This document shows positions 1-64,000 of a stretch of 64,000 bases of DNA, one piece after another. Origin of the DNA: Daphnia pulex (Eukaryota; Arthropoda; Branchiopoda; Diplostraca; Daphniidae). The notes under the pieces were generated by a model that did not search any database, was not told the DNA's origin, and worked only from the letters and a program-made list of their open reading frames with translations. The DNA lies in assembly GCF_021134715.1 (NCBI RefSeq), contig NC_060021.1:310001-374000 (forward strand), written 5' to 3'. The translations under genes and the position numbers were made by a program. Numbering within the stretch: position 1 is the stretch's first letter; every line of letters begins with the position of its first letter.

Positions 1-605
1 CGGGTTTCGTGCAAATTTTATTTGTATTTTTATCTTGAATGTGGTAGGGGGGCTCAGTGTAACTTGTTGAGATGACAATCAATAATTAGATACGTAAATA
101 ATCCCATTCATTTTTGATTTGTTTGTTTAATCAGGATCAGGAGAGCTGGAAAGGGGTCGATTGTTTTTTCTATCGATATCTTATTTAGAAAATGAAAGTG
201 TCGTCTGCTTTCAATTTGTTGAAAGTTTCAGTGATTCATTTTTTAAGTTTTGGAGAAAAGTCAGAAGACTTAAGAGAGATGAAGTATGATTTCAAAGCAA
301 TTGAAACGATATGTGGCTGCACGAAAAATAGCAGTTCACATCAAATTTAAAAAAAATGTGTTCGTCGAGTAAACTTTGTGTCGTGGCTCTTTAATAGAAT
401 CGCCTAAATCACACTCCATGCTTTTTAGCGGGTAAATAAGATAAAGTTTACATAAAAGAATGTTCATGGGAGCTTAAGTAAAACAGTTAAGCCTGTTACA
501 AAGTTGAGAAATGTATTTCCTGTGACTAGCCTTTAACTGCATTTAACTAGCATTCGTGATGTAAGCCTTCTGTCAATGCATGGCAGTTTGTTCACACTGT
601 CTAAC

Positions 606-750
606 CTTTTTCTTTGTGCAGATTTGAGTACTGAACCATGCACAGCCATCGTGACAACAAGATATTCCAGTTTTGCTTCTGCTGGATCTGTCATCTCAGC
701 AACAACCTCAGCATCATCATTTGGGTAAATAATTTTCAATACTTTTATTC
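606..750 (-). CDS. Conserved possible internal exon, unknown protein (unit A)
   Basis: On the minus strand a CACAG acceptor is followed by an open frame reading IKVLKIIYPNDDAEVV, which ends at an AAAAAG/GTTAGA donor. The frame stays open past the donor to a stop at 533. No ATG opens the exon, so it would be internal. The same exon occurs in four copies in this window with lengths 145, 145, 148 and 139 bases, so every indel is a multiple of three. That suggests coding constraint. I do not recognise the protein, and the partner exons were not found. Confidence 0.45.
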
Positions 751-2418
751 CTGTGACTTGCCAGTTAATGTTTCATTTTCAACTTTGCCTTACTTGTTGT
801 CCAAATATTTTTCGTGACTAAATTTTTATTTATTTAGATAAACAGCATCCCTGTTGATTGGAGATTCTAACCATGGCCGAGCTACGTATCTCTTCCTTCG
901 TCTCCCTTTCTTAAAATGTCCTCATGTACACTTCATGTGAATGTGGGTGTATTCACGAGGACTCCCTTTTCTCCCTATCCCGCCTGGTGGACTCAACTTT
1001 TCAGCGGATGGATGGATCACTTGTGGAAGGATACCTGGCTGAATTTCCAAAGTTCAAAAGTAGGAAAAACATTTATCTCTATTCCTCTTTCTGGCTTGAG
1101 GCTTGAGTGGGCGTTGATTATGAATCGTAACCGAGTACGATTATTTCTGATCTATATGCGGTTATTGACTGGAACTGTTATCTCTTGCCGTTTTCGTCGA
1201 CTTGTTCTGGGTTCATTAAATAGCTCATAGTACGACAACAGATCAGGCTTGTTTTTTCCAAAATATTTCAAACTTGAATTCAATCAAAGTTCAACTAGGA
1301 GATTTTATTGAGCGAGAGGGGGACCTGCCGCCACACTGCGTTCAACTCCTTGTTTACAGATGCTGGTCGGTCATTGTCGGTTTACCGGTTTTGATTGCAG
1401 TTACTTTTTTTCGGTTCATCTTTCCGGGAAAGGAGAATAGAACAAATGAACATTGTACTGCGCACACGTTGATTGTTTGCGCTGCAATCGATCGGTCGTT
1501 AGTTTTTTCGTTTGAACAGGAAAGAGATGAGACACAAATATCTACAGCACAATTTGGGACCATCGTGATGGGACTTTTGGTGCCATTATGGTACGGTACG
1601 GATCATCCACACTAGACTTTTTCTTTCTTTTTTTTCCCGTTTTTTTCGGGAAAGAATAAAAGGGTACCGTGAATTTTTGATTCTTTTTTTTTTTCTCTGT
1701 GTGTGTGTGTGTACTGAAATACCGGTTTTTTATTTTGGCGGCGTGTTGCTTTTGTGGCGTCCTGTTTTTCCCTGCGTTTCTTTCATTTCTCTCCTCCATT
1801 CTCGCTGTTCCATCAAAGGATGTGATGATGATGACTTGTCGACTGATGAATGATGATCGAGTGGCTAAGCATTACAGGGTCACGAGCTCATCGGTTGGGC
1901 TTCTGGAACTTGCTGGCCGACATTTAAAAAAAATGAGAAATAACAGCTGTTTTCTTATTTTTATTTTTTACCCCTCTGGCGGTGTATATACCAATATGCA
2001 CGGAAGATTATATGCTTTTATAAAATGTTGACGGTATGGCATCTGTTGTTTTAGCTGCTGCCAGTTGCTCTGATTCGATTACGTATTAGGCGGGGGGGTC
2101 CTGTATATTTCACTTTTGCCTTGTATAACTTAATGAGAATAGATTGCCTTTTACCACCCAACGAATACGGTACCTGCTATAGACCTGATCAGTCTGATGC
2201 CACGAAACGGCAATCATGAAAGGCCATGGCTTGATATGAAGATGCCGTACTCATTAAAGCAGCCGGCCAGCCGGTATAAAGGAAAGGTAGGTAATGGAGA
2301 GTGGGGGTTAAAATTGTTTAAAATTTGAAGTTTCAAAGCTAGAAAAGAGAAAAAAGGTATAAATAGTAGAAAAGAAATTGGGTCGGAATTACTAACACGT
2401 TCACCCAACAAAACTTAA
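751..2418. other. Gene-poor stretch of unit A
   Basis: No gene could be supported. A 60-codon frame at 924-1106 (plus), opening with MYTSCECGCIHED, recurs in the other copies, but its length and surrounding frame change with indels. The stretch also has poly-T tracts, a short GT run near 1700-1712 and a TATAAA near 2275. The matching stretch in unit B is 11851-13518. Confidence 0.5.
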
Positions 2419-2681
2419 TAATTCGACACCAATTATTCGACGCTTCAACAACAAGCAAAGCAACTACATTTCCGCAATGGTGTGAAAATATTTCGACAAC
2501 GGATGTAGCGTACAAATACTTTGACCTAACCTAACTTAAACTTAACTTAACTAACTTAACCTAATCTTAAAAAGAATTGTCAAAGTACTTTTGCTACACT
2601 GTGTCGACGTATTTTGTCACCAGTCGAAATGCAGTTGCCTTATAATGTTGAAGGTAACATCAAATGGAAGGTGTCGAATTA
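2419..2681. mobile_element. Foldback MITE with a CCTAA/CTTAA-rich core (unit A)
   Basis: The element starts with taattcgacacc and ends with its reverse complement ggtgtcgaatta. Inner segments also pair imperfectly, for example gcaactacatttc with the complement of gaaatgcagttgc, and gtagcg..tactttgac with gtcaaagta..gctac. It could fold into one long hairpin. The loop, about 2521-2570, is a degenerate run of CCTAA, CTTAA and ACTTAA units. There is no coding capacity. A target duplication could not be fixed with confidence. Confidence 0.7.
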
Positions 2682-2826
2682 AAGTTTGGTCGGATGAAAC
2701 TTGCAATATCTGACCCAATTATGAAAGAAGATGATGAAAAAGATAAAAAGAAATGATGAAGGAAAAGTATTAATGGGTAGAAAAAGAATAAGAAAGAAAG
2801 AATACACGGGTCATCAATTTTCTCAT

Positions 2827-2915
2827 CTTCCGGTCATCCACCCGTCCTGTCTACTTCCGGTCATCCACCTGTCCTGTCTACTTCCGGTCATTCACCTGTC
2901 CTGTCTAATTCCGGT
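2827..2915. repeat. 27-base minisatellite, three copies (unit A)
   Basis: Three consecutive 27-base units, each opening with CTTCCGGTCATCCACC and ending GTCCTGTCTA, are followed by a partial fourth. The reading frame through them (a repeated LPVIHLSCL) is a by-product of the period being divisible by three. Confidence 0.9.
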
Positions 2916-3207
2916 TTCCACCTTCCCTTCATTTCTCAGATCCTCAATTCTCTTTTCTTTCAGTTCCTTCCCATCCACTCTCGATCTCAACTTCCTCATC
3001 TCTTCTTCTCTTGGCTCCTGGTCCAATCCGCCCTCTCTCCGCCCACCCTCTACCTACTCTCCTCCCATCCGGTACCCAACTGGACGAAACCTAAAAGTTT
3101 ACCCTGAAATCAATCGAACAATGGCCCTGTAGATTTGTACTGCCGACGCGTGTAACGACCATCTGGGTATCAGATCGGTATCAGATTCTCCACTGTTGGA
3201 GCAGTCG

Positions 3208-6200
3208 TCATTTCGCCTTCCTTGTGAGCTTTTGCCTTTTGACCTCTGCCGGTCTATGAATCTCCACCTCAAGACAAGCGTCGCCCACCCGATTTTTGGA
3301 CTTGTCGTACAGTTGCAGCTGAGTGAGGCCTTCGTCACAGGTGGACATTCTAAGTTTAACGAAGCCGACCGTGGACTTCCTTAAACCAAAATTCGACAAC
3401 TTTTTTACTTTGGCGATCAATTTAAACCTATACTGATATCTAGTCTTTATGATATAATCTTCGTTCCATTCCGGCTGGCTACCACGGATGGTTTCGGTTT
3501 TTATTTTCTTGAACAGGGTGGGGAACAGGCCGTGCCATTCCTCGACCCGTATGGAAACGTAATATTCGTCTGAATCCTTTGCATCCGGAAAGTTGACTCC
3601 TCTCACAACTTTGATTTGGAAATTCTTAGGTGCTGTCCGGTTTCCTTCCTCGCAATCAGGATGGCCGCATACTGATTGCTTTGGTGCTGCTTCCGGTTTC
3701 TCATCCGTTGCCCGATTCTGTAGAAGCTGAGATTTTTCGCGATTTGGGGGCAATACGTGTAGGTCTTTTGTTATATGACCAAATTGATTATCAGTGGTAT
3801 TGGATTGAGCCTTTGATGGCTGTTCCTCAACTTGTTCACTTTCCTCAGGTATAATCGTCTCTTCGGCTATTTCAAGTAGATCAGTTTCACCCAGCATCGG
3901 AGTGTCCTTGTGTTCAGAAACGATCTCTGGTCTTGAAATAACTTCCGTCAGCGGGTACTTTATCTTTATCTCCAGCTCAACACAAGATTTACCCACTGGA
4001 TTGTCAGACTCGTCGTAGAGTTGCAGCGTATTGACTTGATTTTTCATCAAGTTGGACACTTTAAATACGGCGGAACCGACCGTGGACGTTTTCAAACCCA
4101 ATATCGACTTTTTCAGTTTAATTGTGAACATCCAATTTTCCGGATACTGAGTATGAGCGATGATCATTTTTTTATTCCACTGTGGCTGGCTGCCGTGGAT
4201 GGTTTTAGTTCTGAATTTCCTGGACTGGACGTGTCTCAAACCGAACCATGATTCGGTTGCCTCGGCACGCAACGAAACGTAATAATTGTCCTTCGCTTCC
4301 GGAAGGTTTACTCCACCGATAACTCTGATTTTGATCTCCTTATAAGGGTTCCGGGGTTCGCAATCGCACTTTCCGGGATGCCAATCAGACTTTTCGGGAT
4401 TTGGGGGCGATGCGTGTGGGTCTTTTGGTACATGGCGGGGCTGATTGTCCTTCTTGTTGAACAAATTAGATTTTTCGGAATTTGAGGGCAGTACCTGTCG
4501 ATCTCCAGGCTTATTTCGGAATTGATTATCAGCGCTCTTATTGGATTTAGCTTTTGATGGCTGTTCCTCAACTTGTTCACTTTTCTCAGGTATAATTGTC
4601 TCTTTGGCGATTTCAAGTAGTTTAGTTTCAACCACCGGATCTTCGTTTGTCACATTTCCGGTGTCGTCAATCGTCTGCTGCAAATTATCGGACAGACTCT
4701 CCGGTTCCGGCCTTTTCTCGTCTATTTCAAATCGTTCGTTAGACGAAGGTATTTCAGCCGAAGTCTCCTTGGGTTTAGAAACGATAACTGGGCTTGGAAT
4801 GACTACCGGCAGCAGGTACTCGATCTCCACTTCAAGACAAGCTTTGCCCACTGGATTGTAAGACTTGTCGTACAGTTGCAGCTTATTAAGGCCGTCGTCC
4901 AAGCTGGATAAGTCAAGTTTAACGAATCCGACCGTGGACGTCTTCAAACCCAATATCGACGACTTTTTTACTTTGATGGTCATTCGACACTCTTCCGGAT
5001 TATGAGTCTTGATGGTAAAGTCTTTGTTCCATTCCGGCTGGCTACCGCGGATGGTTTTAGTTTTAATTTTATTGTCCTGGACGCGGTTCATGCTGCGGCA
5101 TTGCTCGACCCGCATGGAAACGTAATATTGGTCAGAATCCTTTGCTTTCGGAAGGTTATCTCCTCTCAGAAATCTGATTTTGAAATGCTTCAAAGGCTTC
5201 TGGTTTCCTTCCTCGCAAACAGGCAGCGGCTGTGGTACTTCCCGTTTCTCATCCATTGCCCCATTCTGTTTCTGTGGAAGTTGAGATTTTTCGGAATTTG
5301 AGGGCAGTACCTGTCGATCTCCAGGCTTATTTCGGAATTGATTATCAGCGCTCTTATTGGATTTAGCCTTCGATGGTTGTTCCTCAACTTGTTCAATTTC
5401 CTCAGGTATAATCGTCTCTTCGGCGATTTCAAGCAGTCTAGTTTCAACCACCGGATCTTCTTTTGTCACATTTCTGGTGTCGTCAATCGTCTGCTGCAAA
5501 TTCTCGTTCAAACTCTCCGGTTCCGGCCTTTTCTCGTCCGTTTCAAATTGTTCGTTAGACGCAGGTTCTACAGCTTCAGGCGTGTCCTTGGGCTTAGAAA
5601 CGATCTCTGGGCTGGGTTCTTCCGGTTTCTCATCCATTGTCTGATCATTAAGAAGTTCTGGTTTTTCAGGAATTTGGGACTGCACCTGTGGATCTCCATA
5701 ATTATCACGGAATTGAGCCTTTGATGGCTGTTCCTCAACTTGTTCACTTTCCTCTAATATCGTCTCTTTGGCTTTTTCAAGTAATTCAGTGTCACCTACC
5801 GCATCTTCATTAGTCACATTTTTGCCGTCGTCTATCGTCTGCTGCAAATTCTCGGTCGGATTCTTCGGTTCAGGATTTTTCTCATCCGTTTCAAGTTCAT
5901 GTTCATTAGACGGAGGTACTTCAGCGGGAGTCTCCTTGGGTTCAGAAACGATCTTTGAGCTGGGAATGACTTCTGGCAGGTAGTCGATCTTGTACTCAAC
6001 CTCAAGACAAGCATGTCCCACTGGAGAATAACAGTCGTACAGTTTCAGCCTATTGATTTCATTGACTTTCAATTGGGATACGCAAATAACGAATGAAAAG
6101 ACCGTGATTGACGTCTTCAAACCCCATTTCGACAACTTTTTGAGTTTAATGACCAACACCCACTTTTCCGGATTTCGAGTCTTGATGGTAAAGTTTTGAT

Positions 6201-8136
6201 TCCACTGTGGCTGGCTACCGCGGATGATTTTGGTTTTGATTTTCTTGAATTGGACGCGGTTCATGCCGTGCCATTCCTCTAACCGCATGGAAACGTAGTA
6301 GTACTTGTCAGAATCCTTTGCTTCCGGAAAGTTTACTCCTCTCACAACTTTGATTTGGAAATGCTTGGGCGTCCTTTTTCCTTGCTTGCAATCACGCAGC
6401 GGCTCTGGTGCTTCCGCTTTCTCATCCATTGCCCCATTCTGTTTCTGTGGAAGTTGAGATTTTTCGGGATTTGAAGGTAATGCGTGTGAGTCTTTTGGTA
6501 CTTGGCGGGGCTGATTATCAGTGGTCTTGGATTGAGCCTTTGATGGCTGTTTCTCAACTTGTTCACTTTCCGCAGGTACAATCGTCTCTTCGGCCATTTC
6601 AAGTAGTTCAGTTTCACCTAGCACCGGATCTTTGTTAGACATATTTTTTCCGTCGTCAATAGTCTTCTGCAAATTCTCGTTCAGACTCTTCGGTTCCGGC
6701 TTTTTCTCGTCCGTTTCAAGTTGTTCGTTAGACGGAGGTACTTCAGCCCGAGTTACCTTGGGTTTAGAAACGATCTCTGGGCTGGGTTCTTCCGGTTTCT
6801 CATCCAATGTCTGATCATTTAGAAGTTCAGGTTTTTCAGGAATTTGGGACTGTACCTGTGGATTTTCAGGCTTATGAAGGAATTGATTATCAGTGCTCTT
6901 ATTGGATTGAGCCTTTGATGACTGTTCTTCAACTTGTTCACTTTCCTCATTTATAATCGTCTCTTCGGTGATTTCAGTTAGTTCAGTTTTACCCAGCACC
7001 GGATCTTTGTTAGACATATTTTCGATATCGTCAATGATCTCGGGCAAACTCTCCGGTTTCGGCTTTTTCTCGTCCATTTCAAGTTGTTGGTTGGATGGAC
7101 GTTCTTCAACCGGAATGTCTTTGGGTTTAGAAACTGGCTCTTCTGGCGCTTCCAGTTCCTGATTCTCGGCTTGCATTTCGTTGGATAAACTCTCGGTGGC
7201 GTAAATAGCTTCCCGTGTTTGAAAGTTGAGACTCTTCGGGTTGTTTTGGAGCATTTCAAATTGTTCTTTCACCAGCTCATTTGGTTTTTCGACTTTAATG
7301 CCGACTTCCTCGCCATTCCTCGGGGTCAGACTACTCATTTGATCTCCCAGTTGCTCGATTGTGTCGGTCTGGTTGTTAAGGGATGCTCGTAGTTCTTCCA
7401 CTTCCGCCTTACTGGATAGAAGAAGACGATTGGTATCTTCCATTTTTCGCCTCAATTGTGAATCGTTTTCGGCCAAACTGCGATTTTTCCTTTCAAGTTC
7501 AGAAATGGTTCTACTCTTTAACTCAAGCTCACGTGTAGCCACGGCCAACTCGCGCGTGTCTAATTGTTGTTCGGCAAGGCAAACGCGGAGATTTTCCAAT
7601 TCCGCCCGACTGGATGCGATAAGGTTATCCTTGTCTTTTATTTCTCGCCTTAGCTGCGAATGCTCATTTGTCAAGCGGAGATTTATCTCTTTTATGTCAG
7701 AAATTTCTCGTTTATTTTCTTCGAGTTCGCTCTTGGTAGTTGCCAACTCGTCGTGTACGTTCTGAAACATTTGCAGCTTTGATGAGGAGTCTGTCAGTTT
7801 GGATTGAAGCAGACTCAACTCATTCTCCAAGCGTTCATTTTCCAATACAGTCTGGTTTTTATCATCGTCTTTCGCCATCAAAGGAAGACAACTTTGTTGG
7901 TTCAAGTCATCTCCGCTGGGAGTCGAAAGACCTTTGTCAATTGCAAGTTTGGTTGCGCATAAAACGTCAGGTTCAATCATCTTCAGGTTAACAGCCGAAA
8001 GCCGAGTTTGTGATTCGGTCGATCGACTGAATAAATCCATCAAGTTGCAATCTCTGCCTATATCCCAGCAGACATAAGCAAAAAGCAAAGCCAATATAGT
8101 GACTGCCAAAATGTCTATAACGATCATTTTCACCAC
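3208..8136 (-). CDS. Large single-exon membrane-anchored coiled-coil protein with four C2-like domains (unit A)
   Basis: An uninterrupted 1642-codon frame. A hydrophobic segment at residues 4-24 (MIVIDILAVTILALLFAYVC) probably anchors the protein. Residues about 95-270 are a Leu/Glu/Lys-rich heptad coiled coil. The rest alternates long acidic Pro/Glu/Ser linkers, built of repeated blocks such as PSNEQLETDEKKPEPESL and SEQVEEQPSKAQS, with four C2-like domains at about 590-717, 983-1107, 1266-1392 and 1503-1628. Each domain has the C2 pattern: KVVRGVNFPEAKDSD near the first loop, GSQPEWNxxF in the middle and LQLYDxxxxPVGxACLEVEI at the end. The Asp-x-Asp pair usual in the third calcium loop is replaced by Lys/Ser/Gly, so calcium binding is doubtful. 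I do not recognise the family. A membrane-tethered scaffold is an inference. The start is supported by a TATA box about 60 bases upstream. Confidence 0.88.
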   Translation of the reverse strand: MVKMIVIDILAVTILALLFAYVCWDIGRDCNLMDLFSRSTESQTRLSAVNLKMIEPDVLCATKLAIDKGLSTPSGDDLNQQSCLPLMAKDDDKNQTVLENERLENELSLLQSKLTDSSSKLQMFQNVHDELATTKSELEENKREISDIKEINLRLTNEHSQLRREIKDKDNLIASSRAELENLRVCLAEQQLDTRELAVATRELELKSRTISELERKNRSLAENDSQLRRKMEDTNRLLLSSKAEVEELRASLNNQTDTIEQLGDQMSSLTPRNGEEVGIKVEKPNELVKEQFEMLQNNPKSLNFQTREAIYATESLSNEMQAENQELEAPEEPVSKPKDIPVEERPSNQQLEMDEKKPKPESLPEIIDDIENMSNKDPVLGKTELTEITEETIINEESEQVEEQSSKAQSNKSTDNQFLHKPENPQVQSQIPEKPELLNDQTLDEKPEEPSPEIVSKPKVTRAEVPPSNEQLETDEKKPEPKSLNENLQKTIDDGKNMSNKDPVLGETELLEMAEETIVPAESEQVEKQPSKAQSKTTDNQPRQVPKDSHALPSNPEKSQLPQKQNGAMDEKAEAPEPLRDCKQGKRTPKHFQIKVVRGVNFPEAKDSDKYYYVSMRLEEWHGMNRVQFKKIKTKIIRGSQPQWNQNFTIKTRNPEKWVLVIKLKKLSKWGLKTSITVFSFVICVSQLKVNEINRLKLYDCYSPVGHACLEVEYKIDYLPEVIPSSKIVSEPKETPAEVPPSNEHELETDEKNPEPKNPTENLQQTIDDGKNVTNEDAVGDTELLEKAKETILEESEQVEEQPSKAQFRDNYGDPQVQSQIPEKPELLNDQTMDEKPEEPSPEIVSKPKDTPEAVEPASNEQFETDEKRPEPESLNENLQQTIDDTRNVTKEDPVVETRLLEIAEETIIPEEIEQVEEQPSKAKSNKSADNQFRNKPGDRQVLPSNSEKSQLPQKQNGAMDEKREVPQPLPVCEEGNQKPLKHFKIRFLRGDNLPKAKDSDQYYVSMRVEQCRSMNRVQDNKIKTKTIRGSQPEWNKDFTIKTHNPEECRMTIKVKKSSILGLKTSTVGFVKLDLSSLDDGLNKLQLYDKSYNPVGKACLEVEIEYLLPVVIPSPVIVSKPKETSAEIPSSNERFEIDEKRPEPESLSDNLQQTIDDTGNVTNEDPVVETKLLEIAKETIIPEKSEQVEEQPSKAKSNKSADNQFRNKPGDRQVLPSNSEKSNLFNKKDNQPRHVPKDPHASPPNPEKSDWHPGKCDCEPRNPYKEIKIRVIGGVNLPEAKDNYYVSLRAEATESWFGLRHVQSRKFRTKTIHGSQPQWNKKMIIAHTQYPENWMFTIKLKKSILGLKTSTVGSAVFKVSNLMKNQVNTLQLYDESDNPVGKSCVELEIKIKYPLTEVISRPEIVSEHKDTPMLGETDLLEIAEETIIPEESEQVEEQPSKAQSNTTDNQFGHITKDLHVLPPNREKSQLLQNRATDEKPEAAPKQSVCGHPDCEEGNRTAPKNFQIKVVRGVNFPDAKDSDEYYVSIRVEEWHGLFPTLFKKIKTETIRGSQPEWNEDYIIKTRYQYRFKLIAKVKKLSNFGLRKSTVGFVKLRMSTCDEGLTQLQLYDKSKNRVGDACLEVEIHRPAEVKRQKLTRKAK

Positions 8137-8164
8137 TGGTAGTTAGGGTGTTTGCAATTGAAAA

Positions 8165-8203
8165 CTGCTGTGTCTGCTATTGCTGTTGGGGTTGCCTATA
8201 TAG
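8165..8203 (-). promoter_or_regulatory. TATA box and initiator of the large C2 gene (unit A)
   Basis: On the minus strand TATATAGGC lies at about 8195-8203, and an initiator-like GCAGTTTT lies about 30 bases downstream near 8165. This puts the likely transcription start a little under 30 bases before the start codon at 8136. Position and spacing fit a metazoan core promoter. Confidence 0.6.
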
Positions 8204-9043
8204 ACTTGCCAGGGGAATCCCTTTTCGCACTGTCTATTTCCACTGTTTTTATCAGATTTCTAATTACGAAAATGGTTTTTAACTTTTCGTATTGAATTGT
8301 ATTCATACAGTAAGGGCTAACGCACATTGTTCAATTAGTTTAAAATGTATTGCAATTCATTTTAATCTTTTAATTGGATTTTGAAATGAAAGTTTTCGGA
8401 ATTCCGGTTGGGATTCAAATGTTGCCGGTCTGGACATGTCTGGGAAACGACAGGGCGCCCGTAGCGGTAAGTCCACCAACTAAGAAGAATAAAAGTTAAA
8501 GGAATCATTTTTCATTGAATTGAGATTCTACACGGCAATTATTTTGTTTCTAGTTGGGTTTGCCCTAAAAAACCGATAACGAAATGATAAATGAAGTTAC
8601 ATGAATACATGACCCCAAGAAGTCGTTAATTTAATCGTCTGCGTGTTGTCTAGCCTAATGGAAGTGTGTAACGAGGTAGGCCTAAGCCGTGTTAAGCTCG
8701 TTAGGGCGTTAAGATCGTTCAGGTTATATTTTAAGAATTCAAATTTCAGTTACTCCATACTCCACTCGATGAGAGACGACGTGAAACTTTTGATACCATA
8801 TCTGACCAAATATTGTTTGACAACCGTTTTCCCGTAAACTAAAATCAGTAACAAAACTCGTTAACGTTAATCACTTTTTCTTTTAATTGGTTTATTTCGA
8901 GATCTTTTTGGTGTTTGTTTTATAATGGAAATAATTGGACATTATCATGAAAAAAGTACCTTCCGTATAATCAATGAATATTGCAAAAGTTGCCGGGAAT
9001 ATGCGTGTTAGTTGCTTCTTTGTTCCCTTTATCGAATTCAAGT
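8204..9043. other. Intergenic stretch between the two C2 genes (unit A)
   Basis: No gene is supported. The part nearest the small gene is its 3' flank, with AATAAA on the minus strand near 8897. A splice-like 'gtaag' near 8467 has no partner. Unit B has the same stretch at 19304-20100. Confidence 0.5.
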
Positions 9044-9607
9044 TCAAGACGAATTCAAGATCTCCACCTCAAGATAAGCTTTGCCGATAGGATAGAAATT
9101 GTTTTTGAACAGTTGCAGTTTATAGACTTGATTTACTTCCAAGGCGGAGACGTAAATTCTGACGGAGCCGACCGTGGACGTCTTCAAACCCAATTTCGAT
9201 GACTTTTTCAGTTTAATTGTTATTAGGCACGCTTCCGGATTGAGAGTCTTGATGGGAAAGTCTTGATTCCATTCCGGCTGGCTGCCGCGGATCGTTTTGG
9301 TTTTGCTGACTTTCTTGTTGTTCTTGTCCTGTTCGCGAATCTTGCCGTCCCATTCCTGGACCCGCGTGGAAACTGAAAGGTAATATTTGTCAGAATCCTT
9401 TTCCTTGGCTTCTGGAAGGTTTACTCCTCTCAGAACTCTGACATTGAAATACTTTGGTGTCTGGTCTCCTTCCTCGCATTCAGACTTTTCGGGATTTGGG
9501 GGCAATGAATGGGGATCTCCACGATTATCACGATATTGATCTTTTTGTAGAAGTGACCACGGATAGAGGAGTTCTTGTGGAATTTTCTCATCCGATAGAT
9601 TAGCCAT
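9044..9607 (-). CDS. Small single-C2-domain protein (unit A)
   Basis: A 187-residue single-exon frame starting MANLSDEKIPQELL. A short charged N-terminus is followed by one C2-like domain from about residue 52 to the end (FNVRVLRGVNLPEAKEKDSD ... GSQPEWNQDF ... VYKLQLF ... YLEVEI). The domain is closely related to those of the large protein, including the GLKTSTVG loop in place of the third calcium-binding loop. No signal peptide or membrane segment is visible, so it is probably cytosolic. It sits about 0.9 kb upstream of the large gene on the same strand, with its own TATA box, so it is a separate transcription unit. Function unknown; it could partner the large membrane-bound form. Confidence 0.85.
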   Translation of the reverse strand: MANLSDEKIPQELLYPWSLLQKDQYRDNRGDPHSLPPNPEKSECEEGDQTPKYFNVRVLRGVNLPEAKEKDSDKYYLSVSTRVQEWDGKIREQDKNNKKVSKTKTIRGSQPEWNQDFPIKTLNPEACLITIKLKKSSKLGLKTSTVGSVRIYVSALEVNQVYKLQLFKNNFYPIGKAYLEVEILNSS

Positions 9608-9671
9608 GGCTACTTCTTCAGTTAATTTTATTCGTCAAGCCTTGAAAATGGAAATCACAGACTAAAAGACG

Positions 9672-9706
9672 ATATAACTGCAGACCAACTGTCAACCCCC
9701 TTTATA
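9672..9706 (-). promoter_or_regulatory. TATA box and initiator of the small C2 gene (unit A)
   Basis: TATAAAG at 9700-9706 on the minus strand is followed about 28 bases downstream by an initiator-like TGCAGTTA. The leader to the start codon is about 70 bases. Confidence 0.65.
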
Positions 9707-10628
9707 CCTTCGGAACAGATTGTTGACGCGGCAGCTATTGGAAATTCACTTTTTGTTAGGCATTTCATAATTTAGAATTGCCAAATCTTGTTATTTTGAT
9801 TGAATTCCATCTTTTTTTATATTTCGAAAAATGTTCAAAAAGAAATTTCGGTTTAATTCTATTATCTTTTTTTTACGTTGATTTGAATGTAGATGATGGG
9901 CCAAGACTTGGGTTAGATTGTAGAGGTTGCGAAATCAAGGTTGCGAAATATTATTTCAAAAATGGTTCATAGATGGCTGCTCGAAAAATATCAACTTTCA
10001 TGAAAATTAATTAATTAAAAATTAAGCCTCTTACCTCATAGTTCGATAAACTATGTTATTCCCCGTATGAAGCTTAATTTTCAATAATCTTTATAACCAA
10101 ATCTCTGCAAATAGAAATTGTGAGTTCATGTTTGGATGTCAGAACTAGAAAAATTGTGAATTAAGATGGAGCAAAGGCAAACTACTCATCAATTGTGTCT
10201 CCTTTTAATTAATTAATTGGCTCACTAAATTTCCTCCTGCAGGCCTACCACAAACAACAAAGTGCTGCTGTTGAATTCAATGCAAGAGGGCTGACTTGAA
10301 ATGCTGTGCAACTGTCGTCAACAGCTTTTTCGACTCTTTGTGGCAACCCAACTTGGGTAAGCCAAAATGTTGGAATCATTTTGTTTTTAGTATCTCCAAA
10401 GATTTTGTATCTGCTAGCGAATTTCATTAAACCTTTTAAAATATCTTAAAATGTAAGCTAATTGTTTGCTTATATAATGACAATAGTTTAGTTGGGAATC
10501 AGGGATGAAATTAGCAGCTCTATTTCGATGGCCATTTTGGCATCGACTCGAGCCTTCATTCTTCTCGGGACTCCCTGAACAAATTGACATCGCAAATCAG
10601 CATCGCAAATTGCCAAGTCGGCCGCCGG

Positions 10629-11057
10629 AGAAAATCATATCGCCACAAATCTGGATTATTTTCTCGGAAACCTTTGACGATCATGAAGTTCGCGGACACA
10701 ACTGGGCTCAACATTTACCTCGCGTCCAAGGGCGGAAAAAATACCAAAGCAAGTCCCGGCCTTTACTAGTTCAGTCCAGCGGCCATTCTGGACAGCTCCA
10801 GCATCACCCAGTGGTACAGCGGAGTCAACAGCCAGCACTATTTCGGCTTCCGCGTTCAAATGTACGAGACGATCTAGCAAGCTGTCTAAATCTATCTAAT
10901 CTAAACCCATCTGACGCAGGTAACAGGTTAAGAAGGTCTGAACATATACCAGGTCCAGTCGATCCCGTTTGACCGTGTCATTCTGACCAGATCAAGCGAC
11001 GGAGAAAAGGACGAACGTTACCACATTATATACATACGTAATTATACAAAACGTTTC
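10629..11057 (+). pseudogene. Decayed coding remnant of unknown identity (unit A)
   Basis: A protein-like frame opens with FADTTGLNIYLASKG. It meets a stop at 10767-10769 and continues in the same frame with SSSITQWYSGVNSQHYFGF to a stop near 10876. A further stretch reads YQVQSIPFDRVILTRSSDGE near 10947-11010. The right-arm copy (62770-63120) has Gln-Leu where this copy has the first stop, so the stop arises from a three-base loss. I could not name the family. It is missing from unit B. Confidence 0.5.
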
Positions 11058-11705
11058 CATTACTATATATTGGGCCGGTCTTAAAGTAATAATCTCTGCA
11101 CGGGTTTCGTGCAAATTTTATTTGTATTTTTATCTTGAATGTGGTAGGGGGGCTCAGTGTAACTTGTTGAGATGACAATCAATAATTAGATACGTAAATA
11201 ATCCCATTCATTTTTGATTTGTTTGTTTAATCAGGATCAGGAGAGCTGGAAAGGGGTCGATTGTTTTTTCTATCGATATCTTATTTAGAAAATGAAAGTG
11301 TCGTCTGCTTTCAATTTGTTGAAAGTTTCAGTGATTCATTTTTTAAGTTTTGGAGAAAAGTCAGAAGACTTAAGAGAGATGAAGTATGATTTCAAAGCAA
11401 TTGAAACGATATGTGGCTGCACGAAAAATAGCAGTTCACATCAAATTTAAAAAAAATGTGTTCGTCGAGTAAACTTTGTGTCGTGGCTCTTTAATAGAAT
11501 CGCCTAAATCACACTCCATGCTTTTTAGCGGGTAAATAAGATAAAGTTTACATAAAAGAATGTTCATGGGAGCTTAAGTAAAACAGTTAAGCCTGTTACA
11601 AAGTTGAGAAATGTATTTCCTGTGACTAGCCTTTAACTGCATTTAACTAGCATTCGTGATGTAAGCCTTCTGTCAATGCATGGCAGTTTGTTCACACTGT
11701 CTAAC

Positions 11706-11850
11706 CTTTTTCTTTGTGCAGATTTGAGTACTGAACCATGCACAGCCATCGTGACAACAAGATATTCCAGTTTTGCTTCTGCTGGATCTGTCATCTCAGC
11801 AACAACCTCAGCATCATCATTTGGGTAAATAATTTTCAATACTTTTATTC
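11706..11850 (-). CDS. Conserved possible internal exon (unit B copy)
   Basis: Identical in sequence to the unit A exon at 606-750, with the same acceptor and donor. It is a passenger of the tandem duplication. Confidence 0.42.
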
Positions 11851-13518
11851 CTGTGACTTGCCAGTTAATGTTTCATTTTCAACTTTGCCTTACTTGTTGT
11901 CCAAATATTTTTCGTGACTAAATTTTTATTTATTTAGATAAACAGCATCCCTGTTGATTGGAGATTCTAACCATGGCCGAGCTACGTATCTCTTCCTTCG
12001 TCTCCCTTTCTTAAAATGTCCTCATGTACACTTCATGTGAATGTGGGTGTATTCACGAGGACTCCCTTTTCTCCCTATCCCGCCTGGTGGACTCAACTTT
12101 TCAGCGGATGGATGGATCACTTGTGGAAGGATACCTGGCTGAATTTCCAAAGTTCAAAAGTAGGAAAAACATTTATCTCTATTCCTCTTTCTGGCTTGAG
12201 GCTTGAGTGGGCGTTGATTATGAATCGTAACCGAGTACGATTATTTCTGATCTATATGCGGTTATTGACTGGAACTGTTATCTCTTGCCGTTTTCGTCGA
12301 CTTGTTCTGGGTTCATTAAATAGCTCATAGTACGACAACAGATCAGGCTTGTTTTTTCCAAAATATTTCAAACTTGAATTCAATCAAAGTTCAACTAGGA
12401 GATTTTATTGAGCGAGAGGGGGACCTGCCGCCACACTGCGTTCAACTCCTTGTTTACAGATGCTGGTCGGTCATTGTCGGTTTACCGGTTTTGATTGCAG
12501 TTACTTTTTTTCGGTTCATCTTTCCGGGAAAGGAGAATAGAACAAATGAACATTGTACTGCGCACACGTTGATTGTTTGCGCTGCAATCGATCGGTCGTT
12601 AGTTTTTTCGTTTGAACAGGAAAGAGATGAGACACAAATATCTACAGCACAATTTGGGACCATCGTGATGGGACTTTTGGTGCCATTATGGTACGGTACG
12701 GATCATCCACACTAGACTTTTTCTTTCTTTTTTTTCCCGTTTTTTTCGGGAAAGAATAAAAGGGTACCGTGAATTTTTGATTCTTTTTTTTTTTCTCTGT
12801 GTGTGTGTGTGTACTGAAATACCGGTTTTTTATTTTGGCGGCGTGTTGCTTTTGTGGCGTCCTGTTTTTCCCTGCGTTTCTTTCATTTCTCTCCTCCATT
12901 CTCGCTGTTCCATCAAAGGATGTGATGATGATGACTTGTCGACTGATGAATGATGATCGAGTGGCTAAGCATTACAGGGTCACGAGCTCATCGGTTGGGC
13001 TTCTGGAACTTGCTGGCCGACATTTAAAAAAAATGAGAAATAACAGCTGTTTTCTTATTTTTATTTTTTACCCCTCTGGCGGTGTATATACCAATATGCA
13101 CGGAAGATTATATGCTTTTATAAAATGTTGACGGTATGGCATCTGTTGTTTTAGCTGCTGCCAGTTGCTCTGATTCGATTACGTATTAGGCGGGGGGGTC
13201 CTGTATATTTCACTTTTGCCTTGTATAACTTAATGAGAATAGATTGCCTTTTACCACCCAACGAATACGGTACCTGCTATAGACCTGATCAGTCTGATGC
13301 CACGAAACGGCAATCATGAAAGGCCATGGCTTGATATGAAGATGCCGTACTCATTAAAGCAGCCGGCCAGCCGGTATAAAGGAAAGGTAGGTAATGGAGA
13401 GTGGGGGTTAAAATTGTTTAAAATTTGAAGTTTCAAAGCTAGAAAAGAGAAAAAAGGTATAAATAGTAGAAAAGAAATTGGGTCGGAATTACTAACACGT
13501 TCACCCAACAAAACTTAA

Positions 13519-13781
13519 TAATTCGACACCAATTATTCGACGCTTCAACAACAAGCAAAGCAACTACATTTCCGCAATGGTGTGAAAATATTTCGACAAC
13601 GGATGTAGCGTACAAATACTTTGACCTAACCTAACTTAAACTTAACTTAACTAACTTAACCTAATCTTAAAAAGAATTGTCAAAGTACTTTTGCTACACT
13701 GTGTCGACGTATTTTGTCACCAGTCGAAATGCAGTTGCCTTATAATGTTGAAGGTAACATCAAATGGAAGGTGTCGAATTA
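13519..13781. mobile_element. Foldback MITE with a CCTAA/CTTAA-rich core (unit B)
   Basis: The copy of the element at 2419-2681, carried along by the 11.1 kb tandem duplication. Confidence 0.7.
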
Positions 13782-13926
13782 AAGTTTGGTCGGATGAAAC
13801 TTGCAATATCTGACCCAATTATGAAAGAAGATGATGAAAAAGATAAAAAGAAATGATGAAGGAAAAGTATTAATGGGTAGAAAAAGAATAAGAAAGAAAG
13901 AATACACGGGTCATCAATTTTCTCAT

Positions 13927-14015
13927 CTTCCGGTCATCCACCCGTCCTGTCTACTTCCGGTCATCCACCTGTCCTGTCTACTTCCGGTCATTCACCTGTC
14001 CTGTCTAATTCCGGT
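13927..14015. repeat. 27-base minisatellite, three copies (unit B)
   Basis: Same minisatellite as at 2827-2915, with the same copy number. Confidence 0.9.
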
Positions 14016-14307
14016 TTCCACCTTCCCTTCATTTCTCAGATCCTCAATTCTCTTTTCTTTCAGTTCCTTCCCATCCACTCTCGATCTCAACTTCCTCATC
14101 TCTTCTTCTCTTGGCTCCTGGTCCAATCCGCCCTCTCTCCGCCCACCCTCTACCCACTCTCCTCCCATCCGGTACCCAACTGGACGAAACCTAAAAGTTT
14201 ACCCTGAAATCAATCGAACAATGGCCCTGTAGATTTGTACTGCCGACGCGTGTAACGACCATCTGGGTATCAGATCGGTATCAGATTCTCCACTGTTGGA
14301 GCAGTCG

Positions 14308-17300
14308 TCATTTCGCCTTCCTTGTGAGCTTTTGCCTTTTGACCTCTGCCGGTCTATGAATCTCCACCTCAAGACAAGCGTCGCCCACCCGATTTTTGGA
14401 CTTGTCGTACAGTTGCAGCTGAGTGAGGCCTTCGTCACAGGTGGACATTCTAAGTTTAACGAAGCCGACCGTGGACTTCCTTAAACCAAAATTCGACAAC
14501 TTTTTTACTTTGGCGATCAATTTAAACCTATACTGATATCTAGTCTTTATGATATAATCTTCGTTCCATTCCGGCTGGCTACCACGGATGGTTTCGGTTT
14601 TTATTTTCTTGAACAGGGTGGGGAACAGGCCGTGCCATTCCTCGACCCGTATGGAAACGTAATATTCGTCTGAATCCTTTGCATCCGGAAAGTTGACTCC
14701 TCTCACAACTTTGATTTGGAAATTCTTAGGTGCTGTCCGGTTTCCTTCCTCGCAATCAGGATGGCCGCATACTGATTGCTTTGGTGCTGCTTCCGGTTTC
14801 TCATCCGTTGCCCGATTCTGTAGAAGCTGAGATTTTTCGCGATTTGGGGGCAATACGTGTAGGTCTTTTGTTATATGACCAAATTGATTATCAGTGGTAT
14901 TGGATTGAGCCTTTGATGGCTGTTCCTCAACTTGTTCACTTTCCTCAGGTATAATCGTCTCTTCGGCTATTTCAAGTAGATCAGTTTCACCCAGCATCGG
15001 AGTGTCCTTGTGTTCAGAAACGATCTCTGGTCTTGAAATAACTTCCGTCAGCGGGTACTTTATCTTTATCTCCAGCTCAACACAAGATTTACCCACTGGA
15101 TTGTCAGACTCGTCGTAGAGTTGCAGCGTATTGACTTGATTTTTCATCAAGTTGGACACTTTAAATACGGCGGAACCGACCGTGGACGTTTTCAAACCCA
15201 ATATCGACTTTTTCAGTTTAATTGTGAACATCCAATTTTCCGGATACTGAGTATGAGCGATGATCATTTTTTTATTCCACTGTGGCTGGCTGCCGTGGAT
15301 GGTTTTAGTTCTGAATTTCCTGGACTGGACGTGTCTCAAACCGAGCCATGATTCGGTTGCCTCGGCACGCAACGAAACGTAATAATTGTCCTTCGCTTCC
15401 GGAAGGTTTACTCCACCGATAACTCTGATTTTGATCTCCTTATAAGGGTTCCGGGGTTCGCAATCGCACTTTCCGGGATGGCAATCAGACTTTTCGGGAT
15501 TTGGGGGCGATGCGTGTGGGTCTTTTGGTACATGGCGGGGCTGATTGTCCTTCTTGTTGAACAAATTAGATTTTTCGGAATTTGAGGGCAGTACCTGTCG
15601 ATCTCCAGGCTTATTTCGGAATTGATTATCAGCGCTCTTATTGGATTTAGCCTTTGATGGCTGTTCCTCAACTTGTTCACTTTTCTCAGGTATAATTGTC
15701 TCTTTGGCGATTTCAAGTAGTTTAGTTTCAACCACCGGATCTTCGTTTGTCACATTTCCGGTGTCGTCAATCGTCTGCTGCAAATTATCGGACAGACTCT
15801 CCGGTTCCGGCCTTTTCTCGTCTATTTCAAATCGTTCGTTAGACGAAGGTATTTCAGCCGAAGTCTCCTTGGGTTTAGAAACGATAACTGGGCTTGGAAT
15901 GACTACCGGCAGCAGGTACTCGATCTCCACTTCAAGACAAGCTTTGCCCACTGGATTGTAAGACTTGTCGTACAGTTGCAGCTTATTAAGGCCGTCGTCC
16001 AAGCTGGACAAGTCAAGTTTAACGAATCCGACCGTGGACGTCTTCAAACCCAATATCGACGACTTTTTTACTTTGATGGTCATTCGACACTCTTCCGGAT
16101 TATGAGTCTTGATGGTAAAGTCTTTGTTCCATTCCGGCTGGCTACCGCGGATGGTTTTAGTTTTAATTTTATTGTCCTGGACGCGGTTCATGCTGCGGCA
16201 TTGCTCGACCCGCATGGAAACGTAATATTGGTCAGAATCCTTTGCTTTCGGAAGGTTATCTCCTCTCAGAAATCTGATTTTGAAATGCTTCAAAGGCTTC
16301 TGGTTTCCTTCCTCGCAAACAGGCAGCGGCTGTGGTACTTCCCGTTTCTCATCCATTGCCCCATTCTGTTTCTGTGGAAGTTGAGATTTTTCGGAATTTG
16401 AGGGCAGTACCTGTCGATCTCCAGGCTTATTTCGGAATTGATTATCAGCGCTCTTATTGGATTTAGCCTTCGATGGTTGTTCCTCAACTTGTTCAATTTC
16501 CTCAGGTATAATCGTCTCTTCGGCGATTTCAAGCAGTCTAGTTTCAACCACCGGATCTTCTTTTGTCACATTTCTGGTGTCGTCAATCGTCTGCTGCAAA
16601 TTCTCGTTCAAACTTTCCGGTTCCGGCCTTTTCTCGTCCGTTTCAAATTGTTCGTTAGACGCAGGTTCTACAGCTTCAGGCGTGTCCTTGGGCTTAGAAA
16701 CGATCTCTGGGCTGGGTTCTTCCGGTTTCTCATCCATTGTCTGATCATTAAGAAGTTCTGGTTTTTCAGGAATTTGGGACTGCACCTGTGGATCTCCATA
16801 ATTATCACGGAATTGAGCCTTTGATGGCTGTTCCTCAACTTGTTCAATTTCCTCTAATATCGTCTCTTTGGCTTTTTCAAGTAATTCAGTGTCACCTACC
16901 GCATCTTCATTAGTCACATTTTTGCCGTCGTCTATCGTCTGCTGCAAATTCTCGGTCGGATTCTTCGGTTCAGGATTTTTCTCATCCGTTTCAAGTTCAT
17001 GTTCATTAGACGGAGGTACTTCAGCGGGAGTCTCCTTGGGTTCAGAAACGATCTTTGAGCTGGGAATGACTTCTGGCAGGTAGTCGATCTTGTACTCAAC
17101 CTCAAGACAAGCATGTCCCACTGGAGAATAACAGTCGTACAGTTTCAGCCTATTGATTTCATTGACTTTCAATTGGGATACGCAAATAACGAATGAAAAG
17201 ACCGTGATTGACGTCTTCAAACCCCATTTCGACAACTTTTTGAGTTTAATGACCAACACCCACTTTTCCGGATTTCGAGTCTTGATGGTAAAGTTTTGAT

Positions 17301-19236
17301 TCCACTGTGGCTGGCTACCGTGGATGATTTTGGTTTTTATTTTCTTGAATTGGACGCGGTTCATGCCGTGCCATTCCTCTAACCGCATGGAAACGTAGTA
17401 GTACTTGTCAGAATACTTTGCTTCCGGAAAGTTTACTCCTCTCACAACTTTGATTTGGAAATGCTTGGGCGTCCTTTTTCCTTGCTTGCAATCACGCAGC
17501 GGCTCTGGTGCTTTCGCTTTCTCATCCATTGCCCCATTCTGTTTCTGTGGAAGTTGAGATTTTTCGGGATTTGAAGGTAATGCGTGTGAGTCTTTTGGTA
17601 CTTGGCGGGGCTGATTATCAGTGGTCTTGGATTGAGCCTTTGATGGCTGTTTCTCAACTTGTTCACTTTCCGCAGGTACAATCGTCTCTTCGGCCATTTC
17701 AAGTAGTTCAGTTTCACCTAGCACCGGATCTTTGTTAGACATATTTTTTCCGTCGTCAATAGTCTTCTGCAAATTCTCGTTCAGACTCTTCGGTTCCGGC
17801 TTTTTCTCGTCCGTTTCAAGTTGTTCGTTAGACGGAGGTACTTCAGCCCGAGTTACCTTGGGTTTAGAAACGATCTCTGGGCTGGGTTCTTCCGGTTTCT
17901 CATCCAATGTCTGATCATTTAGAAGTTCAGGTTTTTCAGGAATTTGGGACTGTACCTGTGGATTTTCAGGCTTATGAAGGAATTGATTATCAGTGCTCTT
18001 ATTGGATTGAGCCTTTGATGACTGTTCTTCAACTTGTTCACTTTCCTCATTTATAATCGTCTCTTCGGTGATTTCAGTTAGTTCAGTTTTACCCAGCACC
18101 GGATCTTTGTTAGACATATTTTCGATATCGTCAATGATCTCGGGCAAACTCTCCGGTTTCGGCTTTTTCTCGTCCATTTCAAGTTGTTGGTTGGATGGAC
18201 CTTCTTCAACCGGAATGTCTTTGGGTTTAGAAACTGGCTCTTCTGGCGCTTCCAGTTCCTGATTCTCGGCTTGCATTTCGTTGGATAAACTCTCGGTGGC
18301 GTAAATAGCTTCCCGTGTTTGAAAGTTGAGACTCTTCGGGTTGTTTTGGAGCATTTCAAATTGTTCTTTCACCAGCTCATTTGGTTTTTCGACTTTAATG
18401 CCGACTTCCTCGCCATTCCTCGGGGTCAGACTACTCATTTGATCTCCCAGTTGCTCGATTGTGTCGGTCTGGTTGTTAAGGGATGCTCGTAGTTCTTCCA
18501 CTTCCGCCTTACTGGATAGAAGAAGACGATTGGTATCTTCCATTTTTCGCCTCATCTGTGAATCGTTTTCGGCCAAACGGAGATTTTTCGTTTCAAGTTC
18601 AGAAATGGTTCTACTCTTTGACTCAAGTTCACGTGTAGCCACGGCCAACTCGCGCGTGTCTAATTGTTGTTCGGCAAGGCAAACGCGGAGATTTTCCAAT
18701 TCCGCCCGACTGGATGCGATAAGGTTATCCTTGTCTTTTATTTCTCGCCTTAGCTGCGAATCGTCATTTTTCAAGCGGAGATTTATCTCTTTTATGTCAG
18801 AAATTTCACGTTTCTTTTCTTCCAGTTCACTTTTGGTAGTTGCCAACTCGTCGTGTACGTTCTGAAACATTTGCAGCTTTGATGAGGAGTCTGTCAGTTT
18901 GGATTGAAGCAGACTCAACTCATTCTCCAAGCGTTCATTTTCCAATACAGTCTGGTTTTTATCATCGTCTTTCGCCATCAAAGGAAGACAACTTTGTTGG
19001 TTCAAGTCATCTCCGCTGGGAGTCGAAAGACCTTTGTCAATTGCAAGTTTGGTTGCGCATAAAACGTCAGGTTCAATCATCTTCAGGTTAACAGCCGAAA
19101 GCCGAGTTTGTGATTCGGTCGATCGACTGAATAAATCCATCAAGTTGCAATCTCTGCCTATATCCCAGCAGACATAAGCAAAAAGCAAAGCCAATATAGT
19201 GACTGCCAAAATGTCTATAACGATCATTTTCACCAC
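14308..19236 (-). CDS. Large membrane-anchored coiled-coil protein with four C2-like domains (unit B)
   Basis: The second intact 1642-codon copy, with the same architecture as the gene at 3208-8136: N-terminal membrane segment, coiled coil, then four C2-like domains separated by acidic repeats. Most of the protein is identical to copy A. Differences are concentrated in the coiled coil at residues about 140-230, for example KKREISDIKEINLRLKNDD against NKREISDIKEINLRLTNEH, and ETKNLRLAENDSQM against ERKNRSLAENDSQL. Outside it, changes are single residues (K for E, Y for D, I for S). Both copies being open suggests that either duplication is very recent or both are under selection. Confidence 0.88.
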   Translation of the reverse strand: MVKMIVIDILAVTILALLFAYVCWDIGRDCNLMDLFSRSTESQTRLSAVNLKMIEPDVLCATKLAIDKGLSTPSGDDLNQQSCLPLMAKDDDKNQTVLENERLENELSLLQSKLTDSSSKLQMFQNVHDELATTKSELEEKKREISDIKEINLRLKNDDSQLRREIKDKDNLIASSRAELENLRVCLAEQQLDTRELAVATRELESKSRTISELETKNLRLAENDSQMRRKMEDTNRLLLSSKAEVEELRASLNNQTDTIEQLGDQMSSLTPRNGEEVGIKVEKPNELVKEQFEMLQNNPKSLNFQTREAIYATESLSNEMQAENQELEAPEEPVSKPKDIPVEEGPSNQQLEMDEKKPKPESLPEIIDDIENMSNKDPVLGKTELTEITEETIINEESEQVEEQSSKAQSNKSTDNQFLHKPENPQVQSQIPEKPELLNDQTLDEKPEEPSPEIVSKPKVTRAEVPPSNEQLETDEKKPEPKSLNENLQKTIDDGKNMSNKDPVLGETELLEMAEETIVPAESEQVEKQPSKAQSKTTDNQPRQVPKDSHALPSNPEKSQLPQKQNGAMDEKAKAPEPLRDCKQGKRTPKHFQIKVVRGVNFPEAKYSDKYYYVSMRLEEWHGMNRVQFKKIKTKIIHGSQPQWNQNFTIKTRNPEKWVLVIKLKKLSKWGLKTSITVFSFVICVSQLKVNEINRLKLYDCYSPVGHACLEVEYKIDYLPEVIPSSKIVSEPKETPAEVPPSNEHELETDEKNPEPKNPTENLQQTIDDGKNVTNEDAVGDTELLEKAKETILEEIEQVEEQPSKAQFRDNYGDPQVQSQIPEKPELLNDQTMDEKPEEPSPEIVSKPKDTPEAVEPASNEQFETDEKRPEPESLNENLQQTIDDTRNVTKEDPVVETRLLEIAEETIIPEEIEQVEEQPSKAKSNKSADNQFRNKPGDRQVLPSNSEKSQLPQKQNGAMDEKREVPQPLPVCEEGNQKPLKHFKIRFLRGDNLPKAKDSDQYYVSMRVEQCRSMNRVQDNKIKTKTIRGSQPEWNKDFTIKTHNPEECRMTIKVKKSSILGLKTSTVGFVKLDLSSLDDGLNKLQLYDKSYNPVGKACLEVEIEYLLPVVIPSPVIVSKPKETSAEIPSSNERFEIDEKRPEPESLSDNLQQTIDDTGNVTNEDPVVETKLLEIAKETIIPEKSEQVEEQPSKAKSNKSADNQFRNKPGDRQVLPSNSEKSNLFNKKDNQPRHVPKDPHASPPNPEKSDCHPGKCDCEPRNPYKEIKIRVIGGVNLPEAKDNYYVSLRAEATESWLGLRHVQSRKFRTKTIHGSQPQWNKKMIIAHTQYPENWMFTIKLKKSILGLKTSTVGSAVFKVSNLMKNQVNTLQLYDESDNPVGKSCVELEIKIKYPLTEVISRPEIVSEHKDTPMLGETDLLEIAEETIIPEESEQVEEQPSKAQSNTTDNQFGHITKDLHVLPPNREKSQLLQNRATDEKPEAAPKQSVCGHPDCEEGNRTAPKNFQIKVVRGVNFPDAKDSDEYYVSIRVEEWHGLFPTLFKKIKTETIRGSQPEWNEDYIIKTRYQYRFKLIAKVKKLSNFGLRKSTVGFVKLRMSTCDEGLTQLQLYDKSKNRVGDACLEVEIHRPAEVKRQKLTRKAK

Positions 19237-19264
19237 TGGTAGTTAGGGTGTTTGCAATTGAAAA

Positions 19265-19303
19265 CTGCTGTGTCTGCTATTGCTGTTGGGGTTGCCTATA
19301 TAG
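19265..19303 (-). promoter_or_regulatory. TATA box and initiator of the large C2 gene (unit B)
   Basis: Same TATATAGGC and GCAGTTTT arrangement as at 8165-8203, unchanged in the duplicate. Confidence 0.6.
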
Positions 19304-20100
19304 ACTTGCCAGGGGAATCCCTTTTCGCACTGTCTATTTCCACTGTTTTTATCAGGTTTCTAATTACGAAAATGGTTTTTAACTTTTCGTATTGAATTGT
19401 ATTCATACAGTAAGGGCTAACGCACATTGTTCAATTAGTTTAAAATGTATTGCAATTCATTTTAATCTTTTAATTGGATTTTGAAATGAAAGTTTTCGGA
19501 ATTCCGGTTGGGATTCAAATGTTGCCGGTCTGGACATGTCTGGGAAACGACAGGGCGCCCGTAGCGGTAAGTCCACCAACTAAGAAGAATAAAAGTTAAA
19601 GGAATCATTTTTCATTGAATTGAGATTCTACACGGCAATTATTTTGTTTCTAGTTGGGTTTGCCCTAAAAAACCGATAACGAAATGATAAATGAAGTTAC
19701 ATGAATACATGACCCCAAGAAGTCGTTAATTTAATCGTCTGCGTGTTGTCTAGCCTAATGTAAGTGTGTAACGAGGTAAGCCGTGTTAAGCTCGTTAGGG
19801 CGTTAAGATCGTTCAGGTTATATTTTAAGAATTCAAATTTCAGTTACTCCATACTCCACTCGATGAGAGACGACGTGAAACTTTTGATACCATATCTGAC
19901 CAAATATTGTTTGACAACCGTTTTCCCGTAAACTAAAATCAGTAACAAAACTCGTTAACGTTAATCACTTTTTCTTTTAATTGGTTTATTTCGAAATCTT
20001 TTTGGTGTTTGTTTTATAATGGAAATAATTGGACATTATCATGAAAAAAGTACCTTCCGTATAATCAATGAATATTGCAAAAGTTGCCGGGAATTCAAGT

Positions 20101-20664
20101 TCAAGACGAATTCAAGATCTCTACCTCAAGACAAGCTTTGCCGATTGGATAGAAATTGTTTTTGAACAGTTGCAGCTTATAGACTTGATTTACTTCCAAG
20201 GCAGACACGTAAATTCTGACGGAGCCGACCGTGAACGTCTTTAAACCCAATTTCGATGACTTTTTCAGTTTAATTGTTATTAGGCTCGCTTCCGGATTGA
20301 GAGTCTTGATGGGAAAGTCTTGATTCCATTCCGGCTGGCTGCTGCGGATCGTTTTGGTTTTGCTGACTTTCTTGTTGTTCTTGTCCTGTTCGCGAATCTT
20401 GCCGTCCCATTCCTGGACCCGCGTGGAAACCGAAAGGTAATATTTGTCAGAATCCTTTTCCTTGGCTTCTGGAAGGTTTACTCCTCTCAGAACTCTGACA
20501 TTGAAATGCTTTGGTGTCTGGTTTCCTGTGTTGCAATCAGACTTTTCGGGATTTGGGGGCAATGAATGGGGATCTCCAGGATTTTCACGGAATTGATATT
20601 TTTGTAGAAGTGACCACGGATAGAGGAGTTCTTGTGGAATTTTCTCATCTGATAGATTTGCCAT
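20101..20664 (-). CDS. Small single-C2-domain protein (unit B)
   Basis: A 187-residue paralog of the gene at 9044-9607. The C2 domain is nearly the same. The N-terminal linker differs (YQFRENPGDPHSLPPNPEKS then DCNTGNQTPKHF, where copy A has ECEEGDQTPKYF). The 3' flank has lost about 41 bases right after the stop. It lies at the outer edge of the palindrome's left arm; only its first codons pair with the right arm. Confidence 0.85.
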   Translation of the reverse strand: MANLSDEKIPQELLYPWSLLQKYQFRENPGDPHSLPPNPEKSDCNTGNQTPKHFNVRVLRGVNLPEAKEKDSDKYYLSVSTRVQEWDGKIREQDKNNKKVSKTKTIRSSQPEWNQDFPIKTLNPEASLITIKLKKSSKLGLKTFTVGSVRIYVSALEVNQVYKLQLFKNNFYPIGKACLEVEILNSS

Positions 20665-20728
20665 GGCTACTTCTTCAGTTAATTTTATTCGTCAAGCCTT
20701 GAAAATGGAAATCACAGACTAAAAGACG

Positions 20729-20763
20729 ATATAACTGCAGACCAACTGTCAACCCCCTTTATA
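20729..20763 (-). promoter_or_regulatory. TATA box and initiator of the small C2 gene (unit B)
   Basis: TATAAAG at 20757-20763 with the same downstream initiator as in unit A. Confidence 0.65.
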
Positions 20764-20972
20764 CCTTCGGAACAGATTGTTGACGCGGCAGCTATTGGAA
20801 AGTCACTTTTTGTTAGGCATTTCATAATTTAGAATAGCCAAATCTTGTTATTTTGATTGAATTCCAATTTATTTAAATATTTCGAAAAATGTTCAAAAAG
20901 AAATTTTGTTTAATTCTATTATCTTTATTTTTCCCCTTTATTTTGGCCGGTCTTAAAGTAATTATCTCTGCA

Positions 20973-22407
20973 CGGGTTTCGTGCAAATTTTATTTGTATT
21001 TTTATCTTGAATGTGGTAGGGGGGCTCAGTGTAACTTGTTGAGATGACAATCAATAATTAGATACGTAAATAATCCCATTCATTTTTGATTTGTTTGTTT
21101 AATCAGGATCAGAGGAGAGCTGGAAAGGGGTCGATTGTTTTTTCTATCGATATCTTTAGAAAATGAAAGTGTCGTCTGCTTTCAATTTGTTGAAAGTTTC
21201 AGTGATTCATTTTTTAAGTTTTGGAGAAAAGTCAGAAGACTAAAGAGAGATGAAGTATGATTTCAAAGCAATTGAAACGATATGTGGCTGCACGAAAAAT
21301 AGCAGTTCACATCAAATTACAAAAAAATGTGTTCGTCGAGTAAACTTTGTGTCGTGGCTCTTTAATAGAATCGCCTAAATCACACTCCATGCTTTTTAGC
21401 GGGTAAATAAGATAAAGTTTACATAAAAGAATGTTTATGGGAGCTTAAGTAAAACAGTTAAGCCTGTTACAAAGTTGAGAAATGTATTTCCTGTGACTAG
21501 CCTTTAACTGCATTTAACTAGCATTCGTGATGTAAGCCTTCTGTCAATGCATGGCAGTTTGTTCGCACTGTCTAACCTTTTTCTTTCAAGTGCAGATTTG
21601 AGTACTGAACCATGCACAGCCATCGTGACAACAAGATATTCCAGTTTTGCTTCTGCTGGATCTGTCATCTCAGCAACAACCTCAGCATCATCATTTGGGT
21701 AAATGACTTTCAATACTTTTATTCCTGTGACTTGCCAGTTAATGTTTCATTTTCAACTTTGCCTTACTTGTTGTCCAAATATTTTTCGTGACTAAATTTT
21801 TATTTTTGATTTAGATAAACAAACAGCATCCCTGTTGATTGGAGATTCTACCTGATGGCCGAGTTATGTATCTCTTCCTTAACGTCCCACTTTCTTAAAA
21901 TGTCCTCGTGTACACTTCATGTGAATGTGGGTGTATTCACGAGGACCCCCTTTTCTCCCTATCCCGACTGGTGAATTCAACTTTTCAGCGGATGGATGGA
22001 GCACTTGTGGAAGGATACCTGGCTGAATTTAACAAGTTCAAAAGTAGGAAAAACATTTATCTCTATTCTTCCTATTTGAGTATTGAGTGGGCGTTGATTA
22101 TGAATCGTTACCGAGTACTATTACTCCTGATCTATATGCGGTTATTGACTGGAACTGTTATCTCTTGCCGTTTTCGTCGACTCGTTCAGGGTTCATTAAA
22201 CAGCTCAAAGGACGACTACAGATCAGACATTTTTTTTCCCCCAAAATATTTCAAACTTGAATTGTTTGCGCTGCACTGATGATCCGCAATCGATCGGTCG
22301 TTAGTTTTTTCGTTTGAACAGGAAAGAGATGAGACACAAATATCTACAGCACAATGGGACTTTTGGTGCCATTGTGGTACGGTACGGATCATCCACACTA
22401 GATTTTT
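20973..22407. repeat. Diverged partial third copy (C) of the tandem unit
   Basis: The stretch matches unit A 1-1617 with many substitutions and small indels. It then departs at the shared text just after the 'cactaga' near 22400: A continues into a T-rich tract, while C continues into the palindrome-arm sequence. C therefore looks like the older locus, and A and B like later derivatives joined to other sequence. Confidence 0.9.
21577..21724 (-). CDS. Conserved possible internal exon (unit C copy)
   Basis: A diverged copy of the exon at 606-750. It keeps the acceptor, donor and reading frame and has gained one codon (KSALERKR instead of KSAQRKR). Its neighbourhood is the older form of the locus, so this may be the ancestral version. 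Identity unknown. Confidence 0.42.
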
Positions 22408-25400
22408 TCTGAATTTCCACCATCTAAAATCTCTGCCAACGTTTTGTACATAGATAAAAGCAAAACGTGAATGCCAACCCCCTGTAAAATGAATGCGATG
22501 GAGAAGAAATGCCATCTGTTGCTTGGCTACCGTCGTCTTATAGATCGAGCGATTTGGACAAGTGGTTTTGGGGTCCCCAGATTTCTTGTTTAAAAGAATA
22601 ATCCAACGGCAGCAGCAGCTCCTTGGCGCACATGCAACGGGTGCATGTGCGTGTCACCAATTGGCCCAATAGGCAACACAACGACGAGGGGACTCGGGAG
22701 AAATTCCGATTGCATTAGAGAGAGAGAGAGCGACTTGTTATTATTCGTTGGCTGGCCGCTGCTGGTTGGCGTGTCTGTGTGTGTTTGTCCGTTTTGTTCT
22801 TTTGATTCCTTTTACGTGCACCGGAGTTGCGGGTTTTTCTGGTGTGCCGTTGTTGGTCGGTCGGTTGGTTGGGCCATTTTGTTTCTCTGCTGCTGTTTCT
22901 TTCTGCTGTGAATAATGCGATCGAGTTGAACACATGTTAGCATACAAACAACTAGCCCTTTTTCTCTTTTCTTTTCTTTCTTTTCTTTTTCTTTTCTTTT
23001 TCTTTTATATTGGCTGGTTGTGGCTGCGATCCGTCCGCTACAGCTGCCCGCTTCTACGCTGCCTCATGTTTAGATTAATGACAGGCCAGTCAGGCCACAC
23101 AGCATCGGCTTGCCAGCAGTTGAACTCGCCGGGGTTCAAGAGGTCGGACCTCACAGCACCAACACCCAAAAAAGAAGCTTTTCAAGTCCCGAGGCTGTGC
23201 TGAATAAATGGAGACATTGATCAAGAGAGTCTCGGCTGTTGTGTATGGAGCAGCCCATGGATGATGCAGCAAAACGTCTTTGTCTGGCCACACATTGCCC
23301 AGTGATTTTGACTCTGCTGTGGCCGTCTATCACTTATAATATTCTTTTGGCTGGCGTTGTTGGCTGTGTGTGTGTGTGTGGGAGCCTCTGATGTTTTTTC
23401 CGAGGGGGGAGCGCCGTTCTTATATTTAGTTAGCTTTACAAAATATGAATGTGCGGTGTATACTCCCCTCCTTGTGCTATGGGTTTTAATTTTCCAACAA
23501 TCAACACGGAATGAAATGGAATCAAACATCAGGAATGGCCAGCCAAAGAGAGGGAAAAAAACAAATAGCTGTCGAGAGTTTGGCTGGGCAACACCTTGAG
23601 TCAATTTGTTCGTTCCTTTTTTTATTTTATTATAAGAACCAAGACGCAAACATTTCAGGAGAAGAAAACAAACAATTGGGACGAACTTGACGGACATTCA
23701 CGACTGACATAACCACAAATGCGACCGTCGTCATTTCGTTTGTCGTTTATTTTTTTATTTTTATGGTCCAAGTCCAAATTGGCACGTTAATTTCCACACA
23801 CTTGATTGTCCCATTATTTCGTTGAATCGACACTGCCTAGATCTATTTAGCCATTGACAGTTTCATATATAAACAATGGCAACCGTATAGCGATTGGGCC
23901 AATTTTTTTTTTTCTAAATGGGAAACCACTGGACTTTCTTCGGGGCTGGACTTTCAGCTATGGGCTTTCTGTTGGAATTTTTGGGTTTTCTTTTTTGGGC
24001 GGCCAGCAGCACTATGTGGTGGATAGGCGACGATGGCAAATTTTTTTTCTTCTTTTTTCCGTTGCTTTTTTCCAGGTGTGTGCCCGGCGCCCCGGTGGAA
24101 TCTAATTGACCGACGGGCGATCCATCCAATAATAATTTTACATTTTCTATATCCCCCCCCTCCCCACTACTCTCTCTCTTTTCTCTTTCTTGCGCCATTT
24201 TAGTTGAGATCCACGAGTCCGATACGGCACATACAAATATGTGTGTCCATTGCGTCACATCTGACAACTGCGCACGAGTCGATGCGTTCAACTCCCGAGG
24301 GTCTAATTAAAGTGACACATGTGAAGATGTTGCAGACCCAAATTCAGACCAAATAGGCAACAACACGAAATAGCCTAACAGTTTAGACAATTTCCAAATG
24401 GGAATCTCTCTCGTCTCCATGGACAAACAATACGTAAATCTTTTTCTTTCTTTTTCTTTCTTTCTATTTCTTTCTTTATGCACATTCCCGGATAAGTAGA
24501 ATACGCCACCGCCGTCCGGGTATTTAAATCGCATCGTATATAAACAGGAAGAAGAAAAGGCTCCTAAAACAAAAGGAAAGTATTTCCGAGTATATCTGCT
24601 GTGTTATGGGCATTCCGTTGTGGATCTACCCCGAGCACGTCTGAATGCCGATCAAAAGAGAGAAAAAGTCGAAAATGTTTCAGGCACGACAACTGGGCGC
24701 AACATTAAAAACGGGAAATAAAATTAATGAGTTTTTCTCTGCTCCTGCTGGATGGAGCTCCTTTTTGTTTTAACTACAGGCTCAACAGTCTTATCGGTGG
24801 GATTCCTCTTGTTCCTCTTACCCTCTTTGCGAAATAGAGAGAAAAGCAAACAAAATAACAAGCTGTCGCGTGTGTGGATGTAGGGAGGACGGACTTGTTG
24901 GTGCTGTGTCCTTATGATCGTTGGCGGCGTTGGCGGACTATAGAGATGGTCTGTGCGCGGGTTTGTCCGTTCCCTCCTTGTTTATTCATCCGAGTGAGAC
25001 AAATGACATACAAACAGCAGCAGCAGAAGAGCTCACAGTCGAGAACATGAGAATATGAAAAAAGGCCAAGTCTCCTGAGACGGGGGGAGAATAAGAAGAG
25101 CCGAGGTCTTTTTAGCCACCCTCCCAAAAAGAAGAAGAAGTTGATCATCCACAAGAGTTTTCTCTCTTAAGTAAGTCCTTCTTTGTTTTGACTGGGGAGA
25201 TATGGGAGGCCGAGGTACTGGAACGAGAGACAAACCAAAAAAGGGCCAGCAGACGAATTGAGAGGCGGCTGTGCGTTGGCCATCAAACGACAACCGGAAG
25301 GAAGTGACCCTGTCCAGTTAGCGCTAAAAAAGAAAACCCACAATCTTTTTTCTTTGTGATTTTTCCCTCAGTCAAGTCAAAGAAAAAAGAATAGACAGCG

Positions 25401-26239
25401 GCGCAAACAGCGTCGAAATGTCTCGCGGGAGACAAACACAGGCGCGGATGTCTTGTAGCTTCCGAAAATGGACTTAACAGTCACGTCAGTTGTTCTACTT
25501 TTGTGTGTGTGTATTGGGCCAATACAGTCCAAAGTACTTTACTCTTTTCCTCCTTTTTTCAGACTTTTTCTCTTGTGGGGGTCGAACAAAGGCAGGATAC
25601 ATCATCTGGCTGCTGCTGCTATGCATAACCCAAAAGCAGACGCCGATGCAAAACCTTAAAGAAATAATAAAAGACGACGAGTATAGTCATATAGAGGGGG
25701 GAAAAACGTGACGCATTTCGGTGGCGGTGGCATTTCATTCTTCTCTCCCCCCTCCTCTTCTTGTGTTCCTTGTGCCGAGTCGCCGACCGTCGCCACCGCC
25801 GCCGATCTGAAAAGGAGTGGCACAGATGCCATCAAGTTCGCCGAGGTTATCTTCTTTTCTTTCGACGCCATAGACTCCCCAGTAATCCACCCCCCACTCC
25901 CGTGTATATACCTCATCACACTACTACACCCTATACTTCTCTTAAGCTGTTGTCGTACGCTCTTTTTATCAGCTGCCATCCACTTGGCTGCCGTCGCCAC
26001 CGCCGCCGCCGCCAACATATCGATCAGCGTCTTGTTTCTTTTTTCGCGGGGGGTTTTCATCAACTGATTTTGAATTGACCGCCACCGTCGAAATACCTTT
26101 TTTCAATTGCCAAGTACAATTTAGGAATTTCTTTTCTATTCTTTTTTCATTTATTGAATAGCAACAGAATTAAAAAGGCAATGTATCAACGGAATTTTAA
26201 AGAATGGTCATTTTTGAAGCGCTTCAATTTCAATTTTTT
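22408..26239. other. Gene-poor stretch of the left arm with pyrimidine-rich simple repeats
   Basis: No gene is supported. The stretch has CTTTT/CTTTC runs near 22968-23005 and 24438-24478, a GT run near 23367-23382, long T tracts, and GC-rich CCGCC runs near 25790-26010. TATATAAA occurs near 23869 and 24537. Several open frames of 80-135 codons exist, but they are low-complexity and overlap on both strands. It might be an intron or a regulatory region. The mirrored stretch is about 57389-61220. Confidence 0.5.
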
Positions 26240-26865
26240 TCCGCAATCAATATTCCACTCTTTGTTGGCAATAACAAAAATCTGTTTTTCATTAAATTGA
26301 GAAAAACGAAAAATTAGTTTAAAAGCTATTAAAACAATACCTGTCAACTATGACTTGGTTGATTATTCGACCATTAAATCATTTTTCAAAAATATCACAC
26401 CAAAAGATTTCTGCCAGAAAATCGAGACGTAAATAGAACGCGTACAGCAAATTTTTATTGACGTGACGTTAAATTTTGATTTAATTGTTAATGCACTGCC
26501 GAATTCCGTTATTATTACGACGTGGTATGGAAAAAGAAACCATCAATTTAGAAAGGTGATCTGCTGTTATTTGAGGAGTTGCCACTTTTGGAAAGGGTCG
26601 CATGGGTATTCTATGGAAATCATGATATCATCATGCACGCTTGCAAATTTGCAATGCAACTATTTCTAGTTCTCTGATACACATTCCCCCCCCCCCACAT
26701 AGCCCATGCTAATACTTTTCCCAATAGAGACGGCATTGAATTGGTTGAGCCAATTACAGAGCAACACGTCGATAAAGAACTGTGCTACCTGATCTTTTGA
26801 CTCCACCCAGCACAATCGCCTCGATTGGGCTACAACTCACATTTTTTTTAGTGAATAGTATTCTG

Positions 26866-27575
26866 GTGGCTTCGGTCTTGAAAGGTAAGAATTCCAATGC
26901 TAATAAAATATACTGTTTGCGCTTATTGGGTTTACTGTTTTAAAAGGGTTTAAACAAACTGAAGGTTTGTAACCTTCAGTCGAAAACCCAAAATTTTGGT
27001 TTATTCATTTACTTATACCCTACGTTAAATTGCTAAACAATCGCCTGTGATACGAAAAAGAATCCCACCTTAATCTATCGTTTTGTTTTTATAATAACAT
27101 TTCAGAACGTTAGGCCTTACTACATTACCGGTATTCTTGGCATTAGTACAACTGCTGTCGGCCAGCTTTTCATCTCCAGTTGACCTCGGCGCTTAAAATG
27201 AAGCTTTCGAAAAGAAAAGAAATTGGTTGAATGGCACTTGAAAAACATAGACAATCATCAACGAGAACATAAATGTTATGTTGGGAGTAGAAAAGAGAAT
27301 CGATCCCGTTCGAGGACGTCTTCCTAACTGGAATGTGTTAAAAAAGGGGAACAGCCTAGGTCAAGAAGCAATATTCTACACAGGCACTCACAGGTTTTTA
27401 TTTTATTTTCTATCCATCAATCCCCAAAATAACTATTTAATTTTCTTGTAAAAACATTATTATTTATTTTTGTCTCAAGTGTCTTTTATCGTCCTCTGCC
27501 AACCGTTCCGCCTCCGTGTGATTTGCGAAAATTCGTCGGGTGGCCGACCGACAATCAATCAAAGACAATAAAGAA
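26866..27575 (+). pseudogene. Broken copy of the GT31 galactosyltransferase gene (left arm)
   Basis: The sequence aligns in pieces to the intact gene at 28694-30388. The short first exon is present, but its ATG reads GTG (26866). Its donor (AAAG/GTAAG) is kept. The start of exon 2 (AACGTT ... GTACAACTGCTGTCGGCCAGC) is followed directly by sequence from the end of exon 2 (ATCCCGTTCGAGGACGT ... GGCACTCACAG). Nearly all of the catalytic part is therefore missing. A piece of the last exon follows at about 27482-27550 and stops short. It is non-functional. Confidence 0.85.
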
Positions 27576-27792
27576 GACAGTCAGCACCTGTGCGTGCTTG
27601 TGTAGAATATTGCTTCTTGACTTTGGCTTTTTCCCTTTTTTTACACATTCCAGTTAGGAAGACGTCCTCGAACGGGATCGATTCTCTTTTCTACTCCCAA
27701 CATAACATTTATGTTTTCGTTGATGATTCTATGTATTTTTCAAGTGCCTTTCGACGATTTTCTTTTCTTTTCGAAAGCTTCATTTTACGCGC
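27190..27792. repeat. Local inverted repeat of about 205 bases around the GT31 remnant (left arm)
   Basis: Bases 27190-27395 and 27586-27792 are imperfect reverse complements; both contain gaatcgatcccgttcgagga or its complement. They enclose about 190 bases with the last-exon remnant. The inverted copy includes part of the GT31 coding sequence, so the inversion happened after that gene copy broke. Confidence 0.9.
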
Positions 27793-28693
27793 TCTTGTTT
27801 CCCCCCCCCCCCCCATTTCTCTATGAAGAGCACTTTGCTATTTCAACATCAGTATTTTTGGCCGGTCATCGATAATTCCAAGGAGATGATTTTTTGTTTC
27901 ACTGTGTTCATCGGATTTGTTTTTTCTCTTTTGGGAGATCATGTGGAGATGACATATACAGATTTGAAATTATTTGATTCCTTTTTATTCTTGGTGAAAC
28001 AAACGCAATTGAATGTAGATACGGTGGCTCCATTCATTCATTGAATGGATGACATCACCACAGGATTCCACTTGCATATTGACAATAACAAAAATCTGTT
28101 TTTCATTTAATTGAGAAAAACGAATAGGTAATTAATTAAAAAGCTATTAAATACCCGCCAACTATGACTTGGTTGATTACTCGACCAATAAATTATTTTT
28201 CAAAAATTTCACGCATAATGATTTCTGCAAAAAATTCGAAACGTAAATAGAACGCGTATTACAGCAAATTTTTATTGACGTTAAATTTTGATTTATTGTA
28301 ATACTCAACATGTATTCAGAAAAAGTAAAGTGCTGAATACTGTTGTTATTATACGACGCGGTCTGAAAAAGAAACCAACAATTTAGAAAGGTGATCTGCT
28401 GTTATTTGAGCAGTTGCCAATTCTGGAAAAGGTCGTATGAGTATTGTGTGGAAATCATGATATCATCATGCAAGCTTGCAAAACACATCCCCCACATAGC
28501 CCATGCTAATACTTTTCCCAATAGAGACGGCATTGAATTGGTTGAGCCAATTACAGAGCAACACGTTGATAAAGAACTATAGGCTACCTGATCTTTTGAC
28601 TCCACCCCACACCTGTGCAATGACGCAATCTGTACATGAATCGAATCGAATTGGGCTACAACTCACATTATTATTTTAGTTAAAAGTATTGTG

Positions 28694-30388
28694 ATGGCAT
28701 CGTTCTTGAAAGGTAAGAAAAGAATCCCAATGCTAATAAAATATACTGTTTTCGTTTTTTGGGGGGTTTACAAATACTGTTAAAAAGGTTTCTCCATTGC
28801 CAAACAATCGCCTGTTATGCGTAATAGAATTCCACCTTAATATAGTTTTGTTTTTCAAATAACATTCCAGAACGTTTTATTGATAGAAGAAACATGATTG
28901 GTAAATTCATTTTTGTATCGTTATGCCTAACTGTATTCGTACAACTGCTGTTGGCCAGCGGTTCATCTACATGCAAAGAACAAATTCCTGCTGTCGGACA
29001 AAAGTTGTTTGGGCTCGGGTGTCATAATGAGAAAAAACGAATCGATCAACTTGTTGGAACTATCGATGCCTTAAAAAAGGTCCCGGCCAAAGACACTATT
29101 GCTGATGTGGAAAATTCTCTTCGTAGAGAAAGAGCAAATAATCAAGAGCTTCAAGTTTTGGTACAGAAATTAATTAAAAAATTAGAATTGTGCGACGACA
29201 AACGTAAAATGTTTAATAACTACGTGCTAGAGTCTTTTTTACGCAATTCGCCTTTTTCTGGAGTAGACAATTACACTCGGTACACAGTGGCTCGATTGGG
29301 GATGTTGCCAATCAAAAATGCCAAACCTTTGATACCCAAATTCGGAACAGTCATCAACGACGTTCTTTCTTTTCGATATCCCATCAACATTCCGTCGTGT
29401 CCAGCAGCAGAAATAACAAATAACACTTGGTCGAACCCAAGTGTTTTCATAGCGATTATATCGGCTCCGGAACATTTCAAAGAGCGAAATAACATCAGAG
29501 AAACTTGGCTGATACACCTCAAAAGTGCCCTGGAAAAAAATCTGCTGGGCATTAGCACCCGATTCGGTTTCTTTCTCGGTCAGACTCGAAACGATTCGAT
29601 TCAAAAGCGAATCGAAGAAGAGAATCAGAAACACGGGGACATCGTCCAAATCGAAATGGACGATTCGTACCACAATTTGACGCTGAAAGGCATCGCCATG
29701 CTCAACTGGGTGCGGCAACAATGCGCCAGCAAGGTCGACCTCGTTTTCAAAGTGGACGACGACGTCTACGTAAACGTGCACAATCTCGTTCATTTCGTCC
29801 GGTCCAACTATCAATCGAACAACAGTTTGTTTGGCTACGGCAATTTCGGCTTCTACCCAATCAGGATGGAGCTGGGATACGCGAAAGACTACGCCAAATG
29901 GGACATGACTTTCAAAGAGTATCCGTGGAGTCATTATCCCAATTACGTCAACGGTCCGGCCTATTTCATGCACTCAAGCGTCGTTATTCCGTTATTGGCT
30001 GCCAGTCAGACCACTCCTTTGATCCCGTTCGAGGACGTTTTCCTGACCGGAATGTGCACGGAAAAAGCCGGTGTCAAGATGCGATATTCCGCAGGCACTC
30101 ACAGGTTTTTATTTTCTATCTATCAATCCCCAAAATGACTATTCCATTTTCTTGTATTTAAACATTATTTATTTTCTATCCATCAGTGTCTTTTATCGTC
30201 CTCTGCCAACCGCTCCGCCGCCGTGTGATTTGCGAAAATTCGTCGGGTGGCCGACCGACAATCAATTCGTCACCCACTCGGCCGTCGACGATTTTTATCG
30301 GAACAAGACCCAGTGCGTCGTCACCGAATCGGATGGAACCAAAAAGACAATCGACTTCACCGCCCCCGTTGTCTTCAAGTTCACTTAG
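28694..30388 (+). CDS. Beta-1,3-galactosyltransferase-like enzyme, GT31 family (left arm)
   Basis: Three exons read by eye: 28694-28712, 28871-30104 and 30187-30388, all with GT/AG borders, giving 484 residues. The 19-base first exon adds MASFLKERFIDRRN before the hydrophobic segment FIFVSLCLTVFVQLLLA (about residues 19-35). That gives the type II membrane layout usual for Golgi glycosyltransferases. GT31 motifs follow in order: IRETW (about 214), HGDIVQ with DSYHNLTLK (about 262-278), KVDDDVYVN (metal- and UDP-binding DDD at about 302-304), YPNYVNGPAYF, and EDVFLTG (about 394). The last exon ends TAPVVFKFT. Members transfer galactose or a related sugar from a UDP donor; the acceptor cannot be told. 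A broken copy lies just upstream. Confidence 0.9.
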
Positions 30389-30714
30389 TCTGTTAGACAA
30401 GACAATGAAGACAAGATTAAATCCCTTTTGGAAATAACGCTGAAAAATCGACATACATTGGCCTAATATATTAGCAACAACAATTCGGCGCTTGATTTAA
30501 ACTAACATTATTAATCATTTGTCATGTACAAGAGAACACTAATAGTAAAATAGACTTGCTTTATCCGGTATTAATTGTTGTTCATTATTTTATTTTTAAC
30601 ATCCTGGGCGATCCTGGGGTCAGGGGTGCAAGTCTATCTCAGTCGTACGCTCTTTTTATCAGCTGCGATCCAAATATTTTAAATAATTTTCAAAAATTTA
30701 TTTGTATGCGAGTA

Positions 30715-30925
30715 TTGGACAGTAGAACTCCAGTGACAGTAGAACTCCAAAGACATAAGAACACCTTTTTTTTAAGTATTATTAAAAATACCCGACAATA
30801 GAACACCAGTGCCCGACAGTAGAACTCCACTACTTTGTCGAACATGAAAATACGTGAAAATAATTAAAGAATTCATTGGAGTTCTATTATCGTGTAGTGG
30901 AATTCTACTGTCGTCAACGGTCCAG
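30715..30925. repeat. Cluster of GACAGTAGAACTCCA repeats (left arm, distal)
   Basis: Variants of GACAGTAGAACTCCA and GACAATAGAACACCA occur several times in both orientations, with TATTAAAAATACCCGAC linking them. The same family occurs at the palindrome tips. The sequence CAGTAGAACTCC resembles the terminal repeats of pogo/Tigger-type DNA transposons, but no transposase was seen. Confidence 0.7.
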
Positions 30926-31542
30926 CGCAGAAATCATTCGTTGTTTTTTCTGAGAAGGAAAAAAAAAACGACCAAAAAGGAGCTTGTATGGAAATGAATT
31001 TCGTTTCGTTTCGGTACAGAAGTCGGGGGCAGTAGGATATGCACTATGCAGACAGGATCGGATGATGGATCCATGACGCGATTAATGGGCGGCCATCCGC
31101 CATCCCATCACATCCAATAGATATCTTAATAGCTTTAATAAAAAAGCTATTTGTAGATTGAATATAATTTTTTTCCAAACTTTTATAGTTCATATGCTAT
31201 TTTGATTTTTTAAATAGGAAAACTAATCACAAACATCCTTTCGGTACCTTGCTAACGCAGGTAGCTGATAATATTTTAACGTGAATGTTTTATTTGTCCC
31301 TAGATGGCGCATGGCGAATAAGTTTCAGCCATTGAGCAGACGCCAGACAGCATTTTACACGTCATTTTGTTCTGGATAGAAGGAATTGAGTTTTCCAGAA
31401 ATCAAAAAATCATCGTTCGGCTTTATTTAACGCGAAGCTATTAAAGAATACTCCAGACGATACAGAGTTCAATCAAAACTACGTAAGGAGGAAGGAGAGA
31501 AAAGAAAACTCAAGTCAAGTGTGGCAAGATAGAAACGAAACA

Positions 31543-32403
31543 ATGTTGGGAGGGTCGAGAATCTGTGGAGATATTACTAATGAACTTAACACTATGAACA
31601 GGCTGAAATTCTCTAAATTGTAAGTTGTGTGACATTTTTTGCATAGAAATTAAGCAATAATGGTAAAGTCTTTGTATTCTCTTAGTATCGCTCATTGGCC
31701 TACATGCAACAAGGCAACATCTGATGATTCTGATCTTGCATGAATGGAAGAGAACATTTGGCACTCATAATTTGGTAATATGATTTGATAAATTAATTGA
31801 TTCCTTGTTTTTTGTTGCCATTTCTCCTTGACTCCTAATAATCCAGCTGTTAGTCATGCTTCCACTGTGATAACCCGGATGGGAGGGTTTTAGTTTATTC
31901 AGGGAATTTTTGCCGTTAAAAATTGGCACTCCTTTCAATTTGTTTCTGAATCTTTAAGTCTGTGCTGGATTCAAATTTTTAACACTGGTCAAGAGAGTAG
32001 TTTCTCCGTTTCATATAGAATATTAAAATGAAACGAGAACATTTAGTTTAGTTTTTAAAATTTTTATTTACTGTCTTTATTGTTGTACCAAAAATGTTTT
32101 AGCTTCACCACACACTTAAAATTCTTTTTAATTTTATAATATATTTTGAATAAAGTTGCAGATGTCCTTCATAAGTGATGGAAATGGTATTGTGTTATTG
32201 TCATTGTGATCTAATGAGAATATTTATTTTTATTTCAGGTTAACTTTTGAAGAGAAAGTGAGGAGAAAATACTCCAAGGATCTCATTCCTCCAACAACTA
32301 TGGCAGATTGTTCCCGGTATATTCCCCTGATTTTATTTATTTACTGCATTCGTAATTGATCTCATATTCTCTTTTCAGGTTTACCCTCGCCGCTGTTCGA
32401 TAG
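31543..32403 (+). CDS. Candidate short three-exon gene, unknown product (left arm)
   Basis: Exons 31543-31619, 32239-32316 and 32379-32403 have good borders (AAATT/GTAAGT; TTTCAG/GTTAAC; CCCG/GTATAT; TTTTCAG/GTTTAC). Joined, they give a 59-residue protein starting MLGGSRICGDITNELNTMNR, with LTFEEKVRRKYSKDLIPPTT in exon 2. In exon 3 a different frame stays open for about 50 codons (opening LPSPLFDRHYQLVENDKW), so the real gene may use another phase or have a frameshift. I do not recognise it. Confidence 0.35.
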
Positions 32404-33922
32404 ACATTATCAATTGGTGGAAAATGACAAGTGGTCGGCCGCGCTGAAATTCAAGATCGATAAATTATATCGATGTTTAGAAATTACAAGTGCATATCTG
32501 GGCTCCCTTCTCAGTGGCCCCGTTTCCCTAATTAACCACTAACCAACGCCCACCGGTGGTCACTCACTCGCTGCGACAACCAGGAGGAAGGGAGTAGACT
32601 GGTCGAACGGGGACTTGCAAGGCGCATGATTCGATGAAATCTGTTGGAGGGTCATGAGTCTAAGCCGGAAGCCTACTAAGATTAATCGCTCTCGTAATAA
32701 CTGTTCCTCGGCTCTCTTCGCTCTTTTTCCGGTTTCTCTTAACCATGGCCCGGTAATCTCCCTGGTCGAGTCAGTGCGGGCAATAAGAATTTTAAGCTGG
32801 AACAACGCCTCCTTTGAGCGGTCCGGACAATCCTGAATCCTTTAGGGTTGCCATTCCATCGAGGCTTAAACGAGGGTACGTAATTACACGTTAGTCAATT
32901 GCTAAAGCTACAAATACGATTGTTTGTATTACCCAGATGACGCGGAGGTGTTGCCCATTGAGTGGTTTTTGTGACAAGGAGTCACTGAACGAAACGCTAA
33001 ACCCAATGAAAAAAGGTAATGACATGAAGCTTTTGCTTTCGCAGAAAATAATGTGAATTTGTTTGCAGCCAACCATCCTTTATATATCCGAGCCGAGTCC
33101 TTTCCGTCTACATTCGGTGTGAAGAGCAAAACCCAAATTTCAACACATTTTACTGCTTAGCAACGAAAACAAAGCGAGTGTCAAAACATTGTTTTACTTG
33201 CGCATACTTTATTGTGGCAGAAACGCGTTGGTCATGTAACAGGGTGGAATTTTTTTCCCTTTTGTTCATGCAGCATCAAACGACACGCGATAGGTTCCGG
33301 CGGTAATCAACTATTCAAGATGGTAGACATGTCAATGTAAAAGACAGGGTAAGGGTAGCTCCTGTAAATGTTATTCATTTATGTTAAATAGCTGCTAGTA
33401 GGATCTCATTGTTGATTTGCGGTTACAAAATCCATAGCCCTAGAGTTCAGGTATTGTCAATCAATCATTTGATTTGCGTTTTAAATCCTCCTAAATCAGT
33501 TGTGGAAATACGATTCCCCCCGCTTCTCCTGGGTGGTTACTTAGGATCATTTAAGTTCATTTTTGAGTTATTCGTTGTGAACGTAGCGGACGAACTCTGA
33601 CAGTCTATCGAGCTTTAGCAATTGCGTCTAATTTCTTATTTTATTCAACCGTTCTATGAGAAGCTTTGATTTCTATTTTTTATATTAATAGTTTACCTTT
33701 TTTTTATCTTTTTTTAGATTTTCTTCTCCGACCGCAGGTGCAAGGAATATGTTTGAAACTTAGAAAAGTTTGCAGTAGAATATTTAAAAAAAAGTCAACT
33801 GTCCTTCAAACGGTTCGAAATGGAAGATTTATTCATTTGACACCGAAGAAACGAGTCAAATGTCAAATGTGGTATTTTTAAAGTGACTAAAATTTAAGCC
33901 ATTATCATTTATGATTTGATAT
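32404..33922. other. Gene-poor stretch with one minus-strand promoter-like site
   Basis: No gene is firmly supported. On the minus strand GGATATATAAAGG lies near 33077-33090, followed within about 60 bases by an ATG opening MSLPFFIGFSVSFSDSLSQK, a frame of about 45 codons. This could be the first exon of something unseen. An 81-codon minus frame at 32560-32805 has no supporting features. The mirrored stretch is 49706-51224. Confidence 0.35.
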
Positions 33923-34313
33923 TTATTTTGATAGTGGTTTTTGTTGACCCATCCCCAGCAACGTCAACCTGCAGAAAGAAAAAGGCCAGTTTCTATGACC
34001 TTGACGCTCGAAGGTCACGGAGATCATTACGTAAAACGTGTCATGCAGTGGTGTAGAGGATGGGTGAGAATGACACGTGTTGCTTCATTATCAAAAAGGT
34101 ACAATAGCCGCAAGTGTAAGCTTTTTGGTATTCATTTTGATATTGGTTATTGTAGACCCATCCCCGGCAAAGTCACCTGCAGAAGGAAAGGCCAGTTTGC
34201 ATTTCAATCGAAGGTCATGGAGATCATTACGTAAAAGGTGTCAGGCATTGGTGTAGAGGTTGGGTGAGAACGGGACGTTTTGCTTCATTATCAAGAAGGT
34301 AAAATAGCCATTA
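33923..34313. repeat. Two tandem copies of a unit of about 200 bases upstream of the YYTEAP promoter (left arm)
   Basis: Copies at about 33923-34112 and 34132-34313 share gacccatcccc, ctgcagaa, ggagatcattacgtaaaa and ttgcttcattatcaa. They end about 30 bases before the TATA box and could be duplicated upstream regulatory sequence; that is an inference. Confidence 0.85.
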
Positions 34314-34342
34314 GGCTTAAGAGGAGGGGTGAGAAAAAATTG

Positions 34343-34377
34343 TATAAAAGGCGAGAGAAAAGTTGACAGGGATCAGT
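34343..34377 (+). promoter_or_regulatory. TATA box and TCAGT initiator of the YYTEAP gene (left arm)
   Basis: TATAAAAG at 34343-34350 and TCAGT at 34373-34377 are about 30 bases apart, a textbook arthropod core promoter. The LINE insertion downstream duplicated the initiator but not the TATA box, so in this arm transcription from here would enter the LINE fragment. Confidence 0.75.
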
Positions 34378-34448
34378 CGAGTGAGCATCTCCGACACGGC
34401 AATAACTCCATATTTCGTCGTAATAACAGTTTGCAATCATGGGTAAAT
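34365..34448. repeat. Left copy of an 84-base target-site duplication
   Basis: Runs from gacagggatcagtcgag to atgggtaaat and matches the empty site in the right arm exactly as far as I could compare. It contains the host initiator, the 5' leader and the start codon of the YYTEAP gene. Confidence 0.88.
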
Positions 34449-35617
34449 CAACGGCAACAGAGGCCCTGCTACGAGAGACGGGCGAAATGCCCTTGCACCT
34501 TAGGAGAAATCTCGCCAGCGTCAAACATTATTTAAGGTGCTACGAGGTGAAGTCTGACCTGCTAGCAGAAAAAGAAGAGTGGTTCAAAAACGCCGAGCAG
34601 TGTTTTCTCTCCAGAGTCGAGTCCGTTACAAACACCTTGGACCATCATCCTAAATCAGTCGAGAAATTATCCATCAGCAAGCACCCGCCATGGCAGGCTT
34701 TGCTTCCGGAAGTCACGACGTACACACCAAACGACCTGAAATGGCAAAATGTGGTCCACATTTACACAGACGCAGCAAAATCAAAAGACGGGCGATGTGC
34801 TGTTGCCTTTGTGGTACCAGAGAAAGTCATCGTTGAGCAGAAGCGTCTGGTGGACGGTTTGGCGACAGCAAAGTGTGAACTCGTAGCAATACACCTGGCA
34901 GTAAAGTGGGCAGAAGCACACGCAACACTGGGGAGCTTTGTTATCCTAACAGACTCAAAAAAGGCATTGCAAATACTCCACTCAAGTAGTGAAAACAACA
35001 GTGTCAAAACAAGCACCGTGGACACCTGGCGAGCACTCTCCAGAGCTGGCACAACTGTCAGTTTTTCGTGGGTAAAAGGACACAGTGGAATATCCGGTAA
35101 CGAGCAAGCTGATCGTGCTGCCAAAAATGGGCTGGAGCTAAAACCCAGCCTCAGCTGCAGAAGAGACACAAACGACATCCGTGAAAACGTTGAAGACCTC
35201 CTCCTGAAAAAATGGCAAGGCCTCTGGGACAAGCCGAAAACGGAAAGTGGACGTTTCACCCACAGACACAGTCCAGTCGTGTCAAGAATCGCCTCCCTGT
35301 TCGGCCAGTCAAGAAGTGAGCAAGTGTTCTTATCGCAGATTCGCCTCGACATGCTGCCGCTAAACTATCGTCTGTTCAAACGCAAAAAACATCCGACCGG
35401 TCTCTGCTGCAACTGCGACGCCGAAGAAAAAGAAAATGTCGAACATGTACTGCTGGCCTGCCCGGCGTACGCAAAGGAGCGAGAAGAAATGGTGTACGTA
35501 GTGAGCGAAAACACTCCCACACTGCAAGAGCTGCTAAATTTCAACGACGAGGTAACTCTCAAAGCCGTTTTGGACTTCTTTAATGCCATAGGCATCAAAG
35601 CCCGAATCGGTTTCTAG
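34439..35617 (+). CDS. Chimeric ORF: host start codon fused to a LINE RNase H domain
   Basis: A 392-codon open frame. The first three codons (Met-Gly-Lys) come from the duplicated host exon; codon 4 onward is LINE. An RNase H domain spans about residues 105-232, with all four acidic residues present: D111 in YTDAAKS, E147 in KCELVAI, D172 in LTDSKKAL and D224 in GNEQADRAAK, plus the His of VKGHSG. A C-terminal Cys/His motif (CCNC ... EHVLLAC, about 323-341) follows. The frame has no stop and lies directly downstream of the host TATA/initiator promoter, so a capped transcript is plausible. It may equally be a young insertion that has not yet decayed. The product could cleave RNA in RNA/DNA hybrids; activity is inferred from the residues. 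Confidence 0.75.
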   Translation: MGKSTATEALLRETGEMPLHLRRNLASVKHYLRCYEVKSDLLAEKEEWFKNAEQCFLSRVESVTNTLDHHPKSVEKLSISKHPPWQALLPEVTTYTPNDLKWQNVVHIYTDAAKSKDGRCAVAFVVPEKVIVEQKRLVDGLATAKCELVAIHLAVKWAEAHATLGSFVILTDSKKALQILHSSSENNSVKTSTVDTWRALSRAGTTVSFSWVKGHSGISGNEQADRAAKNGLELKPSLSCRRDTNDIRENVEDLLLKKWQGLWDKPKTESGRFTHRHSPVVSRIASLFGQSRSEQVFLSQIRLDMLPLNYRLFKRKKHPTGLCCNCDAEEKENVEHVLLACPAYAKEREEMVYVVSENTPTLQELLNFNDEVTLKAVLDFFNAIGIKARIGF

Positions 35618-35744
35618 CAAGAGAAACCAAAAACCTAAAGCCGGTGCCCAGCTTTCTCCCTAAAACGCATGTGCAAGTGGCGTAAATAGGCCTGCCGGCC
35701 TGGAAACGTCAAACCCCCATCCCCAAAAAACCAACCAACCAACC
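34449..35744 (+). mobile_element. 5'-truncated non-LTR retrotransposon fragment (LINE, RNase H-bearing)
   Basis: A 1296-base insertion present only in the left arm. It carries the C-terminal part of a LINE ORF2 (RNase H and a Cys/His motif), a short 3' region, and ends in ccaaccaaccaacc. It is bounded by the 84/82-base duplication. The absence of reverse transcriptase fits 5' truncation. RNase H combined with the C-terminal Cys/His motif is typical of I-like clades; the exact clade is not determined. Confidence 0.88.
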
Positions 35745-35826
35745 GACAGGGATCAGTCGAGTGAGCATCTCCGACACGGCAAACTCCATATTTCGTCGTA
35801 ATAACAGTTCGCAATCATGGGTAAAT
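35745..35826. repeat. Right copy of the target-site duplication (82 bases)
   Basis: Same text as 34365-34448, with two bases missing (ggcaaactcc for ggcaataactcc) and one substitution (ttcgcaatc for ttgcaatc). Confidence 0.88.
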
Positions 35827-36193
35827 GTTCATTTTTATTTCGAGTTGTAAATCTATTCTATCTTGTTATTAGTTGTTGATACGACTAGTTAACTTCGAAA
35901 ACTAATTTCCCGTTGTTTATTGCATAGTTAATTATGGCATTGTGTTGCTGTTGGGTGTTGTATCGTTGATGTCGACCACGAGAGAAAATCTTTTAAAAGG
36001 AAAGAGAAAAGGCAACAGAAGTCAATCGAGTGAGCATCTCCGACCCGGCAACAACTTCATTCTTCGTCGTATTACCAGGTCGCAATCACGGGTAAATAAT
36101 CTGTATTTCTACGTGGAATTTTGTATCAATTTTCATTTTTTTTTTCTATTTGATAATATGTCCGTTATATTGTTGAAATTTAATATTGTCTAG
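35817..36193 (+). pseudogene. YYTEAP-type gene copy 1, signal-peptide exons only (left arm)
   Basis: Exon 1 is ATGG (35817-35820) with donor gtaaat. Exon 2 starts at 35928 and reads VNYGIVLLLGVVSLMS, a signal-peptide-like run. It then passes, without any repeat domain, into a second copy of the gene's own 5' leader (gagtgagcatctccgac) and stops at 36193. Copy 1 is thus truncated by an unequal tandem duplication. In this arm it has lost its TATA box to the LINE insertion. Confidence 0.65.
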
Positions 36194-36660
36194 TTAACAA
36201 TGCCGTCATGCTGCTATTGCTTGTTGTATCGTCGATGGCTGGGTCGATCACTGGTGTACCAACGTATCCTGGTTAAGGCGGATACCAAACCGCAACGCAA
36301 CCGCCTTACTAAACAACATACGCAATGACCAGATACTACACCGAGGTTGCACTGTTGGGTTTACAGTTAAACCACCAAGGATCCAGATGATTACACCACA
36401 ACTTGTGCTGCTCCTCGAGCTACACTACCAAAGCGCTACAGTACTACACCGAGGCACCTACTGAGACTACGCAACTACGTATGCTGCCCCAACCTACGAC
36501 ACCGAGGCTCCAGCGTATTACATCACCAAGGCTGTCGAATTCTACACTGGAGCGCCCAAGTACGACAGAAATCAGTCAAGTGAGCTTCTCCGACACCCAA
36601 CACGGCAACCCCGAAGTTTCGAATTAACTTCGTTTCAAACAGTGGAACGGCAAAGAGTGA
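36030..36660 (+). pseudogene. YYTEAP-type gene copy 2, decayed (left arm)
   Basis: The leader recurs (gagtgagcatctccgac), but the start codon reads ACG (cacgggtaaat). After the intron the signal frame NNAVMLLLLVVSSMAGSITG is visible and meets a stop where copy 3 has TAT (CCT GGT TAA GGC). Fragments of the repeat follow in shifting frames (tactacaccgagg, accaaggctccag). The copy ends near 36630, just before the AIF fragment. Confidence 0.8.
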
Positions 36661-36734
36661 AGGTGAGTTCTTTATTATTGTAATTTTGTGCAACATGTAC
36701 TAATGACTTGTTTTCCTTCCTTGTCTGTCTTTAG

Positions 36735-37800
36735 AACAAGACGAATTCGACTGCAATCGCGTCGAATTGAATAGTAAAGATAACATATTCGTACGTGTAC
36801 ACCGCGCCGTTAAACTTGACATTTTCGGTCGGCAAGCCGCACTTGACGATGGCCGTACCATCACCTACGACAAGTGCGTTATTGCCACAGGTAAACATTT
36901 TATGCCAAACGAAATTATGGAATGCTGAATAACTTTGATAATCTTCCTGCTCGATAGTATCTAAGAGTCTATTTAAATTGCTAGCAATTTATTTCTGTGA
37001 ATTAGTTCTACGAATAGAATTAGTTCTACGAATTCCTCTAAAAATGGCCTTTATTTTGTTAGGTGTTAAACGAAAATCTTTTCCAATCCCTGAGCGGTGC
37101 CCTAAAAGATGCCCACGAGCACGTAGCGCTGTTCCGCAACATCGATGGCGGTAACATAGGTCCAGTTCCCCGTTCTCCTAAATATTTGAGCCAATGGACA
37201 ACCGAGAAGGTGAAAGCGGAAAGTGTTAATGTTTTGCCCAAAACTAATGTTGAGGGTGTAATTTTGGAAGACTACAAGGTCGCATTGACCTTAAACAATG
37301 GTCAAAAGGTAAACAGTTATTTCTGTACATGTTTTAGCGATGTTAATTAAAATCTAAAAATTATTTCAGCAGATTTAAACTGACAATGTCGTCGCTGCTG
37401 TCGGTTGGGACGCAAACACGGATTTGGCTGTTGCTTTTGGTTTGGAAATAGAGGAGAGGAGATTTTGGTGGTTATCGAGTGAATACCGAGCTTGAAGCAT
37501 GATCGAACGTTTGTTTGGTACGGTTTCGTAAGAATCCTTGAACATTTTATTTCATATTAATTGTGCTTTTGTGATTAAAACTTGACCAACATTGACTGCT
37601 CTAATGTTGTTGTTAGATAGTATATGAAGTTCTTGTTAAATTAGATTCTAATTATTGGGTTTGGACTTTATTTTTTATTAGACTGGAGATGTTACGTTCT
37701 TTTGTGATATCAAATTGGGTCGCTGTTGTATGGAACATGTTCACCATGCTGTTGTATCTGGGCGATTGGCTGGAGAGAACAATACTGGCAAAGAAACATG
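36735..37800 (+). pseudogene. Unprocessed apoptosis-inducing factor (AIF) pseudogene (left arm)
   Basis: Four exon-like blocks with introns kept. Block 1 (36735-36890) reads DDGRTITYDKCVIATG, the FAD-domain segment before the donor. Block 2 (37063-37308) reads AHEHVALFRN and then directly PKYLSQWTTEKVKAESVNV, so the NAD-binding GxGxxG part is missing. Block 3 (from about 37373) reads DNVVAAVGWDANTDLA, shifts frame, then GGYRVNTELEA followed by TGA where AIF proteins have Arg. Block 4 (from 37681) reads [14 protein letters not shown] and [19 protein letters not shown] is a mitochondrial flavoprotein oxidoreductase. Frameshifts, the stop and the internal deletion make this copy dead. Retained introns show it came by DNA duplication, not retroposition. 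Confidence 0.85.
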
Positions 37801-37819
37801 GATGAAAAACTGCAGTGCA

Positions 37820-38806
37820 CTGTTACCGAGTGCATTCTTCGTCGTATTATCAGTACGCAATCGGGTAAATATTCTGTTTCACGGAGTTTTTATAAATTAT
37901 TTGTTTTCTATCTGTTTGTGTACCATATTGAATATTAATGTTCAAATTATTTACCGCACAGTTGATGTGATGTCGTGATGTTGCCGTTTGCCGTATCGTT
38001 GAAGGCTGGGTCGATCACTGGTGTACCGATGTCTCCTGGGTATGGCGGATACCAAAGCACCACGCCGCCGCCTTGCTACACAACGACAACATTCGCAAAA
38101 ACCGGTTACTACACTGAGGCACACTATTACTACACCACCAAGGCTCCAGAGTATTACACCGAAGCTGATGCTGCCCCGAGTTACAACATCAAACGTACTA
38201 CACCGAGGCTCCAAAGTACTAAAACCACCAAGTCACCGGAGAATTACACGTATGTTGCCCCAGCTTGCTGCACCGAGGCTCCCAAGTATTACCTAGTTCC
38301 TAGGTACTACACCGAGGCTCCAACTTATTACACCACCAAAGCGGCTGAATACTACACCGAGCCGCCCAAGTACTACACCAACAAGGCTCCAGAGTATTAC
38401 ACCACAACTTGTGCTTCCCTGAGCCTCTACACCGAAGCCCCGAAGTATTACTCTGCCCTAAGCTACACAACTACAACTGAGCCCCAACTTACTACACAGC
38501 GGCTGCTCCTTCGTACTACGTTGAATCGGAATACTACACCTAGGCTTCAGTTTACTACACCACAACCTATGCTACACCGAGGCCCCTATGTACTACACTA
38601 CCAAGGCACCTGAGTATTATAACACTACTTACGCTGCTCCGACCAACTACACCGAAGCTCCGAAGTATTACTCTATCCCGAGTTACTACACCACTAAGGC
38701 ACCTGAATATTACACCACACCTTACGCTTCTCCAACTTACTACAGGGACGCTCCTAAATATTATAAGTATGTTCAGATTTGTCGGTCATATCTTAATAGT
38801 TTCTAG
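37820..38806 (+). pseudogene. YYTEAP-type gene copy 3 with most of the repeat region (left arm)
   Basis: The leader and first exon recur near 37830-37863, but ATGG reads TCGG before gtaaat. After the intron (acceptor cacag near 37960) comes the signal-like AVSLKAGSITGVPMSPGYGG. Then follow many YYTEAPKYYTTKAPEYY-like repeats, typical of secreted Tyr-rich structural proteins. The frame slips in and out (RTTPRLQSTKTTKS is the repeat read in another frame) and finally leaves the repeat near 38600, while another frame continues it to 38806. Both start and frame are damaged, so this is probably a pseudogene. Confidence 0.75.
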
Positions 38807-39927
38807 TCACTGGGAATTGTTGATCTTTAATAGGGAAATAATTTTTTTAAAACCTGGGTTATCATTGTGTACGACTTCTCTTGCCACCTAAAAGCCTTAA
38901 GACATTGCGACGTTTTCTTATTTTGGTTGGGTCTTTCCTATTTCGTATGTTGGAGGTGATTATTGCTCTAGTCTCTCCGCATTCCGACATATTCTAGTGT
39001 TTAGACAACTTTCATTTACAGGGCAAGTTACGAAAGAGACGTACTGTGTGGTGTTTACTAAAATTGATTGATGTTGACAGCTCTCTTTTTAACTTAAGTT
39101 GGTGTAACAAAAGAGTTTGAGATAATGTGTGGTTTATCATAGAAGTTTATTTGAAGAATGTGGAGTTTATCAGTTGCTTGCCTATATCTTATGTAAAACT
39201 TGAAAGTTGTAAAAAATACATAAAGTTGTAAACTAAACATTTTTTTATTACAAGTTATGAAAAATAGCAAACAAAAACATTAAAAGGAATTGCTTTATTG
39301 TCCCACCTCCACCCACAATTCCACCACATTTTACAATCACATACATACAAGTTAACCCGTTGGCTGCCACGCCATACAACCCGTAGGTTGCTCTCTACTA
39401 CTCTACGCGCCACGTCTGAAGGATCTATGACCAAGGTGGAACTTGCCATTGCTGACAAGTCCGGGCTGACACGGTGACAGAAGAATCCATCACCGCATCG
39501 ACAAAGGGGAACTAGGTATGGTGCATTGCCTAATAGGCGCCTTGCGGCAAGTTTTGGGCTGGTGCGACTTCCCGACCCCTCGGCATGAAAACCACGAGGC
39601 CGAACAGCGCACGCAGCCCGTGCTAAGGAGCAGGGGAGAACAAAGGCGTGGCAACCAACAAGTTAACTAACACTAACACATATTACCAACAACAAATAAT
39701 GATCCGCGCTGACACTTTGGAGATACCGGCGATGTTTTGGTGTCAATCTTCTCGACGTCTCCTCTGCATCATCTGAAGAAAGAGAAAAAATTCTTATTAG
39801 AGTGACATGCCAATAAAAGTTACATAATACATGTAGGTACATCGATCTGTTATTTTTGGCTCAAAACTTAAAAGGCACGCTTTCAATTTCTTAAAATCTA
39901 GCTAACAATATTGAAAACTGTACACAT
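38807..39927. other. Gene-poor stretch with a small inverted repeat
   Basis: No gene is supported. ttaacccgttggctgccacg near 39353 pairs with cgtggcaaccaacaagttaa near 39647 as an imperfect inverted repeat about 315 bases long overall. The enclosed text is unusually GC-rich for the region (around 39460-39650). This could be a short non-autonomous element. The mirrored stretch is 45079-46199. Confidence 0.45.
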
Positions 39928-40315
39928 AACAAAGCTCACTTGCTAGTCTTTAAAAAAAATTCCGGAAGTCAACCGGAAGTAGCCACAGCTCCTCAACCAT
40001 TGAGCTGTTGTCAAATTAAACCACATATTCGTGATCTCCATGAAATTTGGGGTCGATTAAGTGTGATTTAAACGAAATCCAAAATTTGGCCAAAATCGAG
40101 AATTTTCCTGAACTATAGTTCAGGAAAATTTTCAAAGCCGGAAGTACGAAAACGTACAAAACGAAACATGAACTTTACCACAAATTCGACGAGGATCACG
40201 AATATGTGGTTCTTTTGTGCGTCAGATGAATATTTACTGAACTACTGACTGAAAAGAGTAAACCGGAAGTAGAAAAAAAAAGCAATTTTCGAAAATTTAA
40301 CAAGTGAGCTTTGTT
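39928..40315. mobile_element. Foldback MITE with AACAAAGCTCACTTG ends (left arm)
   Basis: A 388-base element begins AACAAAGCTCACTTG and ends with its exact reverse complement. Inside, accacatattcgtgatc pairs with gatcacgaatatgtggt, and the centre is a perfect palindrome, attttcctgaactatagttc with its complement. It is non-coding. A target duplication was not clear. Confidence 0.85.
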
Positions 40316-40576
40316 GGGGGAATAATAATCGTCAGTTATCACTAAATATTTCAACAAAATAACTGTCGATAAATGTTTAAAGAGATGTTCAAAGTAACAG
40401 AAACTGACTGTTTTGACAGCTGTTTAGACTGCAAATTATCAAAAAGCCATCTAGCGTTAGAAAATAGAAACGTCCAAGTAAACTGTTTGCGCGCAAGAAG
40501 GGCCTAATTTTGGAAACTATTACACAGACACAGTCTAACGCAACTAGACTATTGGTAGATAACCTAAGAAATTAAG

Positions 40577-40819
40577 TCAATTGTCGGTACCTAGGCATAA
40601 TCCCGTGGTGAGTGACTGCAGGTGTGTAACAGCTGACGGAAGCGATCTTGAAGTGGTCCAGAAACTCGCCAAGTCGTCAGTGAAGTAAAACAAATCTTGC
40701 TTAAAAGCAGTGAAGCTAGATGAGCGTGCGTCGCGAAGATAAGGATGGAGAAGAATGTTGTTGAAAATCCTTCTTCCGTCATGGACAAAGGTCAGCATTG
40801 GCAAAAGAATCTCCGTGCT
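40577..40819 (-). CDS. Candidate terminal exon, unknown protein (left arm)
   Basis: On the minus strand a TTTTACAG acceptor is followed by an 80-codon frame opening STEILLPMLTFVHDGRRIFN and ending GLCLGTDN. Composition looks protein-like. An upstream block near 40980-41110 reads SESCNFCDAPCNTMFVV in one frame but has no GT donor where expected. Not recognised; it could be a remnant of a larger gene or a transposon. Confidence 0.3.
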   Translation of the reverse strand, partial: STEILLPMLTFVHDGRRIFNNILLHPYLRDARSSSFTAFKQDLFYFTDDLASFWTTSRSLPSAVTHLQSLTTGLCLGTDN

Positions 40820-41136
40820 CTGTAAAACAAATTTTTACATTATTGAAAATATAACAATGAATAAAGCATTTACCATTTACCTTTTTTTAAGAAGCACACT
40901 GAAATGCTCACGATGAAAAAACTGTAAAAATTGAATTCACAGCAACAAACAGCATTACTCCTTAGGTTGATGTAAATTTCCTGATGTCAAAGAAAGTGTC
41001 ATGAAGTATTGCAGTAGCATCCATAACAACAAACATGGTGTTGCAGGGTGCGTCACAAAAATTGCAAGATTCAGAAAAGTCTTATGGTTTAGGATACCTA
41101 TGCAATAAATAATAAGAAAATATGAATTGTAATGGT

Positions 41137-41540
41137 CTGGTAGCAGTAATGGGGAAATACCTTATCTCGGCAGATTTGTATTCCACTACATGTGATCTTC
41201 AAACATGATTTTTAGGCTTTTGACAGCATGATGGGCCTAATGGATGGAAATTGACTGAGCGCTAAGTCAACTTGTTGGAATGACTGACACTGACAGTATG
41301 CATCTAGAAGACTAGAATTTGAAGAAATAAGTTGGTACAGTATAAAAATAAGGAAACTAGGTCAAGATAAACCTACATATGATACGAAATTCAATTTGGT
41401 AATTGAAATCACAGGAATATCAGTATAAATTAGCTACAGTTTGGTTTCGCCCTTTTCGGCTTCGCCTCGTTTGTAACAAGCTAACAACAACAAAGGCGAC
41501 ACTGGCGACATCTTGAGTTTTGAATCCTAAGTTGGTTGCA
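41137..41540 (+). repeat. Repeat R, copy 1 (palindrome tip)
   Basis: Includes gcgctaagtcaacttgttgg, gacagtatgcatcta and ends tgaatcctaagttggttgca. The same sequence occurs four times around the palindrome centre in alternating orientation. Confidence 0.88.
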
Positions 41541-41564
41541 CAGTCGCAGTTCAAATTATCGGAG

Positions 41565-41690
41565 TTCTACTGTCTCCGTGTCTCGTAGTGGAGTTCTACT
41601 GTCGAGCACTGGAGTTCTATTGTCGGGTATTTTAAGATAAAATATTGGGGTTCTATTGTCGGTGGAGTTCTATTATCGGGTATCTTTAAT
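41565..41690. repeat. Cluster of GACAGTAGAACTCCA repeats (left tip)
   Basis: Inverted-orientation copies of the CAGTAGAACTCC family lie between two inverted copies of repeat R, so R / cluster / R-inverted forms a small palindrome at the arm tip. Confidence 0.8.
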
Positions 41691-41695
41691 AATAT

Positions 41696-41926
41696 TGCAA
41701 CCAACTTAGGATTCAAAACTCATTACCAGATGTCGCTAGTGTCGCCTTGTTGTGTTTACATCGTGAAACCAGGAAAAAAGGGGTGAAACAATTGGATGCG
41801 AATTAATACTTATATTCCTGTGATTTCATATACCAAATTGAACTTCGTAACTTGTGTAGGTTTAACTTGACCTACTTTACTTATTTTTATACTATACCAA
41901 CTTATATCTTCAAATTTTAGATGCAG
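41696..41926 (-). repeat. Repeat R, copy 2 (inverted)
   Basis: Starts tgcaaccaacttaggattca, the reverse complement of the end of copy 1. It is cut off at 41926 by the join to the C2 cassette. Confidence 0.88.
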
Positions 41927-41940
41927 TTGGTCTGCAGTTA
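41903..41940 (+). promoter_or_regulatory. Hybrid core promoter of the spacer C2 gene
   Basis: The conserved initiator (tctgcagttatat) is present at about 41932-41944. The TATAAAGGGGG normally found about 28 bases upstream has been replaced by palindrome-arm sequence, because the join is at 41926/41927. The new upstream sequence has TTATATC near 41903, which might serve as a substitute TATA element; that is an inference. Confidence 0.4.
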
Positions 41941-43079
41941 TATCGTCTTTTAGTCTGTGATTTCCATTTTCAAGGCTTGACGAATAAAATTAACTGAAGA
42001 AGTAGCCATGGCAAATCTATCGGATGAGAAAATTCCACAAGAACTCCTCTATCCGTGGTCACTTCTACAAAAAGATCAATATCGTGATAATCGTGGAGAT
42101 CCCCATTCATTGCCCCCAAATCCCGAAAAGTCTGAATGCGAGGAAGGAGACCAGACACCAAAGTATTTCAATGTCAGAGTTCTGAGAGGATACCTTCCGG
42201 AAGCCAAGGATTCTGACAAATATTACCTTTCAGTTTCCACGCGGGTCCAGGAATGGGACGGCAAGATTCGCGAACAGGACAAGAACAACAAGAAAGTCAG
42301 CAAAACCAAAACGATCCGCGGCAGCCAGCCGGAATGGAATCAAGACTTTCCCATCAAGACTCTCAATCCGGAAGCGTGCCTAATAACAATTAAACTGAAA
42401 AAGTCATCGAAATTGGGTTTGAAGACGTCCACGGTCGGCTCCGTCAGAATTTACGTCTCCGCCTTGGAAGTAAATCAAGTCTATAAACTGCAACTGTTCA
42501 AAAACAATTTCTATCCTATCGGCAAAGCTTATCTTGAGGTGGAGATCTTGAATTCGTCTTGAACTTGAATTCGATAAAGGGAACAAAGAAGCAACTAACA
42601 CGCATATTCCCGGCAACTTTTGCAATATTCGTTGATTATACGGAAGGTACTTTTTTCATGATAATGTCCAATTATTTCCATTATAAAACAAACACCAAAA
42701 AGATTTCGAAATAAACCAATTAAAAGAAAAAGTGATTAACGTTAACGAGTTTTGTTACTGATTTTAGTTTACGGGAAAACGGTTGTCAAACAATATTTGG
42801 TCAGATATGGTATCAAAAGTTTCACGTCGTCTCTCATCGAGTGGAGTATGGAGTAACTGAAATTTGAATTCTTAAAATATAACCTGAACGATCTTAGTTA
42901 GTAAGGCATTAGACGTGGTGTGGTTGGTGTAGTAGCAGTAAGAGGGAAATACCTTGTCCCTGCACATTTGTATTCCACAATATGTGAGCTTCACACATGA
43001 GTTTTAGGCTTTTGACAACATGATGGGTATATTGGATGGAAAGTGAGCGCTAAGTCAACTTTTTGGAATGACTGACAGT
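41927..43079. other. Palindrome spacer carrying a C2 gene cassette
   Basis: The non-paired centre has two parts. Bases 41927 to about 42896 are a copy of the small C2 gene with part of its promoter and its 3' flank, in reverse orientation to A 8700-9690. Bases about 42897-43079 are part of a repeat (R) that also flanks the other side. The left join falls inside the gene's promoter; the right join follows the 'aacgatctta' in the 3' flank. Confidence 0.9.
42008..42562 (+). CDS. Small single-C2-domain protein in the palindrome spacer
   Basis: A 184-residue copy of the small C2 protein, intact and in the opposite orientation to copies A and B. It matches copy A rather than B in the linker (YRDNRGDPHSLPPNPEKSEC) and in keeping the 41-base 3' segment. 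Three codons are missing around the first C2 loop (RGYLPEAKDSDKYY instead of RGVNLPEAKEKDSDKYY). Those changes are in frame, so the gene may still be functional. The palindrome join lies upstream between the usual TATA box and the initiator, so the core promoter is altered. AATAAA lies at 42710-42715, about 150 bases after the stop. Confidence 0.82.
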   Translation: MANLSDEKIPQELLYPWSLLQKDQYRDNRGDPHSLPPNPEKSECEEGDQTPKYFNVRVLRGYLPEAKDSDKYYLSVSTRVQEWDGKIREQDKNNKKVSKTKTIRGSQPEWNQDFPIKTLNPEACLITIKLKKSSKLGLKTSTVGSVRIYVSALEVNQVYKLQLFKNNFYPIGKAYLEVEILNSS

Positions 43080-43310
43080 ATGCATCTAAAATTTGAAGAT
43101 ATAAGTTGGTATAGTATAAAAATAAGTAAAGTAGGTCAAGTTAAACCTACACAAGTTACGAAGTTCAATTTGGTATATGAAATCACAGGAATATAAGTAT
43201 TAATTCGCATCCAATTGTTTCACCCCTTTTTTCCTGGTTTCACGATGTAAACACAACAAGGCGACACTAGCGACATCTGGTAATGAGTTTTGAATCCTAA
43301 GTTGGTTGCA
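42897..43310 (+). repeat. Repeat R, copy 3
   Basis: Direct-orientation copy. Its inner 183 bases lie in the spacer, and the rest pairs with copy 2 in the other arm. It includes gcgctaagtcaac and gacagtatgcatctaaaa. Confidence 0.88.
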
Positions 43311-43315
43311 ATATT

Positions 43316-43441
43316 ATTAAAGATACCCGATAATAGAACTCCACCGACAATAGAACCCCAATATTTTATTTTAAAATACCCGACAATAGAACTCCAGTGC
43401 TCGACAGTAGAACTCCACTACGAGACACGGAGACAGTAGAA
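43316..43441. repeat. Cluster of GACAGTAGAACTCCA repeats (right tip)
   Basis: The mirror of 41565-41690. Confidence 0.8.
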
Positions 43442-43465
43442 CTCCGATAATTTGAACTGCGACTG

Positions 43466-43869
43466 TGCAACCAACTTAGGATTCAAAACTCAAGATGTCG
43501 CCAGTGTCGCCTTTGTTGTTGTTAGCTTGTTACAAACGAGGCGAAGCCGAAAAGGGCGAAACCAAACTGTAGCTAATTTATACTTATATTCCTGTGATTT
43601 CAATTACCAAATTGAATTTCGTATCATATGTAGGTTTATCTTGACCTAGTTTCCTTATTTTTATACTGTACCAACTTATTTCTTCAAATTCTAGTCTTCT
43701 AGATGCATACTGTCAGTGTCAGTCATTCCAACAAGTTGACTTAGCGCTCAGTCAATTTCCATCCATTAGGCCCATCATGCTGTCAAAAGCCTAAAAATCA
43801 TGTTTGAAGATCACATGTAGTGGAATACAAATCTGCCGAGATAAGGTATTTCCCCATTACTGCTACCAG
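43466..43869 (-). repeat. Repeat R, copy 4 (inverted)
   Basis: The mirror of copy 1. Confidence 0.88.
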
Positions 43870-44186
43870 ACCATTACAATTCATATTTTCTTATTATTTA
43901 TTGCATAGGTATCCTAAACCATAAGACTTTTCTGAATCTTGCAATTTTTGTGACGCACCCTGCAACACCATGTTTGTTGTTATGGATGCTACTGCAATAC
44001 TTCATGACACTTTCTTTGACATCAGGAAATTTACATCAACCTAAGGAGTAATGCTGTTTGTTGCTGTGAATTCAATTTTTACAGTTTTTTCATCGTGAGC
44101 ATTTCAGTGTGCTTCTTAAAAAAAGGTAAATGGTAAATGCTTTATTCATTGTTATATTTTCAATAATGTAAAAATTTGTTTTACAG

Positions 44187-44429
44187 AGCACGGAGATTCT
44201 TTTGCCAATGCTGACCTTTGTCCATGACGGAAGAAGGATTTTCAACAACATTCTTCTCCATCCTTATCTTCGCGACGCACGCTCATCTAGCTTCACTGCT
44301 TTTAAGCAAGATTTGTTTTACTTCACTGACGACTTGGCGAGTTTCTGGACCACTTCAAGATCGCTTCCGTCAGCTGTTACACACCTGCAGTCACTCACCA
44401 CGGGATTATGCCTAGGTACCGACAATTGA
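44187..44429 (+). CDS. Candidate terminal exon, unknown protein (right arm)
   Basis: The mirror of 40577-40819, with acceptor ttacag at 44181-44186. Confidence 0.3.
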   Translation, partial: STEILLPMLTFVHDGRRIFNNILLHPYLRDARSSSFTAFKQDLFYFTDDLASFWTTSRSLPSAVTHLQSLTTGLCLGTDN

Positions 44430-44690
44430 CTTAATTTCTTAGGTTATCTACCAATAGTCTAGTTGCGTTAGACTGTGTCTGTGTAATAGTTTCCAAAATT
44501 AGGCCCTTCTTGCGCGCAAACAGTTTACTTGGACGTTTCTATTTTCTAACGCTAGATGGCTTTTTGATAATTTGCAGTCTAAACAGCTGTCAAAACAGTC
44601 AGTTTCTGTTACTTTGAACATCTCTTTAAACATTTATCGACAGTTATTTTGTTGAAATATTTAGTGATAACTGACGATTATTATTCCCCC

Positions 44691-45078
44691 AACAAAGCTC
44701 ACTTGTTAAATTTTCGAAAATTGCTTTTTTTTTCTACTTCCGGTTTACTCTTTTCAGTCAGTAGTTCAGTAAATATTCATCTGACGCACAAAAGAACCAC
44801 ATATTCGTGATCCTCGTCGAATTTGTGGTAAAGTTCATGTTTCGTTTTGTACGTTTTCGTACTTCCGGCTTTGAAAATTTTCCTGAACTATAGTTCAGGA
44901 AAATTCTCGATTTTGGCCAAATTTTGGATTTCGTTTAAATCACACTTAATCGACCCCAAATTTCATGGAGATCACGAATATGTGGTTTAATTTGACAACA
45001 GCTCAATGGTTGAGGAGCTGTGGCTACTTCCGGTTGACTTCCGGAATTTTTTTTAAAGACTAGCAAGTGAGCTTTGTT
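44691..45078. mobile_element. Foldback MITE with AACAAAGCTCACTTG ends (right arm)
   Basis: The mirror copy of 39928-40315. Confidence 0.85.
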
Positions 45079-46199
45079 ATGTGTACAGTTTTCAATATTG
45101 TTAGCTAGATTTTAAGAAATTGAAAGCGTGCCTTTTAAGTTTTGAGCCAAAAATAACAGATCGATGTACCTACATGTATTATGTAACTTTTATTGGCATG
45201 TCACTCTAATAAGAATTTTTTCTCTTTCTTCAGATGATGCAGAGGAGACGTCGAGAAGATTGACACCAAAACATCGCCGGTATCTCCAAAGTGTCAGCGC
45301 GGATCATTATTTGTTGTTGGTAATATGTGTTAGTGTTAGTTAACTTGTTGGTTGCCACGCCTTTGTTCTCCCCTGCTCCTTAGCACGGGCTGCGTGCGCT
45401 GTTCGGCCTCGTGGTTTTCATGCCGAGGGGTCGGAAAGTCGCACCAGCCCAAAACTTGCCGCAAGGCGCCTATTAGGCAATGCACCATACCTAGTTCCCC
45501 TTTGTCGATGCGGTGATGGATTCTTCTGTCACCGTGTCAGCCCGGACTTGTCAGCAATGGCAAGTTCCACCTTGGTCATAGATCCTTCAGACGTGGCGCG
45601 TAGAGTAGTAGAGAGCAACCTACGGGTTGTATGGCGTGGCAGCCAACGGGTTAACTTGTATGTATGTGATTGTAAAATGTGGTGGAATTGTGGGTGGAGG
45701 TGGGACAATAAAGCAATTCCTTTTAATGTTTTTGTTTGCTATTTTTCATAACTTGTAATAAAAAAATGTTTAGTTTACAACTTTATGTATTTTTTACAAC
45801 TTTCAAGTTTTACATAAGATATAGGCAAGCAACTGATAAACTCCACATTCTTCAAATAAACTTCTATGATAAACCACACATTATCTCAAACTCTTTTGTT
45901 ACACCAACTTAAGTTAAAAAGAGAGCTGTCAACATCAATCAATTTTAGTAAACACCACACAGTACGTCTCTTTCGTAACTTGCCCTGTAAATGAAAGTTG
46001 TCTAAACACTAGAATATGTCGGAATGCGGAGAGACTAGAGCAATAATCACCTCCAACATACGAAATAGGAAAGACCCAACCAAAATAAGAAAACGTCGCA
46101 ATGTCTTAAGGCTTTTAGGTGGCAAGAGAAGTCGTACACAATGATAACCCAGGTTTTAAAAAAATTATTTCCCTATTAAAGATCAACAATTCCCAGTGA

Positions 46200-47186
46200 C
46201 TAGAAACTATTAAGATATGACCGACAAATCTGAACATACTTATAATATTTAGGAGCGTCCCTGTAGTAAGTTGGAGAAGCGTAAGGTGTGGTGTAATATT
46301 CAGGTGCCTTAGTGGTGTAGTAACTCGGGATAGAGTAATACTTCGGAGCTTCGGTGTAGTTGGTCGGAGCAGCGTAAGTAGTGTTATAATACTCAGGTGC
46401 CTTGGTAGTGTAGTACATAGGGGCCTCGGTGTAGCATAGGTTGTGGTGTAGTAAACTGAAGCCTAGGTGTAGTATTCCGATTCAACGTAGTACGAAGGAG
46501 CAGCCGCTGTGTAGTAAGTTGGGGCTCAGTTGTAGTTGTGTAGCTTAGGGCAGAGTAATACTTCGGGGCTTCGGTGTAGAGGCTCAGGGAAGCACAAGTT
46601 GTGGTGTAATACTCTGGAGCCTTGTTGGTGTAGTACTTGGGCGGCTCGGTGTAGTATTCAGCCGCTTTGGTGGTGTAATAAGTTGGAGCCTCGGTGTAGT
46701 ACCTAGGAACTAGGTAATACTTGGGAGCCTCGGTGCAGCAAGCTGGGGCAACATACGTGTAATTCTCCGGTGACTTGGTGGTTTTAGTACTTTGGAGCCT
46801 CGGTGTAGTACGTTTGATGTTGTAACTCGGGGCAGCATCAGCTTCGGTGTAATACTCTGGAGCCTTGGTGGTGTAGTAATAGTGTGCCTCAGTGTAGTAA
46901 CCGGTTTTTGCGAATGTTGTCGTTGTGTAGCAAGGCGGCGGCGTGGTGCTTTGGTATCCGCCATACCCAGGAGACATCGGTACACCAGTGATCGACCCAG
47001 CCTTCAACGATACGGCAAACGGCAACATCACGACATCACATCAACTGTGCGGTAAATAATTTGAACATTAATATTCAATATGGTACACAAACAGATAGAA
47101 AACAAATAATTTATAAAAACTCCGTGAAACAGAATATTTACCCGATTGCGTACTGATAATACGACGAAGAATGCACTCGGTAACAG
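46200..47186 (-). pseudogene. YYTEAP-type gene copy 3 with most of the repeat region (right arm)
   Basis: The mirror of 37820-38806, with the same frame changes and lost start codon. Confidence 0.75.
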
Positions 47187-47205
47187 TGCACTGCAGTTTT
47201 TCATC

Positions 47206-48271
47206 CATGTTTCTTTGCCAGTATTGTTCTCTCCAGCCAATCGCCCAGATACAACAGCATGGTGAACATGTTCCATACAACAGCGACCCAATTTGATATC
47301 ACAAAAGAACGTAACATCTCCAGTCTAATAAAAAATAAAGTCCAAACCCAATAATTAGAATCTAATTTAACAAGAACTTCATATACTATCTAACAACAAC
47401 ATTAGAGCAGTCAATGTTGGTCAAGTTTTAATCACAAAAGCACAATTAATATGAAATAAAATGTTCAAGGATTCTTACGAAACCGTACCAAACAAACGTT
47501 CGATCATGCTTCAAGCTCGGTATTCACTCGATAACCACCAAAATCTCCTCTCCTCTATTTCCAAACCAAAAGCAACAGCCAAATCCGTGTTTGCGTCCCA
47601 ACCGACAGCAGCGACGACATTGTCAGTTTAAATCTGCTGAAATAATTTTTAGATTTTAATTAACATCGCTAAAACATGTACAGAAATAACTGTTTACCTT
47701 TTGACCATTGTTTAAGGTCAATGCGACCTTGTAGTCTTCCAAAATTACACCCTCAACATTAGTTTTGGGCAAAACATTAACACTTTCCGCTTTCACCTTC
47801 TCGGTTGTCCATTGGCTCAAATATTTAGGAGAACGGGGAACTGGACCTATGTTACCGCCATCGATGTTGCGGAACAGCGCTACGTGCTCGTGGGCATCTT
47901 TTAGGGCACCGCTCAGGGATTGGAAAAGATTTTCGTTTAACACCTAACAAAATAAAGGCCATTTTTAGAGGAATTCGTAGAACTAATTCTATTCGTAGAA
48001 CTAATTCACAGAAATAAATTGCTAGCAATTTAAATAGACTCTTAGATACTATCGAGCAGGAAGATTATCAAAGTTATTCAGCATTCCATAATTTCGTTTG
48101 GCATAAAATGTTTACCTGTGGCAATAACGCACTTGTCGTAGGTGATGGTACGGCCATCGTCAAGTGCGGCTTGCCGACCGAAAATGTCAAGTTTAACGGC
48201 GCGGTGTACACGTACGAATATGTTATCTTTACTATTCAATTCGACGCGATTGCAGTCGAATTCGTCTTGTT
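47206..48271 (-). pseudogene. Unprocessed apoptosis-inducing factor (AIF) pseudogene (right arm)
   Basis: The mirror of 36735-37800, with the same missing NAD-binding part, frameshift and stop. Confidence 0.85.
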
Positions 48272-48345
48272 CTAAAGACAGACAAGGAAGGAAAACAAGT
48301 CATTAGTACATGTTGCACAAAATTACAATAATAAAGAACTCACCT

Positions 48346-48976
48346 TCACTCTTTGCCGTTCCACTGTTTGAAACGAAGTTAATTCGAAACTTCGGGGTTG
48401 CCGTGTTGGGTGTCGGAGAAGCTCACTTGACTGATTTCTGTCGTACTTGGGCGCTCCAGTGTAGAATTCGACAGCCTTGGTGATGTAATACGCTGGAGCC
48501 TCGGTGTCGTAGGTTGGGGCAGCATACGTAGTTGCGTAGTCTCAGTAGGTGCCTCGGTGTAGTACTGTAGCGCTTTGGTAGTGTAGCTCGAGGAGCAGCA
48601 CAAGTTGTGGTGTAATCATCTGGATCCTTGGTGGTTTAACTGTAAACCCAACAGTGCAACCTCGGTGTAGTATCTGGTCATTGCGTATGTTGTTTAGTAA
48701 GGCGGTTGCGTTGCGGTTTGGTATCCGCCTTAACCAGGATACGTTGGTACACCAGTGATCGACCCAGCCATCGACGATACAACAAGCAATAGCAGCATGA
48801 CGGCATTGTTAACTAGACAATATTAAATTTCAACAATATAACGGACATATTATCAAATAGAAAAAAAAAATGAAAATTGATACAAAATTCCACGTAGAAA
48901 TACAGATTATTTACCCGTGATTGCGACCTGGTAATACGACGAAGAATGAAGTTGTTGCCGGGTCGGAGATGCTCAC
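48346..48976 (-). pseudogene. YYTEAP-type gene copy 2, decayed (right arm)
   Basis: The mirror of 36030-36660, with the same lost start and the same TAA. Confidence 0.8.
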
Positions 48977-49189
48977 TCGATTGACTTCTGTTGCCTTTTC
49001 TCTTTCCTTTTAAAAGATTTTCTCTCGTGGTCGACATCAACGATACAACACCCAACAGCAACACAATGCCATAATTAACTATGCAATAAACAACGGGAAA
49101 TTAGTTTTCGAAGGTAACTAGTCGTACCAACAACTAATAACAAGATGGAATAGATTTACAACTTGAAATAAAAATGAACATTTACCCAT
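48813..49189 (-). pseudogene. YYTEAP-type gene copy 1, signal-peptide exons only (right arm)
   Basis: The mirror of 35817-36193 (exons 49189-49186 and 49078-48813). Here the TATA box, initiator and start codon are still continuous. If transcribed it would give a short secreted-type peptide with no YYTEAP repeats. Functional status is uncertain. Confidence 0.6.
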
Positions 49190-49250
49190 GATTGCAAACT
49201 GTTATTACGACGAAATATGGAGTTATTGCCGTGTCGGAGATGCTCACTCG

Positions 49251-49285
49251 ACTGATCCCTGTCAACTTTTCTCTCGCCTTTTATA
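49251..49285 (-). promoter_or_regulatory. TATA box and TCAGT initiator of the YYTEAP gene (right arm)
   Basis: The mirror of 34343-34377, still joined to the original first exon because this arm has no LINE insertion. Confidence 0.75.
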
Positions 49286-49314
49286 CAATTTTTTCTCACC
49301 CCTCCTCTTAAGCC

Positions 49315-49705
49315 TAATGGCTATTTTACCTTCTTGATAATGAAGCAAAACGTCCCGTTCTCACCCAACCTCTACACCAATGCCTGACACCTTTTACGTA
49401 ATGATCTCCATGACCTTCGATTGAAATGCAAACTGGCCTTTCCTTCTGCAGGTGACTTTGCCGGGGATGGGTCTACAATAACCAATATCAAAATGAATAC
49501 CAAAAAGCTTACACTTGCGGCTATTGTACCTTTTTGATAATGAAGCAACACGTGTCATTCTCACCCATCCTCTACACCACTGCATGACACGTTTTACGTA
49601 ATGATCTCCGTGACCTTCGAGCGTCAAGGTCATAGAAACTGGCCTTTTTCTTTCTGCAGGTTGACGTTGCTGGGGATGGGTCAACAAAAACCACTATCAA
49701 AATAA
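49315..49705. repeat. Two tandem copies of a unit of about 200 bases (right arm)
   Basis: The mirror image of 33923-34313, upstream of the uninterrupted promoter in the right arm. Confidence 0.85.
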
Positions 49706-51224
49706 ATATCAAATCATAAATGATAATGGCTTAAATTTTAGTCACTTTAAAAATACCACATTTGACATTTGACTCGTTTCTTCGGTGTCAAATGAATAAA
49801 TCTTCCATTTCGAACCGTTTGAAGGACAGTTGACTTTTTTTTAAATATTCTACTGCAAACTTTTCTAAGTTTCAAACATATTCCTTGCACCTGCGGTCGG
49901 AGAAGAAAATCTAAAAAAAGATAAAAAAAAGGTAAACTATTAATATAAAAAATAGAAATCAAAGCTTCTCATAGAACGGTTGAATAAAATAAGAAATTAG
50001 ACGCAATTGCTAAAGCTCGATAGACTGTCAGAGTTCGTCCGCTACGTTCACAACGAATAACTCAAAAATGAACTTAAATGATCCTAAGTAACCACCCAGG
50101 AGAAGCGGGGGGAATCGTATTTCCACAACTGATTTAGGAGGATTTAAAACGCAAATCAAATGATTGATTGACAATACCTGAACTCTAGGGCTATGGATTT
50201 TGTAACCGCAAATCAACAATGAGATCCTACTAGCAGCTATTTAACATAAATGAATAACATTTACAGGAGCTACCCTTACCCTGTCTTTTACATTGACATG
50301 TCTACCATCTTGAATAGTTGATTACCGCCGGAACCTATCGCGTGTCGTTTGATGCTGCATGAACAAAAGGGAAAAAAATTCCACCCTGTTACATGACCAA
50401 CGCGTTTCTGCCACAATAAAGTATGCGCAAGTAAAACAATGTTTTGACACTCGCTTTGTTTTCGTTGCTAAGCAGTAAAATGTGTTGAAATTTGGGTTTT
50501 GCTCTTCACACCGAATGTAGACGGAAAGGACTCGGCTCGGATATATAAAGGATGGTTGGCTGCAAACAAATTCACATTATTTTCTGCGAAAGCAAAAGCT
50601 TCATGTCATTACCTTTTTTCATTGGGTTTAGCGTTTCGTTCAGTGACTCCTTGTCACAAAAACCACTCAATGGGCAACACCTCCGCGTCATCTGGGTAAT
50701 ACAAACAATCGTATTTGTAGCTTTAGCAATTGACTAACGTGTAATTACGTACCCTCGTTTAAGCCTCGATGGAATGGCAACCCTAAAGGATTCAGGATTG
50801 TCCGGACCGCTCAAAGGAGGCGTTGTTCCAGCTTAAAATTCTTATTGCCCGCACTGACTCGACCAGGGAGATTACCGGGCCATGGTTAAGAGAAACCGGA
50901 AAAAGAGCGAAGAGAGCCGAGGAACAGTTATTACGAGAGCGATTAATCTTAGTAGGCTTCCGGCTTAGACTCATGACCCTCCAACAGATTTCATCGAATC
51001 ATGCGCCTTGCAAGTCCCCGTTCGACCAGTCTACTCCCTTCCTCCTGGTTGTCGCAGCGAGTGAGTGACCACCGGTGGGCGTTGGTTAGTGGTTAATTAG
51101 GGAAACGGGGCCACTGAGAAGGGAGCCCAGATATGCACTTGTAATTTCTAAACATCGATATAATTTATCGATCTTGAATTTCAGCGCGGCCGACCACTTG
51201 TCATTTTCCACCAATTGATAATGT

Positions 51225-52085
51225 CTATCGAACAGCGGCGAGGGTAAACCTGAAAAGAGAATATGAGATCAATTACGAATGCAGTAAATAAATAAAATCA
51301 GGGGAATATACCGGGAACAATCTGCCATAGTTGTTGGAGGAATGAGATCCTTGGAGTATTTTCTCCTCACTTTCTCTTCAAAAGTTAACCTGAAATAAAA
51401 ATAAATATTCTCATTAGATCACAATGACAATAACACAATACCATTTCCATCACTTATGAAGGACATCTGCAACTTTATTCAAAATATATTATAAAATTAA
51501 AAAGAATTTTAAGTGTGTGGTGAAGCTAAAACATTTTTGGTACAACAATAAAGACAGTAAATAAAAATTTTAAAAACTAAACTAAATGTTCTCGTTTCAT
51601 TTTAATATTCTATATGAAACGGAGAAACTACTCTCTTGACCAGTGTTAAAAATTTGAATCCAGCACAGACTTAAAGATTCAGAAACAAATTGAAAGGAGT
51701 GCCAATTTTTAACGGCAAAAATTCCCTGAATAAACTAAAACCCTCCCATCCGGGTTATCACAGTGGAAGCATGACTAACAGCTGGATTATTAGGAGTCAA
51801 GGAGAAATGGCAACAAAAAACAAGGAATCAATTAATTTATCAAATCATATTACCAAATTATGAGTGCCAAATGTTCTCTTCCATTCATGCAAGATCAGAA
51901 TCATCAGATGTTGCCTTGTTGCATGTAGGCCAATGAGCGATACTAAGAGAATACAAAGACTTTACCATTATTGCTTAATTTCTATGCAAAAAATGTCACA
52001 CAACTTACAATTTAGAGAATTTCAGCCTGTTCATAGTGTTAAGTTCATTAGTAATATCTCCACAGATTCTCGACCCTCCCAACAT
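51225..52085 (-). CDS. Candidate short three-exon gene, unknown product (right arm)
   Basis: The mirror copy of 31543-32403, with exons 52085-52009, 51389-51312 and 51249-51225 and the same splice borders and frame conflict in the last exon. Confidence 0.35.
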
Positions 52086-52702
52086 TGTTTCGTTTCTATC
52101 TTGCCACACTTGACTTGAGTTTTCTTTTCTCTCCTTCCTCCTTACGTAGTTTTGATTGAACTCTGTATCGTCTGGAGTATTCTTTAATAGCTTCGCGTTA
52201 AATAAAGCCGAACGATGATTTTTTGATTTCTGGAAAACTCAATTCCTTCTATCCAGAACAAAATGACGTGTAAAATGCTGTCTGGCGTCTGCTCAATGGC
52301 TGAAACTTATTCGCCATGCGCCATCTAGGGACAAATAAAACATTCACGTTAAAATATTATCAGCTACCTGCGTTAGCAAGGTACCGAAAGGATGTTTGTG
52401 ATTAGTTTTCCTATTTAAAAAATCAAAATAGCATATGAACTATAAAAGTTTGGAAAAAAATTATATTCAATCTACAAATAGCTTTTTTATTAAAGCTATT
52501 AAGATATCTATTGGATGTGATGGGATGGCGGATGGCCGCCCATTAATCGCGTCATGGATCCATCATCCGATCCTGTCTGCATAGTGCATATCCTACTGCC
52601 CCCGACTTCTGTACCGAAACGAAACGAAATTCATTTCCATACAAGCTCCTTTTTGGTCGTTTTTTTTTTCCTTCTCAGAAAAAACAACGAATGATTTCTG
52701 CG

Positions 52703-52913
52703 CTGGACCGTTGACGACAGTAGAATTCCACTACACGATAATAGAACTCCAATGAATTCTTTAATTATTTTCACGTATTTTCATGTTCGACAAAGTAGTG
52801 GAGTTCTACTGTCGGGCACTGGTGTTCTATTGTCGGGTATTTTTAATAATACTTAAAAAAAAGGTGTTCTTATGTCTTTGGAGTTCTACTGTCACTGGAG
52901 TTCTACTGTCCAA
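52703..52913. repeat. Cluster of GACAGTAGAACTCCA repeats (right arm, distal)
   Basis: The mirror image of 30715-30925. Confidence 0.7.
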
Positions 52914-53239
52914 TACTCGCATACAAATAAATTTTTGAAAATTATTTAAAATATTTGGATCGCAGCTGATAAAAAGAGCGTACGACTGAGATAGACTTGC
53001 ACCCCTGACCCCAGGATCGCCCAGGATGTTAAAAATAAAATAATGAACAACAATTAATACCGGATAAAGCAAGTCTATTTTACTATTAGTGTTCTCTTGT
53101 ACATGACAAATGATTAATAATGTTAGTTTAAATCAAGCGCCGAATTGTTGTTGCTAATATATTAGGCCAATGTATGTCGATTTTTCAGCGTTATTTCCAA
53201 AAGGGATTTAATCTTGTCTTCATTGTCTTGTCTAACAGA

Positions 53240-54934
53240 CTAAGTGAACTTGAAGACAACGGGGGCGGTGAAGTCGATTGTCTTTTTGGTTCCATCCGAT
53301 TCGGTGACGACGCACTGGGTCTTGTTCCGATAAAAATCGTCGACGGCCGAGTGGGTGACGAATTGATTGTCGGTCGGCCACCCGACGAATTTTCGCAAAT
53401 CACACGGCGGCGGAGCGGTTGGCAGAGGACGATAAAAGACACTGATGGATAGAAAATAAATAATGTTTAAATACAAGAAAATGGAATAGTCATTTTGGGG
53501 ATTGATAGATAGAAAATAAAAACCTGTGAGTGCCTGCGGAATATCGCATCTTGACACCGGCTTTTTCCGTGCACATTCCGGTCAGGAAAACGTCCTCGAA
53601 CGGGATCAAAGGAGTGGTCTGACTGGCAGCCAATAACGGAATAACGACGCTTGAGTGCATGAAATAGGCCGGACCGTTGACGTAATTGGGATAATGACTC
53701 CACGGATACTCTTTGAAAGTCATGTCCCATTTGGCGTAGTCTTTCGCGTATCCCAGCTCCATCCTGATTGGGTAGAAGCCGAAATTGCCGTAGCCAAACA
53801 AACTGTTGTTCGATTGATAGTTGGACCGGACGAAATGAACGAGATTGTGCACGTTTACGTAGACGTCGTCGTCCACTTTGAAAACGAGGTCGACCTTGCT
53901 GGCGCATTGTTGCCGCACCCAGTTGAGCATGGCGATGCCTTTCAGCGTCAAATTGTGGTACGAATCGTCCATTTCGATTTGGACGATGTCCCCGTGTTTC
54001 TGATTCTCTTCTTCGATTCGCTTTTGAATCGAATCGTTTCGAGTCTGACCGAGAAAGAAACCGAATCGGGTGCTAATGCCCAGCAGATTTTTTTCCAGGG
54101 CACTTTTGAGGTGTATCAGCCAAGTTTCTCTGATGTTATTTCGCTCTTTGAAATGTTCCGGAGCCGATATAATCGCTATGAAAACACTTGGGTTCGACCA
54201 AGTGTTATTTGTTATTTCTGCTGCTGGACACGACGGAATGTTGATGGGATATCGAAAAGAAAGAACGTCGTTGATGACTGTTCCGAATTTGGGTATCAAA
54301 GGTTTCGCATTTTTGATTGGCAACATCCCCAATCGAGCCACTGTGTACCGAGTGTAATTGTCTACTCCAGAAAAAGGCGAATTGCGTAAAAAAGACTCTA
54401 GCACGTAGTTATTAAACATTTTACGTTTGTCGTCGCACAATTCTAATTTTTTAATTAATTTCTGTACCAAAACTTGAAGCTCTTGATTATTTGCTCTTTC
54501 TCTACGAAGAGAATTTTCCACATCAGCAATAGTGTCTTTGGCCGGGACCTTTTTTAAGGCATCGATAGTTCCAACAAGTTGATCGATTCGTTTTTTCTCA
54601 TTATGACACCCGAGCCCAAACAACTTTTGTCCGACAGCAGGAATTTGTTCTTTGCATGTAGATGAACCGCTGGCCAACAGCAGTTGTACGAATACAGTTA
54701 GGCATAACGATACAAAAATGAATTTACCAATCATGTTTCTTCTATCAATAAAACGTTCTGGAATGTTATTTGAAAAACAAAACTATATTAAGGTGGAATT
54801 CTATTACGCATAACAGGCGATTGTTTGGCAATGGAGAAACCTTTTTAACAGTATTTGTAAACCCCCCAAAAAACGAAAACAGTATATTTTATTAGCATTG
54901 GGATTCTTTTCTTACCTTTCAAGAACGATGCCAT
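53240..54934 (-). CDS. Beta-1,3-galactosyltransferase-like enzyme, GT31 family (right arm)
   Basis: The mirror copy of the gene at 28694-30388, with exons 54916-54934, 54757-53524 and 53441-53240. The protein is the same. The one base difference I found (near 54306; GCG for GCC, both Ala) is silent. Both arms thus carry an intact gene of 484 codons with all GT31 motifs. Confidence 0.9.
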
Positions 54935-55835
54935 CACAATACTTTTAACTAAAATAATAATGTGAGTTGTAGCCCAATTCGATTCGATTCATGTACAGAT
55001 TGCGTCATTGCACAGGTGTGGGGTGGAGTCAAAAGATCAGGTAGCCTATAGTTCTTTATCAACGTGTTGCTCTGTAATTGGCTCAACCAATTCAATGCCG
55101 TCTCTATTGGGAAAAGTATTAGCATGGGCTATGTGGGGGATGTGTTTTGCAAGCTTGCATGATGATATCATGATTTCCACACAATACTCATACGACCTTT
55201 TCCAGAATTGGCAACTGCTCAAATAACAGCAGATCACCTTTCTAAATTGTTGGTTTCTTTTTCAGACCGCGTCGTATAATAACAACAGTATTCAGCACTT
55301 TACTTTTTCTGAATACATGTTGAGTATTACAATAAATCAAAATTTAACGTCAATAAAAATTTGCTGTAATACGCGTTCTATTTACGTTTCGAATTTTTTG
55401 CAGAAATCATTATGCGTGAAATTTTTGAAAAATAATTTATTGGTCGAGTAATCAACCAAGTCATAGTTGGCGGGTATTTAATAGCTTTTTAATTAATTAC
55501 CTATTCGTTTTTCTCAATTAAATGAAAAACAGATTTTTGTTATTGTCAATATGCAAGTGGAATCCTGTGGTGATGTCATCCATTCAATGAATGAATGGAG
55601 CCACCGTATCTACATTCAATTGCGTTTGTTTCACCAAGAATAAAAAGGAATCAAATAATTTCAAATCTGTATATGTCATCTCCACATGATCTCCCAAAAG
55701 AGAAAAAACAAATCCGATGAACACAGTGAAACAAAAAATCATCTCCTTGGAATTATCGATGACCGGCCAAAAATACTGATGTTGAAATAGCAAAGTGCTC
55801 TTCATAGAGAAATGGGGGGGGGGGGGGGAACAAGA

Positions 55836-56438
55836 GCGCGTAAAATGAAGCTTTCGAAAAGAAAAGAAAATCGTCGAAAGGCACTTGAAAAATACATAGA
55901 ATCATCAACGAAAACATAAATGTTATGTTGGGAGTAGAAAAGAGAATCGATCCCGTTCGAGGACGTCTTCCTAACTGGAATGTGTAAAAAAAGGGAAAAA
56001 GCCAAAGTCAAGAAGCAATATTCTACACAAGCACGCACAGGTGCTGACTGTCTTCTTTATTGTCTTTGATTGATTGTCGGTCGGCCACCCGACGAATTTT
56101 CGCAAATCACACGGAGGCGGAACGGTTGGCAGAGGACGATAAAAGACACTTGAGACAAAAATAAATAATAATGTTTTTACAAGAAAATTAAATAGTTATT
56201 TTGGGGATTGATGGATAGAAAATAAAATAAAAACCTGTGAGTGCCTGTGTAGAATATTGCTTCTTGACCTAGGCTGTTCCCCTTTTTTAACACATTCCAG
56301 TTAGGAAGACGTCCTCGAACGGGATCGATTCTCTTTTCTACTCCCAACATAACATTTATGTTCTCGTTGATGATTGTCTATGTTTTTCAAGTGCCATTCA
56401 ACCAATTTCTTTTCTTTTCGAAAGCTTCATTTTAAGCG
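55836..56438. repeat. Local inverted repeat of about 205 bases (right arm)
   Basis: The mirror image of 27190-27792, with arms at 56233-56438 and 55836-56042. Confidence 0.9.
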
Positions 56439-56762
56439 CCGAGGTCAACTGGAGATGAAAAGCTGGCCGACAGCAGTTGTACTAATGCCAAGAATACCGG
56501 TAATGTAGTAAGGCCTAACGTTCTGAAATGTTATTATAAAAACAAAACGATAGATTAAGGTGGGATTCTTTTTCGTATCACAGGCGATTGTTTAGCAATT
56601 TAACGTAGGGTATAAGTAAATGAATAAACCAAAATTTTGGGTTTTCGACTGAAGGTTACAAACCTTCAGTTTGTTTAAACCCTTTTAAAACAGTAAACCC
56701 AATAAGCGCAAACAGTATATTTTATTAGCATTGGAATTCTTACCTTTCAAGACCGAAGCCAC
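56053..56762 (-). pseudogene. Broken copy of the GT31 galactosyltransferase gene (right arm)
   Basis: The mirror image of the pseudogene at 26866-27575, with the same lost start codon and the same internal loss. Confidence 0.85.
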
Positions 56763-59700
56763 CAGAATACTATTCACTAAAAAAAATGTGAGTTGTAGCC
56801 CAATCGAGGCGATTGTGCTGGGTGGAGTCAAAAGATCAGGTAGCACAGTTCTTTATCGACGTGTTGCTCTGTAATTGGCTCAACCAATTCAATGCCGTCT
56901 CTATTGGGAAAAGTATTAGCATGGGCTATGTGGGGGGGGGGGAATGTGTATCAGAGAACTAGAAATAGTTGCATTGCAAATTTGCAAGCGTGCATGATGA
57001 TATCATGATTTCCATAGAATACCCATGCGACCCTTTCCAAAAGTGGCAACTCCTCAAATAACAGCAGATCACCTTTCTAAATTGATGGTTTCTTTTTCCA
57101 TACCACGTCGTAATAATAACGGAATTCGGCAGTGCATTAACAATTAAATCAAAATTTAACGTCACGTCAATAAAAATTTGCTGTACGCGTTCTATTTACG
57201 TCTCGATTTTCTGGCAGAAATCTTTTGGTGTGATATTTTTGAAAAATGATTTAATGGTCGAATAATCAACCAAGTCATAGTTGACAGGTATTGTTTTAAT
57301 AGCTTTTAAACTAATTTTTCGTTTTTCTCAATTTAATGAAAAACAGATTTTTGTTATTGCCAACAAAGAGTGGAATATTGATTGCGGAAAAAAATTGAAA
57401 TTGAAGCGCTTCAAAAATGACCATTCTTTAAAATTCCGTTGATACATTGCCTTTTTAATTCTGTTGCTATTCAATAAATGAAAAAAGAATAGAAAAGAAA
57501 TTCCTAAATTGTACTTGGCAATTGAAAAAAGGTATTTCGACGGTGGCGGTCAATTCAAAATCAGTTGATGAAAACCCCCCGCGAAAAAAGAAACAAGACG
57601 CTGATCGATATGTTGGCGGCGGCGGCGGTGGCGACGGCAGCCAAGTGGATGGCAGCTGATAAAAAGAGCGTACGACAACAGCTTAAGAGAAGTATAGGGT
57701 GTAGTAGTGTGATGAGGTATATACACGGGAGTGGGGGGTGGATTACTGGGGAGTCTATGGCGTCGAAAGAAAAGAAGATAACCTCGGCGAACTTGATGGC
57801 ATCTGTGCCACTCCTTTTCAGATCGGCGGCGGTGGCGACGGTCGGCGACTCGGCACAAGGAACACAAGAAGAGGAGGGGGGAGAGAAGAATGAAATGCCA
57901 CCGCCACCGAAATGCGTCACGTTTTTCCCCCCTCTATATGACTATACTCGTCGTCTTTTATTATTTCTTTAAGGTTTTGCATCGGCGTCTGCTTTTGGGT
58001 TATGCATAGCAGCAGCAGCCAGATGATGTATCCTGCCTTTGTTCGACCCCCACAAGAGAAAAAGTCTGAAAAAAGGAGGAAAAGAGTAAAGTACTTTGGA
58101 CTGTATTGGCCCAATACACACACACAAAAGTAGAACAACTGACGTGACTGTTAAGTCCATTTTCGGAAGCTACAAGACATCCGCGCCTGTGTATGTCTCC
58201 CGCGAGACATTTCGACGCTGTTTGCGCCGCTGTCTATTCTTTTTTCTTTGACTTGACTGAGGGAAAAATCACAAAGAAAAAAGATTGTGGGTTTTCTTTT
58301 TTAGCGCTAACTGGACAGGGTCACTTCCTTCCGGTTGTCGTTTGATGGCCAACGCACAGCCGCCTCTCAATTCGTCTGCTGGCCCTTTTTTGGTTTGTCT
58401 CTCGTTCCAGTACCTCGGCCTCCCATATCTCCCCAGTCAAAACAAAGAAGGACTTACTTAAGAGAGAAAACTCTTGTGGATGATCAACTTCTTCTTCTTT
58501 TTGGGAGGGTGGCTAAAAAGACCTCGGCTCTTCTTATTCTCCCCCCGTCTCAGGAGACTTGGCCTTTTTTCATATTCTCATGTTCTCGACTGTGAGCTCT
58601 TCTGCTGCTGCTGTTTGTATGTCATTTGTCTCACTCGGATGAATAAACAAGGAGGGAACGGACAAACCCGCGCACAGACCATCTCTATAGTCCGCCAACG
58701 CCGCCAACGATCATAAGGACACAGCACCAACAAGTCCGTCCTCCCTACATCCACACACGCGACAGCTTGTTATTTTGTTTGCTTTTCTCTCTATTTCGCA
58801 AAGAGGGTAAGAGGAACAAGAGGAATCCCACCGATAAGACTGTTGAGCCTGTAGTTAAAACAAAAAGGAGCTCCATCCAGCAGGAGCAGAGAAAAACTCA
58901 TTAATTTTATTTCCCGTTTTTAATGTTGCGCCCAGTTGTCGTGCCTGAAACATTTTCGACTTTTTCTCTCTTTTGATCGGCATTCAGACGTGCTCGGGGT
59001 AGATCCACAACGGAATGCCCATAACACAGCAGATATACTCGGAAATACTTTCCTTTTGTTTTAGGAGCCTTTTCTTCTTCCTGTTTATATACGATGCGAT
59101 TTAAATACCCGGACGGCGGTGGCGTATTCTACTTATCCGGGAATGTGCATAAAGAAAGAAATAGAAAGAAAGAAAAAGAAAGAAAAAGATTTACGTATTG
59201 TTTGTCCATGGAGACGAGAGAGATTCCCATTTGGAAATTGTCTAAACTGTTAGGCTATTTCGTGTTGTTGCCTATTTGGTCTGAATTCGGGTCTGCAACA
59301 TCTTCACATGTGTCACTTTAATTAGACCCTCGGGAGTTGAACGCATCGACTCGTGCGCAGTTGTCAGATGTGACGCAATGGACACACATATTTGTGTGTG
59401 CCGTATCGGACTCGTGGATCTCAACTAAAATGGCGCAAGAAAGAGAAAAGAGAGAGAGTAGTGGGGAGGGGGGGGGATATAGAAAATGTAAAATTATTAT
59501 TGGATGGATCGCCCGTCGGTCAATTAGATTCCACCGGGGCGCCGGGCACACACCTGGAAAAAAGCAACGGAAAAAAGAAGAAAAAAAATTTGCCATCGTC
59601 GCCTATCCACCACATAGTGCTGCTGGCCGCCCAAAAAAGAAAACCCAAAAATTCCAACAGAAAGCCCATAGCTGAAAGTCCAGCCCCGAAGAAAGTCCAG

Positions 59701-61220
59701 TGGTTTCCCATTTAGAAAAAAAAAAATTGGCCCAATCGCTATACGGTTGCCATTGTTTATATATGAAACTGTCAATGGCTAAATAGATCTAGGCAGTGTC
59801 GATTCAACGAAATAATGGGACAATCAAGTGTGTGGAAATTAACGTGCCAATTTGGACTTGGACCATAAAAATAAAAAAATAAACGACAAACGAAATGACG
59901 ACGGTCGCATTTGTGGTTATGTCAGTCGTGAATGTCCGTCAAGTTCGTCCCAATTGCTTGTTTTCTTCTCCTGAAATGTTTGCGTCTTGGTTCTTATAAT
60001 AAAATAAAAAAAAGGAACGAACAAATTGACTCAAGGTGTTGCCCAGCCAAACTCTCGACAGCTATTTGTTTTTTTCCCTCTCTTTGGCTGGCCATTCCTG
60101 ATGTTTGATTCCATTTCATTCCGTGTTGATTGTTGGAAAATTAAAACCCACAGCACAAGGAGGGGAGTATACACCGCACATTCATATTTTGTAAAGCTAA
60201 CTAAATATAAGAACGGCGCTCCCCCCTCGGAAAAAACATCAGAGGCTCCCACACACACACCCACAGCCAACAACGCCAGCCAAAAGAATATTATAAGTGA
60301 TAGACGGCCACAGCAGAGTCAAAATCACTGGGCAATGTGTGGCCAGACAAAGACGTTTTGCTGCATCATCCATGGGCTGCTCCATACACAACAGCCGAGA
60401 CTCTCTTGATCAATGTCTCCATTTATTCAGCACAGCCTCGGGACTTGAAAAGCTTCTTTTTTGGGTGTTGGTGCTGTGAGGTCCGACCTCTTGAACCCCG
60501 GCGAGTTCAACTGCTGGCAAGCCGATGCTGTGTGGCCTGACTGGCCTGTCATTAATCTAAACATGAGGCAGCGTAGAAGCGGGCAGCTGTAGCGGACGGA
60601 TCGCAGCCACAACCAGCCAATATAAAAGAAAAAGAAAAGAAAAAGAAAAGAAAGAAAAGAAAAGAGAAAAAGGGCTAGTTGTTTGTATGCTAACATGTGT
60701 TCAACTCGATCGCATTATTCACAGCAGAAAGAAACAGCAGCAGAGAAACAAAATGGCCCAACCAACCGACCGACCAACAACGGCACACCAGAAAAACCCG
60801 CAACTCCGGTGCACGTAAAAGGAATCAAAAGAACAAAACGGACAAACACACAGACACGCCAACCAGCAGCGGCCAGCCAACGAATAATAATAACAAGTCT
60901 CTCTCTTTCTAATGCAATCGGAATTTCTCCCGAGTCCCCTCGTCGTTGTTGCCGGTTGTTGCCTATTGGGCCAATTGGTGACACGCACATGCACCCGTTG
61001 CATGTGCGCCAAGGAGCTGCTGCTGCTGCCGTTGGATTTTTCTTTTAAAAAGAAATCTGAGGACCCCAAAAACCACTTGCCCAAATCGCTCGATCTATAT
61101 AAGACGACGGTAGCCAAGCAACAGATGGCATTTTCTCTCCATTGCATTCATTTTACAGGGGGTTGGCATTCACGTTACCTTTCATCAATACACAAAACGT
61201 TGGCAGAGATTTTAGATGTT

Positions 61221-61929
61221 GGAAATTCAGAAAAAATCTAGTGTGGATGATCCGTACCGTACCACAATGGCACCAAAAGTCCCATTGTGCTGTAGATATT
61301 TGTGTCTCATCTCTTTCCTGTTCAAACGAAAAAACTAACGACCGATCGATTGCGGATCATCAGTGCAGCGCAAACAATTCAGGTTTGAAATATTTTGGGG
61401 GGAAAAAACAAGTCTGATCTGTAGTCGTCCTTTGAGCTGTTTAATGAACCCTGAACGAGTCGACGAAAACGGCAAGAGATAACAGTTCCAGTCAATAACC
61501 GCATATAGATCAGAAATAATCGTACTCGGTAACGATTCATAATCAACGCCCACTCAAGCCTCAAGCCAGAAAGAGGAATAGAGATAAATGTTTTTCCTAC
61601 CTTTGAGCCTGGGAAATTCAGCCAGGCACCACATCCACCAAGATCCAGGAAGTGCTCCATCCATCCGCCGAAAAGTTGAATTCACCAGTCGGGATAGGGA
61701 GAAAAGGGAGTCCTCGTGAATACACCCACATTCACATGAAGTGTACATGAGGACATTTAAAGAAATGGGAGGGAAGGAAGAGATACGTAGCTCGGCCATG
61801 GTTAGAATCTCCAATCAACAGGGATGCTGTTTATCTACTGTAAATCAAAAATAAAAATTGAGTCACGAAAAATATTTAGACAACAAGTAAGGCAAAGTTG
61901 AAAATGACACATTAACTGGCAAGTCACAG
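61221..61929. other. Gene-poor outer right arm, diverged from the left arm
   Basis: Homologous to the C copy at 21725-22407 but with many changes. A minus-strand frame at 61554-61814 (MAELRISSFPPISLNVLMYT) is longer than its counterparts because of indels and is not supported by the other copies. TATATAAG near 61097 has an ATG about 30 bases downstream, but no convincing gene follows. Confidence 0.4.
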
Positions 61930-62068
61930 GAATAAAAGTATTGAAAGTCATTTACCCAAATGATGATGCTGAGGTTGTTGCTGAGATGACAGATCCAGCA
62001 AAACTGGAATATCTTGTTGTCACGATGGCTGTGCATGGTTCAGGACTCAAATCTGCACAGAGAAAAAG
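61930..62068 (+). CDS. Conserved possible internal exon (right-arm copy)
   Basis: The most diverged copy. Acceptor (cacag at 61925-61929) and donor (gt at 62069) are kept and the frame is open. It is two codons shorter, because the Ala-Glu of DPAEAKLEY is missing. The frame runs past the donor to a stop in the text 'attacatcatga'. Confidence 0.42.
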
Positions 62069-62769
62069 GTTAGACAGTGCGAACAAACTGCCATGCATTG
62101 ACAGGAGGATTACATCATGAATGCTATTCAAATGCAGTTACAGGCTAGTCAGAAACTAACTATTCAAAAATTTGTAACAGGCTTAACTGTTTTACTTAAG
62201 CTCCCATGAACATTCTTTTATGTAAACTTTATCTTATTTACCCACTAAAAAGCATGGAGTGTGATTTAGGCGATTCTATTAAAGAGCCACGACACAAAGT
62301 TTACTCGAAGAAACACATTTTTTTGTAATTTGATGTGAACTCACTGCTATTTTTCGTGCAGCCCACGTATCGTTTCATTTAATTTGAAATCTTAAACTTT
62401 GACTCTTTTAGTCTTTTTCGAAACCGAAACTGTTGGTAAACTTGCAACAAAATGACTGAGAGCAGACGACACTAATATTCTAATCAGCTTAAGATATCGA
62501 TAGCAATTGTTAGAAATCGACCTTCTCCTAATCAAACAAACCAATCAAAAAAGATCAAACCTTTTTTCTCAGTTTAGCTCTCGACATCCTCGACAGCTGA
62601 ACGGATTGGGATTATTTTAGTATCTAATAGTTCGTGAACAAGTTACACTGAGCCCCCCTACCATAGTCCAGATAAAAATACAAATACAAATTGGCACGAA
62701 ACCCGTGCAGAGATTATTACTTTAAGACCGACCCAAAATATAGTAATGGAAACGTTTTGTATAATTACG
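62069..62769. other. Outer right arm, non-coding as far as seen
   Basis: Homologous to unit A 1-605, C 20973-21576 and the 'cgggtttcgtgc' boundary (62697-62708, complement). No gene is supported. Confidence 0.4.
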
Positions 62770-63120
62770 TATGTATCATATGGAAACGTTCGTCCTCTTC
62801 TCCGTCGCTGGATGCCTGGATCTGGCCAGGATGACCGATGACCCGGTCGAACGGGATCGACTTAACCTGGTAGGTTCGTAGTCTTCGGACCTTCTTACCG
62901 GTTACCCGTCTGAGATGGGTAGCGACAGCTTGCTTGTGTGTGCTGGCTGTTGACTCCGCTGTACCACTGGGTGATGCTAGAGCTGTTCAGAATGACCGCT
63001 GGACTGAATAACTGGTAAAGGGACTTGCTGTGGTAGTTTTTCCGCCCCTGGACGCGGTAAATGTTGAGCCCAGTTGTGTCGGCGAACGACATGACCGTCA
63101 AAGGTTTTCCGAGCAAATAA
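62770..63120 (-). pseudogene. Decayed coding remnant of unknown identity (right-arm copy)
   Basis: The minus strand reads MSFADTTGLNIYRVQGRKN, then LNSSSITQWYSGVNSQH, corresponding to the remnant at 10629-11057. The first stop of the unit A copy is absent here, but the frame breaks later (QHTQAS instead of QHYFGF). The following IPFDRVI segment is present with an extra insert. Confidence 0.45.
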
Positions 63121-63668
63121 TCCAGATTTTTCCAAATTTAAACCAAATTTGTAATTTAAAGAATTGAATTGAATAGATATTATTCAAATTTTGTACATAT
63201 TTTTTACACCATATTTCATACAACACCACCAGCCGGTATGATGCATGATGCATTCGACTCTATGAGACAACAATCATGAGCTAGTCTCCCAAATCTTCAT
63301 CGTTTATCCGGGAATTAACACAGTTATCGAACTAGGAGGTAAGAGGCTTAATTTTTAATTTATTCATTTTCATGAAAGTTGATATTTTTCGAGCAGCCAT
63401 CTATGAACCATTTTTGAAATAATATTTCGCAACCTTGATTTCGCAACCTCTACAATCTAACCCAAGTCTTGGCCCATCATCTACATTCAAATTGACGTAA
63501 AAAATAAAGATAATAGAATTAAACAAAATTTCTTTTTGAACATTTTTCGAAATATAAAACTAAGTTGGAATTCAATCAAAATAACAAGATTTGGCTATTC
63601 TAAATTATGAAATGCCTAACAAAAAGTGACTTTCCAATAGCTGCCGCGTCAACAATCTGTTCCAAAGG
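63121..63668. other. Upstream region of the right-end C2 gene
   Basis: 63330-63560 matches the complement of A 9840-10060, and the last part matches the small C2 promoter region. Bases about 63121-63330 have no counterpart that I could place. No gene is supported. Confidence 0.4.
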
Positions 63669-63699
63669 TATAAAGGGGGTTGACAGTTGGTCTGCAGTT
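63669..63699 (+). promoter_or_regulatory. TATA box and initiator of the right-end C2 gene
   Basis: TATAAAG at 63669-63675, then TGCAGTTA centred near 63697, the same arrangement as at the other small C2 genes. Confidence 0.65.
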
Positions 63700-63767
63700 A
63701 TATCGTCTTTTAGTCTGTGATTTCCATTTTCAAGGCTTGACGAATAAAATTAACTGAAGAAGTAGCC

Positions 63768-64000
63768 ATGGCAAACCTATCGGATGAGAAAATTCCACAA
63801 GAACTCTATCCGTGGTCACTTCTACAAAAAGTTAGATCAAACTTTGAGTCTCAAACGAAACCATGTTTGAGTGACCAGAGTTTTCTGGTACCATCCAGTC
63901 CAGAACAACCTGATTTGGCGGTAGGCTTACAGGCAGATAATCAATTCCGGCCTGAAGATCTACCGGTATTGCCCCAAATTCCCGAAAAATCTGAACTTCT
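63768..64000 (+). CDS. C2-family gene, 5' part only (runs off the window)
   Basis: Starts MANLSDEKIPQELYPWSLLQ, like the small C2 proteins but one Leu shorter, after a conserved TATA and initiator. After about codon 21 it departs from them and continues open for 77 codons. The later part has PSSPEQPDLAVGLQADNQFR and LPQIPEKSEL, which resemble the linkers of the large protein. It is therefore probably a different, longer family member with more sequence before its first C2 domain. No C2 domain is reached before the window ends. Confidence 0.75.
   Translation, partial: MANLSDEKIPQELYPWSLLQKVRSNFESQTKPCLSDQSFLVPSSPEQPDLAVGLQADNQFRPEDLPVLPQIPEKSEL

What the first reader, a model, noticed from the sequence alone, without database searches (positions are those of the whole stretch)
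20601..63828. Palindrome with arms of about 21 kb and a gene-bearing spacer of about 1.15 kb
Nearly every feature from 20.6 to 41.9 kb reappears in reverse order and orientation from 43.1 to 63.8 kb with a fixed coordinate sum. Long near-identical palindromes are known mainly where gene conversion preserves them (for example sex chromosomes and ampliconic loci) or after recent fold-back amplification. This one carries intact genes in both arms.
Basis: seen in the sequence. Interest (0 to 1): 0.8.

Follow-up and report, generated by a model that had tools for sequence, protein, structure and literature searches.

The report
Fold-back palindrome with duplicated gene arms
A 43-kb stretch of what is probably a water-flea (Daphnia) chromosome reads almost the same on both strands because a block carrying a sugar-transferase gene was copied in mirror image; it matters mainly because the inner part of the mirror belongs to a repeat that forms similar mirror-image loci at many other places in the genome.

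Summary
The palindrome is real in the assembled sequence: arms 20.6-41.9 and 43.1-63.8 kb, spacer 1,155 bp. The core (23.1-41.9 kb) has 15 substitutions in about 17.4 kb aligned, plus one 1.38-kb retroelement-like insert in the left arm; the outer 2.3 kb grades from about 86% to 99% identity. Each arm is composite. The outer 11.4 kb is a chromosome-5 gene block with an intact GT31 glycosyltransferase ORF. The inner 9.5 kb belongs to a dispersed repeat found in mirror-image pairs at 16 loci including the window, and at 5 more through the repeat's outward continuation (lower bounds; many other hits were unpaired). The window palindrome is not simply one of those elements: it holds two copies of the family's centre, and its spacer recurs (1,151 of 1,155 bases) beside a single arm 55 kb away. 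The best reading is a recent fold-back (or sister-fusion) inverted duplication of that arrangement, joined at its far end to the C2-gene array by homologous exchange. Gene conversion between arms is possible but not shown. Read-level proof of the assembly was not available. The dispersed palindrome family is the more surprising part.

The parts
20601..41925 (+). left arm of the palindrome (recent, near-identical part about 22.1/22.8-41.9 kb)
   Evidence: self-BLAST and arm alignment
43081..63830 (-). right arm, mirror of the left; taken here as the older copy because the spacer is continuous with it
   Evidence: continuity with spacer in a single-arm relative
41926..42896 (+). spacer part 1: 971 bp from the start of the 11.1-kb C2-gene unit, joined to the left arm at 41925/41926 with 2 bp (CA) shared
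42897..43080 (-). spacer part 2: the last 184 bp of the right arm's centre element, absent from the left arm
32389..41925 (+). inner arm, left: member of the dispersed inverted-pair repeat family (outer limit not sharp: two other copies match to 31.1-31.6 kb)
43081..51239 (-). inner arm, right: same family, without the 1.38-kb insert
41020..41925 (+). centre element of the family, left copy, truncated
42897..43986 (-). centre element of the family, right copy, complete and partly self-complementary (outer limit by symmetry with 41020)
20936..32388 (+). outer arm, left: chromosome-5 gene block
51240..62743 (-). outer arm, right
28846..30138 (+). GT31 (beta-1,3-galactosyltransferase-like) ORF, left copy
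   Evidence: PF01762 E 1.7e-41; PDB relatives B3GALT5 and B3GNT2
53490..54782 (-). GT31 ORF, right copy; same protein, one synonymous difference
34433..35810 (+). insert in the left arm only: 396-aa ORF with an RNase H match and a below-cut-off zf-RVT match, flanked by about 84-bp target duplications
36707..37975 (+). AIFM1-like exon fragments within the repeat (mirror at 47031-48299); matches seen for 36707-36925 and 37063-37347, the third piece by eye
41981..42562 (+). 193-aa C2-domain ORF in the spacer
1..20931 (-). left flank: 11.1-kb tandem units with 1,644-aa C2-domain ORFs (3208-8142 scanned, 4 C2 stretches; 14308-19242) and 196-aa C2 ORFs (9044-9634 scanned; 20101-20691)
20942..22740 (+). 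transition zone: left arm agrees with the C2-unit relative up to about 22.1 kb, then with the right arm, with scattered differences to 22.74 kb; proposed homologous-exchange junction

Best explanation
A recent inverted duplication. Shown: an arrangement [GT31 block - repeat arm - centre element - C2 unit] exists on the right-hand side (read backwards), and its inner end also exists, at about 99.7-99.8% identity, beside one arm 55 kb upstream. Inferred: a break about 970 bp inside the C2 unit left an end that either folded back and primed synthesis 1,155 nt upstream, or fused with its sister; the block was copied outward in mirror image for about 18 kb. The new copy was then joined to the C2-gene array by homologous exchange in the diverged region now at about 22.1-22.8 kb. 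Since then a retroelement-like insert entered the left arm and about 15 substitutions accumulated between the arms. No function is needed to explain the structure; its effect is a second identical GT31 gene and a stray C2 ORF.
For: The spacer is continuous with the right arm and matches C5:296346-297500, next to a single arm, at 1,151 of 1,155 bases. There are two copies of the centre element, one cut 184 bp short, where the one intact member read directly has one. A and A' agree against the third copy B at 78 of 86 sites variable among the three. At the far end the left arm switches from C2-unit-like to right-arm-like sequence near 22.1 kb. Substitutions outnumber small indels 15 to 2 in the core and 10 of 15 are transitions, as expected of real divergence rather than sequencing error. 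Fold-back priming near inverted repeats, with secondary rearrangements, is an established route in yeast (PMC10622511, abstract and found passages).
Against: Only 2 bp are shared at the junction, which could be chance. B is close to A/A' (11 and 8 differences in about 5.0-5.2 kb) only inward of 36.9 kb; outward it differs by about 2% (4.7% in the outermost 500 bp), so exchange among the three copies has also happened. The left arm still differs from the right by 2.3% between 22.27 and 23.10 kb, and differences are denser at 23.1-26.0 kb (6 in 2.9 kb) than at 26.0-34.4 kb (2 in 8.4 kb), which looks more like conversion wearing off than one clean event. Which arm is older is inferred from the spacer alone.
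Confidence: 0.6

Rival explanations
1. An older palindrome whose arms are kept alike by arm-to-arm gene conversion, as on mammalian sex chromosomes.
For: Identity falls off gradually at the outer end, differences are denser at 23.1-26.0 kb than further in, and the short arm ends of 4 of 5 other family loci compared were identical within the locus while loci differed from each other.
Against: A young duplication predicts nearly the same core identity; the insert was not copied to the right arm; no tract with clear donor and recipient was found; the 4 sites with A=B against A' all lie within 70 bp beside the insert.
Confidence: 0.25
2. Assembly artefact: a fold-back read or two haplotypes joined head to head.
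For: No reads could be examined; fold-back reads exist in long-read data (PMC12870357, found passages), and erroneous scaffolding is a stated source of false palindromes (PMC7953838, found passages).
Against: The arms have different flanks, a one-arm 1.38-kb insert, 15 core substitutions against 2 small indels, and an outer zone at 86-96% per 500 bp; the spacer has a separate, slightly different copy elsewhere; no N in 204 kb. Allelic joining would be expected to give about 1% differences (recalled heterozygosity), not under 0.1%.
Confidence: 0.1
3. The whole 43 kb is one insertion of a giant foldback-like transposon.
For: The inner 9.5 kb of each arm is a dispersed repeat found as mirror pairs at other loci.
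Against: The block 22.3-32.4 kb is near-identical only in these two arms among the listed hits; other matches are mostly 74-92%, apart from a piece of about 150 bp at up to 99%. The centre is not the family's centre.
Confidence: 0.05

Closest known systems
Fold-back (replicative) inverted duplications in yeast and cancer (PMC10622511; abstract and passages)
   Same: Mirror-image copy of one side of a break; secondary rearrangement of the far end.
   Different: Here it stands in an animal genome assembly; the spacer is 1,155 bp and the shared junction bases only 2, whereas the yeast cases described use short nearby inverted repeats.
Gene-bearing palindromes of Folsomia candida and Adineta vaga (PMC5490193, PMC7953838; passages)
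   Same: Inverted duplications with genes in both arms, in invertebrates with parthenogenesis.
   Different: Those are collinear gene blocks, in F. candida with a wide range of Ks; here core divergence is below 0.1%. PMC7953838 names D. pulex among the species it could not test for lack of an annotation.
Foldback-like transposons, e.g. Galileo (PMC4168063; passages)
   Same: Elements made largely of long inverted repeats, scattered in the genome; the longest Galileo copy in D. willistoni has 4,246- and 4,680-bp terminal repeats.
   Different: Applies to the inner-arm family, not to the whole window. Arms here are longer (about 9 kb); no transposase, common terminus or short target duplication was found.
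Mammalian sex-chromosome palindromes (PMC8981503; title and start of abstract in a listing)
   Same: Long arms above 99% identity.
   Different: No sex-chromosome link is known to me (recalled); conversion not demonstrated.

Membership tests
Fold-back / sister-fusion inverted duplication | two inverted arms with an asymmetric centre that belongs to one side | tested here: met
   spacer continuous with right arm and with B; left arm truncated by 184 bp
Fold-back / sister-fusion inverted duplication | short inverted repeat or microhomology at the junction | tested here: inconclusive
   2 bp shared; could be chance
Fold-back / sister-fusion inverted duplication | secondary rearrangement joining the far end | tested here: met
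   left arm switches from C2-unit-like to right-arm-like sequence near 22.1 kb, with residual differences to 22.74 kb
Gene-conversion-maintained palindrome | arm identity above 99% | tested here: met
   99.18% overall; core 15 substitutions
Gene-conversion-maintained palindrome | arms more alike than their age allows, or shared derived changes copied between arms | tested here: inconclusive
   no age anchor; 78 of 86 sites A=A' against B fits both models
Foldback-like DNA transposon (inner-arm family) | long terminal inverted repeats making up most of the element | tested here: met
   16 + 5 loci with mirror pairs by coordinates; C2:404721-405820 self-complementary 96.4%. Many hits unpaired: 14 of 34, 4 of 24, 15 of 29
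Foldback-like DNA transposon (inner-arm family) | common termini with short target-site duplications | tested here: inconclusive
   homology between copies ran past the ends first examined; at C2:4.05 Mb the mirror runs past all sequence fetched; a shared start of hits near C2:4047700 is not shown to be an element end
Foldback-like DNA transposon (inner-arm family) | transposase, own or of a partner element | tested here: inconclusive
   no transposase among the arm ORFs scanned with Pfam; outermost parts not read
Assembly artefact | no reads spanning centre and borders, or half depth | not testable with these tools
   no reads held

The most novel reading that the evidence does not exclude
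The genome carries a dispersed family of giant palindromes (arms up to about 9 kb), about half of those seen lying around a common self-complementary centre of about 0.8-1.1 kb with, in the one centre read, almost no spacer. Arms stay alike within a locus while loci typically differ by 10-20%, and these loci act as seeds from which palindromes grow into flanking single-copy DNA and carry host genes with them, as in this window and perhaps at C2:4.05 Mb, where 100%-identical arms run on past the repeat.
Probability: 0.3. Interest if true: 0.8.

Novelty: new variant of a known kind. Interest (0 to 1): 0.57.

Why it matters
Long palindromes are thought to be unstable (recalled), and conversion-maintained ones are best known from sex chromosomes; whether they matter in organisms with parthenogenesis has been debated, and the survey seen here could not include D. 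pulex (PMC7953838, passages). A family of about twenty such loci, apparently of different ages, in one well-studied, cyclically parthenogenetic genus (organism inferred) would allow palindrome birth, growth, arm homogenisation and decay to be measured with existing mutation-accumulation lines and long reads. The window also shows how a glycosyltransferase gene can be doubled in one step.

Tried and rejected
Rejected: a mobile 185-bp element ending exactly at the arm border; the apparent end was only the end of my query, and a longer query showed a centre element of about 0.8-1.1 kb. Rejected: the window palindrome as an intact family member with an insertion in its centre; it has two centre copies, not one. 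Rejected: an element terminus at 32389 or at C5:286465; other copies continue outward past both. Not settled: a terminus further out. The C2:4.05/4.06 Mb arms are 100% identical for all 1,501 bp fetched on each side; the C1:5.22/5.24 Mb arms match at 94.8% for about 520 bp and then stop. Led nowhere: tRNA scan (0 genes); Pfam on 10 further ORFs of the arms (8 of 10 without a match; the other two weak Pyr_redox matches). Not done: structure prediction, Rfam, viral, phage, plasmid and E. coli collections, other Daphnia genomes (none held).

Limits of counts. The genome search scores only the best candidates, so locus counts are lower bounds. Of the 21 loci, 16 (window included) pair through hits to the window's own arm and 5 (C1:5.23, C2:0.27, C2:4.06, C6:4.59, C10:15.90 Mb) only through the outward continuation of the repeat at B. 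For the orientation count (34, 24 and 29 hits) I merged or dropped further pieces of the same arm, so the zero for ++ and -- is partly by construction; the 27 to 0 contrast of +- against -+ is not. The 27 pairs come from at most 21 loci and are not independent; 14 of 34, 4 of 24 and 15 of 29 hits had no partner within 30 kb. The centre element was listed at 39 loci; 18 of them had no arm hit among the rows typed, so it may also occur alone. In one search L045 and L060 were left out (12 of 13 and 10 of 11 ends used). A further candidate pair, C8:11.082/11.100 Mb, is not counted.

Full report
Source. The window is C5:310001-374000 of an unnamed assembly of 133,188,837 bases in 13 contigs, of which C1-C12 appear in my hits. 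Total size, contig number, window GC of 0.408 and gene content fit Daphnia pulex KAP4; that match is my inference from recall. Two papers give its accession GCF_021134715.1 but no size that I saw (passages); D. obtusa has 12 chromosomes and GC 0.409.

The observation. Aligning the arms gives 164 mismatches in 19,888 columns. The divergence is concentrated outside: 20.6-22.8 kb carries most of it. The core 23.1-41.9 kb has 15 substitutions: 6 in 23,101-26,000, 2 in 26,001-34,430 and 7 in 35,830-41,925, four of these within 51 bp next to the insert. The left arm alone holds a 1.38-kb insert with RNase H and weak zf-RVT matches. Of its 8 other matches in the genome, seven are full or nearly full length (six at 97-100%, one at 90%) and none forms an inverted pair, which serves as a control for the pairing seen below.

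Surroundings. To the left lie 11.1-kb tandem units (starts at C5:296530, 307610, 318710 and a partial one at 329804) with large C2-domain ORFs. To the right, beyond 374 kb, is an inverted, shortened relative of the same unit. A single repeat arm, called B here (C5:288193-296345), is followed by a copy of the palindrome's spacer (4 of 1,155 bases differ) and then by the unit array.

Composition of the arm. The outer 11.4 kb contains the GT31 ORF (PF01762, E 1.7e-41), the same protein in both arms. Its first 1.7 kb has close copies in the C2 units (95-99%). From 22.3 to 32.4 kb the listed matches outside the two arms are mostly 74-92%, apart from a piece of about 150 bp at up to 99%; they lie at 432-442 kb, 1.18-1.25, 2.29 and 2.67 Mb on C5 and on other contigs. 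The inner 9.5 kb matches many places on many contigs. Its outer limit is not sharp: C2:5.05 Mb and C4:81 kb match outward to 31.6 and 31.1 kb. It holds AIFM1-like exon fragments (PDB match E 1.8e-6 and 4e-4) and Tyr-rich repeat stretches, in broken frames.

The dispersed family. Pairing hits by position, 21 loci on C1, C2, C5, C6, C7, C8, C10, C11 and C12 have a plus-strand arm followed by a minus-strand arm with a common midpoint; 16 of them pair through the window's own arm sequence, 5 only through the outward continuation of the repeat at B. Neighbouring hits within 30 kb were +- in 27 cases and -+ in none, while 14 of 34, 4 of 24 and 15 of 29 hits had no partner (see the limits under Tried and rejected). 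Direct reading supports the pairing: C2:404721-405820 is self-complementary over its length (96.4%) with a centre of about 10 bp; C6:4583401-4586971 is self-complementary over 3,571 bp (98.2%); C2:4046640-4048140 and 4062641-4064141 are 100% mirror images. The centre element was seen at the midpoint of 10 other loci (C2 four, C5:87 kb, C7, C10 three, C12) and not, or off-centre, at the remaining 10. Short arm ends compared within a locus were identical in 4 of 5 pairs (281-451 bp); the fifth, C2:12.21/12.23 Mb, was 78%. Between loci the medians were 89% and 81%, with a range of 69 to 99%. The C1 arms fall to 94.8% further out, and the member at C5:85.6-94.6 kb is lopsided with arms about 89% alike. 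Whether the family moves as a transposon is open: no common end with target duplications was reached.

How the window palindrome arose. In the intact member read at its centre (C2:405 kb) the two arms share one centre element. Here there are two: 41020-41925, cut short, and 42897-43986, complete, with 971 bp of C2 unit between them. That is what a fold-back of an arrangement like B, arm - centre - C2 unit, would give. The junction shares 2 bp. At the outer end the left arm agrees with the C2-unit relative up to about 22.1 kb and with the right arm from there on, with further differences to 22.74 kb, which suggests that the copied strand was joined to the array by homologous exchange. Fold-back priming and sister-chromatid fusion cannot be told apart here.

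Age and conversion. If nothing but mutation acted, about 0.09% core divergence and a recalled rate of 2-5e-9 per site per generation give roughly one to two hundred thousand generations. Of 86 sites variable among A, A' and B, 78 have A=A', 4 A=B (all beside the insert) and 4 A'=B. B differs from the arms by about 2% outward of 36.9 kb but by only 11 (A) and 8 (A') sites in some 5.0-5.2 kb inward, and by 4 in the spacer, so exchange between B and the palindrome took place as well. This shows an exchange-prone region; it does not prove arm-to-arm conversion.

Artefact. Different flanks, the one-arm insert, substitutions well in excess of indels, and a separate copy of the spacer argue against a fold-back read or a haplotype join. 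Without reads it cannot be excluded.

Literature. Ten searches were made. In their listings, which are capped (for example 12 of 21 papers with Daphnia and palindromes), I saw no report of long palindromes or foldback transposons in Daphnia; this covers only the held open-access library. Passages were read in PMC10622511, PMC4168063, PMC12102780, PMC12926508, PMC12870357, PMC5490193, PMC7953838 and PMC2884549; no paper was read whole.

Noticed in passing
C2:397-413 kb, 1.465-1.481, 4.046-4.064, 4.65-4.67, 5.04-5.06, 12.21-12.23, 12.885-12.90 Mb; C8:11.02-11.04 Mb; others: Dispersed inverted-pair loci sharing the inner arm of the window palindrome or its outward continuation; where compared, arm ends mostly identical within a locus and diverged between loci.
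   Followed up: partly
C2:4046640-4064141 (L063, L064): Palindrome arms stay 100% identical for about 1 kb beyond the point where other copies begin to match; the outermost 663 bp matched only these two arms, the next 390 bp a few short 75-86% pieces elsewhere.
   Followed up: partly
window 34433-35810: RNase H-bearing element flanked by unusually long (about 84 bp, imperfect) target duplications, with six 97-100% copies of nearly constant length (about 1.29 kb) on other contigs.
   Followed up: partly
window 36707-38890 and mirror: AIFM1-like exon fragments lie between Tyr-rich (YYTT-KAPEYY) repeat fragments inside the dispersed repeat, as if host gene pieces had been captured.
   Followed up: partly
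window 1-20931: 11.1-kb tandem units (98-99% alike) with a 1,644-aa protein carrying four C2 stretches and an N-terminal hydrophobic segment; over a 1.46-kb piece two of three copies are exactly identical.
   Followed up: partly
C5:288193-297502: Copy B is a mosaic against the palindrome: about 2% different outward of window-equivalent 36.9 kb and about 0.2% inward, with 4 differences in the 1,155-bp spacer.
   Followed up: yes
C5:85617-94620: Lopsided, decayed member of the family with arms about 89% alike.
   Followed up: partly
C4:214 kb and C4:394 kb (L055, L056): Two copies of the family's outer end, 98.6% alike, about 180 kb apart and in the same orientation.
   Followed up: no
C8:11081691-11100488: Two short inverted matches to the outermost repeat piece 18 kb apart, a possible further palindromic locus.
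   Followed up: no
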